Part shown: positions 1 to 43,575 of the stretch, piece by piece | How positions within the stretch are numbered: the stretch's first letter is position 1 | Layout of the letters: the number at the start of each line of letters is the position of its first letter | Made by a program: the position numbers and the translations under genes | Source: Actinomycetes bacterium | Lineage (GTDB): Bacteria; Actinomycetota; Acidimicrobiia; Acidimicrobiales; GCA-2861595 | Assembly (NCBI GenBank): GCA_023264975.1 | Contig: JAHFUS010000032.1 | Span: 1-43,575, forward strand | Reading direction: 5' to 3' | DNA: 43,575 nucleotides | Notes under the pieces: generated by a model | Database searches by the model: none | The model's input: only the letters and a program-made list of their open reading frames with translations | What the model was told of the DNA's origin: nothing

Positions 1-366
1 ATCGCCGAGCGCTACCACGCCGAGAAGACCGCCACCTACGCCGACCGCGCCGGCCAACCGTCCCCCCGCCCGGGCAGCCTCCAGGTCGTGTTCTGCGACC
101 TGGGCACCCCGCACCCCGGCAGGTGGAGCGTTTACTCCGAGCTGCGCGACGACCTGGTGCGCAGGGGCGTGCCAGAGGCCGCGGTGCGCTTCGTGCACGA
201 AGCGGCCGACGACAAGGCCAAGGCCGAGCTGTTCGCCGGCTGCCGGGAAGGGCGGGTGGCGGTGCTCATCGGGCTCGACCGAGAAGATGGGCGTGGGTAC
301 CAACGTCCAGGCCCGCCTCAGCGCCCTGCATCATCTGGACTGCCCGTGGCGGCCGGCCGACATCGC
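1..366 (+). pseudogene. Large helicase, 5' portion (C-terminal helicase domain), interrupted
   Basis: This is the internal part of a large superfamily 2 helicase whose start lies left of the window. Frame 1 runs from base 1 to about 270 and reads through a helicase C-terminal domain ending in VAVLIG. The expected continuation GSTEKMGVGTNVQAR lies in another frame beginning at 272, so one extra G in the GGG run at 271-273 breaks the frame. After PWRPADI the homology stops at base 366, where a transposon is inserted. The rest of the gene resumes at 11799. Proteins with this motif set (STEKMGVGTN, then QREGRxxRQGNxN) are the large helicase or methylase-helicase proteins common on plasmids and integrative elements; that identification is from family memory. 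The gene is doubly broken, by a frameshift and by an insertion. The frameshift could also be a sequencing error in a homopolymer. Confidence 0.8.
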
Positions 367-373
367 GCATTTT

Positions 374-387
374 GTTTCTAGTGATGC
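374..387 (+). repeat. Left-end inverted repeat of transposon
   Basis: The pattern is GTTT (374-377), four bases, then TGATGC (382-387). The same pattern with the same 4-base spacing occurs in reverse orientation at 11778-11791. TTT also matches in the bases just outside it. It sits about 8 bases inside the deduced left junction and probably forms part of the recombinase binding site. Confidence 0.65.
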
Positions 388-475
388 TTGACTCACATCC
401 CGGGCCACCGTAGGTTCCGCGTCCGTCGATGCCGGAGGCTGCTGTGGTACTGGTCGCAGTGGGAACGCAGATCGG

Positions 476-1984
476 GTGAGCCAGATGGTCAGGTTCGATC
501 GCGGGCTTCTGCAGCGAGGTCTGAGCAAGCCGGTACGGGTCGGCGACTGCTACGTCGACCTGCCCGACGTCCTGGGCGGGTTCGACCCGGCGACCTGCAG
601 CCTCGACGACGGGCTGGTGTTCCTCGTCGAGGACGACGGGCGGCCGAACCTCGACTTCTTCCGGTGGGTGAGCACGATGGCCAGCCGCGGCAAGCACAGC
701 CTCGAAGGTCGCCGGGGCTACGCCTACGACGTCGCCGGTTGGATCGACTTCCTCCACGACGCCTACGGGGCCGACTACCTCGACGCCGAGTTCGACGACG
801 TCGACGAGTACGGGCGGGAGCTGCGAACGGCGAGCCAAGATCCCGTGTCGGGCGACACCTGGAATCGCAAGCTGGCTGCGATCCACGACTTCTACCGGTG
901 GCTGGTGCGCGACGGCCGTCTCGAGCCGGGCGACGGACCGTTCGGACAGCCCGATGCCCACCGCGACCTCCGGTCCCGCGCCGTCGGCGCCCGGGCGGTG
1001 CGCTACCTCCTGTTGCCACAGCTGCGCTACTTCCTCCAGGTCGGCATTCGAGGCCACCGTCCCGACGGGACGATCGACACCGCTTTTCGGGGCGGCTACC
1101 CGGGCCGGGACGCGTGCATGGCGAACGTGCTGGCCACCACGGGCATGCGCCGCAACGAGATGCGGTCGCTCACGACTGTCGAAGTCGACCTCGATACTCC
1201 GGCCCGGCAGGGCCGACGGCTCTTGCTGGGAGCCCCGGCCAAGGGTGGGCGGCAGGGCCATGTCATCCTCCCTCGCCGCACGCAGGAGGAACTTCGGGCC
1301 TACGTCGAGGGCGACCGCGACGTGATCGTCGCGGTGGCCAACTCCACCGGCAGCGTGGCCCGACAGGAGCCGACGATGATCGTCGTCGAGGAGGTCGACC
1401 AGCGACGTCAGGCGGTCAAGGGCTGGGACCGGCTGGCGAATCGGGCCTTTGCCAAGCCGGTGGCGGCCATGTCCGTCGGCGAGCGCGGAAGGGCCTACCG
1501 GCGAGACGGCAGGAGCTGGGAGCCGCTTGCCCTGTTCGTCGGCGAGGGGGGCGGCATGGTCTCGGTCGGCCTCGTCAACCGGGTGTTCGAGACCGCCAAC
1601 CGGCGGATCTGGTCCTGGCGCAGCGACGCCGGGGCGATCGAGATGTCGCCCAAGGTCACGCCCCACTGGATGCGCCACACCTTCGGTATGCACCTGATGT
1701 GGACGCTCATGCACGATCTCATCGAGCGCGACGACCGGCTTGCCCGGCTGCTCCGTGACCACGACGAGCCGGGCATCCGGGCCTACGGCCAGGCGGTGAT
1801 GTGGCCGGTGCAGGTCGTCCAGGAACTCATGCGCCATCGGTCCCTCAAGACCACGTGGCTCTACCTCTACCACCTCGGCGAGCTCGACCACAGCGTGATC
1901 TCCTCGGTCGACGACCTGGCCGAGGTCTTCCTCGCCATCGGCCGGCAGGTGGGCAGGTCGGAGGCGCCCGATGGCACGCGATAG
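476..1984 (+). CDS. Tyrosine recombinase 1 of the transposon (TnpA-like)
   Basis: This is a site-specific tyrosine recombinase of 502 aa, expected to cut and rejoin the transposon ends. The N-terminal half (about 60-150) is consistent with a SAM-like core-binding domain. The C-terminal half has the catalytic set: R225 in TTGMRRNEMRSL, H397-W-M-R400 in PHWMRHTF, H454 in LMRHRSLKTT, and Y463 nine residues later as the likely nucleophile. The start is taken as GTG 476, with a GGGA at 461-464; ATG 485 is an equally possible start in the same frame. It is the first gene of a four-gene operon in which each gene overlaps the next, here by 14 bases. It is longer than TnpA of Tn554 (about 360 aa). Family assignment is confident; the role in this particular element is inferred from layout. 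Confidence 0.88.
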   Translation: MSQMVRFDRGLLQRGLSKPVRVGDCYVDLPDVLGGFDPATCSLDDGLVFLVEDDGRPNLDFFRWVSTMASRGKHSLEGRRGYAYDVAGWIDFLHDAYGADYLDAEFDDVDEYGRELRTASQDPVSGDTWNRKLAAIHDFYRWLVRDGRLEPGDGPFGQPDAHRDLRSRAVGARAVRYLLLPQLRYFLQVGIRGHRPDGTIDTAFRGGYPGRDACMANVLATTGMRRNEMRSLTTVEVDLDTPARQGRRLLLGAPAKGGRQGHVILPRRTQEELRAYVEGDRDVIVAVANSTGSVARQEPTMIVVEEVDQRRQAVKGWDRLANRAFAKPVAAMSVGERGRAYRRDGRSWEPLALFVGEGGGMVSVGLVNRVFETANRRIWSWRSDAGAIEMSPKVTPHWMRHTFGMHLMWTLMHDLIERDDRLARLLRDHDEPGIRAYGQAVMWPVQVVQELMRHRSLKTTWLYLYHLGELDHSVISSVDDLAEVFLAIGRQVGRSEAPDGTR

Positions 1985-3983
1985 CCGACGCCGCAGCTTC
2001 GTGGCTCGCCCGCGTCCGACCGGCCCTCAGCCCCTTCCCCACGTCGGCATCCGCTCAATCGTCTCCGTCCGCCCCGACGGTGTCACCGTCGACACGGTCG
2101 CCATGAACCCCGGCGACTGGCGCTGTTCGGGGTTGATGGCGGGCCTGCTCGACGGCTGGACCGCCCAGCGCAGGCCCGGTGTCGATAGTGCCTACGCCAG
2201 GCTCAAGACCACCCAGGCGGACAAGACCGCCCTCGCTGACTTCGGCCGCTTCGTCGACGCCCGCTCCGGCGATCCCGGCGCCCTGAGGCTGGCCAGCTTG
2301 TCGGTTGACCTGGTCTCGGACTGGGAGGCCGACCTGGCGGCGCGCTTCCTCGTCGGCGGCTCGGGAGAGCGCAAGGTCTCCAACGAGCCCCACGTCAGGG
2401 CAGCGAAACTGTTCGCCTTCATCCGCCAGGCGGCCGCCATCGGCATCGCCGTTGACCCCGTGCTGCTGGACCGGGCCCGCCACGGTCCCCGCGCCCAGTG
2501 GCATCGCCACGTCGCCGGCCAGGTCATCGGGTTCACCGATGACGAGGACCGAGCGATCAAGACCGCCGCTCTCGGCGTGCTTTACCGGGCGCTGGCCAAG
2601 GTCCGACACGGCGGTGCCCTCGTCGCCGGTGGTGGCGATCCCGACCGGCACGGCTGGAACTCGCTGGCGAACCTGGCCTGGAAAGCGGTGCACGGAGGCG
2701 GGGTGTCCGCCGCCGACATCCTTGAGCACCTGTGGGAGCCGCTGCCTCCTCGGTCGAAGTGGACGAACCTCGATCCCTCCATCCGGGAGTTGTGGCCTGA
2801 CGGCAAGCCGGCCGGCCAGACCGGGCGAACGGCCTTTCCCCGGACGCTGCGGCGCAGGATCTTCGACATGGTGTTCCCCAACGGCGACGAGGTCCTCGCC
2901 GCCTACTACCTCCTGCTGCAGCTGACCGGCGCCGAGCCGAGCTGGGCGCAGTCACTGTCGGTCGGCGCCATGGAGGTCCGGGGCAACGGCTGCGTCCTGA
3001 AGGGCTTCAAGGGCCGACGGCCCTTCGCCACGGTGCGCGAGCGAGCTTTCCCCCGTCTGGCCGGCGGGCGCATGTGCGTGCCCAAGCTCTGGGACCTCAT
3101 CGTCGAGCTGACCGCCCCGGTCCGCCATGTCCGCCGCGCCCACGACTCTGTGGACCAGAACAGCCTGTGGCTGCACCTCGACGCCGGCTACTACCGGCTC
3201 GGCATCCTCCGATGGTTCGACCTGCGGGAGTGGTGGGAGCGCAACGCCGAAGGGACACTCTCCCGATACGACACCCGGTCGTTCCGCCAGTCCCGGCGCT
3301 CGCTCGACACGATCGACGTCCGGGGCGAGGACCTCACCGGCAACCCCTTCGAGCACTCCCTCGACGTCTTCCTCAACCACTACGGCGACGACCCCAAGCT
3401 GCTCGTCCTCACCCTGGAGACCCTCGATGCGTTCCAACAGAACTGGTTCGACTCCGTCGTGGGAGGCAGGCCCGAGGTCCTCCAGCGCGGCGGCGTGGTG
3501 ATCACCACCGCCCTGATGGACCGCCTCATCTCCGGTCACGAGCCGGCCCGGGCATTGGTCAAGGCCTCCACCGGCCTCGACGACGAGGGCCTCGACCGGC
3601 TGGTCTCCACCGAGGACCGCGACACTCCGGTCGGCACGGCCTGCCTCGACATCACCCATGCCCCCTTCGACGACGCCGTCGCCGGCGAGGTATGTCAGCG
3701 CCTGTGGGTCGGCACCTGCTTCGGCTGCCGCAACGCCGTCGTCACCGTGCGCCACCTGCCCTTCATGGTCCACTTCCACGACAGCGTCATCGCCGAAGAC
3801 CGCCGGGACCTGCCCGCGGACCTGTTCGCCGAACGCTGGGCCACGGTCGTGGCGGCGATGACGACGATCTTCGGGGCGTTCGGCGCCGAGGCCGTCGAGC
3901 GTGCCCGGCGCGACATCGCGGCCAGAGGCGTCCGGCCCTTCGTCCGCCAGATCGAGCTGGGCCTCGGAGGCAGGCTGTGGTGA
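1971..3983 (+). CDS. Tyrosine recombinase 2 of the transposon, apparently catalytically degenerate (TnpB-like)
   Basis: This is a 670-residue protein in the middle position of the recombinase trio, similar in size to TnpB of Tn554 (about 630 aa). The fold can be followed but the active site looks changed. The box I position reads LTGAEPSWAQSL, with E322 where an arginine is expected. The HxxR position reads TRSFRQ, keeping R439 but with R436 in place of the histidine. H470 in LNHYGDDPK is followed nine residues later by V479 rather than a tyrosine. A cysteine-rich segment near the C-terminus (GTCFGCRNAV, preceded by EVCQRL) may bind zinc. It may be a structural or DNA-binding partner of recombinases 1 and 3. 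The loss of catalysis is my inference from hand alignment. It starts at ATG 1971 inside the preceding gene and its stop overlaps the next gene. Confidence 0.75.
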   Translation: MARDSRRRSFVARPRPTGPQPLPHVGIRSIVSVRPDGVTVDTVAMNPGDWRCSGLMAGLLDGWTAQRRPGVDSAYARLKTTQADKTALADFGRFVDARSGDPGALRLASLSVDLVSDWEADLAARFLVGGSGERKVSNEPHVRAAKLFAFIRQAAAIGIAVDPVLLDRARHGPRAQWHRHVAGQVIGFTDDEDRAIKTAALGVLYRALAKVRHGGALVAGGGDPDRHGWNSLANLAWKAVHGGGVSAADILEHLWEPLPPRSKWTNLDPSIRELWPDGKPAGQTGRTAFPRTLRRRIFDMVFPNGDEVLAAYYLLLQLTGAEPSWAQSLSVGAMEVRGNGCVLKGFKGRRPFATVRERAFPRLAGGRMCVPKLWDLIVELTAPVRHVRRAHDSVDQNSLWLHLDAGYYRLGILRWFDLREWWERNAEGTLSRYDTRSFRQSRRSLDTIDVRGEDLTGNPFEHSLDVFLNHYGDDPKLLVLTLETLDAFQQNWFDSVVGGRPEVLQRGGVVITTALMDRLISGHEPARALVKASTGLDDEGLDRLVSTEDRDTPVGTACLDITHAPFDDAVAGEVCQRLWVGTCFGCRNAVVTVRHLPFMVHFHDSVIAEDRRDLPADLFAERWATVVAAMTTIFGAFGAEAVERARRDIAARGVRPFVRQIELGLGGRLW

Positions 3984-6703
3984 GTGTGGCCGGCCGGGAG
4001 CCGGTCGCCCTCCCCCTGCCGCTCGGCCGCGATTCGCTGCTCTTCGCGCCTGACGATCCGGTGTCGCCGGGGCACCCACACGGGCCCTCGTTCGGCGACC
4101 TCCGCTGGGACCTCTCCGTCCTCGGCCTGGCCGCTAACCAGTCGGCCGGTGATGCCGTGCTCAACTTCGGCCGCTTCCTCGACCCGGTCCCGCTCGGGGC
4201 CGAGCCGGTGCACCTGTCGCCAGCCTGGATGCTCCGGGCCAAGGAGGCCATCGCCATCCTCGTGGCGCCGACCCGGCGGACCAGCCGGGACCGCATCGAC
4301 GTCTATCGGGTGCGGGAGTCGTCGTCGTCGACGGTCAAGGCCGTCCTGGCCCACGTCTTCGCCCTCGCGGTGTGGGCCAGGTCGGAGGCGCTCCCACCCG
4401 ATCTCGACCGGTGGGGCCAGGACGACCTGGACGACTTCGTCGCCCACCTTGGAGCGGAACGGGCGAACACCCGCACCGGGGCGCCCGGCATCGACGCGGT
4501 CAGCATTCGGGGCTACGTGAACACCCTGCGGACGCTCCATCGCCTACGCGACACCCTCACCGACGGCGGGTTCGGCTTCGACCCGTGGGACGGCATGAGC
4601 GCCGAAGCGGTCACCGGCGCGGATGTCAGCATGCGCCGGACCAAGCCCATCCCCGCCGAGCAGTACCAGCCACTCATGCGCAACTTGTGGAAGGTCATCG
4701 ACGACGTGGTACCCGATGTCCTGGCGGCCCGCCGGAGCCTCGACGAGCTGAACGATGCGCCACGCCAGGTGTCGTGGGCCAGGGTGACCCAACACCCAGG
4801 CGTCGACGCCGTCGCCGGTGCCAGCGTCGTCCTTGTCCACGGCAATGCTGGTCCTCACCTGCTGGCCTTGCGCCGGGTGCTCACCGAGAACCCGGACCTC
4901 GTCCTGGCCGGGGGGATCGACCTTGAACGTCGGTTCGCCATCCCATCGGGTTGGTTCTCACTCAACTCCGAGACGCTGATCGCAGCGGGCGTCCTGCAGC
5001 GGGTTCGCCCGCCGGCGACTGAGCCCGCCCGCTGCACGGTCCCTGGGTGTGGGCGGGAGCGGCTGCGCCGGACCTGGTGCCTGGCCCACGAGTACCGGTG
5101 GCGGCGCGCCGGACGCCCTGACCCGACGACCTGGGAGGCCACCGGACAGGCACGTGTCCCGCTCGGGCCGCCACCCCCGCGCTGCGCAGCGGCGGGGTGT
5201 CCACGCGAGGCCCACCACGGTCGGCTGTGCGGCACCCACGTCCAGCGATGGAGAGCGGCCGGCAGGCCCGCATTCGACGAGTGGGCGACAAGCGAGGAGG
5301 CGGTGGCGCCAATCGGAGGGTGGCACTTCGGCTTCACGGGCTACTTCCCAGAGGTCCGCACCGTGGCCGAGCACGTCGACCGGTGGCTGGAGAACTCAGA
5401 GAACCACATCCCGCTGCGCGCCACCGGCCAACTCGCCGAACACCTCAAGTCCAGAGCCGGCGGCGCCTGGAGGGGTGACACCGTGAACCTCCCGCTCCTG
5501 GCCCAGATGCTCGGCGTCGGGGTCGAGGCCCTACGGGAGCCGAAGGTCGCCGCCGCCATCGAGGCCGCGCTCGGGCGCGGGCAAACGGTCGTCGGTGGCC
5601 TGTGCGAGATCACCGCGGTCCGCTGCACCGACGGCGGCGAACGCCCCTGGATCGACGGCATCGACCCCGCCGTCCTCGGCCCTCTCACCCACTTCTGCCG
5701 GATGTGCGCGGTGGTGTTCGTCTACATGTTCTCGGGCATGCGCGACTCCGAGGTGCAGTCGCTGAAGAAGGGCTGCGTCGAGGAGTTCTGGGGCCACCTC
5801 ACCCTGACGGGCAAGGAGTTCAAGACCTTCCGTGGTGGCCAGGCCCGGTGGGTGGTCATCGAGCCGGTGGCCCGCGCCGCCCGCATCGCCGAGGCGCTGA
5901 GCTGGCACCCCGAGCGCATCGTCGTCACCGCCCGGGCCGGCACCGATCCCGTCATCGACGCCGGCGCCGAGATCGACGGCCTCATCGCCACCATGAACGT
6001 CGCCGCCGAGCTGGGACTGCTCGAACCCATCCCCGACGGCGCGCCGATTCGCCCGCACCGCTTCCGCCGGACGTTCGCGGTCACGGCCAGGAAGTACCCG
6101 TGGATGCAGATCGCCCTGCACTGGCAGTTCAAGCACGCGTCCCACTTCATGACCCAGAGCTACTACGCCCTCAACGACGACGTCACCGCCGAGGACAACG
6201 AGGTGGCGATGGAGCTCGTCGAGGCGGCCGTCGACCGTCTCGCCGACCTCTACCAGCGCAGCGAGGAAGGTGAGCCGCTGTACGGCAAGGCGGCCCACCG
6301 TCTCGTCGGCGAGTTGGACGCGATCGCCGCCGATGTCGCCACCGTCGAGCCCGGCGCCTTCGAGGGCCAGACGTGGCGGCACGCCGAGGTCCGCAAGCGC
6401 CTGCGCGGGTCGGCGCTTCGCCTCTATCCCGGCCTCGCGCTCGACTGCGCCTTCGGCCCCGGCGGCGCCTGCGGAGGCGTCGAGGCCCCGAACTGGAACG
6501 CCTGCAACCCCCGCTGCGGGAACGCCGTTCTCGACCCCGCCCAGCTCGCCTTCCTCAAGGACGCTGCAAACCGGATCCGCTCCTACCTCGACGACGGACG
6601 AATCGGCACGACGACGCGCCTTCTCCTCCACGATCAGCTGGATGAGCTGACGACCGCCATCGCCGAGCACGAGTCGAGTCCGGCGGCCAGAAACCAGCCG
6701 TGA
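3980..6703 (+). CDS. Tyrosine recombinase 3 of the transposon, large, with two zinc-finger-like repeats
   Basis: This is a 907-residue tyrosine recombinase. The open frame extends upstream to 3074, but that part is antisense-like low-complexity translation. GTG 3980 overlaps the previous stop as GTGA and is the best start. Catalytic residues are visible: R588 in FSGMRDSEV, H693-RF-R696 in RPHRFRRTF, H719 in QFKHASHF and Y728 in TQSYYAL. An insert before the catalytic domain (about residues 352-430) holds two tandem copies of C-x4-C-x9-C-x2-H followed by RWR(R/A)AGRP, starting at C352 and C402. These are zinc-finger-like units that probably help recognise DNA. The C-terminus has further cysteines (about residues 815-850). 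It is expected to act with recombinases 1 and 2 on the transposon ends. Confidence 0.85.
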   Translation: MSVAGREPVALPLPLGRDSLLFAPDDPVSPGHPHGPSFGDLRWDLSVLGLAANQSAGDAVLNFGRFLDPVPLGAEPVHLSPAWMLRAKEAIAILVAPTRRTSRDRIDVYRVRESSSSTVKAVLAHVFALAVWARSEALPPDLDRWGQDDLDDFVAHLGAERANTRTGAPGIDAVSIRGYVNTLRTLHRLRDTLTDGGFGFDPWDGMSAEAVTGADVSMRRTKPIPAEQYQPLMRNLWKVIDDVVPDVLAARRSLDELNDAPRQVSWARVTQHPGVDAVAGASVVLVHGNAGPHLLALRRVLTENPDLVLAGGIDLERRFAIPSGWFSLNSETLIAAGVLQRVRPPATEPARCTVPGCGRERLRRTWCLAHEYRWRRAGRPDPTTWEATGQARVPLGPPPPRCAAAGCPREAHHGRLCGTHVQRWRAAGRPAFDEWATSEEAVAPIGGWHFGFTGYFPEVRTVAEHVDRWLENSENHIPLRATGQLAEHLKSRAGGAWRGDTVNLPLLAQMLGVGVEALREPKVAAAIEAALGRGQTVVGGLCEITAVRCTDGGERPWIDGIDPAVLGPLTHFCRMCAVVFVYMFSGMRDSEVQSLKKGCVEEFWGHLTLTGKEFKTFRGGQARWVVIEPVARAARIAEALSWHPERIVVTARAGTDPVIDAGAEIDGLIATMNVAAELGLLEPIPDGAPIRPHRFRRTFAVTARKYPWMQIALHWQFKHASHFMTQSYYALNDDVTAEDNEVAMELVEAAVDRLADLYQRSEEGEPLYGKAAHRLVGELDAIAADVATVEPGAFEGQTWRHAEVRKRLRGSALRLYPGLALDCAFGPGGACGGVEAPNWNACNPRCGNAVLDPAQLAFLKDAANRIRSYLDDGRIGTTTRLLLHDQLDELTTAIAEHESSPAARNQP

Positions 6704-7122
6704 CTGTCTCCTTGCACAATCGCCGCAAGCTCGAGGACGCCATCGACCGCCTTGTCGACGGCAGCGTCCGGCCGCCCGATGGCAAGCGCACTTGGAAGAA
6801 CGTCGCCGCCATCGCCGGGGTCAGCAAGGCAACCGCCGACCGGGCCGTCGACCTGCGTGAGGAGTTCCGCCGGCGGATCGAGGAGCGCGTGCCAGCGACG
6901 ACTGCCCGCCCGGGGACCGGGTCCCGGTCTCGCAGCGACGTCGACGAGGAAGTCGCGCGTCTTCGCCACGAGAGCTCGGAACTGAAAGAGTCCACGAGGG
7001 TGATGCATTCCGTCATCCTGGCCCTCGTGCAGGAGAACCAACGGCTAGCTCGCCGGCGTCACCGCGACGACGCCGACGTTGTGCCGCTTCCCGGCGACAG
7101 CCCGCCGACGGGCAAGCGCTGA
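6700..7122 (+). CDS. Small HTH/coiled-coil accessory protein (TnpC / DUF6262-like)
   Basis: A 140-residue basic protein begins at GTG 6700, overlapping the recombinase 3 stop (GTGA). Residues about 30-60 look like a helix-turn-helix (KNVAAIAGVSKATADRAV). Residues about 85-120 form a predicted coiled coil with heptad-like leucine spacing (EVARLRHESSELKE then ALVQENQRLARR). A small protein of this kind is the last gene of Tn554-type recombinase operons (TnpC, about 125 aa), where it influences orientation and frequency of transposition. The family link is by size, position and architecture, not by alignment. Confidence 0.65.
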   Translation: MTVSLHNRRKLEDAIDRLVDGSVRPPDGKRTWKNVAAIAGVSKATADRAVDLREEFRRRIEERVPATTARPGTGSRSRSDVDEEVARLRHESSELKESTRVMHSVILALVQENQRLARRRHRDDADVVPLPGDSPPTGKR

Positions 7123-7301
7123 TGTCCCGCCACGAAGTCCGTCACCAACCCACCGGCGAGGTCGCAATCACCTCCTATCGAACCGCCGTCGAGCCGTCGT
7201 CGAGCTGATCGGCGCCACTTCGCCGAGGCGGGCTCAACCTCAAGGTCCGAGCGAAATGGGACCAGGGCAACTACCCGACCAAGACACGGTCTACAGAGCG
7301 A

Positions 7302-8153
7302 TCACGGCTGCCCCGTGGCAGCACGGGCGGCGGCACGGGCTTGGGCAAGCAGATCGCCCGCGTCCTGATTGAGTCGGCTCGTGGCGATGCCGGCGCTGGG
7401 CGATAAGGCCGCGTCGATGTCGCCGATCAGAACGGGCTGGCTCAGTGCCTCAACGAGGCGGGCGGCAATGGCCTCGACCTGAGCCTCGCAGATTCCCCCG
7501 AACAGCACGGCGAACTCGTCGCCAGCGACACGGCCCACCCTGGCCCCGGGCCGCAGCGCTGCACGCAGCAGCCGGGCACTGGTCACCAATATCCCGTCGC
7601 CCACCGATCGGCCCCACCGCTCATTGATGGTGCCCAGTCCGGCGAGCTTCAGCACCACCACCGCCTGCTCCTCGACGGCCAGGCCCGGCTGGGCGAGGAG
7701 GGATTGCTCGATCTGGTCCATGAACCAACTGGGTGCGGCCAGTTCGGTCAACGGGTCCTGGAACGCCCGCCGAAGCAGGTGGTTGCCGGCACTGCGGGCG
7801 TTGTCGGCGTCGACCACCTCCTGGGCTCTCGCCGCATCGGCGCCCCCGTCGGCCATGGCGCAGTCCCTCTCGAACTCCCCCCGGGTCAGCACCTCGGCCC
7901 GGATGACCCTGAGGTGAGCCAAGCCCACCCGAGGTAGGCCCGCCCGCAGGGCGGTCGAGGCGACCCTCAGAGCCTCCACCTCGCCTGGGGCGTCGACGTG
8001 CACCTGCACGGCGACACGCTCGGCACAGTGGAGGGCGGTGGGCTCGACGCCGGGCATGTGCTCGAGCAGGCGCCGAAGCCGCGACATTTCCACCGCTCCC
8101 TCCCTGTTGGTCGACTCAGCCTCCAGGAGCACCACCCATCCCGCCGGACCCAC
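7302..8153 (-). CDS. GGDEF-like domain protein with altered signature (AGDEF)
   Basis: This 283-residue protein is transposon cargo, on the opposite strand to the recombinases. The C-terminal half (about 130-280) resembles a GGDEF diguanylate cyclase domain. It begins with DPLTEL at 133-138 (family DPLTGL) and carries the signature VAGDEFAVLF, so the first glycine of GGDEF is A210 while G211, D212, E213 and F214 remain. The N-terminal half (about 1-120) has no recognised fold and no membrane segment. Whether it can make cyclic-di-GMP is uncertain: Ala in the first position is found in some active enzymes and in many degenerate ones. The start is GTG 8153, with a strong GGGGAGG about six bases upstream. 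It is divergent from the BldC-like gene. Confidence 0.65.
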   Translation of the reverse strand: MGPAGWVVLLEAESTNREGAVEMSRLRRLLEHMPGVEPTALHCAERVAVQVHVDAPGEVEALRVASTALRAGLPRVGLAHLRVIRAEVLTRGEFERDCAMADGGADAARAQEVVDADNARSAGNHLLRRAFQDPLTELAAPSWFMDQIEQSLLAQPGLAVEEQAVVVLKLAGLGTINERWGRSVGDGILVTSARLLRAALRPGARVGRVAGDEFAVLFGGICEAQVEAIAARLVEALSQPVLIGDIDAALSPSAGIATSRLNQDAGDLLAQARAAARAATGQP

Positions 8154-8209
8154 GTCATCCTCCCCTCAGGCCCGGTCGGTATCCCCACTTTATGGCTGCC
8201 TTAAACCTC

Positions 8210-8238
8210 TTGTCCTACTTGAGCAGATTCACTACAGT
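8210..8238 (+). promoter_or_regulatory. Possible sigma-70-type promoter for the BldC-like gene
   Basis: TTGTCC (8210-8215) and TACAGT (8233-8238) are separated by 17 bases, in the 152-base divergent gap upstream of the start at 8306. This stretch is noticeably more AT-rich than its surroundings. It is a pattern match only. Confidence 0.3.
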
Positions 8239-8305
8239 AAGAGGGCACCTTCCTGGCGTCGAGACCCGGCTCCAGGACCGCTTTGAGGATTGGGGCATTC
8301 CCGGC

Positions 8306-8656
8306 ATGGCCGACGACCGCAGTAACCAGTACCTCACCCCGAGCCAGGTGGCCGCGGTCCTCCACGTCTCACCCAAGACGGTGAGCCGCTGGGCCTCCAA
8401 GGGCAACCTGCCCTGCCTGGTCACCCTGGGAGGCCACCGCCGCTTCCGCCTGCACGATGTCGACAACGTCCTTCTCCAGATGGCTGGCCAGGAAGCTGCA
8501 TTGTCCGACGCCGCCGAACCGAGGGCTGAGATCGGCTCGGGACCGCCCGGGGTCACGGCGGCCCCTGACACGGCGGGCGTTGGGCACGTCCCCAGCGATG
8601 CGGGCCCGGTCGGCGGGCCTTTGGCGGCCTGGGCGCCCTCAGCCACATCCGACTGA
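8306..8656 (+). CDS. BldC/MerR-type helix-turn-helix regulator
   Basis: A 116-residue protein has a winged HTH near its start: residues about 8-60 read YLTPSQVAAVLHVSPKTVSR, then WASKGNLPCL, then TLGGHRRFR. This closely follows the pattern of BldC and excisionase-like MerR-family domains of actinobacteria (LTPAEVA, DPKTVTRWA, TLGGHRRY). The C-terminal half is Gly/Ala/Pro-rich and unstructured-looking. The open frame begins at 8192, but ATG 8306 sits directly before the conserved domain and is preferred. The gene is transposon cargo. It may regulate the divergent GGDEF-like gene or the recombinase operon, or act in excision. Its 3' end overlaps the convergent repeat-protein gene by 18 bases. 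Confidence 0.75.
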   Translation: MADDRSNQYLTPSQVAAVLHVSPKTVSRWASKGNLPCLVTLGGHRRFRLHDVDNVLLQMAGQEAALSDAAEPRAEIGSGPPGVTAAPDTAGVGHVPSDAGPVGGPLAAWAPSATSD

Positions 8657-10069
8657 CACCGGAACGCCGACGCCGGAGGCGTTCCCGGGCGGCTTGTCCT
8701 GGCCCGCGCTCGGGCTCTGGCTGACCAACTCCGAACCAGGCTTCGAGACCAGTCTCCGCGCCTGTTGCCACGATCCCAGCCGGGCCAAGACGGTGGCGAC
8801 CGCCGGCCATCCTCGGCTCCGGGCCAGCTTGCCGTATCCGGCCAGGCTCGGTGTCGTCCCGGCCTCGACCGTCTCGGCGAGGTAGGAGCCGACCGCAGCC
8901 AGGCACTGCTCACGGCCCACTCGGTGGCCGCGCTGGTGGATGGGATGGCGGTAGCCGGCCGCCGACAGTGCGGCCGACCACGATCCCAGCCTGGCCATGA
9001 CCGTGCTCTGGCGCTGGGGCCAGCCGCGGTCTTTCGACACGGCGTCGTAACCAACGACGCCCGGGTGGAGGCCGGCCATGGTTGCCTCGGCGACATAGGC
9101 CCCTATGGCGGCGATGCAGTCCTGGCGGCTGACCCATCTCGGTGCCGACATCGTCGATTCGAAGCCCGCGCCCGCTAACGCAGCCCTCCACGAACCGAGC
9201 TGGCCGGCGACGGCCCGTGCCGAGGGCCAGCCCCGGCTCGACGCCACCGCGTCATAGCCCCTGATTGCAGGGTAGCGACCGGCCCTCTTCATCTCGGCGA
9301 CGTACACACCCACGGCGATCAGGCAATCATCCCGATCGATGCGTCGCTTCGAAGGGTCAACCCCTGCAGCGCGCAACGCTGCGGTCCAGGGTCCCAACCG
9401 GGCCGTGACCGTGGTCCGAGAGGGCCACCGCCGCGCTGCGGCGATCCGCTCGTAGCCGACAAGTCCGGGATGCTGGCCCCCTCGGGCCGCCTCGGCGGCA
9501 TAGGCCGCCACCGCCCCGATGCAGTCCTGTCGGGTCACGAACGCCTCCGCCGGCCTACGCGGAGCGTCGAACCCTGCAACCAGCAGCGCTTCCCGCCACG
9601 AGCCCAGTCGGGCGACAACCGCTTTGGCGCTTGGCCAGCCTCGCTCCTTGGCGGCGCGCTGGTAGCCGTTGAGCCCGGGATAGCTGCCGACGTCGGCCAT
9701 CTCAGCGACGTAGGTCCGTACCGCCGCCACGCAGGTCTCCTCATCCAGCGCCGACGGATTCCTGGCTGTGAGATGCTCCGCCACCAGCGCGGAAGCGTCG
9801 TCCTGGCCCCGCTCGATGGGCCCGCGACCGGGGTCACCGGCGGCGGCATTGTGGGTCAGGCCTGGCACCCCGGCCGGGAGCGCGGGCTTCCCGGAACTCC
9901 ATGCGCCCAGGGCGTGCCGGGAGCGAAGGGAGCTTCGGGCCCCGACTCCGGCCACTTCGGAGGGGGCGACCTCAACCTCAAGGCGTGTGGCGGAACGGCC
10001 GTCGCCTCCCCCGGCCTCCGCTGTGGCCGGCCGCACGTTGCCCCGTTCAAGCGCCACGCCGTCCGTCAC
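8639..10069 (-). CDS. Protein of five homing-endonuclease-associated repeats, no nuclease domain seen
   Basis: A 476-residue protein has a low-complexity N-terminus (about 1-105) and five copies of a unit of about 68 residues: near 112-170, 182-237, 248-304, 317-373 and 388-443. Each unit has the pattern (D/E)-C-(I/L/V)-A-A-(V/I)-x2-Y-(V/L/A)-A-E, then G-x-(Y/H)-P-(G/A)-x3-GY, then RGWPS, then V-x-ARLGSW, then AL-x-AG. This matches the helical homing-endonuclease-associated repeat (HNR), usually attached to HNH or LAGLIDADG nucleases and thought to bind DNA. No nuclease motif is visible here. It may be a free-standing DNA-binding cargo protein. The start is GTG 10069; another start may apply. 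Confidence 0.7.
   Translation of the reverse strand: MTDGVALERGNVRPATAEAGGGDGRSATRLEVEVAPSEVAGVGARSSLRSRHALGAWSSGKPALPAGVPGLTHNAAAGDPGRGPIERGQDDASALVAEHLTARNPSALDEETCVAAVRTYVAEMADVGSYPGLNGYQRAAKERGWPSAKAVVARLGSWREALLVAGFDAPRRPAEAFVTRQDCIGAVAAYAAEAARGGQHPGLVGYERIAAARRWPSRTTVTARLGPWTAALRAAGVDPSKRRIDRDDCLIAVGVYVAEMKRAGRYPAIRGYDAVASSRGWPSARAVAGQLGSWRAALAGAGFESTMSAPRWVSRQDCIAAIGAYVAEATMAGLHPGVVGYDAVSKDRGWPQRQSTVMARLGSWSAALSAAGYRHPIHQRGHRVGREQCLAAVGSYLAETVEAGTTPSLAGYGKLARSRGWPAVATVLARLGSWQQARRLVSKPGSELVSQSPSAGQDKPPGNASGVGVPVSVGCG
8741..9736 (-). repeat. Five-unit coding repeat array (HNR repeats)
   Basis: Five tandem units of about 200 bases encode the repeated (V/T)xARLGSW...AG block. The units differ at many positions in both protein and DNA, so the duplications are old. 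Confidence 0.75.
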
Positions 10070-10322
10070 CGCACCACCCGGCTTTCAAAGGAGTCGAGCC
10101 TGTCGCGCCAGCTGGTCCACCTGGGGGTGCGGCAATGCCGCTCGAGCACCCGATCGGCCCCGACTAGGCGAACCTAATCGGATTGAACTTTCTGTCCGAA
10201 TTATAGGCCAGCGAGCGGCCCGGCGCACGGTCCGACAAATCTCTGGGCCTGACGGGCGACCCCCACCCCGATGATCCCCTGATCCGTTGGTCTGTTTCGA
10301 GTATTAAGATCAGTATGTCCGT

Positions 10323-11353
10323 ATGTCCGGTTCTCCCTTACTCGGACGCGGCATGCCTGAAAGTCCCGTATACCCCCTCGGCCCCCTTGGTGCATGCCCG
10401 GAACGCGCCGGCCAACGCCGGAGGCGGGCCACCGTGGCTGTGGCCATCGCCGGCGCAGTGCTGACAGCCACCCTCGGAGTGGCACTCGTGGCGCCCGCCG
10501 GTGCGGCCACGGCTAGGGCTGGCGCGTCGGCGAGCACGGCGGGCGCGAACGGTACGACGAACCTCGCCGGCTCCGCCGGTGTCGGCATCGGCGTTGCCCT
10601 GGCAGGCCTGCCGGTGAGCTCGATGCCGTCGGTGCTCAGCGCTGCGGTGGCGCTGGTGCCCGCGGGACCGTCGTGCCGTTGCCGGCCACGGTGCTCCGTC
10701 AGCTCTCCGGCCCGCTGCAGATCGCCCCGGCGGTGCCTGCCCTGCCCATCGACAAGCTGGTCACGGTCGTCACTCCGGTGCTCGCCGCCCTGCCGAGCGC
10801 GACTGTGCTTGGGCTGGTGGGCGCGGTGGTCTCGGCACTGCCGTCCGCCAGCGCACTCGGCCTCATCGCTGCGGTGTTAGGTGGCGGTGGCGCCCGGGTC
10901 GGTGCTGTGGCGGGAACGGGAGCCGCGCGGCCGAACTCGACGACCACGACGCGGCCGACCACGACGACGACACTGGCCCCCGTGGTCATGGCCGCCGCGC
11001 CGGCGCGGGCGACGGGGGCAGGCGCTGTGGGATCGCGGTGTGCGGCCGCCCGCACTGACGTCGAGGCGGCCGGGCTGGTCCTGCCTGCTCAGTTCGAGTA
11101 CCGGTGCCCGGCAGCACCGAGCTCTTCGCCGGCGACAGGCAGCACTGGGGCACAACCTGCTCCATAGCGTCGCTTTGTCCCGGTGGTTCCCTACATCGCG
11201 ATCAACCCCGCGCTCATCGGGCCGAGCGAGGACAGGCTTCGCTACGTCGTGGCTCACGAGACGTGTCACGCCCTCGACTCAACTGCTCGCCGGCCACTCG
11301 ATGAATCCGCTGCCGACGCCTGCGCAGCCGCGCACGGCTTCCCTCGGGTCTGA
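10323..11353 (+). pseudogene. Decayed secreted zinc metallopeptidase-like protein
   Basis: This gene is readable only by changing frame. Frame 10323 gives an N-terminus with an RRRR stretch, a hydrophobic segment and VAPAGA, a Sec-type signal peptide. Near 10664 the sense passes to the frame of 10673, which carries a Gly/Ala-rich region and a Thr-rich linker. Around 11100-11165 a cysteine-containing stretch (GDRQHWGTTC) lies in yet another frame, and TAG 11165 interrupts. The last part, from about 11186, reads INPALIGPSEDRLRYVVAHE, then TCHALD and DESAADACAAAHG, ending at TGA 11351. HETCH followed by E in DESAADA has the form of an HExxH-plus-Glu zinc peptidase site. At least two indels plus a stop are needed, so it is a pseudogene unless the assembly is faulty. 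It is transposon cargo. Confidence 0.6.
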
Positions 11354-11777
11354 TGAACGACCCCGGGGGAGGACCCGGAAAGGTTGGCGTCGCGCTCGCT
11401 TCTGGTCCCGTCCCGCTCGAGCCGACAGCGGGCGGAGAGGGCAGCGGTCCGGCTCAGCTGCTCGCCGAGTGACGCCAGCTCGGCGGCTGGCCTTTCGGTG
11501 ATCACCCCGGCTTTCGAGCCGGCGCAAGTGGCTACGCGAACTCGCCGAGGAGCTCGGGGGCGGACGGAAGCCGCATCCTGGGGAAGTCCGACTCGTCGAG
11601 CTGACACGATCGTCTGGAACGCTCGCCTCTGGCACTCGGGTTGCGGGGACACCGCGGCGCCAAGCGTTCCGGTCGTTGATGACTTTTCTAGGGGACCTGC
11701 CGGCTAACGGTCTCGTCGCACGGAACAGGGGCCAACCTTCCTCCCCTCCAAGGCTGAAGCGCTGAGGCGTTTGTGAG
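11354..11777. other. Transposon right-end region without a convincing gene
   Basis: About 420 bases lie between the peptidase remnant and the right inverted repeat. Several frames are open on both strands, but none shows a recognisable domain or a clear ribosome binding site. One plus-strand frame with a charged stretch (WLRELAEELGGG) ends near 11765 and could be a gene remnant. Confidence 0.5.
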
Positions 11778-11791
11778 GCATCAGAGTAAAC
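11778..11791 (-). repeat. Right-end inverted repeat of transposon
   Basis: Read on the minus strand it is GTTT (11791-11788), four bases, TGATGC (11783-11778). This mirrors the left end with identical spacing and lies 7 bases inside the deduced right junction. Confidence 0.65.
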
Positions 11792-11798
11792 TAAACGC

Positions 11799-13470
11799 CC
11801 AGCGGGAGGGCAGGGCCATCCGTCAGGGCAACCAGAACCCCGAGGTTGCCATCACCCGCTACGTGACCGAGGGCTCCTTCGACGTCTTCTGCTGGCAGAC
11901 CGTCGAGCGCAAGGCCGCCTTCATCCACCAGGTCATGAGCGGCGACGTCGCCGGTCGGGAGATCGACGACGTGGGCGACACCGCCCTGTCCTACGCCGAG
12001 GTCAAGGCTCTGGCCACTGGGAACCCCCTCATCCTGGAGAAGGCCGGTGTCGACAACGAGCTGGCTCGCCTGCTGCGATTGCGCCAAGCGCACGACCGGG
12101 ACCAGACCGGCCTCAGCCGGACCCTGGCCGGCTGTGGCAAAACCGCCACCCGCCTCGAAGGCGAGATCGCCGCCCTCGAATTAGCCGTCGACGCCCGGCG
12201 CGGCACCGGGGGGGAGAGCTTTGCCATGACTGTCGACGGCACCCGCCACACCAAGCGGCCAGACGCCGGGGGCCATCTCAAAGCCGTCCTTACACAGGAG
12301 CTCCAACGCCAGCAGCGCCAGGAGCGCCCGTCGCCGGCTCGCGTGGTCGGCGAGCTGGGTGGGCTGGCGCTTGAGCTCACCACCCGCCGCGACTTCGGGG
12401 GAACAGCCGAGGCCCTCGTGCGCATCGGTGCCACCCCTGTTCATCTACGCCTGATCGGCGCCGACCTCGGGTCCACCGACGCCCTCGGGCTGGTGTCCCG
12501 CCTGGAGAAGCGCGTTCGCGGGCTCGACGTGACGCTGGAAACGACCCGAGCCGACCTCAGCCGTACGAACCGCGAGGCTGTCGCAGCCCGGGCCCGCCTC
12601 GGTGCGCCGTTCCCGCACGAGGACCGGCTGGTCACCCTTCGGGCCCGCCAGGCCGAGATCGAAGCGGCATTACTGCCGGAGGCATCGCCGCCGGTTGAGA
12701 CCGGACCTACCACGGCATCCGATCGGCCGGCTATTGGCCACCTGTCCAGGGCCGAGATGCTGCTGACCGAGCTGGCTCGCAGGGCTCGTCCCGTTGCCTT
12801 CCAGGACTCCCCGGCGTCGCTCCTCGCCGGTCGTCGCCTGCCGGACCTGGTCGACGAGTTGGAGCGTGTGCGGATGGTCGTTGCTCACCGTGCGGTGGCT
12901 GAGCGTCGAGTGATAGCTGCGCGCCGCGACGTCGCCGCCGCGGAGCTCGCAATGCGCGACGCCAGCCGCCCGGCGGCGAAGCCGGAACGCAGGATCGGTC
13001 GCGGGGCCATCGCGGGTCCACCCGATCCCAACCACGTCGCAAATGCTCAGCGCCGTCTAGTGCAGGCCAGGGTCAACGCCGATGAAGCGGAGGTCTCCCT
13101 AGCCGGTGCACCCGCCCCGGCCGCCGGCCTCGTTGGCACCCTTGAGCAGGCGATCGTGTTGCGGGGTCTTCAGATCGAAGCTGACACCCTTCGCGATCCA
13201 CCGACTTGGCTGCGCACCGACTTGGTCCGCCGAGTGGCTATGCACCCCTCGAGCGATGACGAACTCGACCCGGCTCGCCTGGCCCTGGCCTACGGCAGGG
13301 TCGCCACCTACGCAGAGCGCTGCGGCTTGACCGACGCCGAACGCATCGAGCACATCCTCGCCCCGGTCCCCCCCTCCGATGCCCTCGTCCATCACCGCAT
13401 GGCCGTGGTCCACGACCTCGGCTCGGGGGTCGGCGCCAATATTGAGACCGGGCCCGAGCTCGGGGTGTAG
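11799..13470 (+). pseudogene. Large helicase, 3' portion (motif VI and C-terminal extension)
   Basis: This is the continuation of the helicase interrupted at 366. It begins QREGRAIRQGNQNPEV, the motif VI region with its arginines, followed by ITRYVTEGSFDVFCWQTVE and a region typical of the C-terminus of these mobile-element helicases. After about residue 120 it is rich in long charged helices, probably coiled coil, and it has no second enzymatic motif that I recognise. The frame is open to TAG 13468-13470. It has no start codon of its own at the junction; the open frame entering from 11773 is transposon sequence. Read alone it is a 3' fragment; excision of the transposon would reconnect it to the left part. 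Confidence 0.85.
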
Positions 13471-13483
13471 GGGGGCATGGGTC

Positions 13484-13501
13484 AGGGGGTCGCGGCCCCC
13501 T
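13484..13501 (+). terminator. Short GC hairpin after the helicase gene
   Basis: AGGGGG (13484-13489) pairs with CCCCCT (13496-13501) across a 6-base loop, 14 bases after the helicase stop. There is no T-run, so it is at best a weak intrinsic terminator. Confidence 0.35.
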
Positions 13502-13658
13502 CACGACCTCTACCGAGGCCCATTGGGACTGCGTCGAGGATCGGTGCAGAGTTCCTGAAGGCTCCCTCTGCAGCGCCCGTTCCGGTTGGCCGTCGACGAG
13601 CGCTATGGCGATGACTGTCGTGATCGCACACGGGTGTGACGGCGGAGCGTGCCTCCAA

Positions 13659-13675
13659 CGGAGGGATAGCCTCCG
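13659..13675. promoter_or_regulatory. Perfect inverted repeat upstream of HTH gene
   Basis: CGGAGG (13659-13664), five bases, CCTCCG (13670-13675), just before the HTH gene starts at 13681 or 13699. It could be an operator, or an RNA hairpin hiding the GGAGG. Function unknown. Confidence 0.3.
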
Positions 13676-13698
13676 CGGCGGTGGCCCGTACGGCGACG

Positions 13699-13935
13699 AT
13701 GGGGAAGGAGTGGCTTGGCGCGCCGGCTGCGGCCAGCCTCCTTGGTATCCGGCTGAAGACACTTTACGGCCTTATCAACTCAGGTCACGTGCCGGCGTAC
13801 AAGATCGGACGCCTGATCCGGCTGCGGAGGACGGAGGTCATGGCGTACGTCGAGCGCTGCCGGATCAGACCGGGCACCCTGGGCCACCTCTACCCGCCAG
13901 GGGACAAGGGGCCTCGCCGCGGCGTCGATTTGTAA
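13699..13935 (+). CDS. Small excisionase-type helix-turn-helix protein
   Basis: A 78-residue protein is almost entirely one winged HTH domain: WLGAPAAASLLGIRLKTLYG, then LINSGHVPAYKIGRLIRLRR and a helix TEVMAYVERCRI. This is the pattern of excisionase/MerR-type domains found in integrative-element control genes. ATG 13699 is chosen because it directly precedes the domain. GTG 13681 in the same frame would add six residues. It lies between the helicase gene and the dpd island and belongs, on context, to the mobile backbone, possibly as a recombination directionality factor. No integrase of that backbone is within the window. Confidence 0.65.
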   Translation: MGKEWLGAPAAASLLGIRLKTLYGLINSGHVPAYKIGRLIRLRRTEVMAYVERCRIRPGTLGHLYPPGDKGPRRGVDL

Positions 13936-14313
13936 GCATGCTGGAGATCTCGACGGTGATCGCCGAAGGGTGCGGCGGCGGTAGTCCCGGGAGACCAGGG
14001 CCACGCCGACACGCGGTCGCACGCGAGCGCCGCACTCAGCGCCCCCAGTGACAGGTAGCTGGCCGGATTCGGCCCGTTCCCAGGGTGGGGCGCATATCTC
14101 GCCAGCCACGCGTAGATACTGGGTCGTCTGCTCGTTAGAACCGCCGCAGTTTCCGGTTGTGAGACGGTCGAAGACCGCTGGCCTCTGGCTCTCAGGGGGG
14201 TGTTCGCACGTGGGCGTTGACCTGAGCTACGCTCCGAGGCGTGGCAGCCGCTGCAGTTGTTGGAGCCATCCGCTCTCTTCCCCAGTGCAGTTAATCGTCG
14301 GAGTGGACGGCCC
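13936..14313. other. Left boundary region of the dpd island, no gene seen
   Basis: About 380 bases hold no convincing coding frame. It must contain the promoter of the plus-strand dpd operon. A TTGACC occurs at 14217-14222, but no matching -10 hexamer at good spacing was found. Confidence 0.45.
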
Positions 14314-15270
14314 GTGAAGACCACGACCCTACATATTGTCCTGAGTTGCACCAAGCGAAAGCGGATCGGTGACGCCTCCTACCCTCGCCTCAGGGAGGTC
14401 TTCACTGGCGATGTCGAGCAGAGAGCTGCGAGGTGGATCAGTCGGATCGACGGCGCCGACGCAAGCCGTCCCGCTCGCGATCTGTACGCCGGGGAGTACT
14501 GGCGGGCTGGGATGGGTTTGGCGGCGAGAGCAAGCCGGCTATGCCCATCGTCGACATGGGTGCTCTCCGCCGGCCTCGGGCTGATCAATCTGGACGACCA
14601 GATCCCTGCCTACGGCGCGACCTTCGCGAGCGGGCAGGAGGACTCCGTCGTCGTGAAGTCGGATGGCGCACCGGCTTCGGAGGTTCGTCGCCGCTGGTGG
14701 TCAGCCCTCGCCTCGTGGCAGGGCCCCGTCGGGCCCGGACGGCCGCGGCGGATCGCCGATCTCGCCGCCGACAGGGCGGCGAGCATCGTCGTCTGTGCGG
14801 GCCCTGACTACCTCGCGGCGATTAGGCCGGAACTCGTTGACACGTTGAATGTCCTCGGTGGTGAACGGCTCCTCTTGTTCGGATCTGGCGCACCCGAGAC
14901 TGGACTGGAGGGTGCGTGGGTGCGGGTACCGGGCCAACTCCGACTTCGCTTCGGTGGGTCCATGTCCTCGACCAGCGTTCGTGCCGCGTCGGCGGTCATC
15001 GACGAGATCGCGGAATCGGGCGTGCTCAGCGGTGATCAGGCACGGAGCCTGGTCGTTTCGTGGTGCGATGCCACGGCACCCCTACCTCGGCCCGAGCGAA
15101 AGAGGCTCTCGGACCTCGACGTCGCGCTGTGGATTGTCTCCGACTCGAAGGCCCACCCCGGCTCGGCCAACAAGTCAAGCTCCCTGAGGCGCTTTCGAGA
15201 CGACGGTCTCGCGTGCGAACAGGCGCGCTTCGGCCGTCTCTTCGACATAACTTCGACCAGGCGTCGATGA
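14314..15270 (+). CDS. dpdC: YaaA/DUF6884-like protein, candidate DpdC
   Basis: A 318-residue protein opens the dpd modification operon. Its N-terminal half has the YaaA/DUF6884-type pattern: HIVLSCTKRKR near the start, then ARDLYAGEYWRAG, then WVLSAGLGLINLDDQIPAYG. The C-terminal half has no recognised domain. In the Salmonella Montevideo cluster DpdC is needed to convert dPreQ0 in DNA to the amide dADG, and this is the only gene here that could fill that place, next to dpdB and dpdA. That identity is inferred from position and is not proven by a motif I know to be diagnostic of DpdC. The start is set at GTG 14314 just before the conserved strand; the open frame reaches back to 14257. Its TGA overlaps the next ATG (ATGA at 15267-15270), indicating translational coupling. 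Confidence 0.5.
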   Translation: MKTTTLHIVLSCTKRKRIGDASYPRLREVFTGDVEQRAARWISRIDGADASRPARDLYAGEYWRAGMGLAARASRLCPSSTWVLSAGLGLINLDDQIPAYGATFASGQEDSVVVKSDGAPASEVRRRWWSALASWQGPVGPGRPRRIADLAADRAASIVVCAGPDYLAAIRPELVDTLNVLGGERLLLFGSGAPETGLEGAWVRVPGQLRLRFGGSMSSTSVRAASAVIDEIAESGVLSGDQARSLVVSWCDATAPLPRPERKRLSDLDVALWIVSDSKAHPGSANKSSSLRRFRDDGLACEQARFGRLFDITSTRRR

Positions 15271-16382
15271 AGGTTCTCCGCCGTCGAGCCCTATGCATCG
15301 AGCAGACGAAGTCCGGGCCGCTTTATCTGTTGACGCTGCGGGCGGACGAGATCTTTGAGGTCGCCGAAGTTACACGGATCAACCGCTCTCGCTCGAACGA
15401 GTTGATCGGCTACCAACGCGCCGAGGTCCGCCAGCACGTCGGGGACATCCTTGAGTACCTCAACGGCGATGTGGTTCTTTTCCCAAACTCGTTGATCCTT
15501 GCACTAAGTCCGAATGTCCGGTTCCGGCGTAGTCGTGGTCCGGACAACCACGACGGACTGGCCCAAGCAGGCGTCCTTGAGATCCCGATCCCGTCGAGCG
15601 ATGGGCCTAAGGCGGCGTGGATTGTCGACGGGCAGCAGAGGGCGCTGGCGCTGTCGAGGGCCGAACGTCGTGATCTGCCGGTTCCGATCAGCGCCTTCGT
15701 CGCCGAGACGGTCGGCCAGCAACGCGACCAATTCCTCCGCATCAACAACACCAAGCCGCTCCCGCGCGGACTCGTCGCAGAGCTTCTGCCCGAGGTCTCA
15801 ATCCCCTTGCCGAGGGGCCTTGCAGCCAAACAGGTCCCCTCAGAGATCTGCGGCCTGCTCAACGATCAGTCCGACTCGCCGTTCCAGGGCCTCATCCGCC
15901 GGGCGTCCACACCGAGGGGCAGCGGGGCGGTCATCACCGACACCAGCGTCATCGATGTGCTCCGCGAGAGCATCTCATCGCCATCCGGATGCTTGTTTCC
16001 CTACCGGAACCTCGCGACGGGTGAGACCGACTTCGAGGCCATCTGGCGCATCGTCGTCACCTACTGGTCTGGCGTGCGCTCGGCGTTCCCCGAGGCATGG
16101 GGACGACCGCCGCAAGAGAGCCGCCTGATGCACGGGGTCGGGATCCGTGCGATGGGTCGTCTCATGGACAAGGTGATGGGCGCCGTTCACCCGACCGATC
16201 CCGACCTTGCCGGCCATGTTGAGCGAGCGATGGCCCGGATAGCGCCGGCGTGCCGCTGGACGAGCGGCACCTGGGACGAACTGTCGCTGCAGTGGAACGA
16301 CGTCGAGAACACCACCCGCAACCAGCGACTCCTCACGAACCTTCTTGTGCGGCTCTACTTCGGCGGGGGGGAGGCATCGTGA
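15267..16382 (+). CDS. dpdB: DGQHR-domain protein DpdB (first copy)
   Basis: A 371-residue member of the DGQHR/DndB-like family. The motif appears as IVDGQQR with D121 to R125, preceded by the conserved GYQRAEVRQHVGDILEYL segment and followed by NNTKPLPRGLVAELLP. DpdB works with DpdA to place preQ0 into DNA. In Salmonella both are needed, although DpdB is reported as dispensable in other clusters. Its exact reaction is not known to me; DGQHR proteins are often described as ParB-like nucleotide-binding proteins. The gene overlaps the preceding one by ATGA and the following dpdA by GTGA. It is clearly paralogous to the gene at 17637-18776: both share the NTKPLP, SPF-(Q/R)-G, S-R-L-x-HGVGI and LMD segments in the same order. 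Confidence 0.8.
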   Translation: MKVLRRRALCIEQTKSGPLYLLTLRADEIFEVAEVTRINRSRSNELIGYQRAEVRQHVGDILEYLNGDVVLFPNSLILALSPNVRFRRSRGPDNHDGLAQAGVLEIPIPSSDGPKAAWIVDGQQRALALSRAERRDLPVPISAFVAETVGQQRDQFLRINNTKPLPRGLVAELLPEVSIPLPRGLAAKQVPSEICGLLNDQSDSPFQGLIRRASTPRGSGAVITDTSVIDVLRESISSPSGCLFPYRNLATGETDFEAIWRIVVTYWSGVRSAFPEAWGRPPQESRLMHGVGIRAMGRLMDKVMGAVHPTDPDLAGHVERAMARIAPACRWTSGTWDELSLQWNDVENTTRNQRLLTNLLVRLYFGGGEAS

Positions 16383-17644
16383 GGTTCTTCTTTCCTGACA
16401 GTCAGGACCAGGTCGACCCTAGCTTTGATTTCAAGACTGAGCAACGGTCGATCTATCGGGTACGGCAAAGGGACGATCGCTACGCTCACGAGCTGATCCA
16501 ACCACCACCGTACGACGGGCTTCTCGTGTCCAAGCCGATTGTCGACGGGTTGCCGGGCTCCAGCGGGAAATACACCGGAGCCCAGCGCAACCGCCTTTAC
16601 CGAGAGGGCGCGCACCGCTTCTTCAGACTCGCGAATGGCTCCTCGACGCTCCCGGTGATGGGAGATTGCGGTGCCTTCACCTATGTACGTGAGCACGAAC
16701 CCCTCTACACGGTTGACGAGGTCATTGACTTCTACGACGGCTGCCAGTTCGACATCGGCATCGCCCCTGACCACGTCGTGTTCGGCTACGACGCCGCACT
16801 CGACAAGGCTCCGCCTCAGGACGTACCCGAGGACTGGCGGTTCCGCCAGCAACTGACGGTCTCACTTGCGAGCGACCTCCTCGCCGCTCACAGAAACCGC
16901 AAGTGCACGTTCGAACCCGTTGCCGTCGCACACGGATGGAGTCCGGAATCGTATGCGGTGTCGGTTCAGCAACTACAGGAGATCGGCTATCGGCGTATCG
17001 CCCTGGGCGGAATGGTGCCGTTGAAGACGCCGGACATCCTCGACAGCCTGAAGGCTGTTCGGCGGGTCTTGACCCCCGGCACCGAACTCCACCTGTTGGG
17101 TGTCACCCGCACCGCGCATGTCCAGGAGTTCGCCCGGTACGGCGTCACGAGCTTCGACAGCACGTCACCGTTCATGCAGGCATTCAAGGACGACAAGGAC
17201 AACTACTACGCCCTCGACCGCACCTACGTCGCCATTCGAGTTCCCCAAGTCGACGGCAACACGAAGCTGCGGTCGATGATCACCGCCGGAGCCGTTGACC
17301 AACAGAAGGCACGCCGACTCGAACGGACCTGTCTCGAGAGGCTGCGCAAGTTCGACAACGAGCGTTGTACCGCATCGGACGTGATCGACGCCGTGTGCAG
17401 CTACAGCGCGCTCCTTGGAGACACGAAGGATAGAAGCGCGGTCTACGCGGAGACACTTGAAGCCAGACCGTGGAGCTCCTGCACCTGCCAGGTCTGCGCC
17501 ACCATCGGCGTTGAGGTGATCATCTTCCGGGGGGCGGACCGCAACCGCCGCCGAGGTTTCCACAACCTCGCAGTGTTCGCGAGTCGGCTGAGTCGAGACC
17601 TCAATGCAGCGCCTGCTCTGAATACGGGAGCCACGCGTGCCTAG
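16379..17644 (+). CDS. dpdA: DpdA, TGT-like DNA guanine/preQ0 transglycosylase
   Basis: This is the key enzyme of 7-deazaguanine DNA modification. It exchanges guanine in DNA for preQ0 and is related to tRNA-guanine transglycosylase (TGT). The protein is 421 aa. D96 in MGDCGAFTYV corresponds to the TGT DSGGF base-binding aspartate. D260 in SFDSTSPFMQAF corresponds to the TGT nucleophile (FDxxxP). C368, C370, C373 (SCTCQVC) and H395 form the CxCxxC...H zinc site of the TGT fold. FDIGIAPDHV (125-131) is a further DpdA-like segment. GTG 16379 overlaps the dpdB stop; the open frame reaching back to 16250 runs within dpdB. The gene ends inside the start of the second dpdB-like gene (8-base overlap). 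All expected catalytic residues are present, so it should be active. Confidence 0.92.
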   Translation: MRFFFPDSQDQVDPSFDFKTEQRSIYRVRQRDDRYAHELIQPPPYDGLLVSKPIVDGLPGSSGKYTGAQRNRLYREGAHRFFRLANGSSTLPVMGDCGAFTYVREHEPLYTVDEVIDFYDGCQFDIGIAPDHVVFGYDAALDKAPPQDVPEDWRFRQQLTVSLASDLLAAHRNRKCTFEPVAVAHGWSPESYAVSVQQLQEIGYRRIALGGMVPLKTPDILDSLKAVRRVLTPGTELHLLGVTRTAHVQEFARYGVTSFDSTSPFMQAFKDDKDNYYALDRTYVAIRVPQVDGNTKLRSMITAGAVDQQKARRLERTCLERLRKFDNERCTASDVIDAVCSYSALLGDTKDRSAVYAETLEARPWSSCTCQVCATIGVEVIIFRGADRNRRRGFHNLAVFASRLSRDLNAAPALNTGATRA

Positions 17645-18776
17645 AAGGAAGCGGTACGAACTCCGTCTCCCAGCGCTGGAGATTCGCCAGGGCCGCCACC
17701 GGTGTCTGTACACCTTCGCTGTGGACGCGAAGCAACTGCCGTTGTTCACGACGATCAGCCGCGTGCGACGGGAAGACCGACAGATCGAGGGCTACCAGCG
17801 GCCCGAGGTGCTAGCGCATGTCAGTGCCATCCGGTCATACATCGAGTCGGCCGAGCCAATGATTCCGAACGCGATCGTGGTGGCCTTCGACACTCGGGTC
17901 CGATTCGAGCCCGGACCAGTCCAGACCGATGTCTCCTATGTGACCCCCGGCGTCCTTGTCATTCCCGTGGACGAGGGCCTTCCCGACGAGGACAAGCCAG
18001 GGTGGATCGTCGATGGGCAGCAGCGGGCCGCGGCCGTGCGGGAAGCGGACGTCCGCAGCTTCCCGCTCTGCGTGACGGCATTCATCACGGCGAGTCAGGG
18101 AGAGCAGCGAGCACAGTTCATCCTCGTGAACTCCACGAAGCCGCTCCCCAAGGGCCTCATTTACGAACTGCTGCCGACGACAGAGGGCATGCTGCCGCCG
18201 GCCTTGATGCGGAAGCGGTTCCCGGCGCTCCTCGTCGAACGTCTCAACTATGACGAGGACTCGCCGTTCCGGGGGAGGATCCACACGCCAACCACCCCGG
18301 ACGGCATCGTGAAAGACAACTCGGTTCTCCGCATGCTTGAAAACAGCTTGAGCGACGGCTGCCTTTATCACTACCGAGAGGCCGACACTGGAACAGGCGA
18401 CATCGAAGAGATGCTTGTCGTCCTCAAGCCCTTCTGGCGCGCAGTGAAGAAGGTGTTCGAGGAGGCGTGGGACCAGCCGCCGCGCCGCTCCAGACTCACG
18501 CACGGCGTTGGTATCGCCAGCGTCGGCTATCTCATGGACGCCATCACCGATGCGTACGTCGCGCGGGGGACCTGGCCGGAGGAGGCCGAATACGTCGCCG
18601 AACTCGAGTTGCTCAGTGAGGTGTGTGCGTGGACCTCGGGCTTCTGGCAGTTCGGCAGCGGATCGCTTCGCCGATGGAACGAACTTCAGAACACACCGAA
18701 GGACATCCAACTCCTGACCGGACATCTTCTGAGGGAATACAAGCGACTTCGCCAGTCGGCGCGTCGGGAGCGATAG
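17637..18776 (+). CDS. Second DpdB-like DGQHR-domain protein
   Basis: A 379-residue paralogue of the first DpdB. It has IVDGQQR at D126-R130, GYQRPEVLAHVSAIRSYI upstream, NSTKPLPKGLIYELLP downstream, and RLTHGVGIASVGYLMDAI near the end. GTG 17637 is preceded by GGGAG at 17626-17630 and overlaps the dpdA stop by 8 bases. The two copies flank dpdA directly, which suggests an old tandem duplication and perhaps a heteromeric DpdA-DpdB complex. Only one DpdB is needed in the studied Salmonella system. Which copy is the functional counterpart cannot be told from the sequence; both keep the motif. Confidence 0.8.
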   Translation: MPRRKRYELRLPALEIRQGRHRCLYTFAVDAKQLPLFTTISRVRREDRQIEGYQRPEVLAHVSAIRSYIESAEPMIPNAIVVAFDTRVRFEPGPVQTDVSYVTPGVLVIPVDEGLPDEDKPGWIVDGQQRAAAVREADVRSFPLCVTAFITASQGEQRAQFILVNSTKPLPKGLIYELLPTTEGMLPPALMRKRFPALLVERLNYDEDSPFRGRIHTPTTPDGIVKDNSVLRMLENSLSDGCLYHYREADTGTGDIEEMLVVLKPFWRAVKKVFEEAWDQPPRRSRLTHGVGIASVGYLMDAITDAYVARGTWPEEAEYVAELELLSEVCAWTSGFWQFGSGSLRRWNELQNTPKDIQLLTGHLLREYKRLRQSARRER

Positions 18777-18779
18777 GTC

Positions 18780-19571
18780 GTGGTCTATGAAACAAATGGG
18801 CAACATCTCGCGACGTTTCTACGCGACCATCACCTTGGCGGCAGTGGCGCCGCGTGGACCCAGATGGCGATCGCCCTAGTTCCCACCGGCCGGGCTGAAA
18901 TTTGGGTCGATGCAGTACGCGAGATGACAGCGCTGCACCTCACGCGCCGACTCGTATGCGCTGGCGTCGTGATCGTCGGTCGGCGTGGGGAGTTCGACGC
19001 GGTCGCAGAACGCGCCGTTCAACAACTGGTGCTCGACACAATGATCGTCGACTACTTCGTAGTTGGTGACCTAATGCGTCGACTCGAGCCAGCCATCCGC
19101 TCGGCTCGACGGACCATCTCGCCGACTGTTCGAAGGGAATTGGAAGGGTTCACTCGCCGGGAGATGCCGTACTGCTACCTCTGCGGCACCGATCTGACAT
19201 TCGACGATGCTGGACCCACAAGTTTCACGATCGATCACGTGTGGCCGCGCGCGTATGGCGGTGATTCGGAACCCGAGAATTTGCTCCCGGCGTGCCGTTC
19301 ATGCAACAACCGGAAGGGGCTGACGCCGTCGTGGTCCCTGTATCCCGTACAGGCGCTGGTGGCCGGCTTCGAGTTGGAGCACTCCGACATCATGGAGATG
19401 CCGAAGGAAATGCGGTTCGCAGTGCAGTCGCGTGCTGCCGCCGCACATGCTGCTGCTACGAGCGTGAGTCTAAAGGAGGCATTCGTGAACCTCGGTCGTC
19501 CGGACCTACCCACGGTCATAGACATATCGGTGAGTGTCGACGTCTTTAACCTTGACTTCGCTGCGAAATGA
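18780..19571 (+). CDS. HNH endonuclease embedded in the dpd modification operon
   Basis: A 263-residue protein with a complete HNH (beta-beta-alpha metal) nuclease domain. C132 and C135 (CYLC) pair with C172 and C175 (CRSC) to bind structural zinc. D152-H153 in TIDHVWPRAYGG holds the catalytic histidine, and N167 and N177 fit the remaining HNH positions. The first 125 residues have no recognised fold and may confer specificity. GTG 18780 lies three bases after the preceding stop, with GGGAG at 18766-18770. HNH nucleases are not among the eleven named dpd genes I know. Location suggests that it cuts DNA by reference to the 7-deazaguanine mark or acts with the next DGQHR gene. A homing-type intruder is less likely given the tight gene spacing. 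Confidence 0.82.
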   Translation: MVYETNGQHLATFLRDHHLGGSGAAWTQMAIALVPTGRAEIWVDAVREMTALHLTRRLVCAGVVIVGRRGEFDAVAERAVQQLVLDTMIVDYFVVGDLMRRLEPAIRSARRTISPTVRRELEGFTRREMPYCYLCGTDLTFDDAGPTSFTIDHVWPRAYGGDSEPENLLPACRSCNNRKGLTPSWSLYPVQALVAGFELEHSDIMEMPKEMRFAVQSRAAAAHAAATSVSLKEAFVNLGRPDLPTVIDISVSVDVFNLDFAAK

Positions 19572-19580
19572 GGAGCGATC

Positions 19581-20687
19581 GTGTTTGAGTACCCAGCTGT
19601 CTTTAGTCGGCAGCGTGAGCACCCGGACGCGCCCCTGTTCGCTTGCTTTATCGCCCCAGTCGGCGATGTCCATCGCTGGACCACCATCGACCGATTGTCG
19701 ACGGTTGGCGGAGGTCATCAGCGCGTCAAGAACCCGTCGAAGGTCAAGGCGATCGTTCGTTTCCTCGAACTCGATGAGCGCAACACCATTCCAACAGCGT
19801 TGACCGTTGCTCTACGCCTTCCCGGCTTCGTGCCGCCGGAGCTCAACTCATGCACGTCCCTGCGGATCCCCGAGAGCGACCCCCCGGTCGGAATCGTGAT
19901 CGACGGCCAGCATCGTCTCTTCGGGATGGCCGACTACCGCGATGACCTACCAGTGAACGTGGTCGCGCTAATCAACCCGCTGGACGAGGAGATTGCATTC
20001 CAGTTCCTCGTCATCAATCAAAAGGTTACCAAGGTGCCGACCGATCACCTGACCCTGCTTACCTTGCAGTACTCCGAGAAGGCTCTCGACGAACGACTGC
20101 GGTCGGCGCGCATGGTGCTACGACGCCATGCAACCCTTGTCGGCGTTGTAGACTCATCGCCCGACTCGCCTTTCGTCCGCTCCGTGATCTGGCCCACGGA
20201 GGATGATGACGGAGTTGGGCGCACCCCGCTCGTTCTGCCGGCCGCGGTCGAGCAGGCTCTAGCCGCTATCGCGCAGAAGAATCTGCCCGACCTCCGCGAC
20301 GACGACGCTCTTCTCGAGTTCTTCTTCACGATGTGGTCCACCGTCAAGCAGAAGTGGCCCGACTTGTGGCATGCCGGCTCGTCCCTTCTCAGCAAGGTCG
20401 GCGTCGTCACGCTGACGACCTTCATTATCGAGGACTTGGCTCCCTTGGCTGATCGGGACATGGTCAACCTTGCGGAGCCAGAGGACGCAGCGAAGGCGGT
20501 GAGTGACATCCTCGACAACCTGGCGCCGGACTTCTGGAGGACCGAGTGGACCGCGAAGAGCTTGGATACGTCCGGGGGTCGCCAGATGGTCGTCGACTCA
20601 CTCATCCAGATTCGTCGCAACGTTCGGCGGGGCGAGTCGTGGCACACAGACGTGTCACTCGTGGCAACCGGCGAGCCGAATGCCTAG
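19581..20687 (+). CDS. Third DGQHR/DndB-like protein, divergent from the two DpdB copies
   Basis: A 368-residue protein with the motif IDGQHR at D108-R112, followed by FLVINQKVTKVPTDHLTLL, the INQK pattern common in DndB-like DGQHR proteins. It lacks the NTKPLP and HGVGI blocks that link the two DpdB copies, so it is a separate branch and not a recent duplicate. GTG 19581 has AGGAG at 19571-19575, five bases upstream, and follows the HNH stop by nine bases. The pairing of an HNH nuclease with a DGQHR partner in one transcription unit suggests that they act together. Its target and activity are unknown. It is the last gene before the 70-base gap leading to the preQ0 genes. Confidence 0.75.
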   Translation: MFEYPAVFSRQREHPDAPLFACFIAPVGDVHRWTTIDRLSTVGGGHQRVKNPSKVKAIVRFLELDERNTIPTALTVALRLPGFVPPELNSCTSLRIPESDPPVGIVIDGQHRLFGMADYRDDLPVNVVALINPLDEEIAFQFLVINQKVTKVPTDHLTLLTLQYSEKALDERLRSARMVLRRHATLVGVVDSSPDSPFVRSVIWPTEDDDGVGRTPLVLPAAVEQALAAIAQKNLPDLRDDDALLEFFFTMWSTVKQKWPDLWHAGSSLLSKVGVVTLTTFIIEDLAPLADRDMVNLAEPEDAAKAVSDILDNLAPDFWRTEWTAKSLDTSGGRQMVVDSLIQIRRNVRRGESWHTDVSLVATGEPNA

Positions 20688-20691
20688 CGGA

Positions 20692-20714
20692 CGAGCAGTG
20701 CACAGATCTGCTCG
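20692..20714. promoter_or_regulatory. Inverted repeat, possible operator ahead of the RHH-que genes
   Basis: CGAGCAG (20692-20698), nine bases, CTGCTCG (20708-20714): a perfect 7-base dyad in the only real gap of the plus-strand operon, 43 bases before the RHH start. It could be the binding site of that RHH protein, or an RNA hairpin. Both are inference. Confidence 0.4.
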
Positions 20715-20757
20715 CACCATCCACCAAGATCCGTCACCTCGGCTCTACTGTCAGCGC

Positions 20758-20970
20758 ATGCCGAAGTTGAACTCGTCAAGCAAGAGAGTGTCCACGGCAG
20801 TCCGGCTTCCCAAGGAGCTCCACGCCGAGCTCCAGCGACAGGCCTATGAGCGCGATGTCTCGGTGAACTTCCTCGTGACTCGAGCAGTCGACCATTACCT
20901 GCGAGAGTTGGGTCCGGCGGAGCCGCTTACTCTCCACCGCCGCGATCAGGCAGAAGGAGCGAGCGCATGA
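20758..20970 (+). CDS. Ribbon-helix-helix (Arc/CopG-type) small DNA-binding protein
   Basis: A 70-residue protein with the RHH pattern [20 protein letters not shown], then [20 protein letters not shown]: a short strand with alternating residues followed by two helices. Such proteins bind DNA as dimers and act as repressors or antitoxins. Its stop overlaps the queC start (ATGA at 20967-20970), so it is translated with the preQ0 genes. No toxin gene is adjacent, which favours a regulator. The dyad at 20692-20714 is a plausible site for autoregulation and control of precursor supply. Start ATG 20758 is chosen because the longer frame upstream runs inside the previous gene. Confidence 0.7.
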
Positions 20971-21668
20971 CGAAACGAGCGGTCGTGCTGCTCAGCGGGG
21001 GCCTCGACTCCGCGACTGTGGCCGCCATCGCCCAGCGGGACGGCTTCGACACCTACGCGCTTAGCTTTGATTACGGGCAGCGGCACTCCGCCGAACTCGA
21101 TGCGGCGCGCGCGGTGGCTGTGGTTCGGGGAGTGCAGGACCACAAGATCGTTCCAATCGACCTTCGCGCCTTCGGCGGATCGGCGCTGACGGACGACATC
21201 GCAGTGCCCAAGGACAGGGACGTCGTGGAAATGAGCGATGGCATTCCGGTGACCTACGTCCCAGCGCGAAACACAATCTTCCTGTCCTTCGCGCTCGCCT
21301 GGGCCGAGGTGCTTGGCTCCTCAGACATCTTCATCGGAGTGAATGCGCTCGACTACTCCGGCTACCCCGACTGCAGGCCCGAGTATATCGATGCCTTCCA
21401 AACCATGGCTCGGCTGGCGACGAAGGCGGGCGTCGAAGGCGCGACTCTCCGCATCCACGCGCCGCTGGTTGCACTCACGAAAGCAGAGATCATCAGCCTT
21501 GGAACAGTGCTGGGCGTCGATTACGCACACACTGTCAGCTGTTACGACCCTAACGCTTCAGGCGCAGCGTGCGCACACTGCGACTCGTGCCTCCTGCGCC
21601 GGAGGGGTTTTGCCGAGGCTGGTCTCGCCGATCCGACCCGCTACCAGGCTACGTCTGGCGCAGCATGA
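20967..21668 (+). CDS. queC: QueC, 7-cyano-7-deazaguanine (preQ0) synthase
   Basis: This enzyme makes preQ0 from 7-carboxy-7-deazaguanine with ammonia and ATP, the last step of preQ0 synthesis. The protein is 233 aa. The PP-loop SGGLDS is at residues 10-15, and the four zinc cysteines C192, C202, C205 and C208 are in SCYDPN and ACAHCDSCL. It is a normal length for QueC and all key residues are present. It overlaps the RHH gene upstream and queE downstream, both by ATGA. In this context the preQ0 is most likely destined for DNA through DpdA, although it could also feed tRNA queuosine or archaeosine-like pathways if those exist elsewhere. Confidence 0.95.
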
Positions 21669-22300
21669 CCTACCTGGTGAAGGAGATCCTCTTCACCCTC
21701 CAGGGCGAGGGGTTCAATACGGGGACGCCCGCCGTGTTCTGTCGTTTCACGGGGTGCAACCTGTGGACCGGGCGTGAGGAGCATCGCTCGATCGCTGTCT
21801 GTCAGTTTTGCGATACAGAGTTCGTAGGGACAGACGGCACAGGTGGCGGCAAGTTCGGCTCGGCTCTTGACCTGGCTGCCGCCGTTGCGGGCGCGTGGCC
21901 GTCGAGTGGTGCGGGCGAGCCCCTGGTGGTCTGCACCGGCGGCGAGCCCTTGCTCCAGCTCGATGAGGTGCTCGTCAACGCCCTTCACGACCATGGGTTC
22001 CGGGTCGCTATCGAGACGAATGGCACTTGCCCGGCGCCGGCCGGCATCGACTGGATCTGCGTTAGTCCCAAGGCCGGCGCCGACCTGGTGCTGAAGTCAG
22101 GCGACGAACTGAAACTCGTCTACCCCCAGCCGGGGCTCGATCCAGCTGATCTCGTCCGACTGGACTTCGGCCACCGATTCTTGCAGCCGATGGACGGTCC
22201 GGACGTCGCGAAGAACACCACCTTGGCCGTCGCCTACTGCCTAGAGAACCCGGTCTGGCGACTCAGCCTCCAGACGCACAAGTTCCTGGGTATTCCCTAG
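21665..22300 (+). CDS. queE: QueE, 7-carboxy-7-deazaguanine synthase (radical SAM)
   Basis: This radical SAM enzyme converts 6-carboxy-5,6,7,8-tetrahydropterin to 7-carboxy-7-deazaguanine. The protein is 211 aa. The iron-sulfur cysteines are C31, C46 and C49, giving the QueE-specific spacing C-x14-C-x2-C instead of the usual Cx3Cx2C. The N-terminus reads [10 protein letters not shown] as in the family, followed by CTGGEPLLQ and IETNGT. ATG 21665 overlaps the queC stop; the open frame extends upstream to 21569 inside queC. The last base of its stop is the first base of the queD GTG start. Confidence 0.95.
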
Positions 22301-22659
22301 TGGAGATATTCAAGGAGTTCACGTTTGAGGCGGCCCACAGGCTTCCCCACGTCCCGCACGACCACAAGTGCGCCCGTCTTCATGGGCACTCGTACCAAGT
22401 CGCGGTCCACGTCGACGGTGACGTCGACGAGGAGGCGGGCTGGGTTATGGACTTTGCCGACATCACCTGCGCGATGGGGCCCGTTCTGGCGCAACTGGAC
22501 CACTACTACCTCAATGAAGTGGACGGCCTTGAGAATCCAACCAGTGAAGTCGTCGCGAGATGGATCTGGGCTCGCGTGAGCCGCACCCTGCCGGGCCTCA
22601 GCCAGGTAGTTGTGCGTGAGACATGTACCTCGGGGTGCGCCTACAGAGGTGATGTCTGA
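22300..22659 (+). CDS. queD: QueD, 6-carboxy-5,6,7,8-tetrahydropterin synthase
   Basis: A 119-residue enzyme of the PTPS/QueD fold, which converts dihydroneopterin triphosphate to 6-carboxytetrahydropterin. Zinc ligands are H13 (EAAHRL) and H28 and H30 (RLHGHSY). C24 (HKCARLHGH) is the catalytic cysteine of QueD proteins. The C-terminal VRETCTSG holds the pterin-anchoring glutamate. GTG 22300 overlaps the queE stop by one base, and its TGA overlaps the folE2 ATG by one base (TGATG). The length is typical. Confidence 0.94.
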   Translation: MEIFKEFTFEAAHRLPHVPHDHKCARLHGHSYQVAVHVDGDVDEEAGWVMDFADITCAMGPVLAQLDHYYLNEVDGLENPTSEVVARWIWARVSRTLPGLSQVVVRETCTSGCAYRGDV

Positions 22660-23483
22660 TGGGCTCGGCCGAGCTCGCCGATATGCAGTCGTCGGAGTCG
22701 CCGCATCCGCTCGCCCTTGACTCCGTCGGCATCTCGGGACTGCGACATCCAGTCGTCGTCCTCGACCGACTGCGAGCGAAACAGGAGACGGTCGCGTCGT
22801 TGACGATGGCGGTCGACTTGCCGGCGTCACAACGTGGCGCGCACCTCAGCAGGTTCCTTGAGGTTCTCTCGGACGCCGAGGGGGAACTCACCGTTCGCAC
22901 CGCCCAAGGCCTGCTTACCGCCATCACCAATCAGCTCGGCGGCAGCAGGGCGACCATCGATGCAGAGTTCCCGTACTTCATTGAGAAGCGCGCGCCAGTG
23001 AGCGGCGCAAGAGGACTGCTCGATGTGGCGTGTCGCTTCACGTTTCGAGGCGGTGCAGACGCGATGGACTTTGTCCTCACCGTGATCGTCCCGGTTACGA
23101 CCCTGTGCCCCTGCAGTCGCGCCGTGAGCGACTACGGCGCCCACAATCAACGCTGCGCCGTGACAATCTCAGTGCGCACCGCGCGGACGGCCTCGCCCAC
23201 CGACGACGAGATCGTGTGGATTGAGGAACTCGTAGATCTCGCTGAGCGTCACGCGTCGGCGCCGATCTACCCGGTACTCAAGCGTCCTGACGAGCGGTTT
23301 GTGACCATGCAGGCATACGACAACCCGGCCTTTGTCGAGGACGTCGTCCGCGGCGTCGCCGCAGACTTGGCCGCCGACCACCGCGTGACGGAGTTCTTCG
23401 TCGAGGCTTCGAGCGACGAGAGCATCCACAACCACCGCGCTTTCGCCCGCGTTGGGCACCCATTGATTCAGTGCTCTAACTAA
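22659..23483 (+). CDS. folE2: FolE2, GTP cyclohydrolase I type B
   Basis: This enzyme opens GTP to dihydroneopterin triphosphate, the first step towards preQ0. The protein is 274 aa. The signature VTTLCPCSRAVSDYGAHNQR carries the metal-binding cysteine (C150), and the C-terminal part has RFVTMQAYDNPAFVEDVVR with a conserved glutamate, both as in the FolE2/GCYH-IB family. It belongs to the prokaryote-specific IB type, which tolerates metals other than zinc. Having its own cyclohydrolase makes the preQ0 supply independent of host folate control. It is the last gene of the plus-strand operon; its TAA (23481-23483) abuts the stop of the convergent dpdD with no spacer. Confidence 0.94.
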   Translation: MGSAELADMQSSESPHPLALDSVGISGLRHPVVVLDRLRAKQETVASLTMAVDLPASQRGAHLSRFLEVLSDAEGELTVRTAQGLLTAITNQLGGSRATIDAEFPYFIEKRAPVSGARGLLDVACRFTFRGGADAMDFVLTVIVPVTTLCPCSRAVSDYGAHNQRCAVTISVRTARTASPTDDEIVWIEELVDLAERHASAPIYPVLKRPDERFVTMQAYDNPAFVEDVVRGVAADLAADHRVTEFFVEASSDESIHNHRAFARVGHPLIQCSN

Positions 23484-25631
23484 CTAAGTTGCTGGGTCTC
23501 CTTGGGCCCACGCGAGGAGCGCTCTGACGAGTGCAGTCGAGCCGCGGCCGTGCACAAGCAGGAGACGCGTCGGGTCCGAACTCGCCATACCAATGGCTTG
23601 AGTCGCAGCGTGCTTTGCGTGACTGGTCTGCACCAGCATTACATCAGCGCCATGCACTAGCGCCCTTAGCGCGTCGCTGTTTACGCGACCCGACGAGGTT
23701 CGGACCTCGACGGTCGGGAACAAGGCCCTTATCCGGTCAGCAGCAACTCGGGCGGCGCCCTCGAGTAGCGAGTAGATCCCTACCGAGTGGAACTCCTGGA
23801 CAACTCGTTGAGCGTGAGCCGCCCCGCCAGTGGGTGATGTCGTGAACGACACGCCGACGTCGGCAAACACGAAATGCAGGACGGCGCTGTCGGCCGGCTC
23901 GAGACGGTCAATCCAGGCAGTGGCGATGCCGGAGGCGTCAGCGACGAGCGCGCCCCGACGAGACATGTCGGGGCTTGAGAAAAGCAGGAAGAGGTCGAGG
24001 CACTGCGCCAACCAGGCTGCGTCCCTGGGCCCGAGCAGCGGGAGTTGGCGGGAGACGGCGTCGAGCAGTTCTACGTACTCCTGCGACGTGCACCCTACGA
24101 CTAGCACCTCCTCCAGCAGCGCCAGCGAAACCTGACGCTCGATCCGCCCCGGTTCGCTCGAGAGAAGGATGTCGAAGATTGTCGCAGCGAGCCCAACCCC
24201 AGATGGAGGGAGACCGTCCTCGACAAGCCATTCGACAAAAACCGGAAGTCCATTGCGCACACGCCCCCGACGAGCATCGTTGAGGGCGTCGAGCAGTTCT
24301 TCGGCGAGCAGACCGGCATCCTGATCGAGGGCCTCGGGCGTACGGTGCCATTGCGTGGCCCACTCAGCGAGCAGGTCGGGTCGGTCCGCCCATTCGCCTC
24401 GGAGCCAATCCAACCAGCTCGTCGGCACCCGGGCCTCAGAGGTTCGTGCAAGCAGTTGCTCGTAGAAGGCGCGCTCGACAGAACTCGCTATCAGCTGCTC
24501 GTGATCCGCAGCGGGCAGCGCGTCGAGCATGGCGAGTACGCGCACGGCCGACGCGCTGTCGCCGATATTGACCGCCGCTGCGAGCGCTACCGATGCCGCT
24601 GACCGGGTTGGACCTTCCGACTCAGCGGACAGGAGGGCTTCCCAGTAGTCGCCATCGTGATACAGCCCGAGCGCCGTCGGAGACCGCTGCGGCGCAGCCG
24701 GGACGACGCGGCTTGGGATTGCTGCGATGACCACCGGGTCGTCGGGGTGGAGTTCGGCGACCTGGGTAAGCAGCCACAACCGAGGTTCGAGAGCGAGTAG
24801 TTCTCGCAGTACTAGGCAGCGCGCCGCGGGCAGAGTCGTGACCTGCTCGCGGTGTGTGACGAGACCTGGCCATGCATCTTCGAGCGCGTCGGCGACCTGA
24901 ACCCAGTCGTTCGAGATACCCGCTTCACGTACCGGCTCAACGAGGAGGGCGTTCGCAGCAGCCGCAAGGTGCTCCGTCACCGCCTGGGGACGAGCGAGTA
25001 AGGAGATCCCGCGCAGCGACGGATCGTCCCGCAGTTCCTCGGGCTGCCCGAGGGCACTCAGCAGTTCCACGCGAAGGAAGCGGACGTTGGTCGAGTTCAA
25101 TAACGCCCGGGCCTTGATCTCATCGAGCGCGGCCTCTGCCACTGACCGATCCCCAGCGAGAACAGCTTCATAGAACTGCCGTAAAACCCGCCCGACTGGG
25201 CGAGGCTGGTCCACGCCGCGGTCGGGCGCGAGTGACCAGGTATCGGTGAGCGAGGCGACATTGCTTCGCGCGTCGGCTTGCCATCCGTCGACGACATCGA
25301 TCCGCACGACCACGCCGCTCGGGACGAGGTCCAGCGCCGCTTGATCCACCGGGTCGGACGAGCCGCGGATATCGCGAGCGCGCACGGAGATTGGCGGTCC
25401 GAGCCAGCAACGGAGCTCCTCTCTCAGGAGCCGGGCTTCGCGGTCCGAAGGAGCCAGGCCGTACCAGCGAGTCCCACCACTAACGCGGGCCGGTAGGACG
25501 GTTCGCACGCCGGAGGGCTGCAGGCGAGCGGTCAGGAGCCCTACGAGATCCTGCATCGCGCCCTGCAGCCCGGACGGGTCAACCTCGTTGGGAGGCGAGA
25601 AGAAGCTCGACGCCGGCGAAGACGCCGTCAC
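23484..25631 (-). CDS. dpdD: DpdD-like protein, last gene of the dpd restriction operon
   Basis: A 715-residue, mostly helical protein without a catalytic motif that I can name. The N-terminal 170 residues look like a mixed alpha/beta domain. The middle (about 170-600) has Ala/Leu-rich helical repeats resembling a TPR-like solenoid. The last 110 residues form a separate alpha/beta domain ending in a Gly-rich loop (LLVHGRGSTALVRAL). The DpdD name rests on its length and its place after dpdK, matching the gene set in which dpdD is needed for the restriction phenotype. Its ATG (25631) overlaps the dpdK stop (ATGA). It ends directly against folE2 on the other strand. Confidence 0.6.
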   Translation of the reverse strand: MTASSPASSFFSPPNEVDPSGLQGAMQDLVGLLTARLQPSGVRTVLPARVSGGTRWYGLAPSDREARLLREELRCWLGPPISVRARDIRGSSDPVDQAALDLVPSGVVVRIDVVDGWQADARSNVASLTDTWSLAPDRGVDQPRPVGRVLRQFYEAVLAGDRSVAEAALDEIKARALLNSTNVRFLRVELLSALGQPEELRDDPSLRGISLLARPQAVTEHLAAAANALLVEPVREAGISNDWVQVADALEDAWPGLVTHREQVTTLPAARCLVLRELLALEPRLWLLTQVAELHPDDPVVIAAIPSRVVPAAPQRSPTALGLYHDGDYWEALLSAESEGPTRSAASVALAAAVNIGDSASAVRVLAMLDALPAADHEQLIASSVERAFYEQLLARTSEARVPTSWLDWLRGEWADRPDLLAEWATQWHRTPEALDQDAGLLAEELLDALNDARRGRVRNGLPVFVEWLVEDGLPPSGVGLAATIFDILLSSEPGRIERQVSLALLEEVLVVGCTSQEYVELLDAVSRQLPLLGPRDAAWLAQCLDLFLLFSSPDMSRRGALVADASGIATAWIDRLEPADSAVLHFVFADVGVSFTTSPTGGAAHAQRVVQEFHSVGIYSLLEGAARVAADRIRALFPTVEVRTSSGRVNSDALRALVHGADVMLVQTSHAKHAATQAIGMASSDPTRLLLVHGRGSTALVRALLAWAQGDPAT

Positions 25632-26155
25632 GGTTGACCCCAGCGATCCTCGTACGCGTGGCGAGCTCGAGCGACGGAATCGTCGTCATCGGTCAGCAGG
25701 ATCGACTCCTCCAGACGTCGCAAGCCGTTGTAGGTGAGGTTCATTGATCCGCTCAGAAGCAAGTGGCGCGTGAGCACGCCCTTCTCGTGCAAGTCCTCAG
25801 CGAAACGGTATAAATGCCGGTCGCCGACCCCAGCCTCGCGGGCCCGCTCTGCTAGTTGCTCGGTGAACGTTCGGTTGTGGTCGTCGGGACGGCACGCGAT
25901 CACAACTGTGCCACCGCGCTGGAGTTGCGCTAGGAGTGTCTCGGCGAGGCGAATCGGACGACGCGGTACATCTGGAACGAGTCCGGTGAACCGAGCGGCG
26001 CGGTTGTCGACAACGACCACGTCGGATATCCAAGGTGTCACAATCCAGAGCGGTGTGCTCGGTGCCAGGAGTTCGGCAATGAAGAGAGCCTGGAGCGCGT
26101 CGGCGAGCTCCTCTCTTGAGGCGAAGGCCGTGGTTCGCAGATTCCGAGTCCTCAC
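25628..26155 (-). CDS. dpdK: DpdK, phospholipase D-like protein
   Basis: A 175-residue protein with one PLD-type motif: H123-E-K125-GVLTRH, followed by LLSGSMNLTYNGLRR with S135-G-S137 and N139, as in HKD-family proteins. The usual aspartate of HxKxxxxD is R130 here, so the motif is incomplete, as in several dimeric PLD-like nucleases. TPLWIVTPWISD (34-45) is the first core strand, typical for the family. DpdK is one of the components needed for restriction in Salmonella and could supply nuclease activity. That is not certain given the changed motif. It overlaps dpdJ and dpdD by four bases each. Confidence 0.75.
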   Translation of the reverse strand: MRTRNLRTTAFASREELADALQALFIAELLAPSTPLWIVTPWISDVVVVDNRAARFTGLVPDVPRRPIRLAETLLAQLQRGGTVVIACRPDDHNRTFTEQLAERAREAGVGDRHLYRFAEDLHEKGVLTRHLLLSGSMNLTYNGLRRLEESILLTDDDDSVARARHAYEDRWGQP

Positions 26156-29100
26156 TGTCGAGCCTCGCGGAGTTCGACGAACAGATCTAGTCCTGCGCGT
26201 GAGCGGCTCACGCCGACGACGCGCGGGTGGAACTCGAGGACATCGACGCTCGTGGGTTCAGTGAGGAGATCACGGATGGCGGCGGATGCGGACATCTCGT
26301 TGTCGGCCCTGATCGTCGCGCCTCCCTCCACACGAAGCACCGCGTCGACCTCTCGTCGCCAGTGCATTCGAGAGGCTTCAACGACGGGGCCGCGCGGGAC
26401 AGTGACGGCTTCGAACAGAAGGCGCTCCGATGGTTGGAAGTCAAGGTACGGCGAGTAGCTTCGGAGTGCGGCGGCTCGAAGCCGATTGCCGCGCGGCCAT
26501 AGCAGACCGACGATTTGGCCGATCTCCAAGCCAGGCTGAGCGGCGTGGCCGCCGATCGCTGCTTGGAGCTGTCGGCGCACATCGGCGTCGGACGCTGCGA
26601 CGTGTGCGAACACGCGCAGCTCAACCTCGATCCCAAGAGACGCCTCTAGTGCATCCCAACGCCCTAACAGGCTCGCGATGAGCCTCTCTAGGCCACGGTC
26701 ACTGCCCGAGCGGATGATCCGAGTGGCGAGGGCGGACACGACCGACTGGTCTCCATCCAGCCCCAGATGGAATAGTGCAGCACGCAGGTCGCGCCACGCT
26801 TCCGTAAGGCCGGATAGGTCGACGGCGGTCCGAATGCGAGTCGCTGGTTGGGCGATCGCTACATCGTCCGCGGTCTCGAGAAAGTGCCGCAGGTTGGAGT
26901 CGACCCGTTCACCATCGCCGGGGCCAAGAGCGGCCGTGACGAGTGCCCAGAAGGCACGCGGATCCTCGACATACCGGTCGACAAGCGCCTCGACGATGCC
27001 GACTCCCCCCGGTTGGTCTTCGCAGATGTGCACGAGGCCGAGGGTCGGGCGGGCTTCGGATCCAATGTTGAGGTCGCAGCGGAGGTCCGAGGCGTCGACC
27101 TCAGGGCACGAGGACTGAATCGCGTCGATCACCGCGGCCGCAAGCGTCGTCAAGTAGCGCCCTTGCAGCCATGGAAGCCATTGGTCGTCGGGCTCTGCCC
27201 ATAGGGCCGTGGCGGCGAGGCGAAGCTCCGGAACAACACTTGCCACCCCGACCGCGTCTGCCAGGTCGCCGACGAGTCCTGGGTCGGGGGCCCCTCCCGG
27301 CGACGCCGCCGTCCCGAGTGGAGTTGCGCCGAACACCTCTCGCGCAGCGTCGACGAGGTCAACCCTAAGGTCGTCGTCGGTCGAGGAGTCAAGAACTTCC
27401 CGAAGCGAACGTCCATTGCTCTTGTTGACAAGCACCGAGAGCAGGACCTGGTGAAGCCACTCTCTCGTGAATGCAGACGGAACACTTGCAGATAGGGAGG
27501 GGCTGTTCCGCACCACATACTCCATCCGGGCGACGCGTAGGGCGCGTAGTAAGGGCGGGCTGGTCGGTACGCTCCCCGGCAGTCTCACCGACAGCTGCAG
27601 CGCGTCGACGTCCATGGCGAAACCGACAGCGGCCGGCGCCCCCGCGAGGCTGACGGTGTGCTGTGTGATCGGCGGTTCGGTTGTGGAATTCCGCTCGACA
27701 TCGAACGTGTTCGCATATCGCCAGACCGTTTGCGGGCACCGGTGTCGGTGGGTGAGGACTTGGAGCTCCTCAACTAGTTCCGACCATGCCGAACCAACTG
27801 GCAGATCCAAAGGAAGGGGCACGCCGTCGTGGTCGAACGCGACACGCCAGGTCCATCGCCCGTACGAGGAGTCCGAGACGGCACCGCCAGGTGTAGCGAG
27901 GCGGAGGCATGTGGGCTGCACGAGTCGTCCGGCCGTTGCGGCGGGCGGCGGGTCGAGCTCGATGTATGTCTCGCAGAAGTCCTCGATCGCCAGCGCGGGA
28001 TCGTGCGACGCAGGGGGCGGAACCCAGAGCCGCTCTCGGCGCCCTCCGAGCGCATAGCGGTAGCTCACCCGACCGGGCGCAAACTGGCGCATCGCCTGCG
28101 AAACGGGTTCGGCCTCATCCTCCCCCGGTCGACTTGGGACAACGAGACGAATCTCTGGTGTTTGGAGCGACGAGAACAGCGACGAGGGCAAAAACTCACT
28201 CAGTGGCGCTGACCACTCGAAATCGCTGGGCAGCCTCGTAGATGCCGCGGCCTCGAATCGACGAACTAGTGCTGGGATAACGGCAGTGATGAGTCCTCGG
28301 GGATGGTCCCAGAGGACCGCCCGCAGGTCCTCGTCGTGTAGCGAGAGGCTTCGTCGCAATTGCGATGAGAGGCGGTCGATGCCGCTGGCAGTCAGGGTGT
28401 CGCGGGCGACAGCAAGTAGCTGAGCAGCGACTTGGCGCTGGCGGCTCCGATCGTCCCAGGGCCGCTCGATGAGGGTCAGGACTGGTGCACCGGAGCTCAG
28501 TCGCCCGAGGTAGTCCAGGAGCCACCAGGTCGCCTGCATCTTCAGGATGACCCGATTCCGCAGCGGGAGGTGCGTTGGTTGCACGACCGGCGCGAAGAGC
28601 CCTTCGTACGATTGGAAGGCCAGGCGGTCTCGTCCATAGTCGGAGAGGACGACGATCGTCCAGGGCCTCATGGCCGGATCGCGACCAGCGCGCCCGCGCC
28701 GCTGAAGGAACTGCGCGGCTTCCCGCGGTGCTTTGTGCTGGACAACGGCACCCACGTTCGGGTCGTCGAAGCCGACTTCGAGGGACGCGGTAGCCACGAC
28801 GACATCTGCGTCGGCGTCGACGCCGGCATCCCGCGAAGTCGTGCGCGAAACACGCACTGGTCGTTGGAGAGTGCCAATTTGTTCGGCGAATCCCCAAAGC
28901 TGGCCGGCGTCCTCGCGCGCTCGGACGTCGGGCCCGGATGATCCCCGTAGCGTCGCGAGACTTCCATTCGGCTTCCTGTTGACGCCCCCGGGCTTCCATC
29001 CCTCCGCGTCCTCGAGTTGGGAATGGAGCCGATTGGTGATGTCGAGATCGTCGGTGAACACGAAGACCCGCGAACCGAACGCTCCGTGGCTCGGCTGGCT

Positions 29101-30498
29101 CGGCCGTTGGTCGAGCATCCGTCGAAGCAGCATCGATGTCTGGATCGTCGTCGAGAGCAGGGATGTCTGGGAAGCCGGGTCGCCACGAAGTGCCAGGAAG
29201 TACTCGCGGCCGATCTCGGTCATCTCGTGAGGCTCGGGCGCGACGACGTTGATGCTCGGTGTGCCAACGCCGGTGAGGTCCGAGAAGAAGCCGGCGGGGT
29301 CAGACAAGGTGGCCGATAACCCAACGATGTGCGGAGGTGTGGCGACCTCCGAACGCCATCGTCGAAGAAGGTTGGCCACTTGCGCGCCGTGCGTCCCCGC
29401 GTAGGTATGGACCTCGTCCAGCAAGAGGTACTCAGGTGAGCGGGTGGCGTCTCCGACCAGCAACCGTCGCATCGCGGCCGAGCCGAGAAGGCGGTTGAGC
29501 ATTTCGGTCGTCGTGAAGAGGACGGCCGGGGCTGAGGCACGGAGACCGTTACGCGTGAAGCGGAGACGATCGCCGGTCAGTCGGCCTCCGCATTGCTCAC
29601 ATACCAACTCGTCGGCGTCTCCGGCCGATATCGGCCAGATATAGCCGCCCTCGCACCCGGCCTCGAGACAGTCCACGATCGGGCAGCGCAGGCCGTTGCC
29701 GTGCTGCTTCCAGCCTCGACCCCGGACCGCCAGTGCGTCGCGGCGGTCGCGAGGCACGGCTCCGTAGAGGACTCCGACTGTGGGAGCGGCTTGACCGGCG
29801 GCGGCGAGCGTTCCACAAGTGAGCAGCAAGGTTCGCAACTGATCTCGTAGCAGTTCGATCCTCGGATAGATCGCGATGACCCGTGGAGTTCCGGGAGGAC
29901 GGTCGGTCGCCATGAGCTGCGTGAGTACCGGTAGGTAGAAGGCGAGGGTCTTGCCGGAACCCGTTCCTGCTGTGATGACGGTGCCCCTCTGTCCGAGGTG
30001 GCGTTGCGCGACCCGTGTGAATGACCGAGCTTGAAACGCAGACACCGATTTTCCCGCGAGGACCGCGCGCATCGCGCCGTCATGCCGATCAGTCCAGTCC
30101 GAAGCCAGTACGGCTCTTGCGATCGCGGCTAGCTCGGCGGCCGAGGTGTTCCGACGTGGTACGACTCGTGGCTGACTGAGGAATCGTGCGTCCGACACCA
30201 ACGCCGGGGCGGTCCGCCAGTCCCGTCCATGGAACCACTGGCGCAGCGAAGTCGCTAGGCGAACTGTTTCGGCCATGCGGCTTCGATACCGCTCCTCGGC
30301 GAGTCCCTTGGCAACGATGAGGCCGCGGTCAATGAGGGCATCGAGCATCTCGTCGGTGTCCTCATCCGGCGCGACCGTCCGCACGATGTCCTCGAGTTCT
30401 GCCTCGGTCAGCGTTCCATTCGTGACGCCCCAGGTGAGCAGCGGGAGTTCGCGCTTCTCGACCTCGTTCAGCGCTCGTCGAATGTCATCCTCGGTCAC
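26152..30498 (-). CDS. dpdJ: DpdJ, large DEAD/DEAH-box helicase with DUF1998-like C-terminus
   Basis: A 1448-residue superfamily 2 helicase. Walker A is AGTGSGKT (177-184), the DEAH box reads DEVH (361-364) and motif III SATL (395-398). Motif VI is QRRGRAGRD near residue 610. A cysteine cluster between the first two motifs (C272, C277, C282, C300, C303) probably binds zinc. The region near residues 1150-1170 (HICEDQPGGVGIVEAL) resembles the DUF1998 segment that follows such helicases in defence systems. The C-terminal 250 residues are specific to this group. In Salmonella dpdJ was reported as possibly involved in restriction. It is translationally coupled to dpdI and dpdK by four-base overlaps. 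Confidence 0.8.
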   Translation of the reverse strand: MTEDDIRRALNEVEKRELPLLTWGVTNGTLTEAELEDIVRTVAPDEDTDEMLDALIDRGLIVAKGLAEERYRSRMAETVRLATSLRQWFHGRDWRTAPALVSDARFLSQPRVVPRRNTSAAELAAIARAVLASDWTDRHDGAMRAVLAGKSVSAFQARSFTRVAQRHLGQRGTVITAGTGSGKTLAFYLPVLTQLMATDRPPGTPRVIAIYPRIELLRDQLRTLLLTCGTLAAAGQAAPTVGVLYGAVPRDRRDALAVRGRGWKQHGNGLRCPIVDCLEAGCEGGYIWPISAGDADELVCEQCGGRLTGDRLRFTRNGLRASAPAVLFTTTEMLNRLLGSAAMRRLLVGDATRSPEYLLLDEVHTYAGTHGAQVANLLRRWRSEVATPPHIVGLSATLSDPAGFFSDLTGVGTPSINVVAPEPHEMTEIGREYFLALRGDPASQTSLLSTTIQTSMLLRRMLDQRPSQPSHGAFGSRVFVFTDDLDITNRLHSQLEDAEGWKPGGVNRKPNGSLATLRGSSGPDVRAREDAGQLWGFAEQIGTLQRPVRVSRTTSRDAGVDADADVVVATASLEVGFDDPNVGAVVQHKAPREAAQFLQRRGRAGRDPAMRPWTIVVLSDYGRDRLAFQSYEGLFAPVVQPTHLPLRNRVILKMQATWWLLDYLGRLSSGAPVLTLIERPWDDRSRQRQVAAQLLAVARDTLTASGIDRLSSQLRRSLSLHDEDLRAVLWDHPRGLITAVIPALVRRFEAAASTRLPSDFEWSAPLSEFLPSSLFSSLQTPEIRLVVPSRPGEDEAEPVSQAMRQFAPGRVSYRYALGGRRERLWVPPPASHDPALAIEDFCETYIELDPPPAATAGRLVQPTCLRLATPGGAVSDSSYGRWTWRVAFDHDGVPLPLDLPVGSAWSELVEELQVLTHRHRCPQTVWRYANTFDVERNSTTEPPITQHTVSLAGAPAAVGFAMDVDALQLSVRLPGSVPTSPPLLRALRVARMEYVVRNSPSLSASVPSAFTREWLHQVLLSVLVNKSNGRSLREVLDSSTDDDLRVDLVDAAREVFGATPLGTAASPGGAPDPGLVGDLADAVGVASVVPELRLAATALWAEPDDQWLPWLQGRYLTTLAAAVIDAIQSSCPEVDASDLRCDLNIGSEARPTLGLVHICEDQPGGVGIVEALVDRYVEDPRAFWALVTAALGPGDGERVDSNLRHFLETADDVAIAQPATRIRTAVDLSGLTEAWRDLRAALFHLGLDGDQSVVSALATRIIRSGSDRGLERLIASLLGRWDALEASLGIEVELRVFAHVAASDADVRRQLQAAIGGHAAQPGLEIGQIVGLLWPRGNRLRAAALRSYSPYLDFQPSERLLFEAVTVPRGPVVEASRMHWRREVDAVLRVEGGATIRADNEMSASAAIRDLLTEPTSVDVLEFHPRVVGVSRSRAGLDLFVELREARQ

Positions 30499-31232
30499 CG
30501 ACGCCGCACCACGAGGCTCTCATCGATGCCGGCGCAGCGGAGCGCGGCGAGTAGTTCGTCGGTGACGTCCGACAGCGGAAGGCCACCCTCGGCCGCTGCT
30601 CGGCGGAGCGCCTCACGAATCTCGGGAGTGAGAGCAGCACGCTCGGCGTCGAGCGCTTCGAGCGCGGTGCGCATCTCATTTGCCAACGTCGTGATGGCGC
30701 GCAACCAGGCGTCGACATCTACGCCGCCAAGCGTGTTCTGGAGATCGGCGGCGTTCGCAACAGGGTCCATCCCCATCGCAGCCCGCAGCTTCGACGCTCG
30801 GGCCCGTGCGACGAGGATCTGAGTCGCATTCCCGACCAGGTGTTCCGTCTGGATACGATCGAGGAGAGGTCGGTATGCCTCGAACCGGTCTCTCCAGCGG
30901 GCCGTCACCCAGCGGGCTGTTCGTTCTCGCTCGGTCTTCGCGACCTCGGTCAATGTGGACGCCGGATCGTGTTGGAAGGCCGCCGACCCGTGGCGCGAGA
31001 GGCCGGCACGGAAGGCCGCAACAGCCTTCGATACCCCCTTCAGGTCGAGACCGGGTCGATCGGTTATCTCGGCGCTTGAGCGGAAGGCCGCAGCGCCTGC
31101 GAGGTACTCGGTCGCCCGATCAAGGCTCAAGACTAGTTGAGCGCCTCGTGCCAACAACCCAAGGCTGGTGTCGGCCGACTGTGCTGCCTCGAGCTTGAGT
31201 TGAAGATCCACCGACCGGTCGTACAGGGTCAC
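30495..31232 (-). CDS. dpdI: Helical protein in the DpdI position
   Basis: A 245-residue, highly helical Ala/Leu/Arg-rich protein with no catalytic motif visible. It lies between dpdH and dpdJ, overlapping each by four bases, which is the position of dpdI in the E-F-G-H-I-J-K-D order. I assign the symbol on synteny only. It may be a scaffold linking the ATPase DpdH to the helicase DpdJ; that is speculation from the layout. DpdI is among the genes reported as needed for the restriction phenotype. Confidence 0.5.
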   Translation of the reverse strand: MTLYDRSVDLQLKLEAAQSADTSLGLLARGAQLVLSLDRATEYLAGAAAFRSSAEITDRPGLDLKGVSKAVAAFRAGLSRHGSAAFQHDPASTLTEVAKTERERTARWVTARWRDRFEAYRPLLDRIQTEHLVGNATQILVARARASKLRAAMGMDPVANAADLQNTLGGVDVDAWLRAITTLANEMRTALEALDAERAALTPEIREALRRAAAEGGLPLSDVTDELLAALRCAGIDESLVVRRR

Positions 31233-34200
31233 CCGCCGATCTCCTTCGCCAATTCCGCGAACCTCGAAGTCGCTTCGAGCACCTTTGTAGCCACTGACTC
31301 CATGTCAGTCGCCCCGGTCGCCGCCTGGCGTTGCAATAGGTCTGTCTCCACTCCGGCGATAGCGGACGCGGCTCTCGTCGCGAAGGCGTGGACGACTGCG
31401 GCGTCGCCGGTCGCCGTACCAGCGAGTGCCAGGAGCTTCTCAGGCATTGAACGGTCCTTCGCAACGAGCTCTGCGGCCTGGTAAAACGAGCGTAGGACTC
31501 GGTCGGGATGCCGCAAGGCAAGGCTCGACAGGGTATCGATCGCCGTCGCGTCTCTCAGCCGTCCCGCGTTGTGTGCCACTCGGAGAACGTCGAGTGTTTT
31601 GGCGGTTTGGTCCGGCCAGGGCCGCGAACGGTCAACGTGCTCGATTGCCTCAGTGACCCGCGTCGTGAGGACGTTCCATTCCTCCTCGACAGCAGGTGCG
31701 ACGCTTCTCATTAGCGAGGCGATTGCAGGCTCGGGGCTGTCGAGCCGCCACTCTGTTATGAATTCCTCGATGATGGGAAGCAAGCGGTCCGCCTGGACCA
31801 CATGAACACGGCCCGTCGTTCCCCGTGACTCACCAAATTCCGCCTCGATCGTTGAACGAAGCTTGGGCATCAGGGCTCTGGCTTGCGTGGCAAGGCGGGT
31901 CCAGCGGTCCAAGCGAGGAAGTGCCTCAGCCGCCGATTCTATCGACGGTCGGAACATCGCATCGAGCACGTCACGCGCGCGGGCTTCGGTGGCGAGGCCG
32001 GCGATGGCGGTCGCGACGACCAGGCCCTCAACGGCCGAGACGACGGATTCAGCCGGCGGACCAGTGAGTCGCTCGACGACCTGGGCGGTCCAGGCCTCGA
32101 TGCTCGAGGCGAGTAGCCGACGGTAGTAGCTCGCCTGCGGGTAGTCGTCGGCATCCAACTCAGAGGCGAGGATCAATGCCTGGAGTGCTGCTGCGTTGGT
32201 CTCCGTGCGTGGAATGACGACCATCGCGGCTTCGAGGCTCTGCTGAGTAACCGTGCCTGCGATACCGATGTGCGGCTCGGCGCGGAATCGCCGTGAGGTG
32301 AACTCGGGACCAATATGAACCGCTGCGGGCCCGACCTCGAGGTTCCTGAGAATGGTCTTGTGGACGAGGTTGCGAAGGTCGTTCGTTGCTCTGGCCGACA
32401 GGTCGCGGCTCCGGCCTGCCCACTGCGTTAGTTCGCCAAAGTGCGACCCCCACCTCGTCGGCAATCGTCCTTCGAGAGTGGTCGGCCGCTCGGGTCGATC
32501 TGGATCCCGATCGAGCCTCGGTTCGGTATCTCGGCCGCCTCCGAGGTCTCGGAGCGACTCAAGATTGAGCTCTCCTAGGTCGATTCCGAAGGCCGCGAGT
32601 ATCGCTGGCTTGATACTGATGTGCGAGCCTTCCTCCGACCAGTATCGCAGCGTGTTGATGACACGCACGTGGTCGGCGGGACGGAGAGTTCGGAGCTGCG
32701 CTGCAAGAAGTGGAGGCAGCGGCTCGGTATCACTGTCGAAGGCGGTCAATGTCCCGTCGGAGGGAAAGGCCGACTGGTCCATGTCGGCGGCCCCGTGAAG
32801 AAGGAATCTATTGATGAGCTCTCGCACGACCTCGCGTGGGTCGAAGCGATCGACGGAGAGCGCTTCTACGAAGCGCCCTGCTGCCACGGCATTGAGGGGG
32901 TACAGGCCATAGCCCTCTGCGCTCGTACCAAAGGCGTCGTGGCACACGTCCCGGTGGGGGCATGGCGTGCATGCGTTGGCGAGCCAGTGAGCGTTGCCTC
33001 GTTCAGTCCACGACTTCTCCACGTCGTCCGGGGGAAGCCGGCTCGAGTTCAGGTACCTGCCTAGGAATGAGAGAGCCTCATCTCGGTCGACACCTCCTTC
33101 GCCGTACCGAGCGTCGAGCCAGTAGGCGTCATCGCAACGGGTTCGGACGGTATCGAGGTCATCGAAGTGTCCCTCCGTGACGGCGAAGATCACCCGTAGG
33201 TTGCACATGTGTCCGTCGGCTGATCGGGCAGGTTCGACGATTGCATCTAGAAACTCGCGTTCGACGCCATGTAGGACCGTGAGATCCTCGATGAAGAGGA
33301 CGAGCTCTTTGCCCTCGACTAGGAGCGCCCTTCGGACATCGCGAAATATCTCCACCAGGTCGACGTTTCCCGAAACACTCACTCGCTTCACTGCGAGCGG
33401 GAGGGCTTGGTTAATGAGCGACACGGCGGCGCTTCGGAGGTCGGGAATCGTCGCAAGTTGACCAAGCAGGGTGCGGGCACCGCTGCTGGTGTCCCCAATC
33501 TCTTCGAACGTGCGCGGGAGGTCTGAGTCGAGAAAGTTGGTGGCGTCATCGTCCAGACCGTCACCTTCCCGCCTCCCGCGAACCGCGAGGCCGACAAGGC
33601 GATGGACTACCGCTCCTGGCTCCACGAGCCTGCGTCGGACTACCGGATCCCTCAGCACGTCGGGAAGCTGCCGCTCGAGCTTCCGACGGAGTTGCAACTC
33701 GTGCTGGGTGGGTTGTGCCGACGGGTTCACAGGGAGGTCATCCGCATGGGCGACCAGGATCGCTAGTTCGTCGAGGAGTCGTTCGGCGAGGACGTCGTCG
33801 TTCTCTGAGTGAGCTGGGGCCGTCGTAAGGGCCTCGCGTGCCTCGTCGATCTTCTTGCCCGCCAGCCCGCGAATGACGATCTCGACCGCCCGACGGATGC
33901 CGGTGCGGTTCTTAGGCAGGTACCGCGACTCCCAGTTGACGACCCCCTCCGTTTGGTCCCTCACCCAGCGAACGAGGTGCGACTTACCCGTACCGGATCC
34001 ACCAACGATTGGGATGAACAGGTAGCCGTCAGGCCGGAGGGCTCCTTTCAGGGCCTCAACGACTTCCTGTTCCTTGACCCACCGACCATCAGAACGCTGG
34101 TCGAGCCGCCGGCGTCGAAGCCTGAGTGGATGGTGGATCGCCTGGAAATGGCCATCGTCGAGGCTGGCGGCGTCGCGCGGCGTCGTGGCTAGCACCGCTT

Positions 34201-34240
34201 CGTCACGCCAGCAGACGCATTCGCAGAAGTCGGGCATCAC
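31229..34240 (-). CDS. dpdH: DpdH, P-loop ATPase
   Basis: A 1003-residue ATPase. Walker A is GGSGTGKS (80-87). A Walker B-like strand LVLFIEDLTVLHG lies near residue 310, and an arginine-rich segment (VIFAVTEGHFDDLDTVRTRC) follows at AAA-like spacing. A cysteine cluster in NACTPCPHRDVCHDAFG, followed by GLYPLNAVA, is a zinc-binding or iron-sulfur-type element seen in defence ATPases. The C-terminal 400 residues are helical. It probably powers assembly or DNA loading of the restriction complex. The symbol comes from domain type and gene order. It overlaps dpdG and dpdI by four bases each. Confidence 0.75.
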   Translation of the reverse strand: MMPDFCECVCWRDEAVLATTPRDAASLDDGHFQAIHHPLRLRRRRLDQRSDGRWVKEQEVVEALKGALRPDGYLFIPIVGGSGTGKSHLVRWVRDQTEGVVNWESRYLPKNRTGIRRAVEIVIRGLAGKKIDEAREALTTAPAHSENDDVLAERLLDELAILVAHADDLPVNPSAQPTQHELQLRRKLERQLPDVLRDPVVRRRLVEPGAVVHRLVGLAVRGRREGDGLDDDATNFLDSDLPRTFEEIGDTSSGARTLLGQLATIPDLRSAAVSLINQALPLAVKRVSVSGNVDLVEIFRDVRRALLVEGKELVLFIEDLTVLHGVEREFLDAIVEPARSADGHMCNLRVIFAVTEGHFDDLDTVRTRCDDAYWLDARYGEGGVDRDEALSFLGRYLNSSRLPPDDVEKSWTERGNAHWLANACTPCPHRDVCHDAFGTSAEGYGLYPLNAVAAGRFVEALSVDRFDPREVVRELINRFLLHGAADMDQSAFPSDGTLTAFDSDTEPLPPLLAAQLRTLRPADHVRVINTLRYWSEEGSHISIKPAILAAFGIDLGELNLESLRDLGGGRDTEPRLDRDPDRPERPTTLEGRLPTRWGSHFGELTQWAGRSRDLSARATNDLRNLVHKTILRNLEVGPAAVHIGPEFTSRRFRAEPHIGIAGTVTQQSLEAAMVVIPRTETNAAALQALILASELDADDYPQASYYRRLLASSIEAWTAQVVERLTGPPAESVVSAVEGLVVATAIAGLATEARARDVLDAMFRPSIESAAEALPRLDRWTRLATQARALMPKLRSTIEAEFGESRGTTGRVHVVQADRLLPIIEEFITEWRLDSPEPAIASLMRSVAPAVEEEWNVLTTRVTEAIEHVDRSRPWPDQTAKTLDVLRVAHNAGRLRDATAIDTLSSLALRHPDRVLRSFYQAAELVAKDRSMPEKLLALAGTATGDAAVVHAFATRAASAIAGVETDLLQRQAATGATDMESVATKVLEATSRFAELAKEIGG

Positions 34241-35154
34241 TTGGCCTGGCAGCGGACGTGAGAAAAGGTCGATCCATCGGCTCGCGTGATCCGAGGAGCG
34301 TCCGCACGATCATCAAACACGATCTTTCCCTCGGAGCGGAGCCGTTCGAGCGCGTCTGTGAGGGGTGCTGACAGGCGACGCTGCTCGGGCGGGGGCCGTC
34401 CCCAGTTGCTCTCGACGAACTCTCTGTAGCGACCTGTATCAAGCACGGGCACGGCATCGCCAAGCTTGTCGACCAACTCCCGGGCACTCAGCTCGGGCGA
34501 CTTCCCGACAATCGCTGGCAGCGCGTCTCGCACGGCGGGTGTGGGATCCGGTACGAGGTTGCCTTTCGGGTCCACCCACGCGAACCCCAACGAGCATGCC
34601 CAGAAGCGGAAGGCGCGCCAACGATTGTCGTTGCCAATCGGCCACCCCCCGCCATCGTCCTCCTCGTCCGAACGCCCTCGCGGGGCGGGCTGACGCGCGC
34701 CGAAGTCCGCTGTCTGAAGCTCCTTCGCCGATCTTGCACCGCCCTCCATGGCCACTGGAGCATCGTTCGGCGCGAAAGTCAGGTACCACGCGAGTGCGTT
34801 CGTGAGATCTCTCGCGCCGGCCTGACTCCCCCACTCGCCAACATTCACCGAGGGTTCGAGGACGGCCTGTCGGAGCAGCGCAACCGTAGAGCCTTGGCCG
34901 CCTCGAACCGGGCGGACGGCCGCTTCGGAAAGCCGGACTTCGTCTCCGATCCTTTCGACCAGTCCCAGATCAATCGCAGCCCGCAGACTGTCGCGAACGT
35001 CGCGCTGATGACCGCCGTCCGGCGACAATCCGCTGGGCGAGAGCACAGCAACGAGCCCGTTGACGTCATCCTTTCTGCCTCTTTGCCCGGCGAGATGTCT
35101 GAGCACGATCAAGATCACGCTCGGTCGGTTGGCAGCAGTGTTCAACAGTGCCAC
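34237..35154 (-). CDS. dpdG: DpdG-like protein
   Basis: A 305-residue protein between dpdF and dpdH. The N-terminal 90 residues look like a winged-helix domain (PSVILIVLRHLAGQ, then RDVRDSLRAAIDLGLVERIG). A central segment has two tryptophan-rich stretches (WYLTFAPNDA, FRFWACSLGFAWVD). A second wHTH-like region is possible at 215-300. No enzymatic motif is visible. In Salmonella dpdG is one of the genes required for restriction; here the symbol is given on position and size. The start at 35154 lies 12 bases after the dpdF stop. The stop overlaps the dpdH ATG. Confidence 0.65.
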   Translation of the reverse strand: MALLNTAANRPSVILIVLRHLAGQRGRKDDVNGLVAVLSPSGLSPDGGHQRDVRDSLRAAIDLGLVERIGDEVRLSEAAVRPVRGGQGSTVALLRQAVLEPSVNVGEWGSQAGARDLTNALAWYLTFAPNDAPVAMEGGARSAKELQTADFGARQPAPRGRSDEEDDGGGWPIGNDNRWRAFRFWACSLGFAWVDPKGNLVPDPTPAVRDALPAIVGKSPELSARELVDKLGDAVPVLDTGRYREFVESNWGRPPPEQRRLSAPLTDALERLRSEGKIVFDDRADAPRITRADGSTFSHVRCQAK

Positions 35155-35166
35155 GTCATCAGCCTC

Positions 35167-37731
35167 CTACAGCAGTCTCTCGACATCGCCCAGCGAGTAC
35201 GCGCCGTCCTGTTCGGCGAGCGTCGTTGTCCCCGGTCCGACCAGCAGGTCGGCGGGCCCACAGAGCACGAAGAGTGGCGAGCGGCTACTTCCTTCAATCC
35301 AATCAGCTGGATCACAAGTCGACGGAAGGAAGATCAACGTCCGGACACCGACGGCCGTAACGGGATCGAACGAGTTGAGCGCGTCGACCATGACCGCGTG
35401 CGCCAGAGTCTCGGGGGCGGGAAGTGCGTCGGTCACGGCTGGACCGAGGCCTTCGGGCGCTACGACCAGTTGAATGTCCCCAGCGACCATCAGTGCCCGA
35501 AGGACGACGCGAAGCCGCCGAACACGGATGAGCGAATCAGGGTCGACACAAACGATGACCCGAGACCCATACGCACCGGCAACGGCGAGACGATCGAGCG
35601 GCGCTGGACGTGTGCCGCCGATCGTGATGGCCGCAGGGCCAGGTGAAGGAGAGGCCCATCGCCGGCGGCCATTGCGTCGGCACCAACCGCAGCCTCCGCA
35701 CGACGCGAGACATTCCGTTCGAAACTCGGCGGGTACCGAAATGCGATAGCTGTCAGCGATCAGGACTCCAGTGCACCCGTCACCTCGTAGCGCACGTCGG
35801 AGGCTGATGAGACCCAGTCGAGCTCGCGCCACCATGGTCTTGCGCAGCGGTTCGACGTCGTCGCGCCAGAAGTGATCGCCCATGTGGTCTCCACGAAGCA
35901 GTCGGACCGTGAGCCAACCCCGATCGCTGGTACGGATCTCGTCGTCGCCGGCGACGTCGGCGAATGAAAAGTCCCATTGCACAGCACCGGCGCGTGCGAG
36001 AAGGCTGATTGTGAGGAGGTTCCAGTGCTCGTTGTACTCACTGTTTGATGCGACACCAGGACGGGTCGCTGTGACCGGTAGTCGGTGGAGGCCATCGGTC
36101 GTGAGTTGTGCTGCGCCGATCATCGCCGACCATCGCTCTCGCGCCAGCACGCCTGTGAGATACCTCGGCGAAGCGAGGCCTTCAGCCACAGCGTCGTCCT
36201 CGCTGGTTGCGACGACCACCGACGCTGCGGCGCGACCGTCGCGTCCACCTCGACCAACCTCCTGGTAGTAGCGGTCCAGGTTCTCGGGGATGCAAGCGTG
36301 AATGACCGCTCGGACGTCCGGAATGTCGATTCCGAGTCCAAACGCGGACGTTGCAACGACGAGGTCGTAGTCGGCGGGAGAGTCCGGTTCGTCTCGAAGG
36401 CCGCGTAGCACGCGCTCGCGATGAGGTGTCGAAGAGTCTCCATCGACAGTCGCCAGACGGCGGAAGCCTGCAGTCTTAAGGAGTGCGGCGATGCCGGAGG
36501 GCGTCAGGGTGCCGGGTCGAGCACTCGCCTCCTGGCGAAGGGTCGTGTAGACGATCGCCGGCCGTGGTAGGTGCCGGATCGCCTCCAAAAGCCTTCCGTT
36601 CCGGAGCGCCGTGTCCAACGATGTCGATTGCCAGAACGAAGGCTCGGCACGGACAACTGGGGCGGCAATCTGGAGAAACGGGCCCGGCTGTCCGAAGAGA
36701 GCCTTGAGCAGAAGGATGGTGTCCTGGGTGAGAGTCGCACTGGCGAGGATCGTCTTGAACGCCGGGTGCCCCTGTTCGGTCGCCTGTCGGAGAAGGTGCG
36801 TTCGGAGGCCCGCGAGGCTGTGAAACTGCGGGCGGAAGGCGTCTCCCCAGGACCCAACGACGTGAACTTCGTCTATGGCGAGGAGTGCGAGTCGCCCGCC
36901 TGCAGCGACTTCTGACATCGGGCGCGCCAGCGAGGAGACGAGCGCTTCCGGATTCGTGAAGAGAACTCGCTGATCCCCGCTTCGCAGCCGACGCCGGAAC
37001 TCGGTCTTGGCCGATGGGGACAGATCGCCGTAATAGGCGCTGGATGGTGAGTTCGGATGCTGAACGCGATACCGCCGCTCGTGGTCTAGGGCGAGCGCGA
37101 CAGTCGGAACCACAACGACCGAAGTCATCCCGAGGGGTGCCGTTTCCGACGCCGAGAGCATGGCGAGGGTCTTGCCTGCGCCGGTCGGCAGGTTGACGAT
37201 GAGGGTTGCGCCGGCGGGCAGGACCATCGCGCTTCGAACGGCGGCGCGCTGGCCGGGCGTCTTGTAGCGCCTGATCGCAGTATCGATTAACGGGAGGAAG
37301 GGATCCCCAGGGACGGATTCGTCACTGCGACACAGCACCTCGCTGTAGACGTCGGCGTCGACACCTTCGTTGCTGGCATCCGCGATCCAGCCCGGCCGCC
37401 AAGGCTCCGCGCCCAGACGGATAGCGGGGTGGCCCAGGGCTTGTGGCAGGAGGCCATAGCTCGGCCAGTCGAAGGTTGCTGGGAACGTGGACGAGAAGGG
37501 AACCTCCAGCCACGACCGTGCTAGCGCGCCGTGGTCGCCGCCCGGACATCGACGTCGACTCTCGTCGTTTGATCGAAGCACTTGTCGCAAGAGCACAGCG
37601 ACGTCCGCCGCGCCCGAGTGTGGACTGAGGTGAGGTTCTGAGAGCGCGGCAACGAGACGGGTCGACGTTTGCGGCTGTCGGCCCGACACCCACGCATTGA
37701 GCGCCTCTTGAGCGTCGTGCAGGTCGAGCAT
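35167..37731 (-). CDS. dpdF: DpdF, RecQ-like DEAD/DEAH helicase
   Basis: An 854-residue superfamily 2 helicase. Walker A lies at about 181-188 (LPTGAGKT), the DEAH box is DEVH (287-290), and SATLTQDT follows. In the second RecA domain are SAFGLGIDIPDVRAVIHACI and YYQEVGRGGRDG, a close match to RecQ motifs V and VI. A cysteine group CLASCGGCGWCRR near residue 600 is probably a zinc site. The open frame extends to 37998, but that upstream part overlaps dpdE and is Arg/Ser-rich. ATG 37731, five bases after the dpdE stop codon begins, opens MLDLHDAQEALNAW and is preferred. It probably unwinds or moves along DNA in the restriction complex. Confidence 0.85.
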   Translation of the reverse strand: MLDLHDAQEALNAWVSGRQPQTSTRLVAALSEPHLSPHSGAADVAVLLRQVLRSNDESRRRCPGGDHGALARSWLEVPFSSTFPATFDWPSYGLLPQALGHPAIRLGAEPWRPGWIADASNEGVDADVYSEVLCRSDESVPGDPFLPLIDTAIRRYKTPGQRAAVRSAMVLPAGATLIVNLPTGAGKTLAMLSASETAPLGMTSVVVVPTVALALDHERRYRVQHPNSPSSAYYGDLSPSAKTEFRRRLRSGDQRVLFTNPEALVSSLARPMSEVAAGGRLALLAIDEVHVVGSWGDAFRPQFHSLAGLRTHLLRQATEQGHPAFKTILASATLTQDTILLLKALFGQPGPFLQIAAPVVRAEPSFWQSTSLDTALRNGRLLEAIRHLPRPAIVYTTLRQEASARPGTLTPSGIAALLKTAGFRRLATVDGDSSTPHRERVLRGLRDEPDSPADYDLVVATSAFGLGIDIPDVRAVIHACIPENLDRYYQEVGRGGRDGRAAASVVVATSEDDAVAEGLASPRYLTGVLARERWSAMIGAAQLTTDGLHRLPVTATRPGVASNSEYNEHWNLLTISLLARAGAVQWDFSFADVAGDDEIRTSDRGWLTVRLLRGDHMGDHFWRDDVEPLRKTMVARARLGLISLRRALRGDGCTGVLIADSYRISVPAEFRTECLASCGGCGWCRRNGRRRWASPSPGPAAITIGGTRPAPLDRLAVAGAYGSRVIVCVDPDSLIRVRRLRVVLRALMVAGDIQLVVAPEGLGPAVTDALPAPETLAHAVMVDALNSFDPVTAVGVRTLIFLPSTCDPADWIEGSSRSPLFVLCGPADLLVGPGTTTLAEQDGAYSLGDVERLL

Positions 37732-37735
37732 CGGG

Positions 37736-40700
37736 CTAGTCGAGCCTTGCGGGATCGCCAACGAGGAGCACGCCGCACCCCAATACGTCGATCTGAGTGT
37801 CGAAGCGATCGGGCAGACATTCGACGATCCGCCGCAGACCGAGTCCCGAATCGTGGAGACCAGCGAGCTCTCGAGATCGCTCGCGGTCGATACGACGCTC
37901 GATTCGAGCCCGCAGCGCGCTCGCACCATATTGGGGCCGCTCGGTGATTGTCGGGCGCCGAGCAAGTACGGCGCGCGCCGACTCCAACGCCGACGCACAC
38001 GTATCTGGCCAGTCGATGTGTGCGACCAGGCGATCGAAGAGTTCCGGTCGGGAACTGAGATTGCGATCCCCTCGCTGCTTAGCGTACGGGTGTCGAAGCG
38101 CGGGGTTCGTCACCTCCGTCCCGTCGCTGGTCATCACGACTGTCTCAACGCTCGGTGGCAGCAACTCGCGGAGGAGTTGACTTATCCACGATCCCAGTCC
38201 TAAGGAGTCAACATCGGCGAGGAACCTCGCTGCGGGTGCGGCTGAGATGAGGAAGTCCGTACGGAGCACGACCGCCGGAGGCCACTGCCCTCGTGCCGGG
38301 CGGAACATTGCAAAGGCCACACCCCGGTCGCTATGTCGTAAGTGTGCAGCGACGGCGTCGACCATCGAGTGACCTGCGCGCAGTATCGGGATCGCCCGAG
38401 CCACGGCAGCCGTGCGCTCCACTGCGAGAGGCGTCCCCATAAATGGTGCAAGCGCGACTTCGAGGTCGAACGGGACCTGCGGCCGCGGCTTACGATCGAG
38501 ACGCACGACGCCTGGGGAGATCCGCGGCACATTCGCGCCCACTCCGTCGAACCAGGACACGAGCGCGTCGGTGAGCGTCGACCTACGGTCGCTCGCCAGG
38601 AGGACGTTGTCCGAGTCCTGGGCTCCGGGTGCGCTGGACCGATCGATCGAGTCGAGCGCGTCGTGGGCGACGATTCGCGTCTGCTCGACGGCAAGGGTGG
38701 AGATCTGCGTGTCGATGGCATCAGCGAATACATGCGCGCCGTTCGAGAGGGCGGCGGTCTGCACAGATCGCTCCGTGTCGCTGAGCACGTACTGCAATGA
38801 CGACACAGACCGCGAGAACACGCCGCAGCCGTCGGCCAGAAACTCGAACCATCCGTTCGCGTACACCTGGTCGCCGAAGGTGACGATGGCGGATGGGATC
38901 GGGCCAAGGTTCGGCGGCGCGTGTCGGTCGCAACGCCCGATTCGCTGCTCAACGCGGAAGGACTCCCACGGCAGGTCGACGTGGATAAGGAGATCGGCAA
39001 TTTGGAGGTTTAGGCCTTCCTCGGCTCCGGCATCGCAGGCCAGGACGGAGCACGCTCCATCCTCGATCCAGCGCTGGACTTGTCCGCTGTTCTCGGCGCG
39101 CGAGTGTGTCAATAGATGGGTGGCGATCCTGTCCGAGCCCCAACGTCGGGAGATCTCTTCGGCGATCGCTTCAGCGGACTCGGTAAAGGCCGATGTGATC
39201 ACGGTCCGAGCCACGCCGCGGGCGACCGTCACTCGCGAAAGGACCTCGCCCAACTCCTGAAGAACCACAGCATGTGCGTCGTAGATGTCGTGGATGAGTT
39301 GCCGCCAACCAGCGAGGGCTTCGGGTTCGACGACCGATTGAACGAGCGTCCACTCTGTGGACCACCGCTCTTCGCGAGCGTCCACGAGCGGCAGAAGGGC
39401 ATGCGGTAGCGAACCACAGCGCTCCGCGACCTCGCAAAACATCTGTAGGGCGGTGGCCTGATCGAGCGCTCCTTGTTCGGTCGCCGCCGTCAGGTGAAGT
39501 CGTAGGCTATCGAGAAGCTGAGAGCGGAGTCGGTCCGCTGGATCGCTCACCTCGAGCGTGAATTGAATCGCCCGTTTGCGACCGCGTACAGCGAACGTGG
39601 CTCCTACTTCGGAGGTACGACGCGTTCGCAACAGCCGATGGTGGAGCCGATACGTCTCCGAGAGGTGCTCCCTGACTCTTGCGACAGCCGTTGGTCTGAC
39701 GAGGTCGTCGGCGGCAGTTGCTTCAGCTAGGAGCGACGACAGGGTCGGATCATCGGGATACAGGATCGCAAGCTCGCCCGCATAGAGCGAAAGATCGAAC
39801 TCATCAATGTCAGGGGTGAGGGCTTGGTAGGTGAGTGCGAGATGGTCCCGAAGCTCGACTCGGCGCACGAACTCCTCAAGCTGGTCCGGTCGGTAGTTCT
39901 CAGGATCGAGGAGGTGGAGCAGGTCGAGGAACCCGGCCTCGTTTGACCGGACGGGTGTCGCGGAGATGAGAAGGAGGGCTTCGGCTTCGTGAGAGAGTTC
40001 CACGATCCGTTGCCGCGCTGTCGGGGAGAGAGCGCCAGTCCGGGTCGCATGGTGAGCCTCGTCCACGACGAGGAGATCGACGGCTTGGGCGGGCCATGTC
40101 GCTTCGTCGGTATGCGACCTGATGCGCAGCCAAGCCTTAGCGTAACGATCAGTACGGAATCGGTCCAAGAGCTCGGCTGCCCACTGTTCCCTTAGGTGGT
40201 CCGGGGCGAGCACAAGTATCCGACCATTGGGACGCCGCGCGAGAAACTGCCAAATCAAGGCTCCGGCTTCGATCGTCTTGCCTAAGCCCACCTCGTCGGC
40301 CAGCAGGTATCGCTGGACCGGATCGGCCGCCACGCGACGCACAACGGCGAGCTGGTGTCGGTGGAGTTCGACCGATCCGAGCTCGAGGCCATCCACGCCC
40401 GTCGCCGCGGCATGCTGACGCGACCACTCACCTAGAAGGTCGAGCCTCGCCTCATAGACCACCGGGCTGTCTCCGCCCACGGCTTCAAGCACCTCGAAGG
40501 GGTTCGTGATCGGAAGATGCCACCTCACATCGAACGACTCCCCTGCGAGAATCGCCCCCTCGCCATTGGGAAACGCGATGAGGTATTTGTCTCGATCCTG
40601 CGGATGTGCGCCGTCGATCCGTCCGAGGTGCCAGCGGCGCCCATCGTTCACATACGCGCGGGTGTGCGCTGGCAGCGTGATCGGTGTGACCTCATCTGGG

Positions 40701-40873
40701 TGGTGGTCGTGGTCGACGTAGGGGGACTTGCCGGGCGCCTGGAAGTAGCGAACACGGGCTAGATCAGTGCGAATCTCAATGAGCCGCCCGATGCCCAGTG
40801 CCGAGGTGCGCACGAAGTTGCCGAGATCGTTGAAGTCGATATCCGGTCGTCCCTTCGCTCGGTGTGACTCCAT
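37736..40873 (-). CDS. dpdE: DpdE, SNF2-family helicase, first gene of the restriction operon
   Basis: A 1045-residue SNF2-type ATPase. An N-terminal beta-rich region of about 130 residues (GIGRLIEI, VRYFQAPGKS) is followed by LADEVGLGKT (191-200), VLAPDHLREQW, and the DEAH box at 271-274 in LLVVDEAHH. Then come LLISATPVRS and, in the second domain, VDLPWESFRVEQRIGRCDRH. This is the arrangement of RapA-like SNF2 proteins. DpdE is among the genes reported as essential for restriction of unmodified DNA. On the minus strand GGAGG (40881-40877) lies three bases before ATG 40873, a strong but tightly spaced binding site. The operon promoter should lie in the region to the right. Confidence 0.87.
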   Translation of the reverse strand: MESHRAKGRPDIDFNDLGNFVRTSALGIGRLIEIRTDLARVRYFQAPGKSPYVDHDHHPDEVTPITLPAHTRAYVNDGRRWHLGRIDGAHPQDRDKYLIAFPNGEGAILAGESFDVRWHLPITNPFEVLEAVGGDSPVVYEARLDLLGEWSRQHAAATGVDGLELGSVELHRHQLAVVRRVAADPVQRYLLADEVGLGKTIEAGALIWQFLARRPNGRILVLAPDHLREQWAAELLDRFRTDRYAKAWLRIRSHTDEATWPAQAVDLLVVDEAHHATRTGALSPTARQRIVELSHEAEALLLISATPVRSNEAGFLDLLHLLDPENYRPDQLEEFVRRVELRDHLALTYQALTPDIDEFDLSLYAGELAILYPDDPTLSSLLAEATAADDLVRPTAVARVREHLSETYRLHHRLLRTRRTSEVGATFAVRGRKRAIQFTLEVSDPADRLRSQLLDSLRLHLTAATEQGALDQATALQMFCEVAERCGSLPHALLPLVDAREERWSTEWTLVQSVVEPEALAGWRQLIHDIYDAHAVVLQELGEVLSRVTVARGVARTVITSAFTESAEAIAEEISRRWGSDRIATHLLTHSRAENSGQVQRWIEDGACSVLACDAGAEEGLNLQIADLLIHVDLPWESFRVEQRIGRCDRHAPPNLGPIPSAIVTFGDQVYANGWFEFLADGCGVFSRSVSSLQYVLSDTERSVQTAALSNGAHVFADAIDTQISTLAVEQTRIVAHDALDSIDRSSAPGAQDSDNVLLASDRRSTLTDALVSWFDGVGANVPRISPGVVRLDRKPRPQVPFDLEVALAPFMGTPLAVERTAAVARAIPILRAGHSMVDAVAAHLRHSDRGVAFAMFRPARGQWPPAVVLRTDFLISAAPAARFLADVDSLGLGSWISQLLRELLPPSVETVVMTSDGTEVTNPALRHPYAKQRGDRNLSSRPELFDRLVAHIDWPDTCASALESARAVLARRPTITERPQYGASALRARIERRIDRERSRELAGLHDSGLGLRRIVECLPDRFDTQIDVLGCGVLLVGDPARLD

Positions 40874-41656
40874 GTTCCTCCGGGTTCGCCCTCCGCCGAT
40901 CGTGCCCCCCGACCCTGTGGAACAAGGCCACGGTCAGGCGTTTGGTGCGTGGGAGGGACACATGAGCTTCGCGCCTTGGCGGGCCGGAGGCTGCATTTGA
41001 ACGCGAGCCGATGCCTTGGCGTCCCTCCGTGGGTAATTGCCGCGAGCTGAAGAACCCCTGAGCGACCGAGGCCCAGTTGTCCCGAGAGTCGATCGGGAGC
41101 AGCCGCCCGCAGTCCCGATCTCGCCCTCATCTCGACGCCAACCCCGGGCCCCCGGAAGTCTGTCGGCGGCGCGTGAGAACTGACCCCTATCGCAGCGCGC
41201 CGCAGGGGGACACCGGGGACGACGAACCAATGCCGCTGCTGACTAGCTCGTCCCTCGGCGTTATCGACTGTCGTCGTGCCACGCCCGACCGGGCCCAGCT
41301 AGGTCGTCGCGGTTTGGCCGCCGTGACTTAACGACGACCGATCGAGCGAGCGACGAGCGACCAAAATGTCACACCCCCCGGTCATGATGATCTCGTGCTC
41401 CCAGGCGAGGGCGGACCGCGGCAGGTACGGCGCTGTTGGCGACGCGTGTGCGCCCTCCGGCCCGGGATCGCGCCAGTCGGCGCCGCCGTCTGGCACACTG
41501 GCGGCGCAGGAGGCGTCGAGGTGCCGCCGCTCCTGCCTCGGTCCCGCCCAGCGGGCGAGACTCGCACCTCCTGCCCCGTTTCCCAGGCTCGGTGGCGACA
41601 CCGAACGACGCCCGACGGCTCCCGTCGACGTTGCTGTTGGTGATCGAGGAGGCCCG
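40874..41656. other. Right boundary region of the dpd island, no gene seen
   Basis: About 780 bases hold no convincing gene on either strand; the open frames are GC-driven and show no domain. It must contain the promoter of the minus-strand dpd operon and the junction with the mobile backbone. The dyad GGTCGTCG (41302-41309) and CGACGACC (41332-41339), with a 22-base loop, is a perfect inverted repeat of unknown role. Confidence 0.5.
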
Positions 41657-42250
41657 ATGGCTGACACCGTCGTGATGCTTGAGGTTCCCATTAACCAGAA
41701 GGACGAGGCCAAGGCTCTCGGTGCCCGTTGGGATTCCGACGCACGGAGCTGGTACGTGCCCGCCGGTCGGGACGCCACGCCATTCGCCCGCTGGCTGCCG
41801 CCCCCCGTGCGCAGCGGTGGCCCCACGATCCCTGCCCTTCTCCTGGGCCAAGCCGAGCGCTGCTACCGGTGCACGGGCCGGGGAACCGCGCTCACCGGTC
41901 TTCTCGTCTCCCCCCGCTACAGCCTCGACCCCTGCGGCTTCATCAGCTTCGACTCCGTCCCCCGGGCGCTGGCCGCGTTGGTCAACGACACCCCGCTGGC
42001 CGAGCGCTACAACATCGGTCGGATCCGCATGCGTTCGAGCTTCGCCCATCCGGGCGGCTACGTGGCCAACGCCTGCCGGTACTGCGACGCCCTGTGGGGC
42101 TCCTTCCCCCTCCAGGAGTCGGTAACGGAGTTCCTCGCCGGCGGGGGCACCTACGACCGTATGGTCATCGGCGAGCTCGCCTTCCCGATCGCGGCTCTCC
42201 CCAATCTGCACGCGGCGGGGGACGACGAGGACGACCTGGGACGAGGATGA
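41657..42250 (+). CDS. DUF5710-domain protein with CxxC pairs
   Basis: A 197-residue protein. Residues 1-40 carry the DUF5710 pattern (EAKALGARWDSDARSWYVPA), a small domain found in plasmid and conjugative-element proteins such as primase-type genes and elsewhere. Two CxxC pairs follow (CYRC near 72 and CRYC near 142), which together may bind zinc. The C-terminus is acidic (DDEDD). ATG 41657 is chosen because it directly precedes the domain. The function is unknown; it belongs on context to the mobile backbone. Confidence 0.7.
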   Translation: MADTVVMLEVPINQKDEAKALGARWDSDARSWYVPAGRDATPFARWLPPPVRSGGPTIPALLLGQAERCYRCTGRGTALTGLLVSPRYSLDPCGFISFDSVPRALAALVNDTPLAERYNIGRIRMRSSFAHPGGYVANACRYCDALWGSFPLQESVTEFLAGGGTYDRMVIGELAFPIAALPNLHAAGDDEDDLGRG

Positions 42251-42400
42251 TTGGGACGATGACGCGACGACACCCGGGGCGGCCAACGAGATGGCCTTAG
42301 CCCCGGCCCCGGTTTCGCCCGGGCGTACATCAGCCCTCAGCGGCGATGAGCAGGGCCAGGCTCACCCGGCCACGGCCGGGGAGTCGGTGACAAAGGACCC

Positions 42401-42569
42401 GTGCGAGCTGCGGCCCACGCGCCCGACTGCACGCCGGTGGCGCCCGTGGCGGCGCTGAACGCCGTGTCACCCCTTGCCAGGCTCGGCGGCGCCGGTGCTT
42501 GAGCTCACCCCGATGGCGCTGGCGTGGGCCGGCACCCGCCTCTACGTCTGGGGGCTGGGACGGTCATGA
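42401..42569 (+). pseudogene. Small gene broken by one extra base, upstream of the xseA-like gene
   Basis: A short frame from about GTG 42401 reads VAALNAVSPLARLGGAGA and stops at TGA 42500. If one T of the TT at 42499-42500 is removed, it continues as ELTPMALAWAGTRLYVWGLG and ends at TGA 42567-42569, overlapping the next ATG (42566) as ATGA. This coupling suggests that the frame was real. The product would be about 55 residues with a hydrophobic C-terminal helix. The start is uncertain and the family is unknown. Confidence 0.45.
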
Positions 42570-43575
42570 CCAATGCCGAACCGGCCACGACCCCCGGTGG
42601 CGTCCAGCCGCCTGCCACATCCGCCCCGCCAGGCACGGCGCCGGCTGGGATGACGGTCAGCCAGCTCCACGACGCCCTCGACGAGGCCCTGCGCTCGGCA
42701 GGGCTTGGCCAGGTGTGGGTGACCGGCGTGGTCCAGAGCCTGCGCCGCAAGCCCCGCTACTGCTCCTTCGAGCTGGTGGAGTACCACTCCGACGCCCAAC
42801 GGGTGAAGGCGGTGCTGCCAGTGAGCGTCTTCGGCGCCGAGACGGCCGCAATCTCCGCCACCCTGGCCGGCGTCGACGTCGAGTTGGCCGACGGTCTTGA
42901 AGCTGCGTTCTACGGCCGCCTGGCGGCCAACGGCGCCTACGGCCCCCTGCGCCTGGTGGCCACACGGGTCGATCCCCGCATCGCCCTGGGCGCCGCCGTG
43001 GTGGCCCGCGACAAACTGGTGGCGGAGCTGCGGGCCACGGGCGAGCTCGGCGCCCAGCGCCGGCTTGAAGTGCCGACCTTGCCCCGACGCGTCGGTCTCG
43101 TCGCCGGCTCTGAGGGTGCGGGACGGGCCGACATGCTTGCCGTGCTGGGATCATCGCCGATCGCCTTCGAGATCCTGGAGGAGACAGCGGCCATGAGCGG
43201 GCCCACGGCGGCCGGCGACGTGGCCCGAGCTCTGGCCCGGCTGTGCGGCAGGGGGGCGGAGGTGATCGTCATCGCAAGAGGGGGCGGGGCGCGCTCCGGG
43301 ATGGCCTGCTGGGACACGCCTCAGCTGGTGCGAGCCGTCACCCACTGCCGGGTGCCGGTTTTCACGGCACTTGGCCACGCCACTGACCGATCGGTGACAG
43401 ACGCCGCCGCCGCCCAGTCGTTCCCTACCCCCTCGGCGGCCGCTGCCGCCTTGGTTGTGACGGGTTACGCAAGTTGGCAAGGCCCAAGCAGCTTGTCAAC
43501 TCGTTGGCAACGGGTCACGCAAGTTGGCAACCGGGGTCCGGGCGAGGAGCGCCCGGAACTGGCGCTGGGTGTCCC
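42566..43575 (+). CDS. Exonuclease VII large subunit-like protein, runs off the window
   Basis: The frame is open from ATG 42566 to the window end. Residues about 25-130 look like the N-terminal OB-fold of XseA (MTVSQLHDALDEALRSAGLG, VWVTGVVQSLRR, YCSFELVEY). The central domain has RRVGLVAGSEGAGRADML, VIVIARGGGARSG, VFTALGHATDRSVTDAAA and FPTPSAAAAALV. These follow the XseA catalytic core (IxRGGGS, GHExDxxxxDxxAD, PTPSAAA). After about 43456 the similarity ends and the frame runs through short repeats (TTGNCAA), so the normal C-terminal coiled coil is missing or replaced. No xseB is visible. A mobile-element paralogue is more likely than the housekeeping gene. Confidence 0.75.
   Translation, partial: MTNAEPATTPGGVQPPATSAPPGTAPAGMTVSQLHDALDEALRSAGLGQVWVTGVVQSLRRKPRYCSFELVEYHSDAQRVKAVLPVSVFGAETAAISATLAGVDVELADGLEAAFYGRLAANGAYGPLRLVATRVDPRIALGAAVVARDKLVAELRATGELGAQRRLEVPTLPRRVGLVAGSEGAGRADMLAVLGSSPIAFEILEETAAMSGPTAAGDVARALARLCGRGAEVIVIARGGGARSGMACWDTPQLVRAVTHCRVPVFTALGHATDRSVTDAAAAQSFPTPSAAAAALVVTGYASWQGPSSLSTRWQRVTQVGNRGPGEERPELALGV
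43461..43530. repeat. Direct repeats and TTGNCAA dyads at the window end
   Basis: The 20-base units at 43461-43480 and 43511-43530 are identical but for one base and begin exactly 50 bases apart. Four copies of the odd palindrome TTGNCAA lie at 43474, 43493, 43504 and 43524. They coincide with the point where XseA similarity stops. They could be operator or iteron sites, or the edge of another mobile element. Confidence 0.55.

What the first reader, a model, noticed from the sequence alone, without database searches (positions are those of the whole stretch)
14314..40873. Complete dpd (7-deazaguanine in DNA) island with its own preQ0 pathway
Directly visible are DpdA with all TGT-type catalytic and zinc residues, DGQHR proteins, QueC/QueE/QueD/FolE2 with intact active sites, and a minus-strand operon with SNF2, RecQ-like and DUF1998-type helicases, a P-loop ATPase and a PLD-like protein in the order E-F-G-H-I-J-K-D. 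The island would make preQ0 from GTP, insert it into DNA and restrict DNA lacking it. It is flanked on both sides by mobile-backbone genes, so it is probably carried by a plasmid or integrative element.
Basis: partly seen in the sequence, partly recalled or inferred. Interest (0 to 1): 0.85.

Follow-up and report, generated by a model that had tools for sequence, protein, structure and literature searches.

The report
Complete Dpd island plus HNH–DGQHR module
This stretch holds a full, ordinary set of genes that mark a bacterium's DNA with a modified guanine and attack unmarked DNA, and inside it sits an unusual extra two-gene unit, a nuclease with a partner protein, that also turns up beside a chemically different DNA-marking system.

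Summary
Window 14314-40873 is an intact Dpd (7-deazapurine-in-DNA) island: dpdC-B-A-B, queC-E-D-folE2 and a minus-strand E-F-G-H-I-J-K-D operon. NCBIfam cut-offs are passed by A, B (twice), D, E, F, G, H, K, QueC, QueD, QueE and FolE2; C and J rest on PADLOC, I on position and 38% identity to one neighbour. DpdA is a DNA-guanine transglycosylase: 572 bits against 17-25 for three TGT models, solved relative 7ui4. This system, its paired DpdB genes and private preQ0 pathway are known.

The closest relative lacks the pair at that site. In 53 dpd loci, HNH ORFs flank 5 of 7 DGQHR-motif ORFs not beside dpdA (the other two have no Pfam match) and 0 of 97 beside it. The pair also lies beside dndBCDE on a Pseudomonas plasmid. 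I propose a two-gene, modification-gated effector working like GmrSD or DndI but built from other families. No assay was possible; my searches found no description of this pairing.

The parts
14314..15270 (+). dpdC (dPreQ0 to dADG step, by homology)
   Evidence: PADLOC DpdC 198.9 bits, profile 3-292 of 299; weak DUF6884 below cut-off
15267..16382 (+). dpdB copy 1
   Evidence: NCBIfam DpdB 406 bits, cut-off 300
16379..17644 (+). dpdA, DNA-guanine transglycosylase
   Evidence: NCBIfam DpdA 572 bits, cut-off 200; 7ui4 422 bits
17637..18776 (+). dpdB copy 2
   Evidence: NCBIfam DpdB 489 bits
18780..19571 (+). HNH nuclease gene of the accessory pair; C132, C135, H153, N167, C172, C175 and N176 invariant in the four aligned relatives
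   Evidence: Pfam HNH and HNH_5 over cut-off; alignment A3
19581..20687 (+). third DGQHR (DndB-like) protein, 'B3', partner of the HNH gene
   Evidence: TIGR03187 83 bits (cut-off 58.85) but DpdB only 64 (300) and DGQHR_dnd_1 23 (450); own branch in trees
20758..20970 (+). small ribbon-helix-helix (HicB-like) protein
   Evidence: Pfam HicB 26.1 bits, cut-off 21
20967..21668 (+). queC
   Evidence: TIGR00364 198 bits
21665..22300 (+). queE, Cx14CxxC type
   Evidence: TIGR04508 333 bits
22300..22659 (+). queD
   Evidence: TIGR03367 110.5 bits
22659..23483 (+). folE2
   Evidence: NF010200 246 bits
23484..25631 (-). dpdD
   Evidence: NF041061 359 bits, cut-off 300
25628..26155 (-). dpdK, PLD-like
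   Evidence: NF041068 189 bits, cut-off 100; Pfam PLDc_2
26152..30498 (-). dpdJ helicase
   Evidence: PADLOC DpdJ 1448 bits; Pfam DEAD, Helicase_C
30495..31232 (-). gene in the dpdI slot
   Evidence: no DpdI model match; 38% identical to the same-slot gene of G031
31229..34240 (-). dpdH
   Evidence: NF041065 598 bits, cut-off 450
34237..35154 (-). dpdG
   Evidence: NF041064 177 bits, cut-off 80
35167..37731 (-). dpdF, RecQ-like helicase
   Evidence: NF041063 656 bits, cut-off 550
37736..40873 (-). dpdE, SNF2 helicase
   Evidence: NF041062 728 bits, cut-off 500

Best explanation
A complete, horizontally acquired Dpd modification-restriction island that has taken up a two-gene accessory effector. 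By homology: FolE2, QueD, QueE and QueC make preQ0 from GTP; DpdA with the two DpdB proteins exchanges guanine for preQ0 in DNA; DpdC hydrates it to dADG; DpdD-K attack DNA without the mark. Inferred here: the pair at 18780-20687 is a split sensor-nuclease. The DGQHR protein (DndB-like, intact DGQHR motif) recognises DNA modification state or modification sites and holds back or licenses the adjacent HNH nuclease, so unmarked DNA is nicked and self DNA spared. It would be a second line beside DpdD-K, able to pair with either Dpd or Dnd marking. Shown: gene identities, intact motifs, pairing counts, linkage to Dpd loci and to one Dnd locus. Inferred: physical interaction, nuclease activity, sensing of the mark, direction of gating.
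For: Dpd identity. Pair conserved as a unit: Nocardioides L042 (B3 63%, HNH 54-55%), G031 (58%, 51%), G1115, P. aeruginosa plasmid beside dndBCDE, A. vitis plasmid dpd locus. Position differs: between dpdB and queC (window), next to folE2 (Nocardioides), after dpdD (G031), before dpdC (G1115). Absence at that site in the closest relative L011: about 130 bp where the window has about 2.04 kb. In 53 dpd loci, HNH-motif ORFs flank 5 of 7 DGQHR-motif ORFs not beside dpdA and 0 of 97 beside it (Fisher p 2.3e-7); the two unpaired ones have no Pfam match. In 17 plasmid dpd loci, 2 of 2 extra ORFs found by my profile have an HNH partner (one split by an IS5) against 0 of 19 beside dpdA. DGQHR genes opened outside dpd and dnd loci (three plasmids, one phage) have no HNH-motif ORF in the 8.8-12.9 kb seen (0 of 4), so the pairing is not a general trait of DGQHR genes. 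Six B3 proteins form one branch apart from DpdB1, DpdB2 and DndB (95/85; 93/92 with five rows). DGQQR+HNH proteins DndI and GmrSD are described as modification-linked nucleases (passages of PMC11662687, PMC4619093).
Against: No biochemical or phage data. One Dnd-linked case only: no match in 398 genomes of the phylum of G398 (a record titled Gammaproteobacteria) at E 1e-25 (nothing rang, so no positive control), and among 72,556 plasmids only itself and the A. vitis dpd plasmid. The pair is rare: HNH profile in 2 of 396 phylum genomes, B3 in 3 of 397 order genomes. In G1115 the HNH gene reads in two frames and the locus looks decayed, so it cannot stand as a sole effector there. DGQHR proteins of two cyanobacterial dpd plasmids (L111, L112) lie 0.9-2.2 kb from dpdA, carry the DGQHR motif, have no HNH-motif ORF in the region and were missed by my profile. 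So neither the motif nor distance from dpdA predicts an HNH partner by itself. Both structure models failed (pLDDT 44.7 and 52.5). B3 found no solved relative.
Confidence: 0.55

Rival explanations
1. An ordinary Dpd island only; the HNH-DGQHR pair is a passenger (homing-type nuclease or unrelated defence gene) that happens to lie in a defence-rich mobile region.
For: Flanks hold other mobile genes, including an HNH_repeat homing-type ORF at 8639-10069; contig C138 with related genes carries a large SNF2-helicase/methylase protein; the pair is rare.
Against: HNH-motif ORFs are scarce in dpd loci (6 in 53 loci, one of them without an HNH match in Pfam) and 5 of 6 abut a DGQHR gene that is not beside dpdA. 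All three B3 carriers in the order sample are dpd loci, and the pair holds four different positions counting the Nocardioides locus.
Confidence: 0.25
2. The pair is a GmrSD-like Type IV enzyme that cuts phage DNA carrying foreign modifications, complementing Dpd (which handles unmodified DNA).
For: GmrSD is a DGQQR+HNH enzyme, sometimes two proteins, that cuts glucosylated phage DNA (passages of PMC4619093); phages carry their own deazaguanine DNA (start of the abstract of PMC6884629 in the listing).
Against: B3 and HNH match PF14072 and PF01844/PF14279, not the GmrSD domains DUF262 and DUF1524; association with marking systems suggests the self mark matters.
Confidence: 0.2
3. B3 is a third DpdB or DndB-like regulator tuning modification, and the HNH protein is a neighbour of no related function.
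For: DndB is described as an ATP-dependent negative regulator (passages of PMC10853773); two DpdB copies already flank dpdA; DGQHR proteins without an HNH neighbour exist.
Against: B3 fails the DpdB and dnd DGQHR models and sits apart from them in trees; its HNH partner stays next to it over large distances and beside another chemistry.
Confidence: 0.12
4. The island modifies tRNA rather than DNA (DpdA is a misread TGT).
For: Weak TGT Pfam score of 24.8 bits, below the cut-off of 26.3.
Against: DpdA 572 bits against 19.9 and 17 for two TGT models; 7ui4 DNA-guanine transglycosylase 422 bits; a separate true TGT at C133 with 458 bits.
Confidence: 0.01

Closest known systems
Dpd (7-deazapurine in DNA) modification-restriction system, dpdA-dpdK
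   Same: All core genes, same order of the restriction operon; DpdA, DpdB and six of the D-K proteins pass NCBIfam equivalog cut-offs
   Different: Extra HNH-DGQHR pair between dpdB and queC; dpdI slot filled by a gene that no DpdI model recognises
GmrSD Type IV restriction enzyme
   Same: ParB-like DGQQR domain plus HNH nuclease, tied to DNA modification; two-protein forms exist
   Different: GmrSD uses DUF262 and DUF1524; here PF14072 DGQHR and PF01844/PF14279 HNH in two genes beside Dpd or Dnd genes
DndI and SspE (phosphorothioate-sensing nickases)
   Same: DGQQR-type NTPase coupled to HNH nuclease, linked to a DNA-marking system
   Different: Those are single fused chains with DUF262 and DUF1524; here two separate genes of other families, mostly at 7-deazaguanine loci
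ParB-CTPase-fold proteins fused to HNH domains (PF01844), survey of PMC12704722
   Same: ParB-fold NTPase joined with a PF01844-type HNH nuclease
   Different: Fusions of unstated system in the passages I saw; here a DndB-type DGQHR protein and an HNH protein in adjacent genes at marking loci. Whether the two overlap was not tested
DpdB / DndB / TIGR04172 dnd-linked DGQHR proteins
   Same: DGQHR (TIGR03187) domain
   Different: B3 scores far below the DpdB and TIGR04172 cut-offs and forms its own branch

Membership tests
Dpd system | DpdA scores to DpdA models, not to tRNA TGT | tested here: met
   572 bits (cut-off 200) against 19.9 and 17 and Pfam TGT 24.8, below cut-off; 7ui4
Dpd system | DpdB next to DpdA | tested here: met
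   two copies, 406 and 489 bits, cut-off 300
Dpd system | DpdC present | tested here: met
   PADLOC DpdC 199 bits; no NCBIfam hit at E 0.01
Dpd system | Restriction genes dpdD-H, J, K | tested here: met
   DpdJ by PADLOC only
Dpd system | dpdI | tested here: inconclusive
   gene in the slot, no model match; 38% to the G031 slot gene
Dpd system | dPreQ0 or dADG in host DNA | not testable with these tools
   needs LC-MS
Dpd system | Restriction of unmarked DNA | not testable with these tools
   needs transformation or phage assays
DpdB (for B3, 19581-20687) | NF041060 over cut-off 300 | tested here: not met
   64 bits; four B3 relatives 51-76 bits
dnd-linked DGQHR protein 1 (for B3) | TIGR04172 over cut-off 450 | tested here: not met
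   23 bits
GmrSD / SspE / DndI (for the pair) | DUF262 plus DUF1524 domains | tested here: not met
   only DndB (below cut-off) for B3 and HNH, HNH_5, HNH_4 for the nuclease in Pfam
GmrSD / SspE / DndI (for the pair) | modification-dependent NTPase and nuclease activity | not testable with these tools
   needs purified proteins
Plasmid or integrative element | replication, relaxase or attachment sites | tested here: inconclusive
   recombinases and related genes on C138 seen; no end repeats by a 12-mer test; relaxase and replication models not searched for as such

The most novel reading that the evidence does not exclude
HNH-DGQHR is a portable two-gene restriction unit that plugs into chemically unrelated DNA-marking systems (7-deazaguanine base marks and phosphorothioate backbone marks), its DGQHR subunit reading the state of marked sites rather than one specific chemistry. 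It would be a third architecture of the DGQxR+HNH sensor-nuclease beside GmrSD and SspE/DndI, and a missing effector for dnd loci without DndFGH.
Probability: 0.3. Interest if true: 0.75.

Novelty: new variant of a known kind. Interest (0 to 1): 0.5.

Why it matters
How Dpd restricts DNA is still unclear; among DpdD-K only the PLD-like DpdK looks like a nuclease by itself (my reading of the families, not tested). A compact HNH nuclease with its own DpdB-like partner, found inside dpd loci and beside a dnd locus, offers a small, testable effector and a direct way to ask whether these proteins read a base mark, a backbone mark or the modification complex itself. It also suggests that effectors are exchanged between different DNA-marking systems.

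Tried and rejected
tRNA modification instead of DNA: rejected on DpdA scores. Two flanking DpdB genes as a novelty: rejected; 97 DGQHR-motif ORFs lie beside dpdA in 53 loci, about two each, the same on six alphaproteobacterial plasmids, and extra dpdB copies (n=801) are reported in PMC11888242 (passages). Private preQ0 pathway as a novelty: rejected; about 27% of islands have one (same passages). Island supplying preQ0 to a host lacking it: rejected; the host has its own QueC, QueF, QueA and TGT (the QueF hit spans one TGA). HNH-B3 replacing DpdD-K: not supported generally, since window, G031 and G396 have both; G1115 is not among the four genomes with DpdH (taken to be the same order sample as, 397 genomes each), but its HNH is frame-broken. 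Viral contigs: no relatives. Phages: only 24-26% partial DGQHR matches in 5 records, one opened. E. coli DNA search: none. AlphaFold models of HNH and B3: too poor to search. Terminal repeats: none by short-word tests.

Rows set aside or not opened: L034 (213 aa) and L054 (337 aa) DGQHR-motif ORFs without a Pfam match, and an L037 HNH-motif ORF without an HNH match. Loci L019 and L057 look alike and may not be independent. In the plasmid test the neighbour distance was relaxed to 1,300 nt (300 nt in the 53 loci); at 300 nt only Bradyrhizobium counts. The HNH profile there was trained partly on that plasmid; the motif scan was not. Of the 10 plasmid records with B3-like matches, 9 were opened over the calls; the second Novosphingobium record (H14) was not. 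L038's DGQHR protein is not in either tree.
Full report
1. What is there. Between 14314 and 40873 lies a compact gene set with mostly overlapping or abutting reading frames, all open. Plus strand: dpdC, dpdB1, dpdA, dpdB2, HNH, B3, a ribbon-helix-helix gene, queC, queE, queD, folE2. Minus strand, in order of transcription: dpdE, F, G, H, I-slot, J, K, D. PADLOC names DpdC, DpdB, DpdA, DpdB, DpdD, K, J, H, G, F and E. NCBIfam equivalog cut-offs are passed by DpdA, both DpdB, DpdG, QueC, FolE2, DpdD, DpdK, DpdH, DpdF, DpdE, QueE and QueD. DpdC and DpdJ rest on PADLOC. The DpdI-slot gene has no model match; its counterpart in genome G031 is 38% identical, and several other loci carry a diverged ORF of similar size there (phmmer with the window's gene found none of them).

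2. DpdA. It scores 572 bits to the DpdA model, 19.9 and 17 to two NCBIfam TGT models and 24.8 to Pfam TGT, below its cut-off. It scores 422 bits over residues 8-428 to PDB 7ui4, named 'DNA-guanine transglycosylase'. The catalytic and zinc motifs align (their roles are recalled from TGT biochemistry). The genome has a separate true TGT (458 bits) next to QueA, its own QueC and a QueF (that hit spans one TGA). So the island's preQ0 pathway is additional to the host's.

3. Origin. G+C is 64.1% in the island against 70.3% and 71.5% in the flanks. The sampled same-genus genome G805 and four same-family genomes have neither B3 nor DpdH at the thresholds used. Left of the island an 11.4-kb stretch with recombinase genes interrupts a SNF2-type helicase gene; on contigs C138 and C34 the homologous sequence runs on without it. 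C138 also has an XseA-like gene, a phage integrase and a 2,429-aa SNF2-helicase/methylase protein. This supports a mobile setting. Plasmid or integrative element cannot be decided. Dpd occurs on plasmids elsewhere: 17 of 72,556 plasmid records hold a DpdA match at E 1e-20.

4. At 18780-19571 lies a 263-residue protein with an intact HNH motif and zinc ribbon. Nine bases on, at 19581-20687, lies a 368-residue DGQHR protein, B3. B3 passes the generic DGQHR domain model (83 bits, cut-off 58.85) but falls far short of DpdB (64, cut-off 300) and of the dnd-linked DGQHR model (23, cut-off 450). The closest dpd relative found, L011 (best segments 79% identical in DpdA and 78% in DpdB2; a 3.6-kb contig), has about 130 bp between the end of its dpdB2 match and the ribbon-helix-helix gene, where the window has about 2.04 kb holding the pair. 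So the pair behaves as an insertable unit.

5. Recurrence. The HNH-B3 pair occurs in Nocardioides sp. PD653-B2 (L042/G396) next to folE2; in G031, same order as the window's genome, at the end of a single-strand run queC-E-D-folE2-C-B-A-B-E-F-G-H-I-J-K-D-HNH-B3; and in G1115 next to dpdC-A-B. In the phylum sample the HNH profile rings in 2 of 396 genomes and DpdA in the same 2. One of the two is the window's own genome, so the independent information is one genome. In the order sample B3 rings in 3 of 397 (G000, G031, G1115) and DpdH in 4 of 397 (G000, G031, G848, G952). I take the two samples to be the same genomes; the lists are cut. So 2 of 4 DpdH genomes have B3, and the third B3 genome has a dpd locus without DpdH. 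In G1115 the HNH gene reads in two frames and only a piece of dpdE remains, so that locus may be decaying.

6. Pairing counts. In 53 genome loci with DpdA I listed 104 ORFs with a DGQHR-type motif. Of 97 within 250 nt of DpdA, none has a same-strand HNH-motif ORF within 300 nt. Of 7 others, 5 do (L038, L039, L042, L046, L051; Fisher p 2.3e-7). The HNH proteins of L038, L039, L046 and L051 each match a Pfam HNH model over cut-off; that of L042 is aligned with the window's. The two unpaired ORFs have no Pfam match. Loci are related by descent, so the p-value is optimistic, and flanks end at 10 kb. Plasmid replicate: all 17 dpd plasmid regions were fetched; 21 DGQHR-family ORFs by my profile, 0 of 19 beside dpdA with HNH, 2 of 2 others with HNH (A. 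vitis with an IS5 between the two genes, Bradyrhizobium adjacent). Against this, annotated DGQHR/DndB proteins on two cyanobacterial plasmids escaped my profile; they carry the DGQHR motif, stand away from dpdA and have no HNH-motif ORF in the region. Outside marking loci, four DGQHR matches that I opened (Rhizobium, Novosphingobium and Leptospira plasmids, phage Mx4) have no HNH-motif ORF nearby; two of them sit by radical-SAM genes.

7. Link to another chemistry. On P. aeruginosa plasmid ppae01 the pair (HNH 26-27%, B3 36-37% identical to the window's) lies directly beside dndBCDE, with recombinase genes upstream and no dndF, G or H annotated in the 59 kb seen (the PLSDB gene table is incomplete, and the rest of the plasmid and the chromosome were not seen). 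It is the only such case found. In a tree of 39 DGQHR proteins the six B3 proteins, including this one, form one branch (95/85) separate from DpdB1, DpdB2 and DndB. The HNH-paired proteins of L039, L046 and L075 are next to it (100/100 for the nine), while L051's sits elsewhere. A smaller tree gives 93/92. Several rows have long branches, so their exact places are unsure.

8. How it most likely works. By homology with the described system (Thiaville 2016 and Yuan 2018 recalled, not read; passages in PMC11888242 and PMC12839542), FolE2-QueD-QueE-QueC make preQ0, DpdA and DpdB insert it, DpdC converts it to dADG and DpdD-K restrict unmarked DNA. For the pair, precedent comes from GmrSD (ParB-like DGQQR domain plus HNH; passages of PMC4619093) and DndI (DGQQR plus HNH; ATPase stimulated by the phosphorothioate mark, releasing the nickase from self DNA; passages of PMC11662687). 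B3 and its HNH partner belong by Pfam to other families, so the pair is not a member of those groups, but it may work like them. The step from resemblance to function is inference. The B3 profile found no solved relative, the HNH profile mainly HNH nucleases such as 4h9d and Cas9/IscB-type proteins over the HNH core, and both structure models were too poor to use.

9. Known or new. The Dpd system, duplicate DpdB and island-borne preQ0 genes are known. HNH (PF01844) endonucleases were noted in a dpd island survey, among neighbours of islands without the restriction operon (passages of PMC11888242); HNH proteins of SAD(SRA) type near dnd genes in PMC10853773 (passages); and fusions of the ParB-CTPase fold with PF01844 HNH domains in PMC12704722 (passages). 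I found no account of a DGQHR-HNH gene pair at dpd loci or shared with dnd loci in these searches. I read passages of eight papers and opened only 3 of the 10 papers holding HNH, 7-deazaguanine and dpd together. The library lacks most subscription papers.

Noticed in passing
window 365-11800: An 11.4-kb stretch with tyrosine-recombinase ORFs (476-1984 Pfam integrase; 1971-3983 without a Pfam match) interrupts a SNF2-type helicase gene just before its QREGR..RQGN motif (motif VI by recall); homologous sequence on C138 and C34 of the same genome runs on without it. No end repeats by short-word test.
   Followed up: partly
C138 of the same genome (L065, L066): A contig with related genes (SNF2 helicase, XseA-like gene, phage integrase) carries a 2,429-aa SNF2-helicase/methylase protein, to my reading another defence gene (DISARM- or type ISP-like, recalled).
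   Followed up: partly
window 8639-10069 (-): ORF with a homing-endonuclease-associated HNH_repeat match (64.5 bits) inside the inserted stretch.
   Followed up: no
window 7302-8153 (-): GGDEF diguanylate-cyclase domain gene within the inserted mobile stretch, unusual cargo.
   Followed up: no
window 41657-42250 and 42524-43575 (+): DUF5710 protein and an exonuclease VII large-subunit-like gene to the right of the island; the latter is 37% identical to one on C138.
   Followed up: partly
L056 (Vibrio sp. UCD-FRSSP16_30): Locus appears to hold two divergent DpdA-DpdB pairs (35% and 43% identical to the window's DpdA).
   Followed up: no
L110 and L113 (cyanobacterial plasmids): dpdA loci with a second tRNA-guanine-transglycosylase gene between two DEAD/DEAH helicase genes, unlike canonical Dpd.
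   Followed up: no
L122 and L123 (Rhizobium and Novosphingobium plasmids): DGQHR-domain genes next to radical-SAM and ATP-binding protein genes, a different and unexplained neighbourhood.
   Followed up: no
L038, L051: About 500-aa DGQxR proteins with an HNH gene downstream; L051's sits elsewhere in the DGQHR tree, so HNH pairing may have arisen more than once.
   Followed up: partly

Follow-up and report, generated by a model that had tools for sequence, protein, structure and literature searches.

The locus described here raises the question of why dpdA, which encodes a TGT-like DNA transglycosylase, should be bracketed by two genes that both read as the NTPase DpdB, and of what a second such protein could do for one DpdA. 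Salmonella DpdA and DpdB are reportedly sufficient for the formation of dPreQ0, and DpdC is said to produce dADG. The window, that is, the whole 43,575-nucleotide stretch of DNA analyzed from an Actinomycetes bacterium of the class Acidimicrobiia, contains a complete dpd island with modification genes in the order dpdC-B1-A-B2, preQ0 genes, and a restriction operon. The modification operon begins on the forward strand with dpdC (14314..15270; DUF6884 family; PADLOC DpdC E = 3.6e-59), followed by the upstream-type DpdB gene (dpdB-U or B1, 15267..16382), dpdA (16379..17644; NF041059 DpdA 574.6 bits against a cut-off of 200), and the downstream-type DpdB gene (dpdB-D or B2, 17637..18776). On the same strand lie an accessory HNH endonuclease gene outside the B-A-B unit (18780..19571; Pfam HNH E = 5.8e-9), a gene for a third DGQHR-family protein, B3 (19581..20687), and, by Pfam, queC, a queE-like radical SAM gene, queD, and folE2 for preQ0 supply (20967..23483). 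The reverse strand carries the restriction operon (23484..40873; PADLOC), consisting of dpdD, K, J, a gene for a 245-aa protein, H, G, F, and E. PADLOC thereby recognized dpdA, B, C, D, E, F, G, H, J, and K in the window, and gave no match for the 245-aa protein at the dpdI position (30495-31232, reverse strand). A small excisionase-like helix-turn-helix protein (Pfam HTH_17) is encoded directly before the dpd operon (13636-13935, forward strand), which fits a mobile island.

The sequence-only reading had placed two DpdB paralogues at 15267-16382 and 17637-18776, and these coordinates proved correct. B1 (371 aa) and B2 (379 aa) were 38% identical across 369 columns (E = 1e-78), and the motifs GYQR..HV, VDGQQR, NTKPLP/STKPLP, ELLP, HGVGI, and LMD occurred in identical order in both, as had been described. 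Against the NCBIfam DpdB equivalog NF041060, whose curated cut-off is 300 bits, B1 and B2 scored 406.4 and 488.6 bits, respectively, and their PADLOC DpdB matches reached E-values of 2e-134 and 8e-149. Both proteins belong to the same superfamily as DndB, SspE, and BrxU (DGQHR/ParB-Srx family) and matched Pfam DndB (PF14072) above its cut-off; they lay far below the cut-off of the DndB-associated model DGQHR_dnd_1 (TIGR04172; 56 and 52 bits for B1 and B2 versus 450) and far above that for DpdB. No dnd genes were recognized among the window ORFs scanned. A search of the whole genome with the DpdB model gave matches at three places only, namely B1, B2, and B3.

The third of these, B3, which had not appeared in the earlier reading, scored 64.3 bits with NF041060, below the DpdB cut-off, and formed a separate clade, and is thus regarded here as a distant DndB/DGQHR-family protein and not as a DpdB. 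Together with the neighboring HNH nuclease it forms a two-gene cassette (18780-20687 in the window) that recurs near dpd genes in several groups, for example at L101 5175-7086 and L108 4213-6133, and further in L009, L013, L025, L026, L079, L080, L082, and L094. On a plasmid of Pseudomonas aeruginosa, the same cassette also adjoins a phosphorothioation operon (dndBCDE), which makes it one accessory common to two chemically different DNA-modification systems.

As the sequence-only reading had noted, dpdA adjoins and overlaps both DpdB genes, by 4 bases with B1 (GTGA, 16379-16382) and by 8 bases with B2 (17637-17644); the dpdC/B1 junction also consists of a 4-base overlap (ATGA, 15267-15270). 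Among 59 U genes, 53 overlapped the start of dpdA, the stop codon lying over the start codon by 4 bases in 46 and by 1 base in 7, and the overlap at the dpdA/D junction was less regular. The regularity at the U/dpdA junction suggests that U is made together with DpdA and probably assembles with it.

To place the arrangement, 80 dpdA loci were fetched with a DpdA alignment from one-genome-per-species contigs covering about a dozen phyla; these were the best-scoring 80 of 142 relatives, so that the sample leans towards the DpdA of the window. Within these 80, a DpdB gene lay immediately on both sides of dpdA in 54 loci and on the downstream side only in 26 as fetched, and not a single locus had an upstream DpdB without a downstream one. 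Three of the 26 (L021, L038, and L057) end just 5' of dpdA at a contig boundary, with a fragment of U visible at the edge in L021, and thus about 23 of these best 80 of 142 appear truly to have a single DpdB. The two-DpdB hosts comprised Actinomycetota, Myxococcota, Planctomycetota, Acidobacteriota, Hydrogenedentota, and alpha-, beta-, and gammaproteobacteria. The same gene order, with a DpdB annotation on both copies, was found on annotated plasmids of Agrobacterium, Bradyrhizobium, and Skermanella, and an Enterobacter plasmid has a single DpdB on the downstream side. Few species of the window's own class carry the DpdB family (3 of 395 above the cut-off), and two of these three species, including that of the window, have both copies. 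The two-DpdB arrangement is thus widespread across bacterial phyla and no local oddity. Additional DpdB genes were also encountered. A third, D-side DpdB stands on the opposite strand directly before dpdC in two Pseudomonas loci (L067 6716-7822 and L082 6732-7790), and orphan DpdB genes with no dpdA nearby are present on plasmids of Euzebya (L010 12010-13155), Nonomuraea (L012 11989-13095), and Variovorax (L016 7995-9092), the last with a DUF6884 (DpdC-like) gene after it and a type I-E CRISPR locus alongside.

In a quick tree of 164 rows, all 59 upstream copies fell on one side of a single branch (SH-aLRT 88), and in a more careful tree of 70 rows the U clade, separate from every downstream or single copy, received support of 100/100 and was recovered in 100% of bootstraps. 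The window's B1 grouped with the upstream copy of L022, and its B2 with the downstream and single copies of Acidimicrobiia; neither copy fell outside DpdB, so that the refuting outcome named by the sequence-only reading, a copy placed outside DpdB, did not occur. Together with the NF041060 scores and the motifs, the tree thus bore out its claim that two distinct DpdB paralogues flank dpdA. Since the upstream copies form a single clade tied to position, DpdB-U and DpdB-D are anciently separated paralogues. From locus to locus, U copies were on average 54% identical and D copies 50%, and the U and D of one locus shared 28-42% identity. A recent tandem duplication was ruled out by the trees, in which the U copies of all these phyla group together in a single clade. 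In both trees, moreover, the U side and the D side divide into the same two locus groups, suggesting that the duplication is probably older than that split. The distances of U and D were correlated (0.94 over 56 loci), a value from which relatedness was not removed and which is partly expected from shared inheritance. When B3-like proteins were used to root the tree, their long branch landed inside the Proteobacterial D group; the alternative tree, in which downstream and single copies form one clade against U and the outgroup, was not rejected (p-AU 0.144), and is favored here because the U and D splits mirror each other.

Conservation was assessed over 59 U rows and 84 downstream or single rows. 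The NTPase motif DGQQR/DGQHR was present in 59 of 59 and 83 of 84 rows, respectively, the remaining row missing that region, and G-x-Q-R, H, P-N, DGQQR, Q-F, N, E-L, R-L-x-H, and W varied little or not at all in either set. Each type has invariant residues of its own in addition: R90, G91, W118, S204, R212, and C329 in U (B1 numbering), and Y68, F84, G122, N204, and T219 in D (B2 numbering). The dN/dS ratios were about 0.02-0.08 for U, DpdA, and D in most pairs with unsaturated dS, and both U and D are thus under strong purifying selection. A dead second copy was ruled out by the invariant motif residues of U together with the low dN/dS. Such long separate conservation indicates that U and D probably have different roles.

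AlphaFold models of B1 and B2, built from input that left out the plasmid-record rows, had pLDDT values of 80.7 and 89.4, with residues 162-186 of B1 poorly predicted. In both models the N-terminal half was ParB/Srx-like and the C-terminal half helical. The best matches of the N-terminal halves to ParB/Srx had Z = 6.5 over 92 residues (rmsd 3.8) for B1 and Z = 7.7 over 94 residues (rmsd 2.7) for B2; ParB/Srx chains took the top ranks among the structure matches of both proteins, and since all Z-scores were below 8, the assignment to this fold is a moderate one. A sequence search of the PDB with B2 alone found no relatives, and a D-type profile gave two DUF262 matches (E = 0.03-0.3).

Traces of a lost U gene were found immediately before dpdA in three D-only loci. 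In Novacetimonas (L089) the C-terminal third of U is left, and in two Acidimicrobiia loci (L023 and L026) 30-35 residues of its tail, each remnant scoring above all 200 shuffles; the latter two are close relatives, and their remnants may reflect a single event. When 19 single-DpdB genomes were searched in full, a U at another site came to light only in that of L023, and relocation of U was thereby ruled out in all the others. The exception, the MAG SB0668_bin_28, contains a two-DpdB dpd system (L022) in addition to the one-DpdB system. By their placement in the tree, the single-DpdB systems, those of Enterobacterales included, keep the D type, and on the rooting that unites downstream and single copies the Enterobacterales systems would have lost U. 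Because U can be lost, the obligate heteromeric complex suggested as one option by the sequence-only reading is too strong a term for the system as a whole: D-only loci exist, three of them with a U remnant, and all but one of the 19 genomes searched had no U elsewhere, and U is therefore not essential to every DpdA. Changes in DpdA that accompany loss of U, which could hint at an interface, were seen at just four positions in at least two U-less groups, none of them convincing. In Nannocystis pusilla (L045, about 11435-12527) the single DpdB seems to be split, with a stop within the first part, and the adjacent dpdA is open throughout.

These observations lead us to favor, as somewhat the more probable account, that DpdB-U and DpdB-D are two non-equivalent ParB/Srx-type NTPase subunits of one DpdA machine, with D as its core and U as a tuning or targeting subunit. 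Since D occurs alone and U alone was never seen, D is the likely core partner of DpdA and would support its exchange of guanine for preQ0 in DNA, as the one DpdB of Salmonella reportedly does. U would join DpdA during the synthesis of the latter and take its place in a heteromer with DpdA and D, in which the loading, opening, or choice of DNA would be altered, so that U may modify loading, targeting, or turnover. DpdC would then hydrolyse dPreQ0 to dADG; a scheme resembling the one for Salmonella has been summarized (PMC12839542). Fusions of dpdA with dpdB, which could serve as evidence of contact, were not seen among the loci.

The main rival to this account, to which we assign a real but minor likelihood, is that D alone serves DpdA and U acts as a DndB-like, ATP-sensing regulator or brake, by which modification would be limited or the operon repressed. 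DndB itself has been described as an ATP-modulated negative regulator (PMC10853773 and PMC4507180), B1 and B2 both exceed the Pfam DndB cut-off, and U is the dispensable copy, having been lost with retention of D in at least three loci. On the other hand, U is a DpdB by the curated score and retains the motif residues that it has in common with D, and its place within the operon and, in most loci, its translational coupling to dpdA are more what one would expect of a stoichiometric subunit than of a repressor. It appears unlikely that U and D each enter a DpdA complex of their own and that the two complexes differ in the strand, sequence context, or DNA state on which they act: their distinct invariant residues and apparently intact NTPase motifs would suit such a division, but independent complexes should at times survive singly either way, and U was never found without D in the sample. 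A recent or redundant duplication raising gene dosage, as two same-motif copies in one operon might suggest, is highly improbable in light of the single U clade across phyla, the low U-D identity within loci, and the type-specific invariants.

Returning to the DpdA-U-D machine, a broader proposal, which we regard as speculative and put forward tentatively, is that the ancestral bacterial Dpd machine was a complex of three parts in which DpdA was joined by two non-equivalent ParB-like NTPases, and which might for example have formed an asymmetric nucleotide-gated clamp on DNA offering one strand to the transglycosylase, and that the single-DpdB Salmonella system is a reduced derivative. The dpd island of Salmonella Montevideo (dpdA-K) resembles that of the window in having DpdA, DpdB, DpdC, preQ0 supply, and a restriction operon of the dpdD-K type, with a D-type DpdB after dpdA; the window differs by the second, anciently diverged DpdB between dpdC and dpdA. 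In the searched set Salmonella was represented by Enterobacterales stand-ins (L011, L051-L056, and L074). The contrast with Salmonella drawn by the sequence-only reading therefore held as to the smaller number of DpdB proteins but not as to direction, in that the Salmonella type, judged by these stand-ins, keeps the D member of a widespread two-DpdB arrangement.

Extra dpdB copies have already been counted in print. The available part of the GATOR-GC report (PMC11888242) lists 801 additional copies of dpdB, more than of any other gene, among 2,335 unique islands, a count presented there with no positions, copy tree, or distinction of two types. In the literature searched on dpdB, dPreQ0, dpdC, and tgtA5, no description of two DpdB types tied to gene position was found, and the priority of this distinction is not certain. 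A single annotation name conceals two paralogue groups. Both types being intact and one repeatedly lost, they provide a natural experiment on the role of the NTPase, and mechanisms derived from Salmonella may describe a reduced form of the system.
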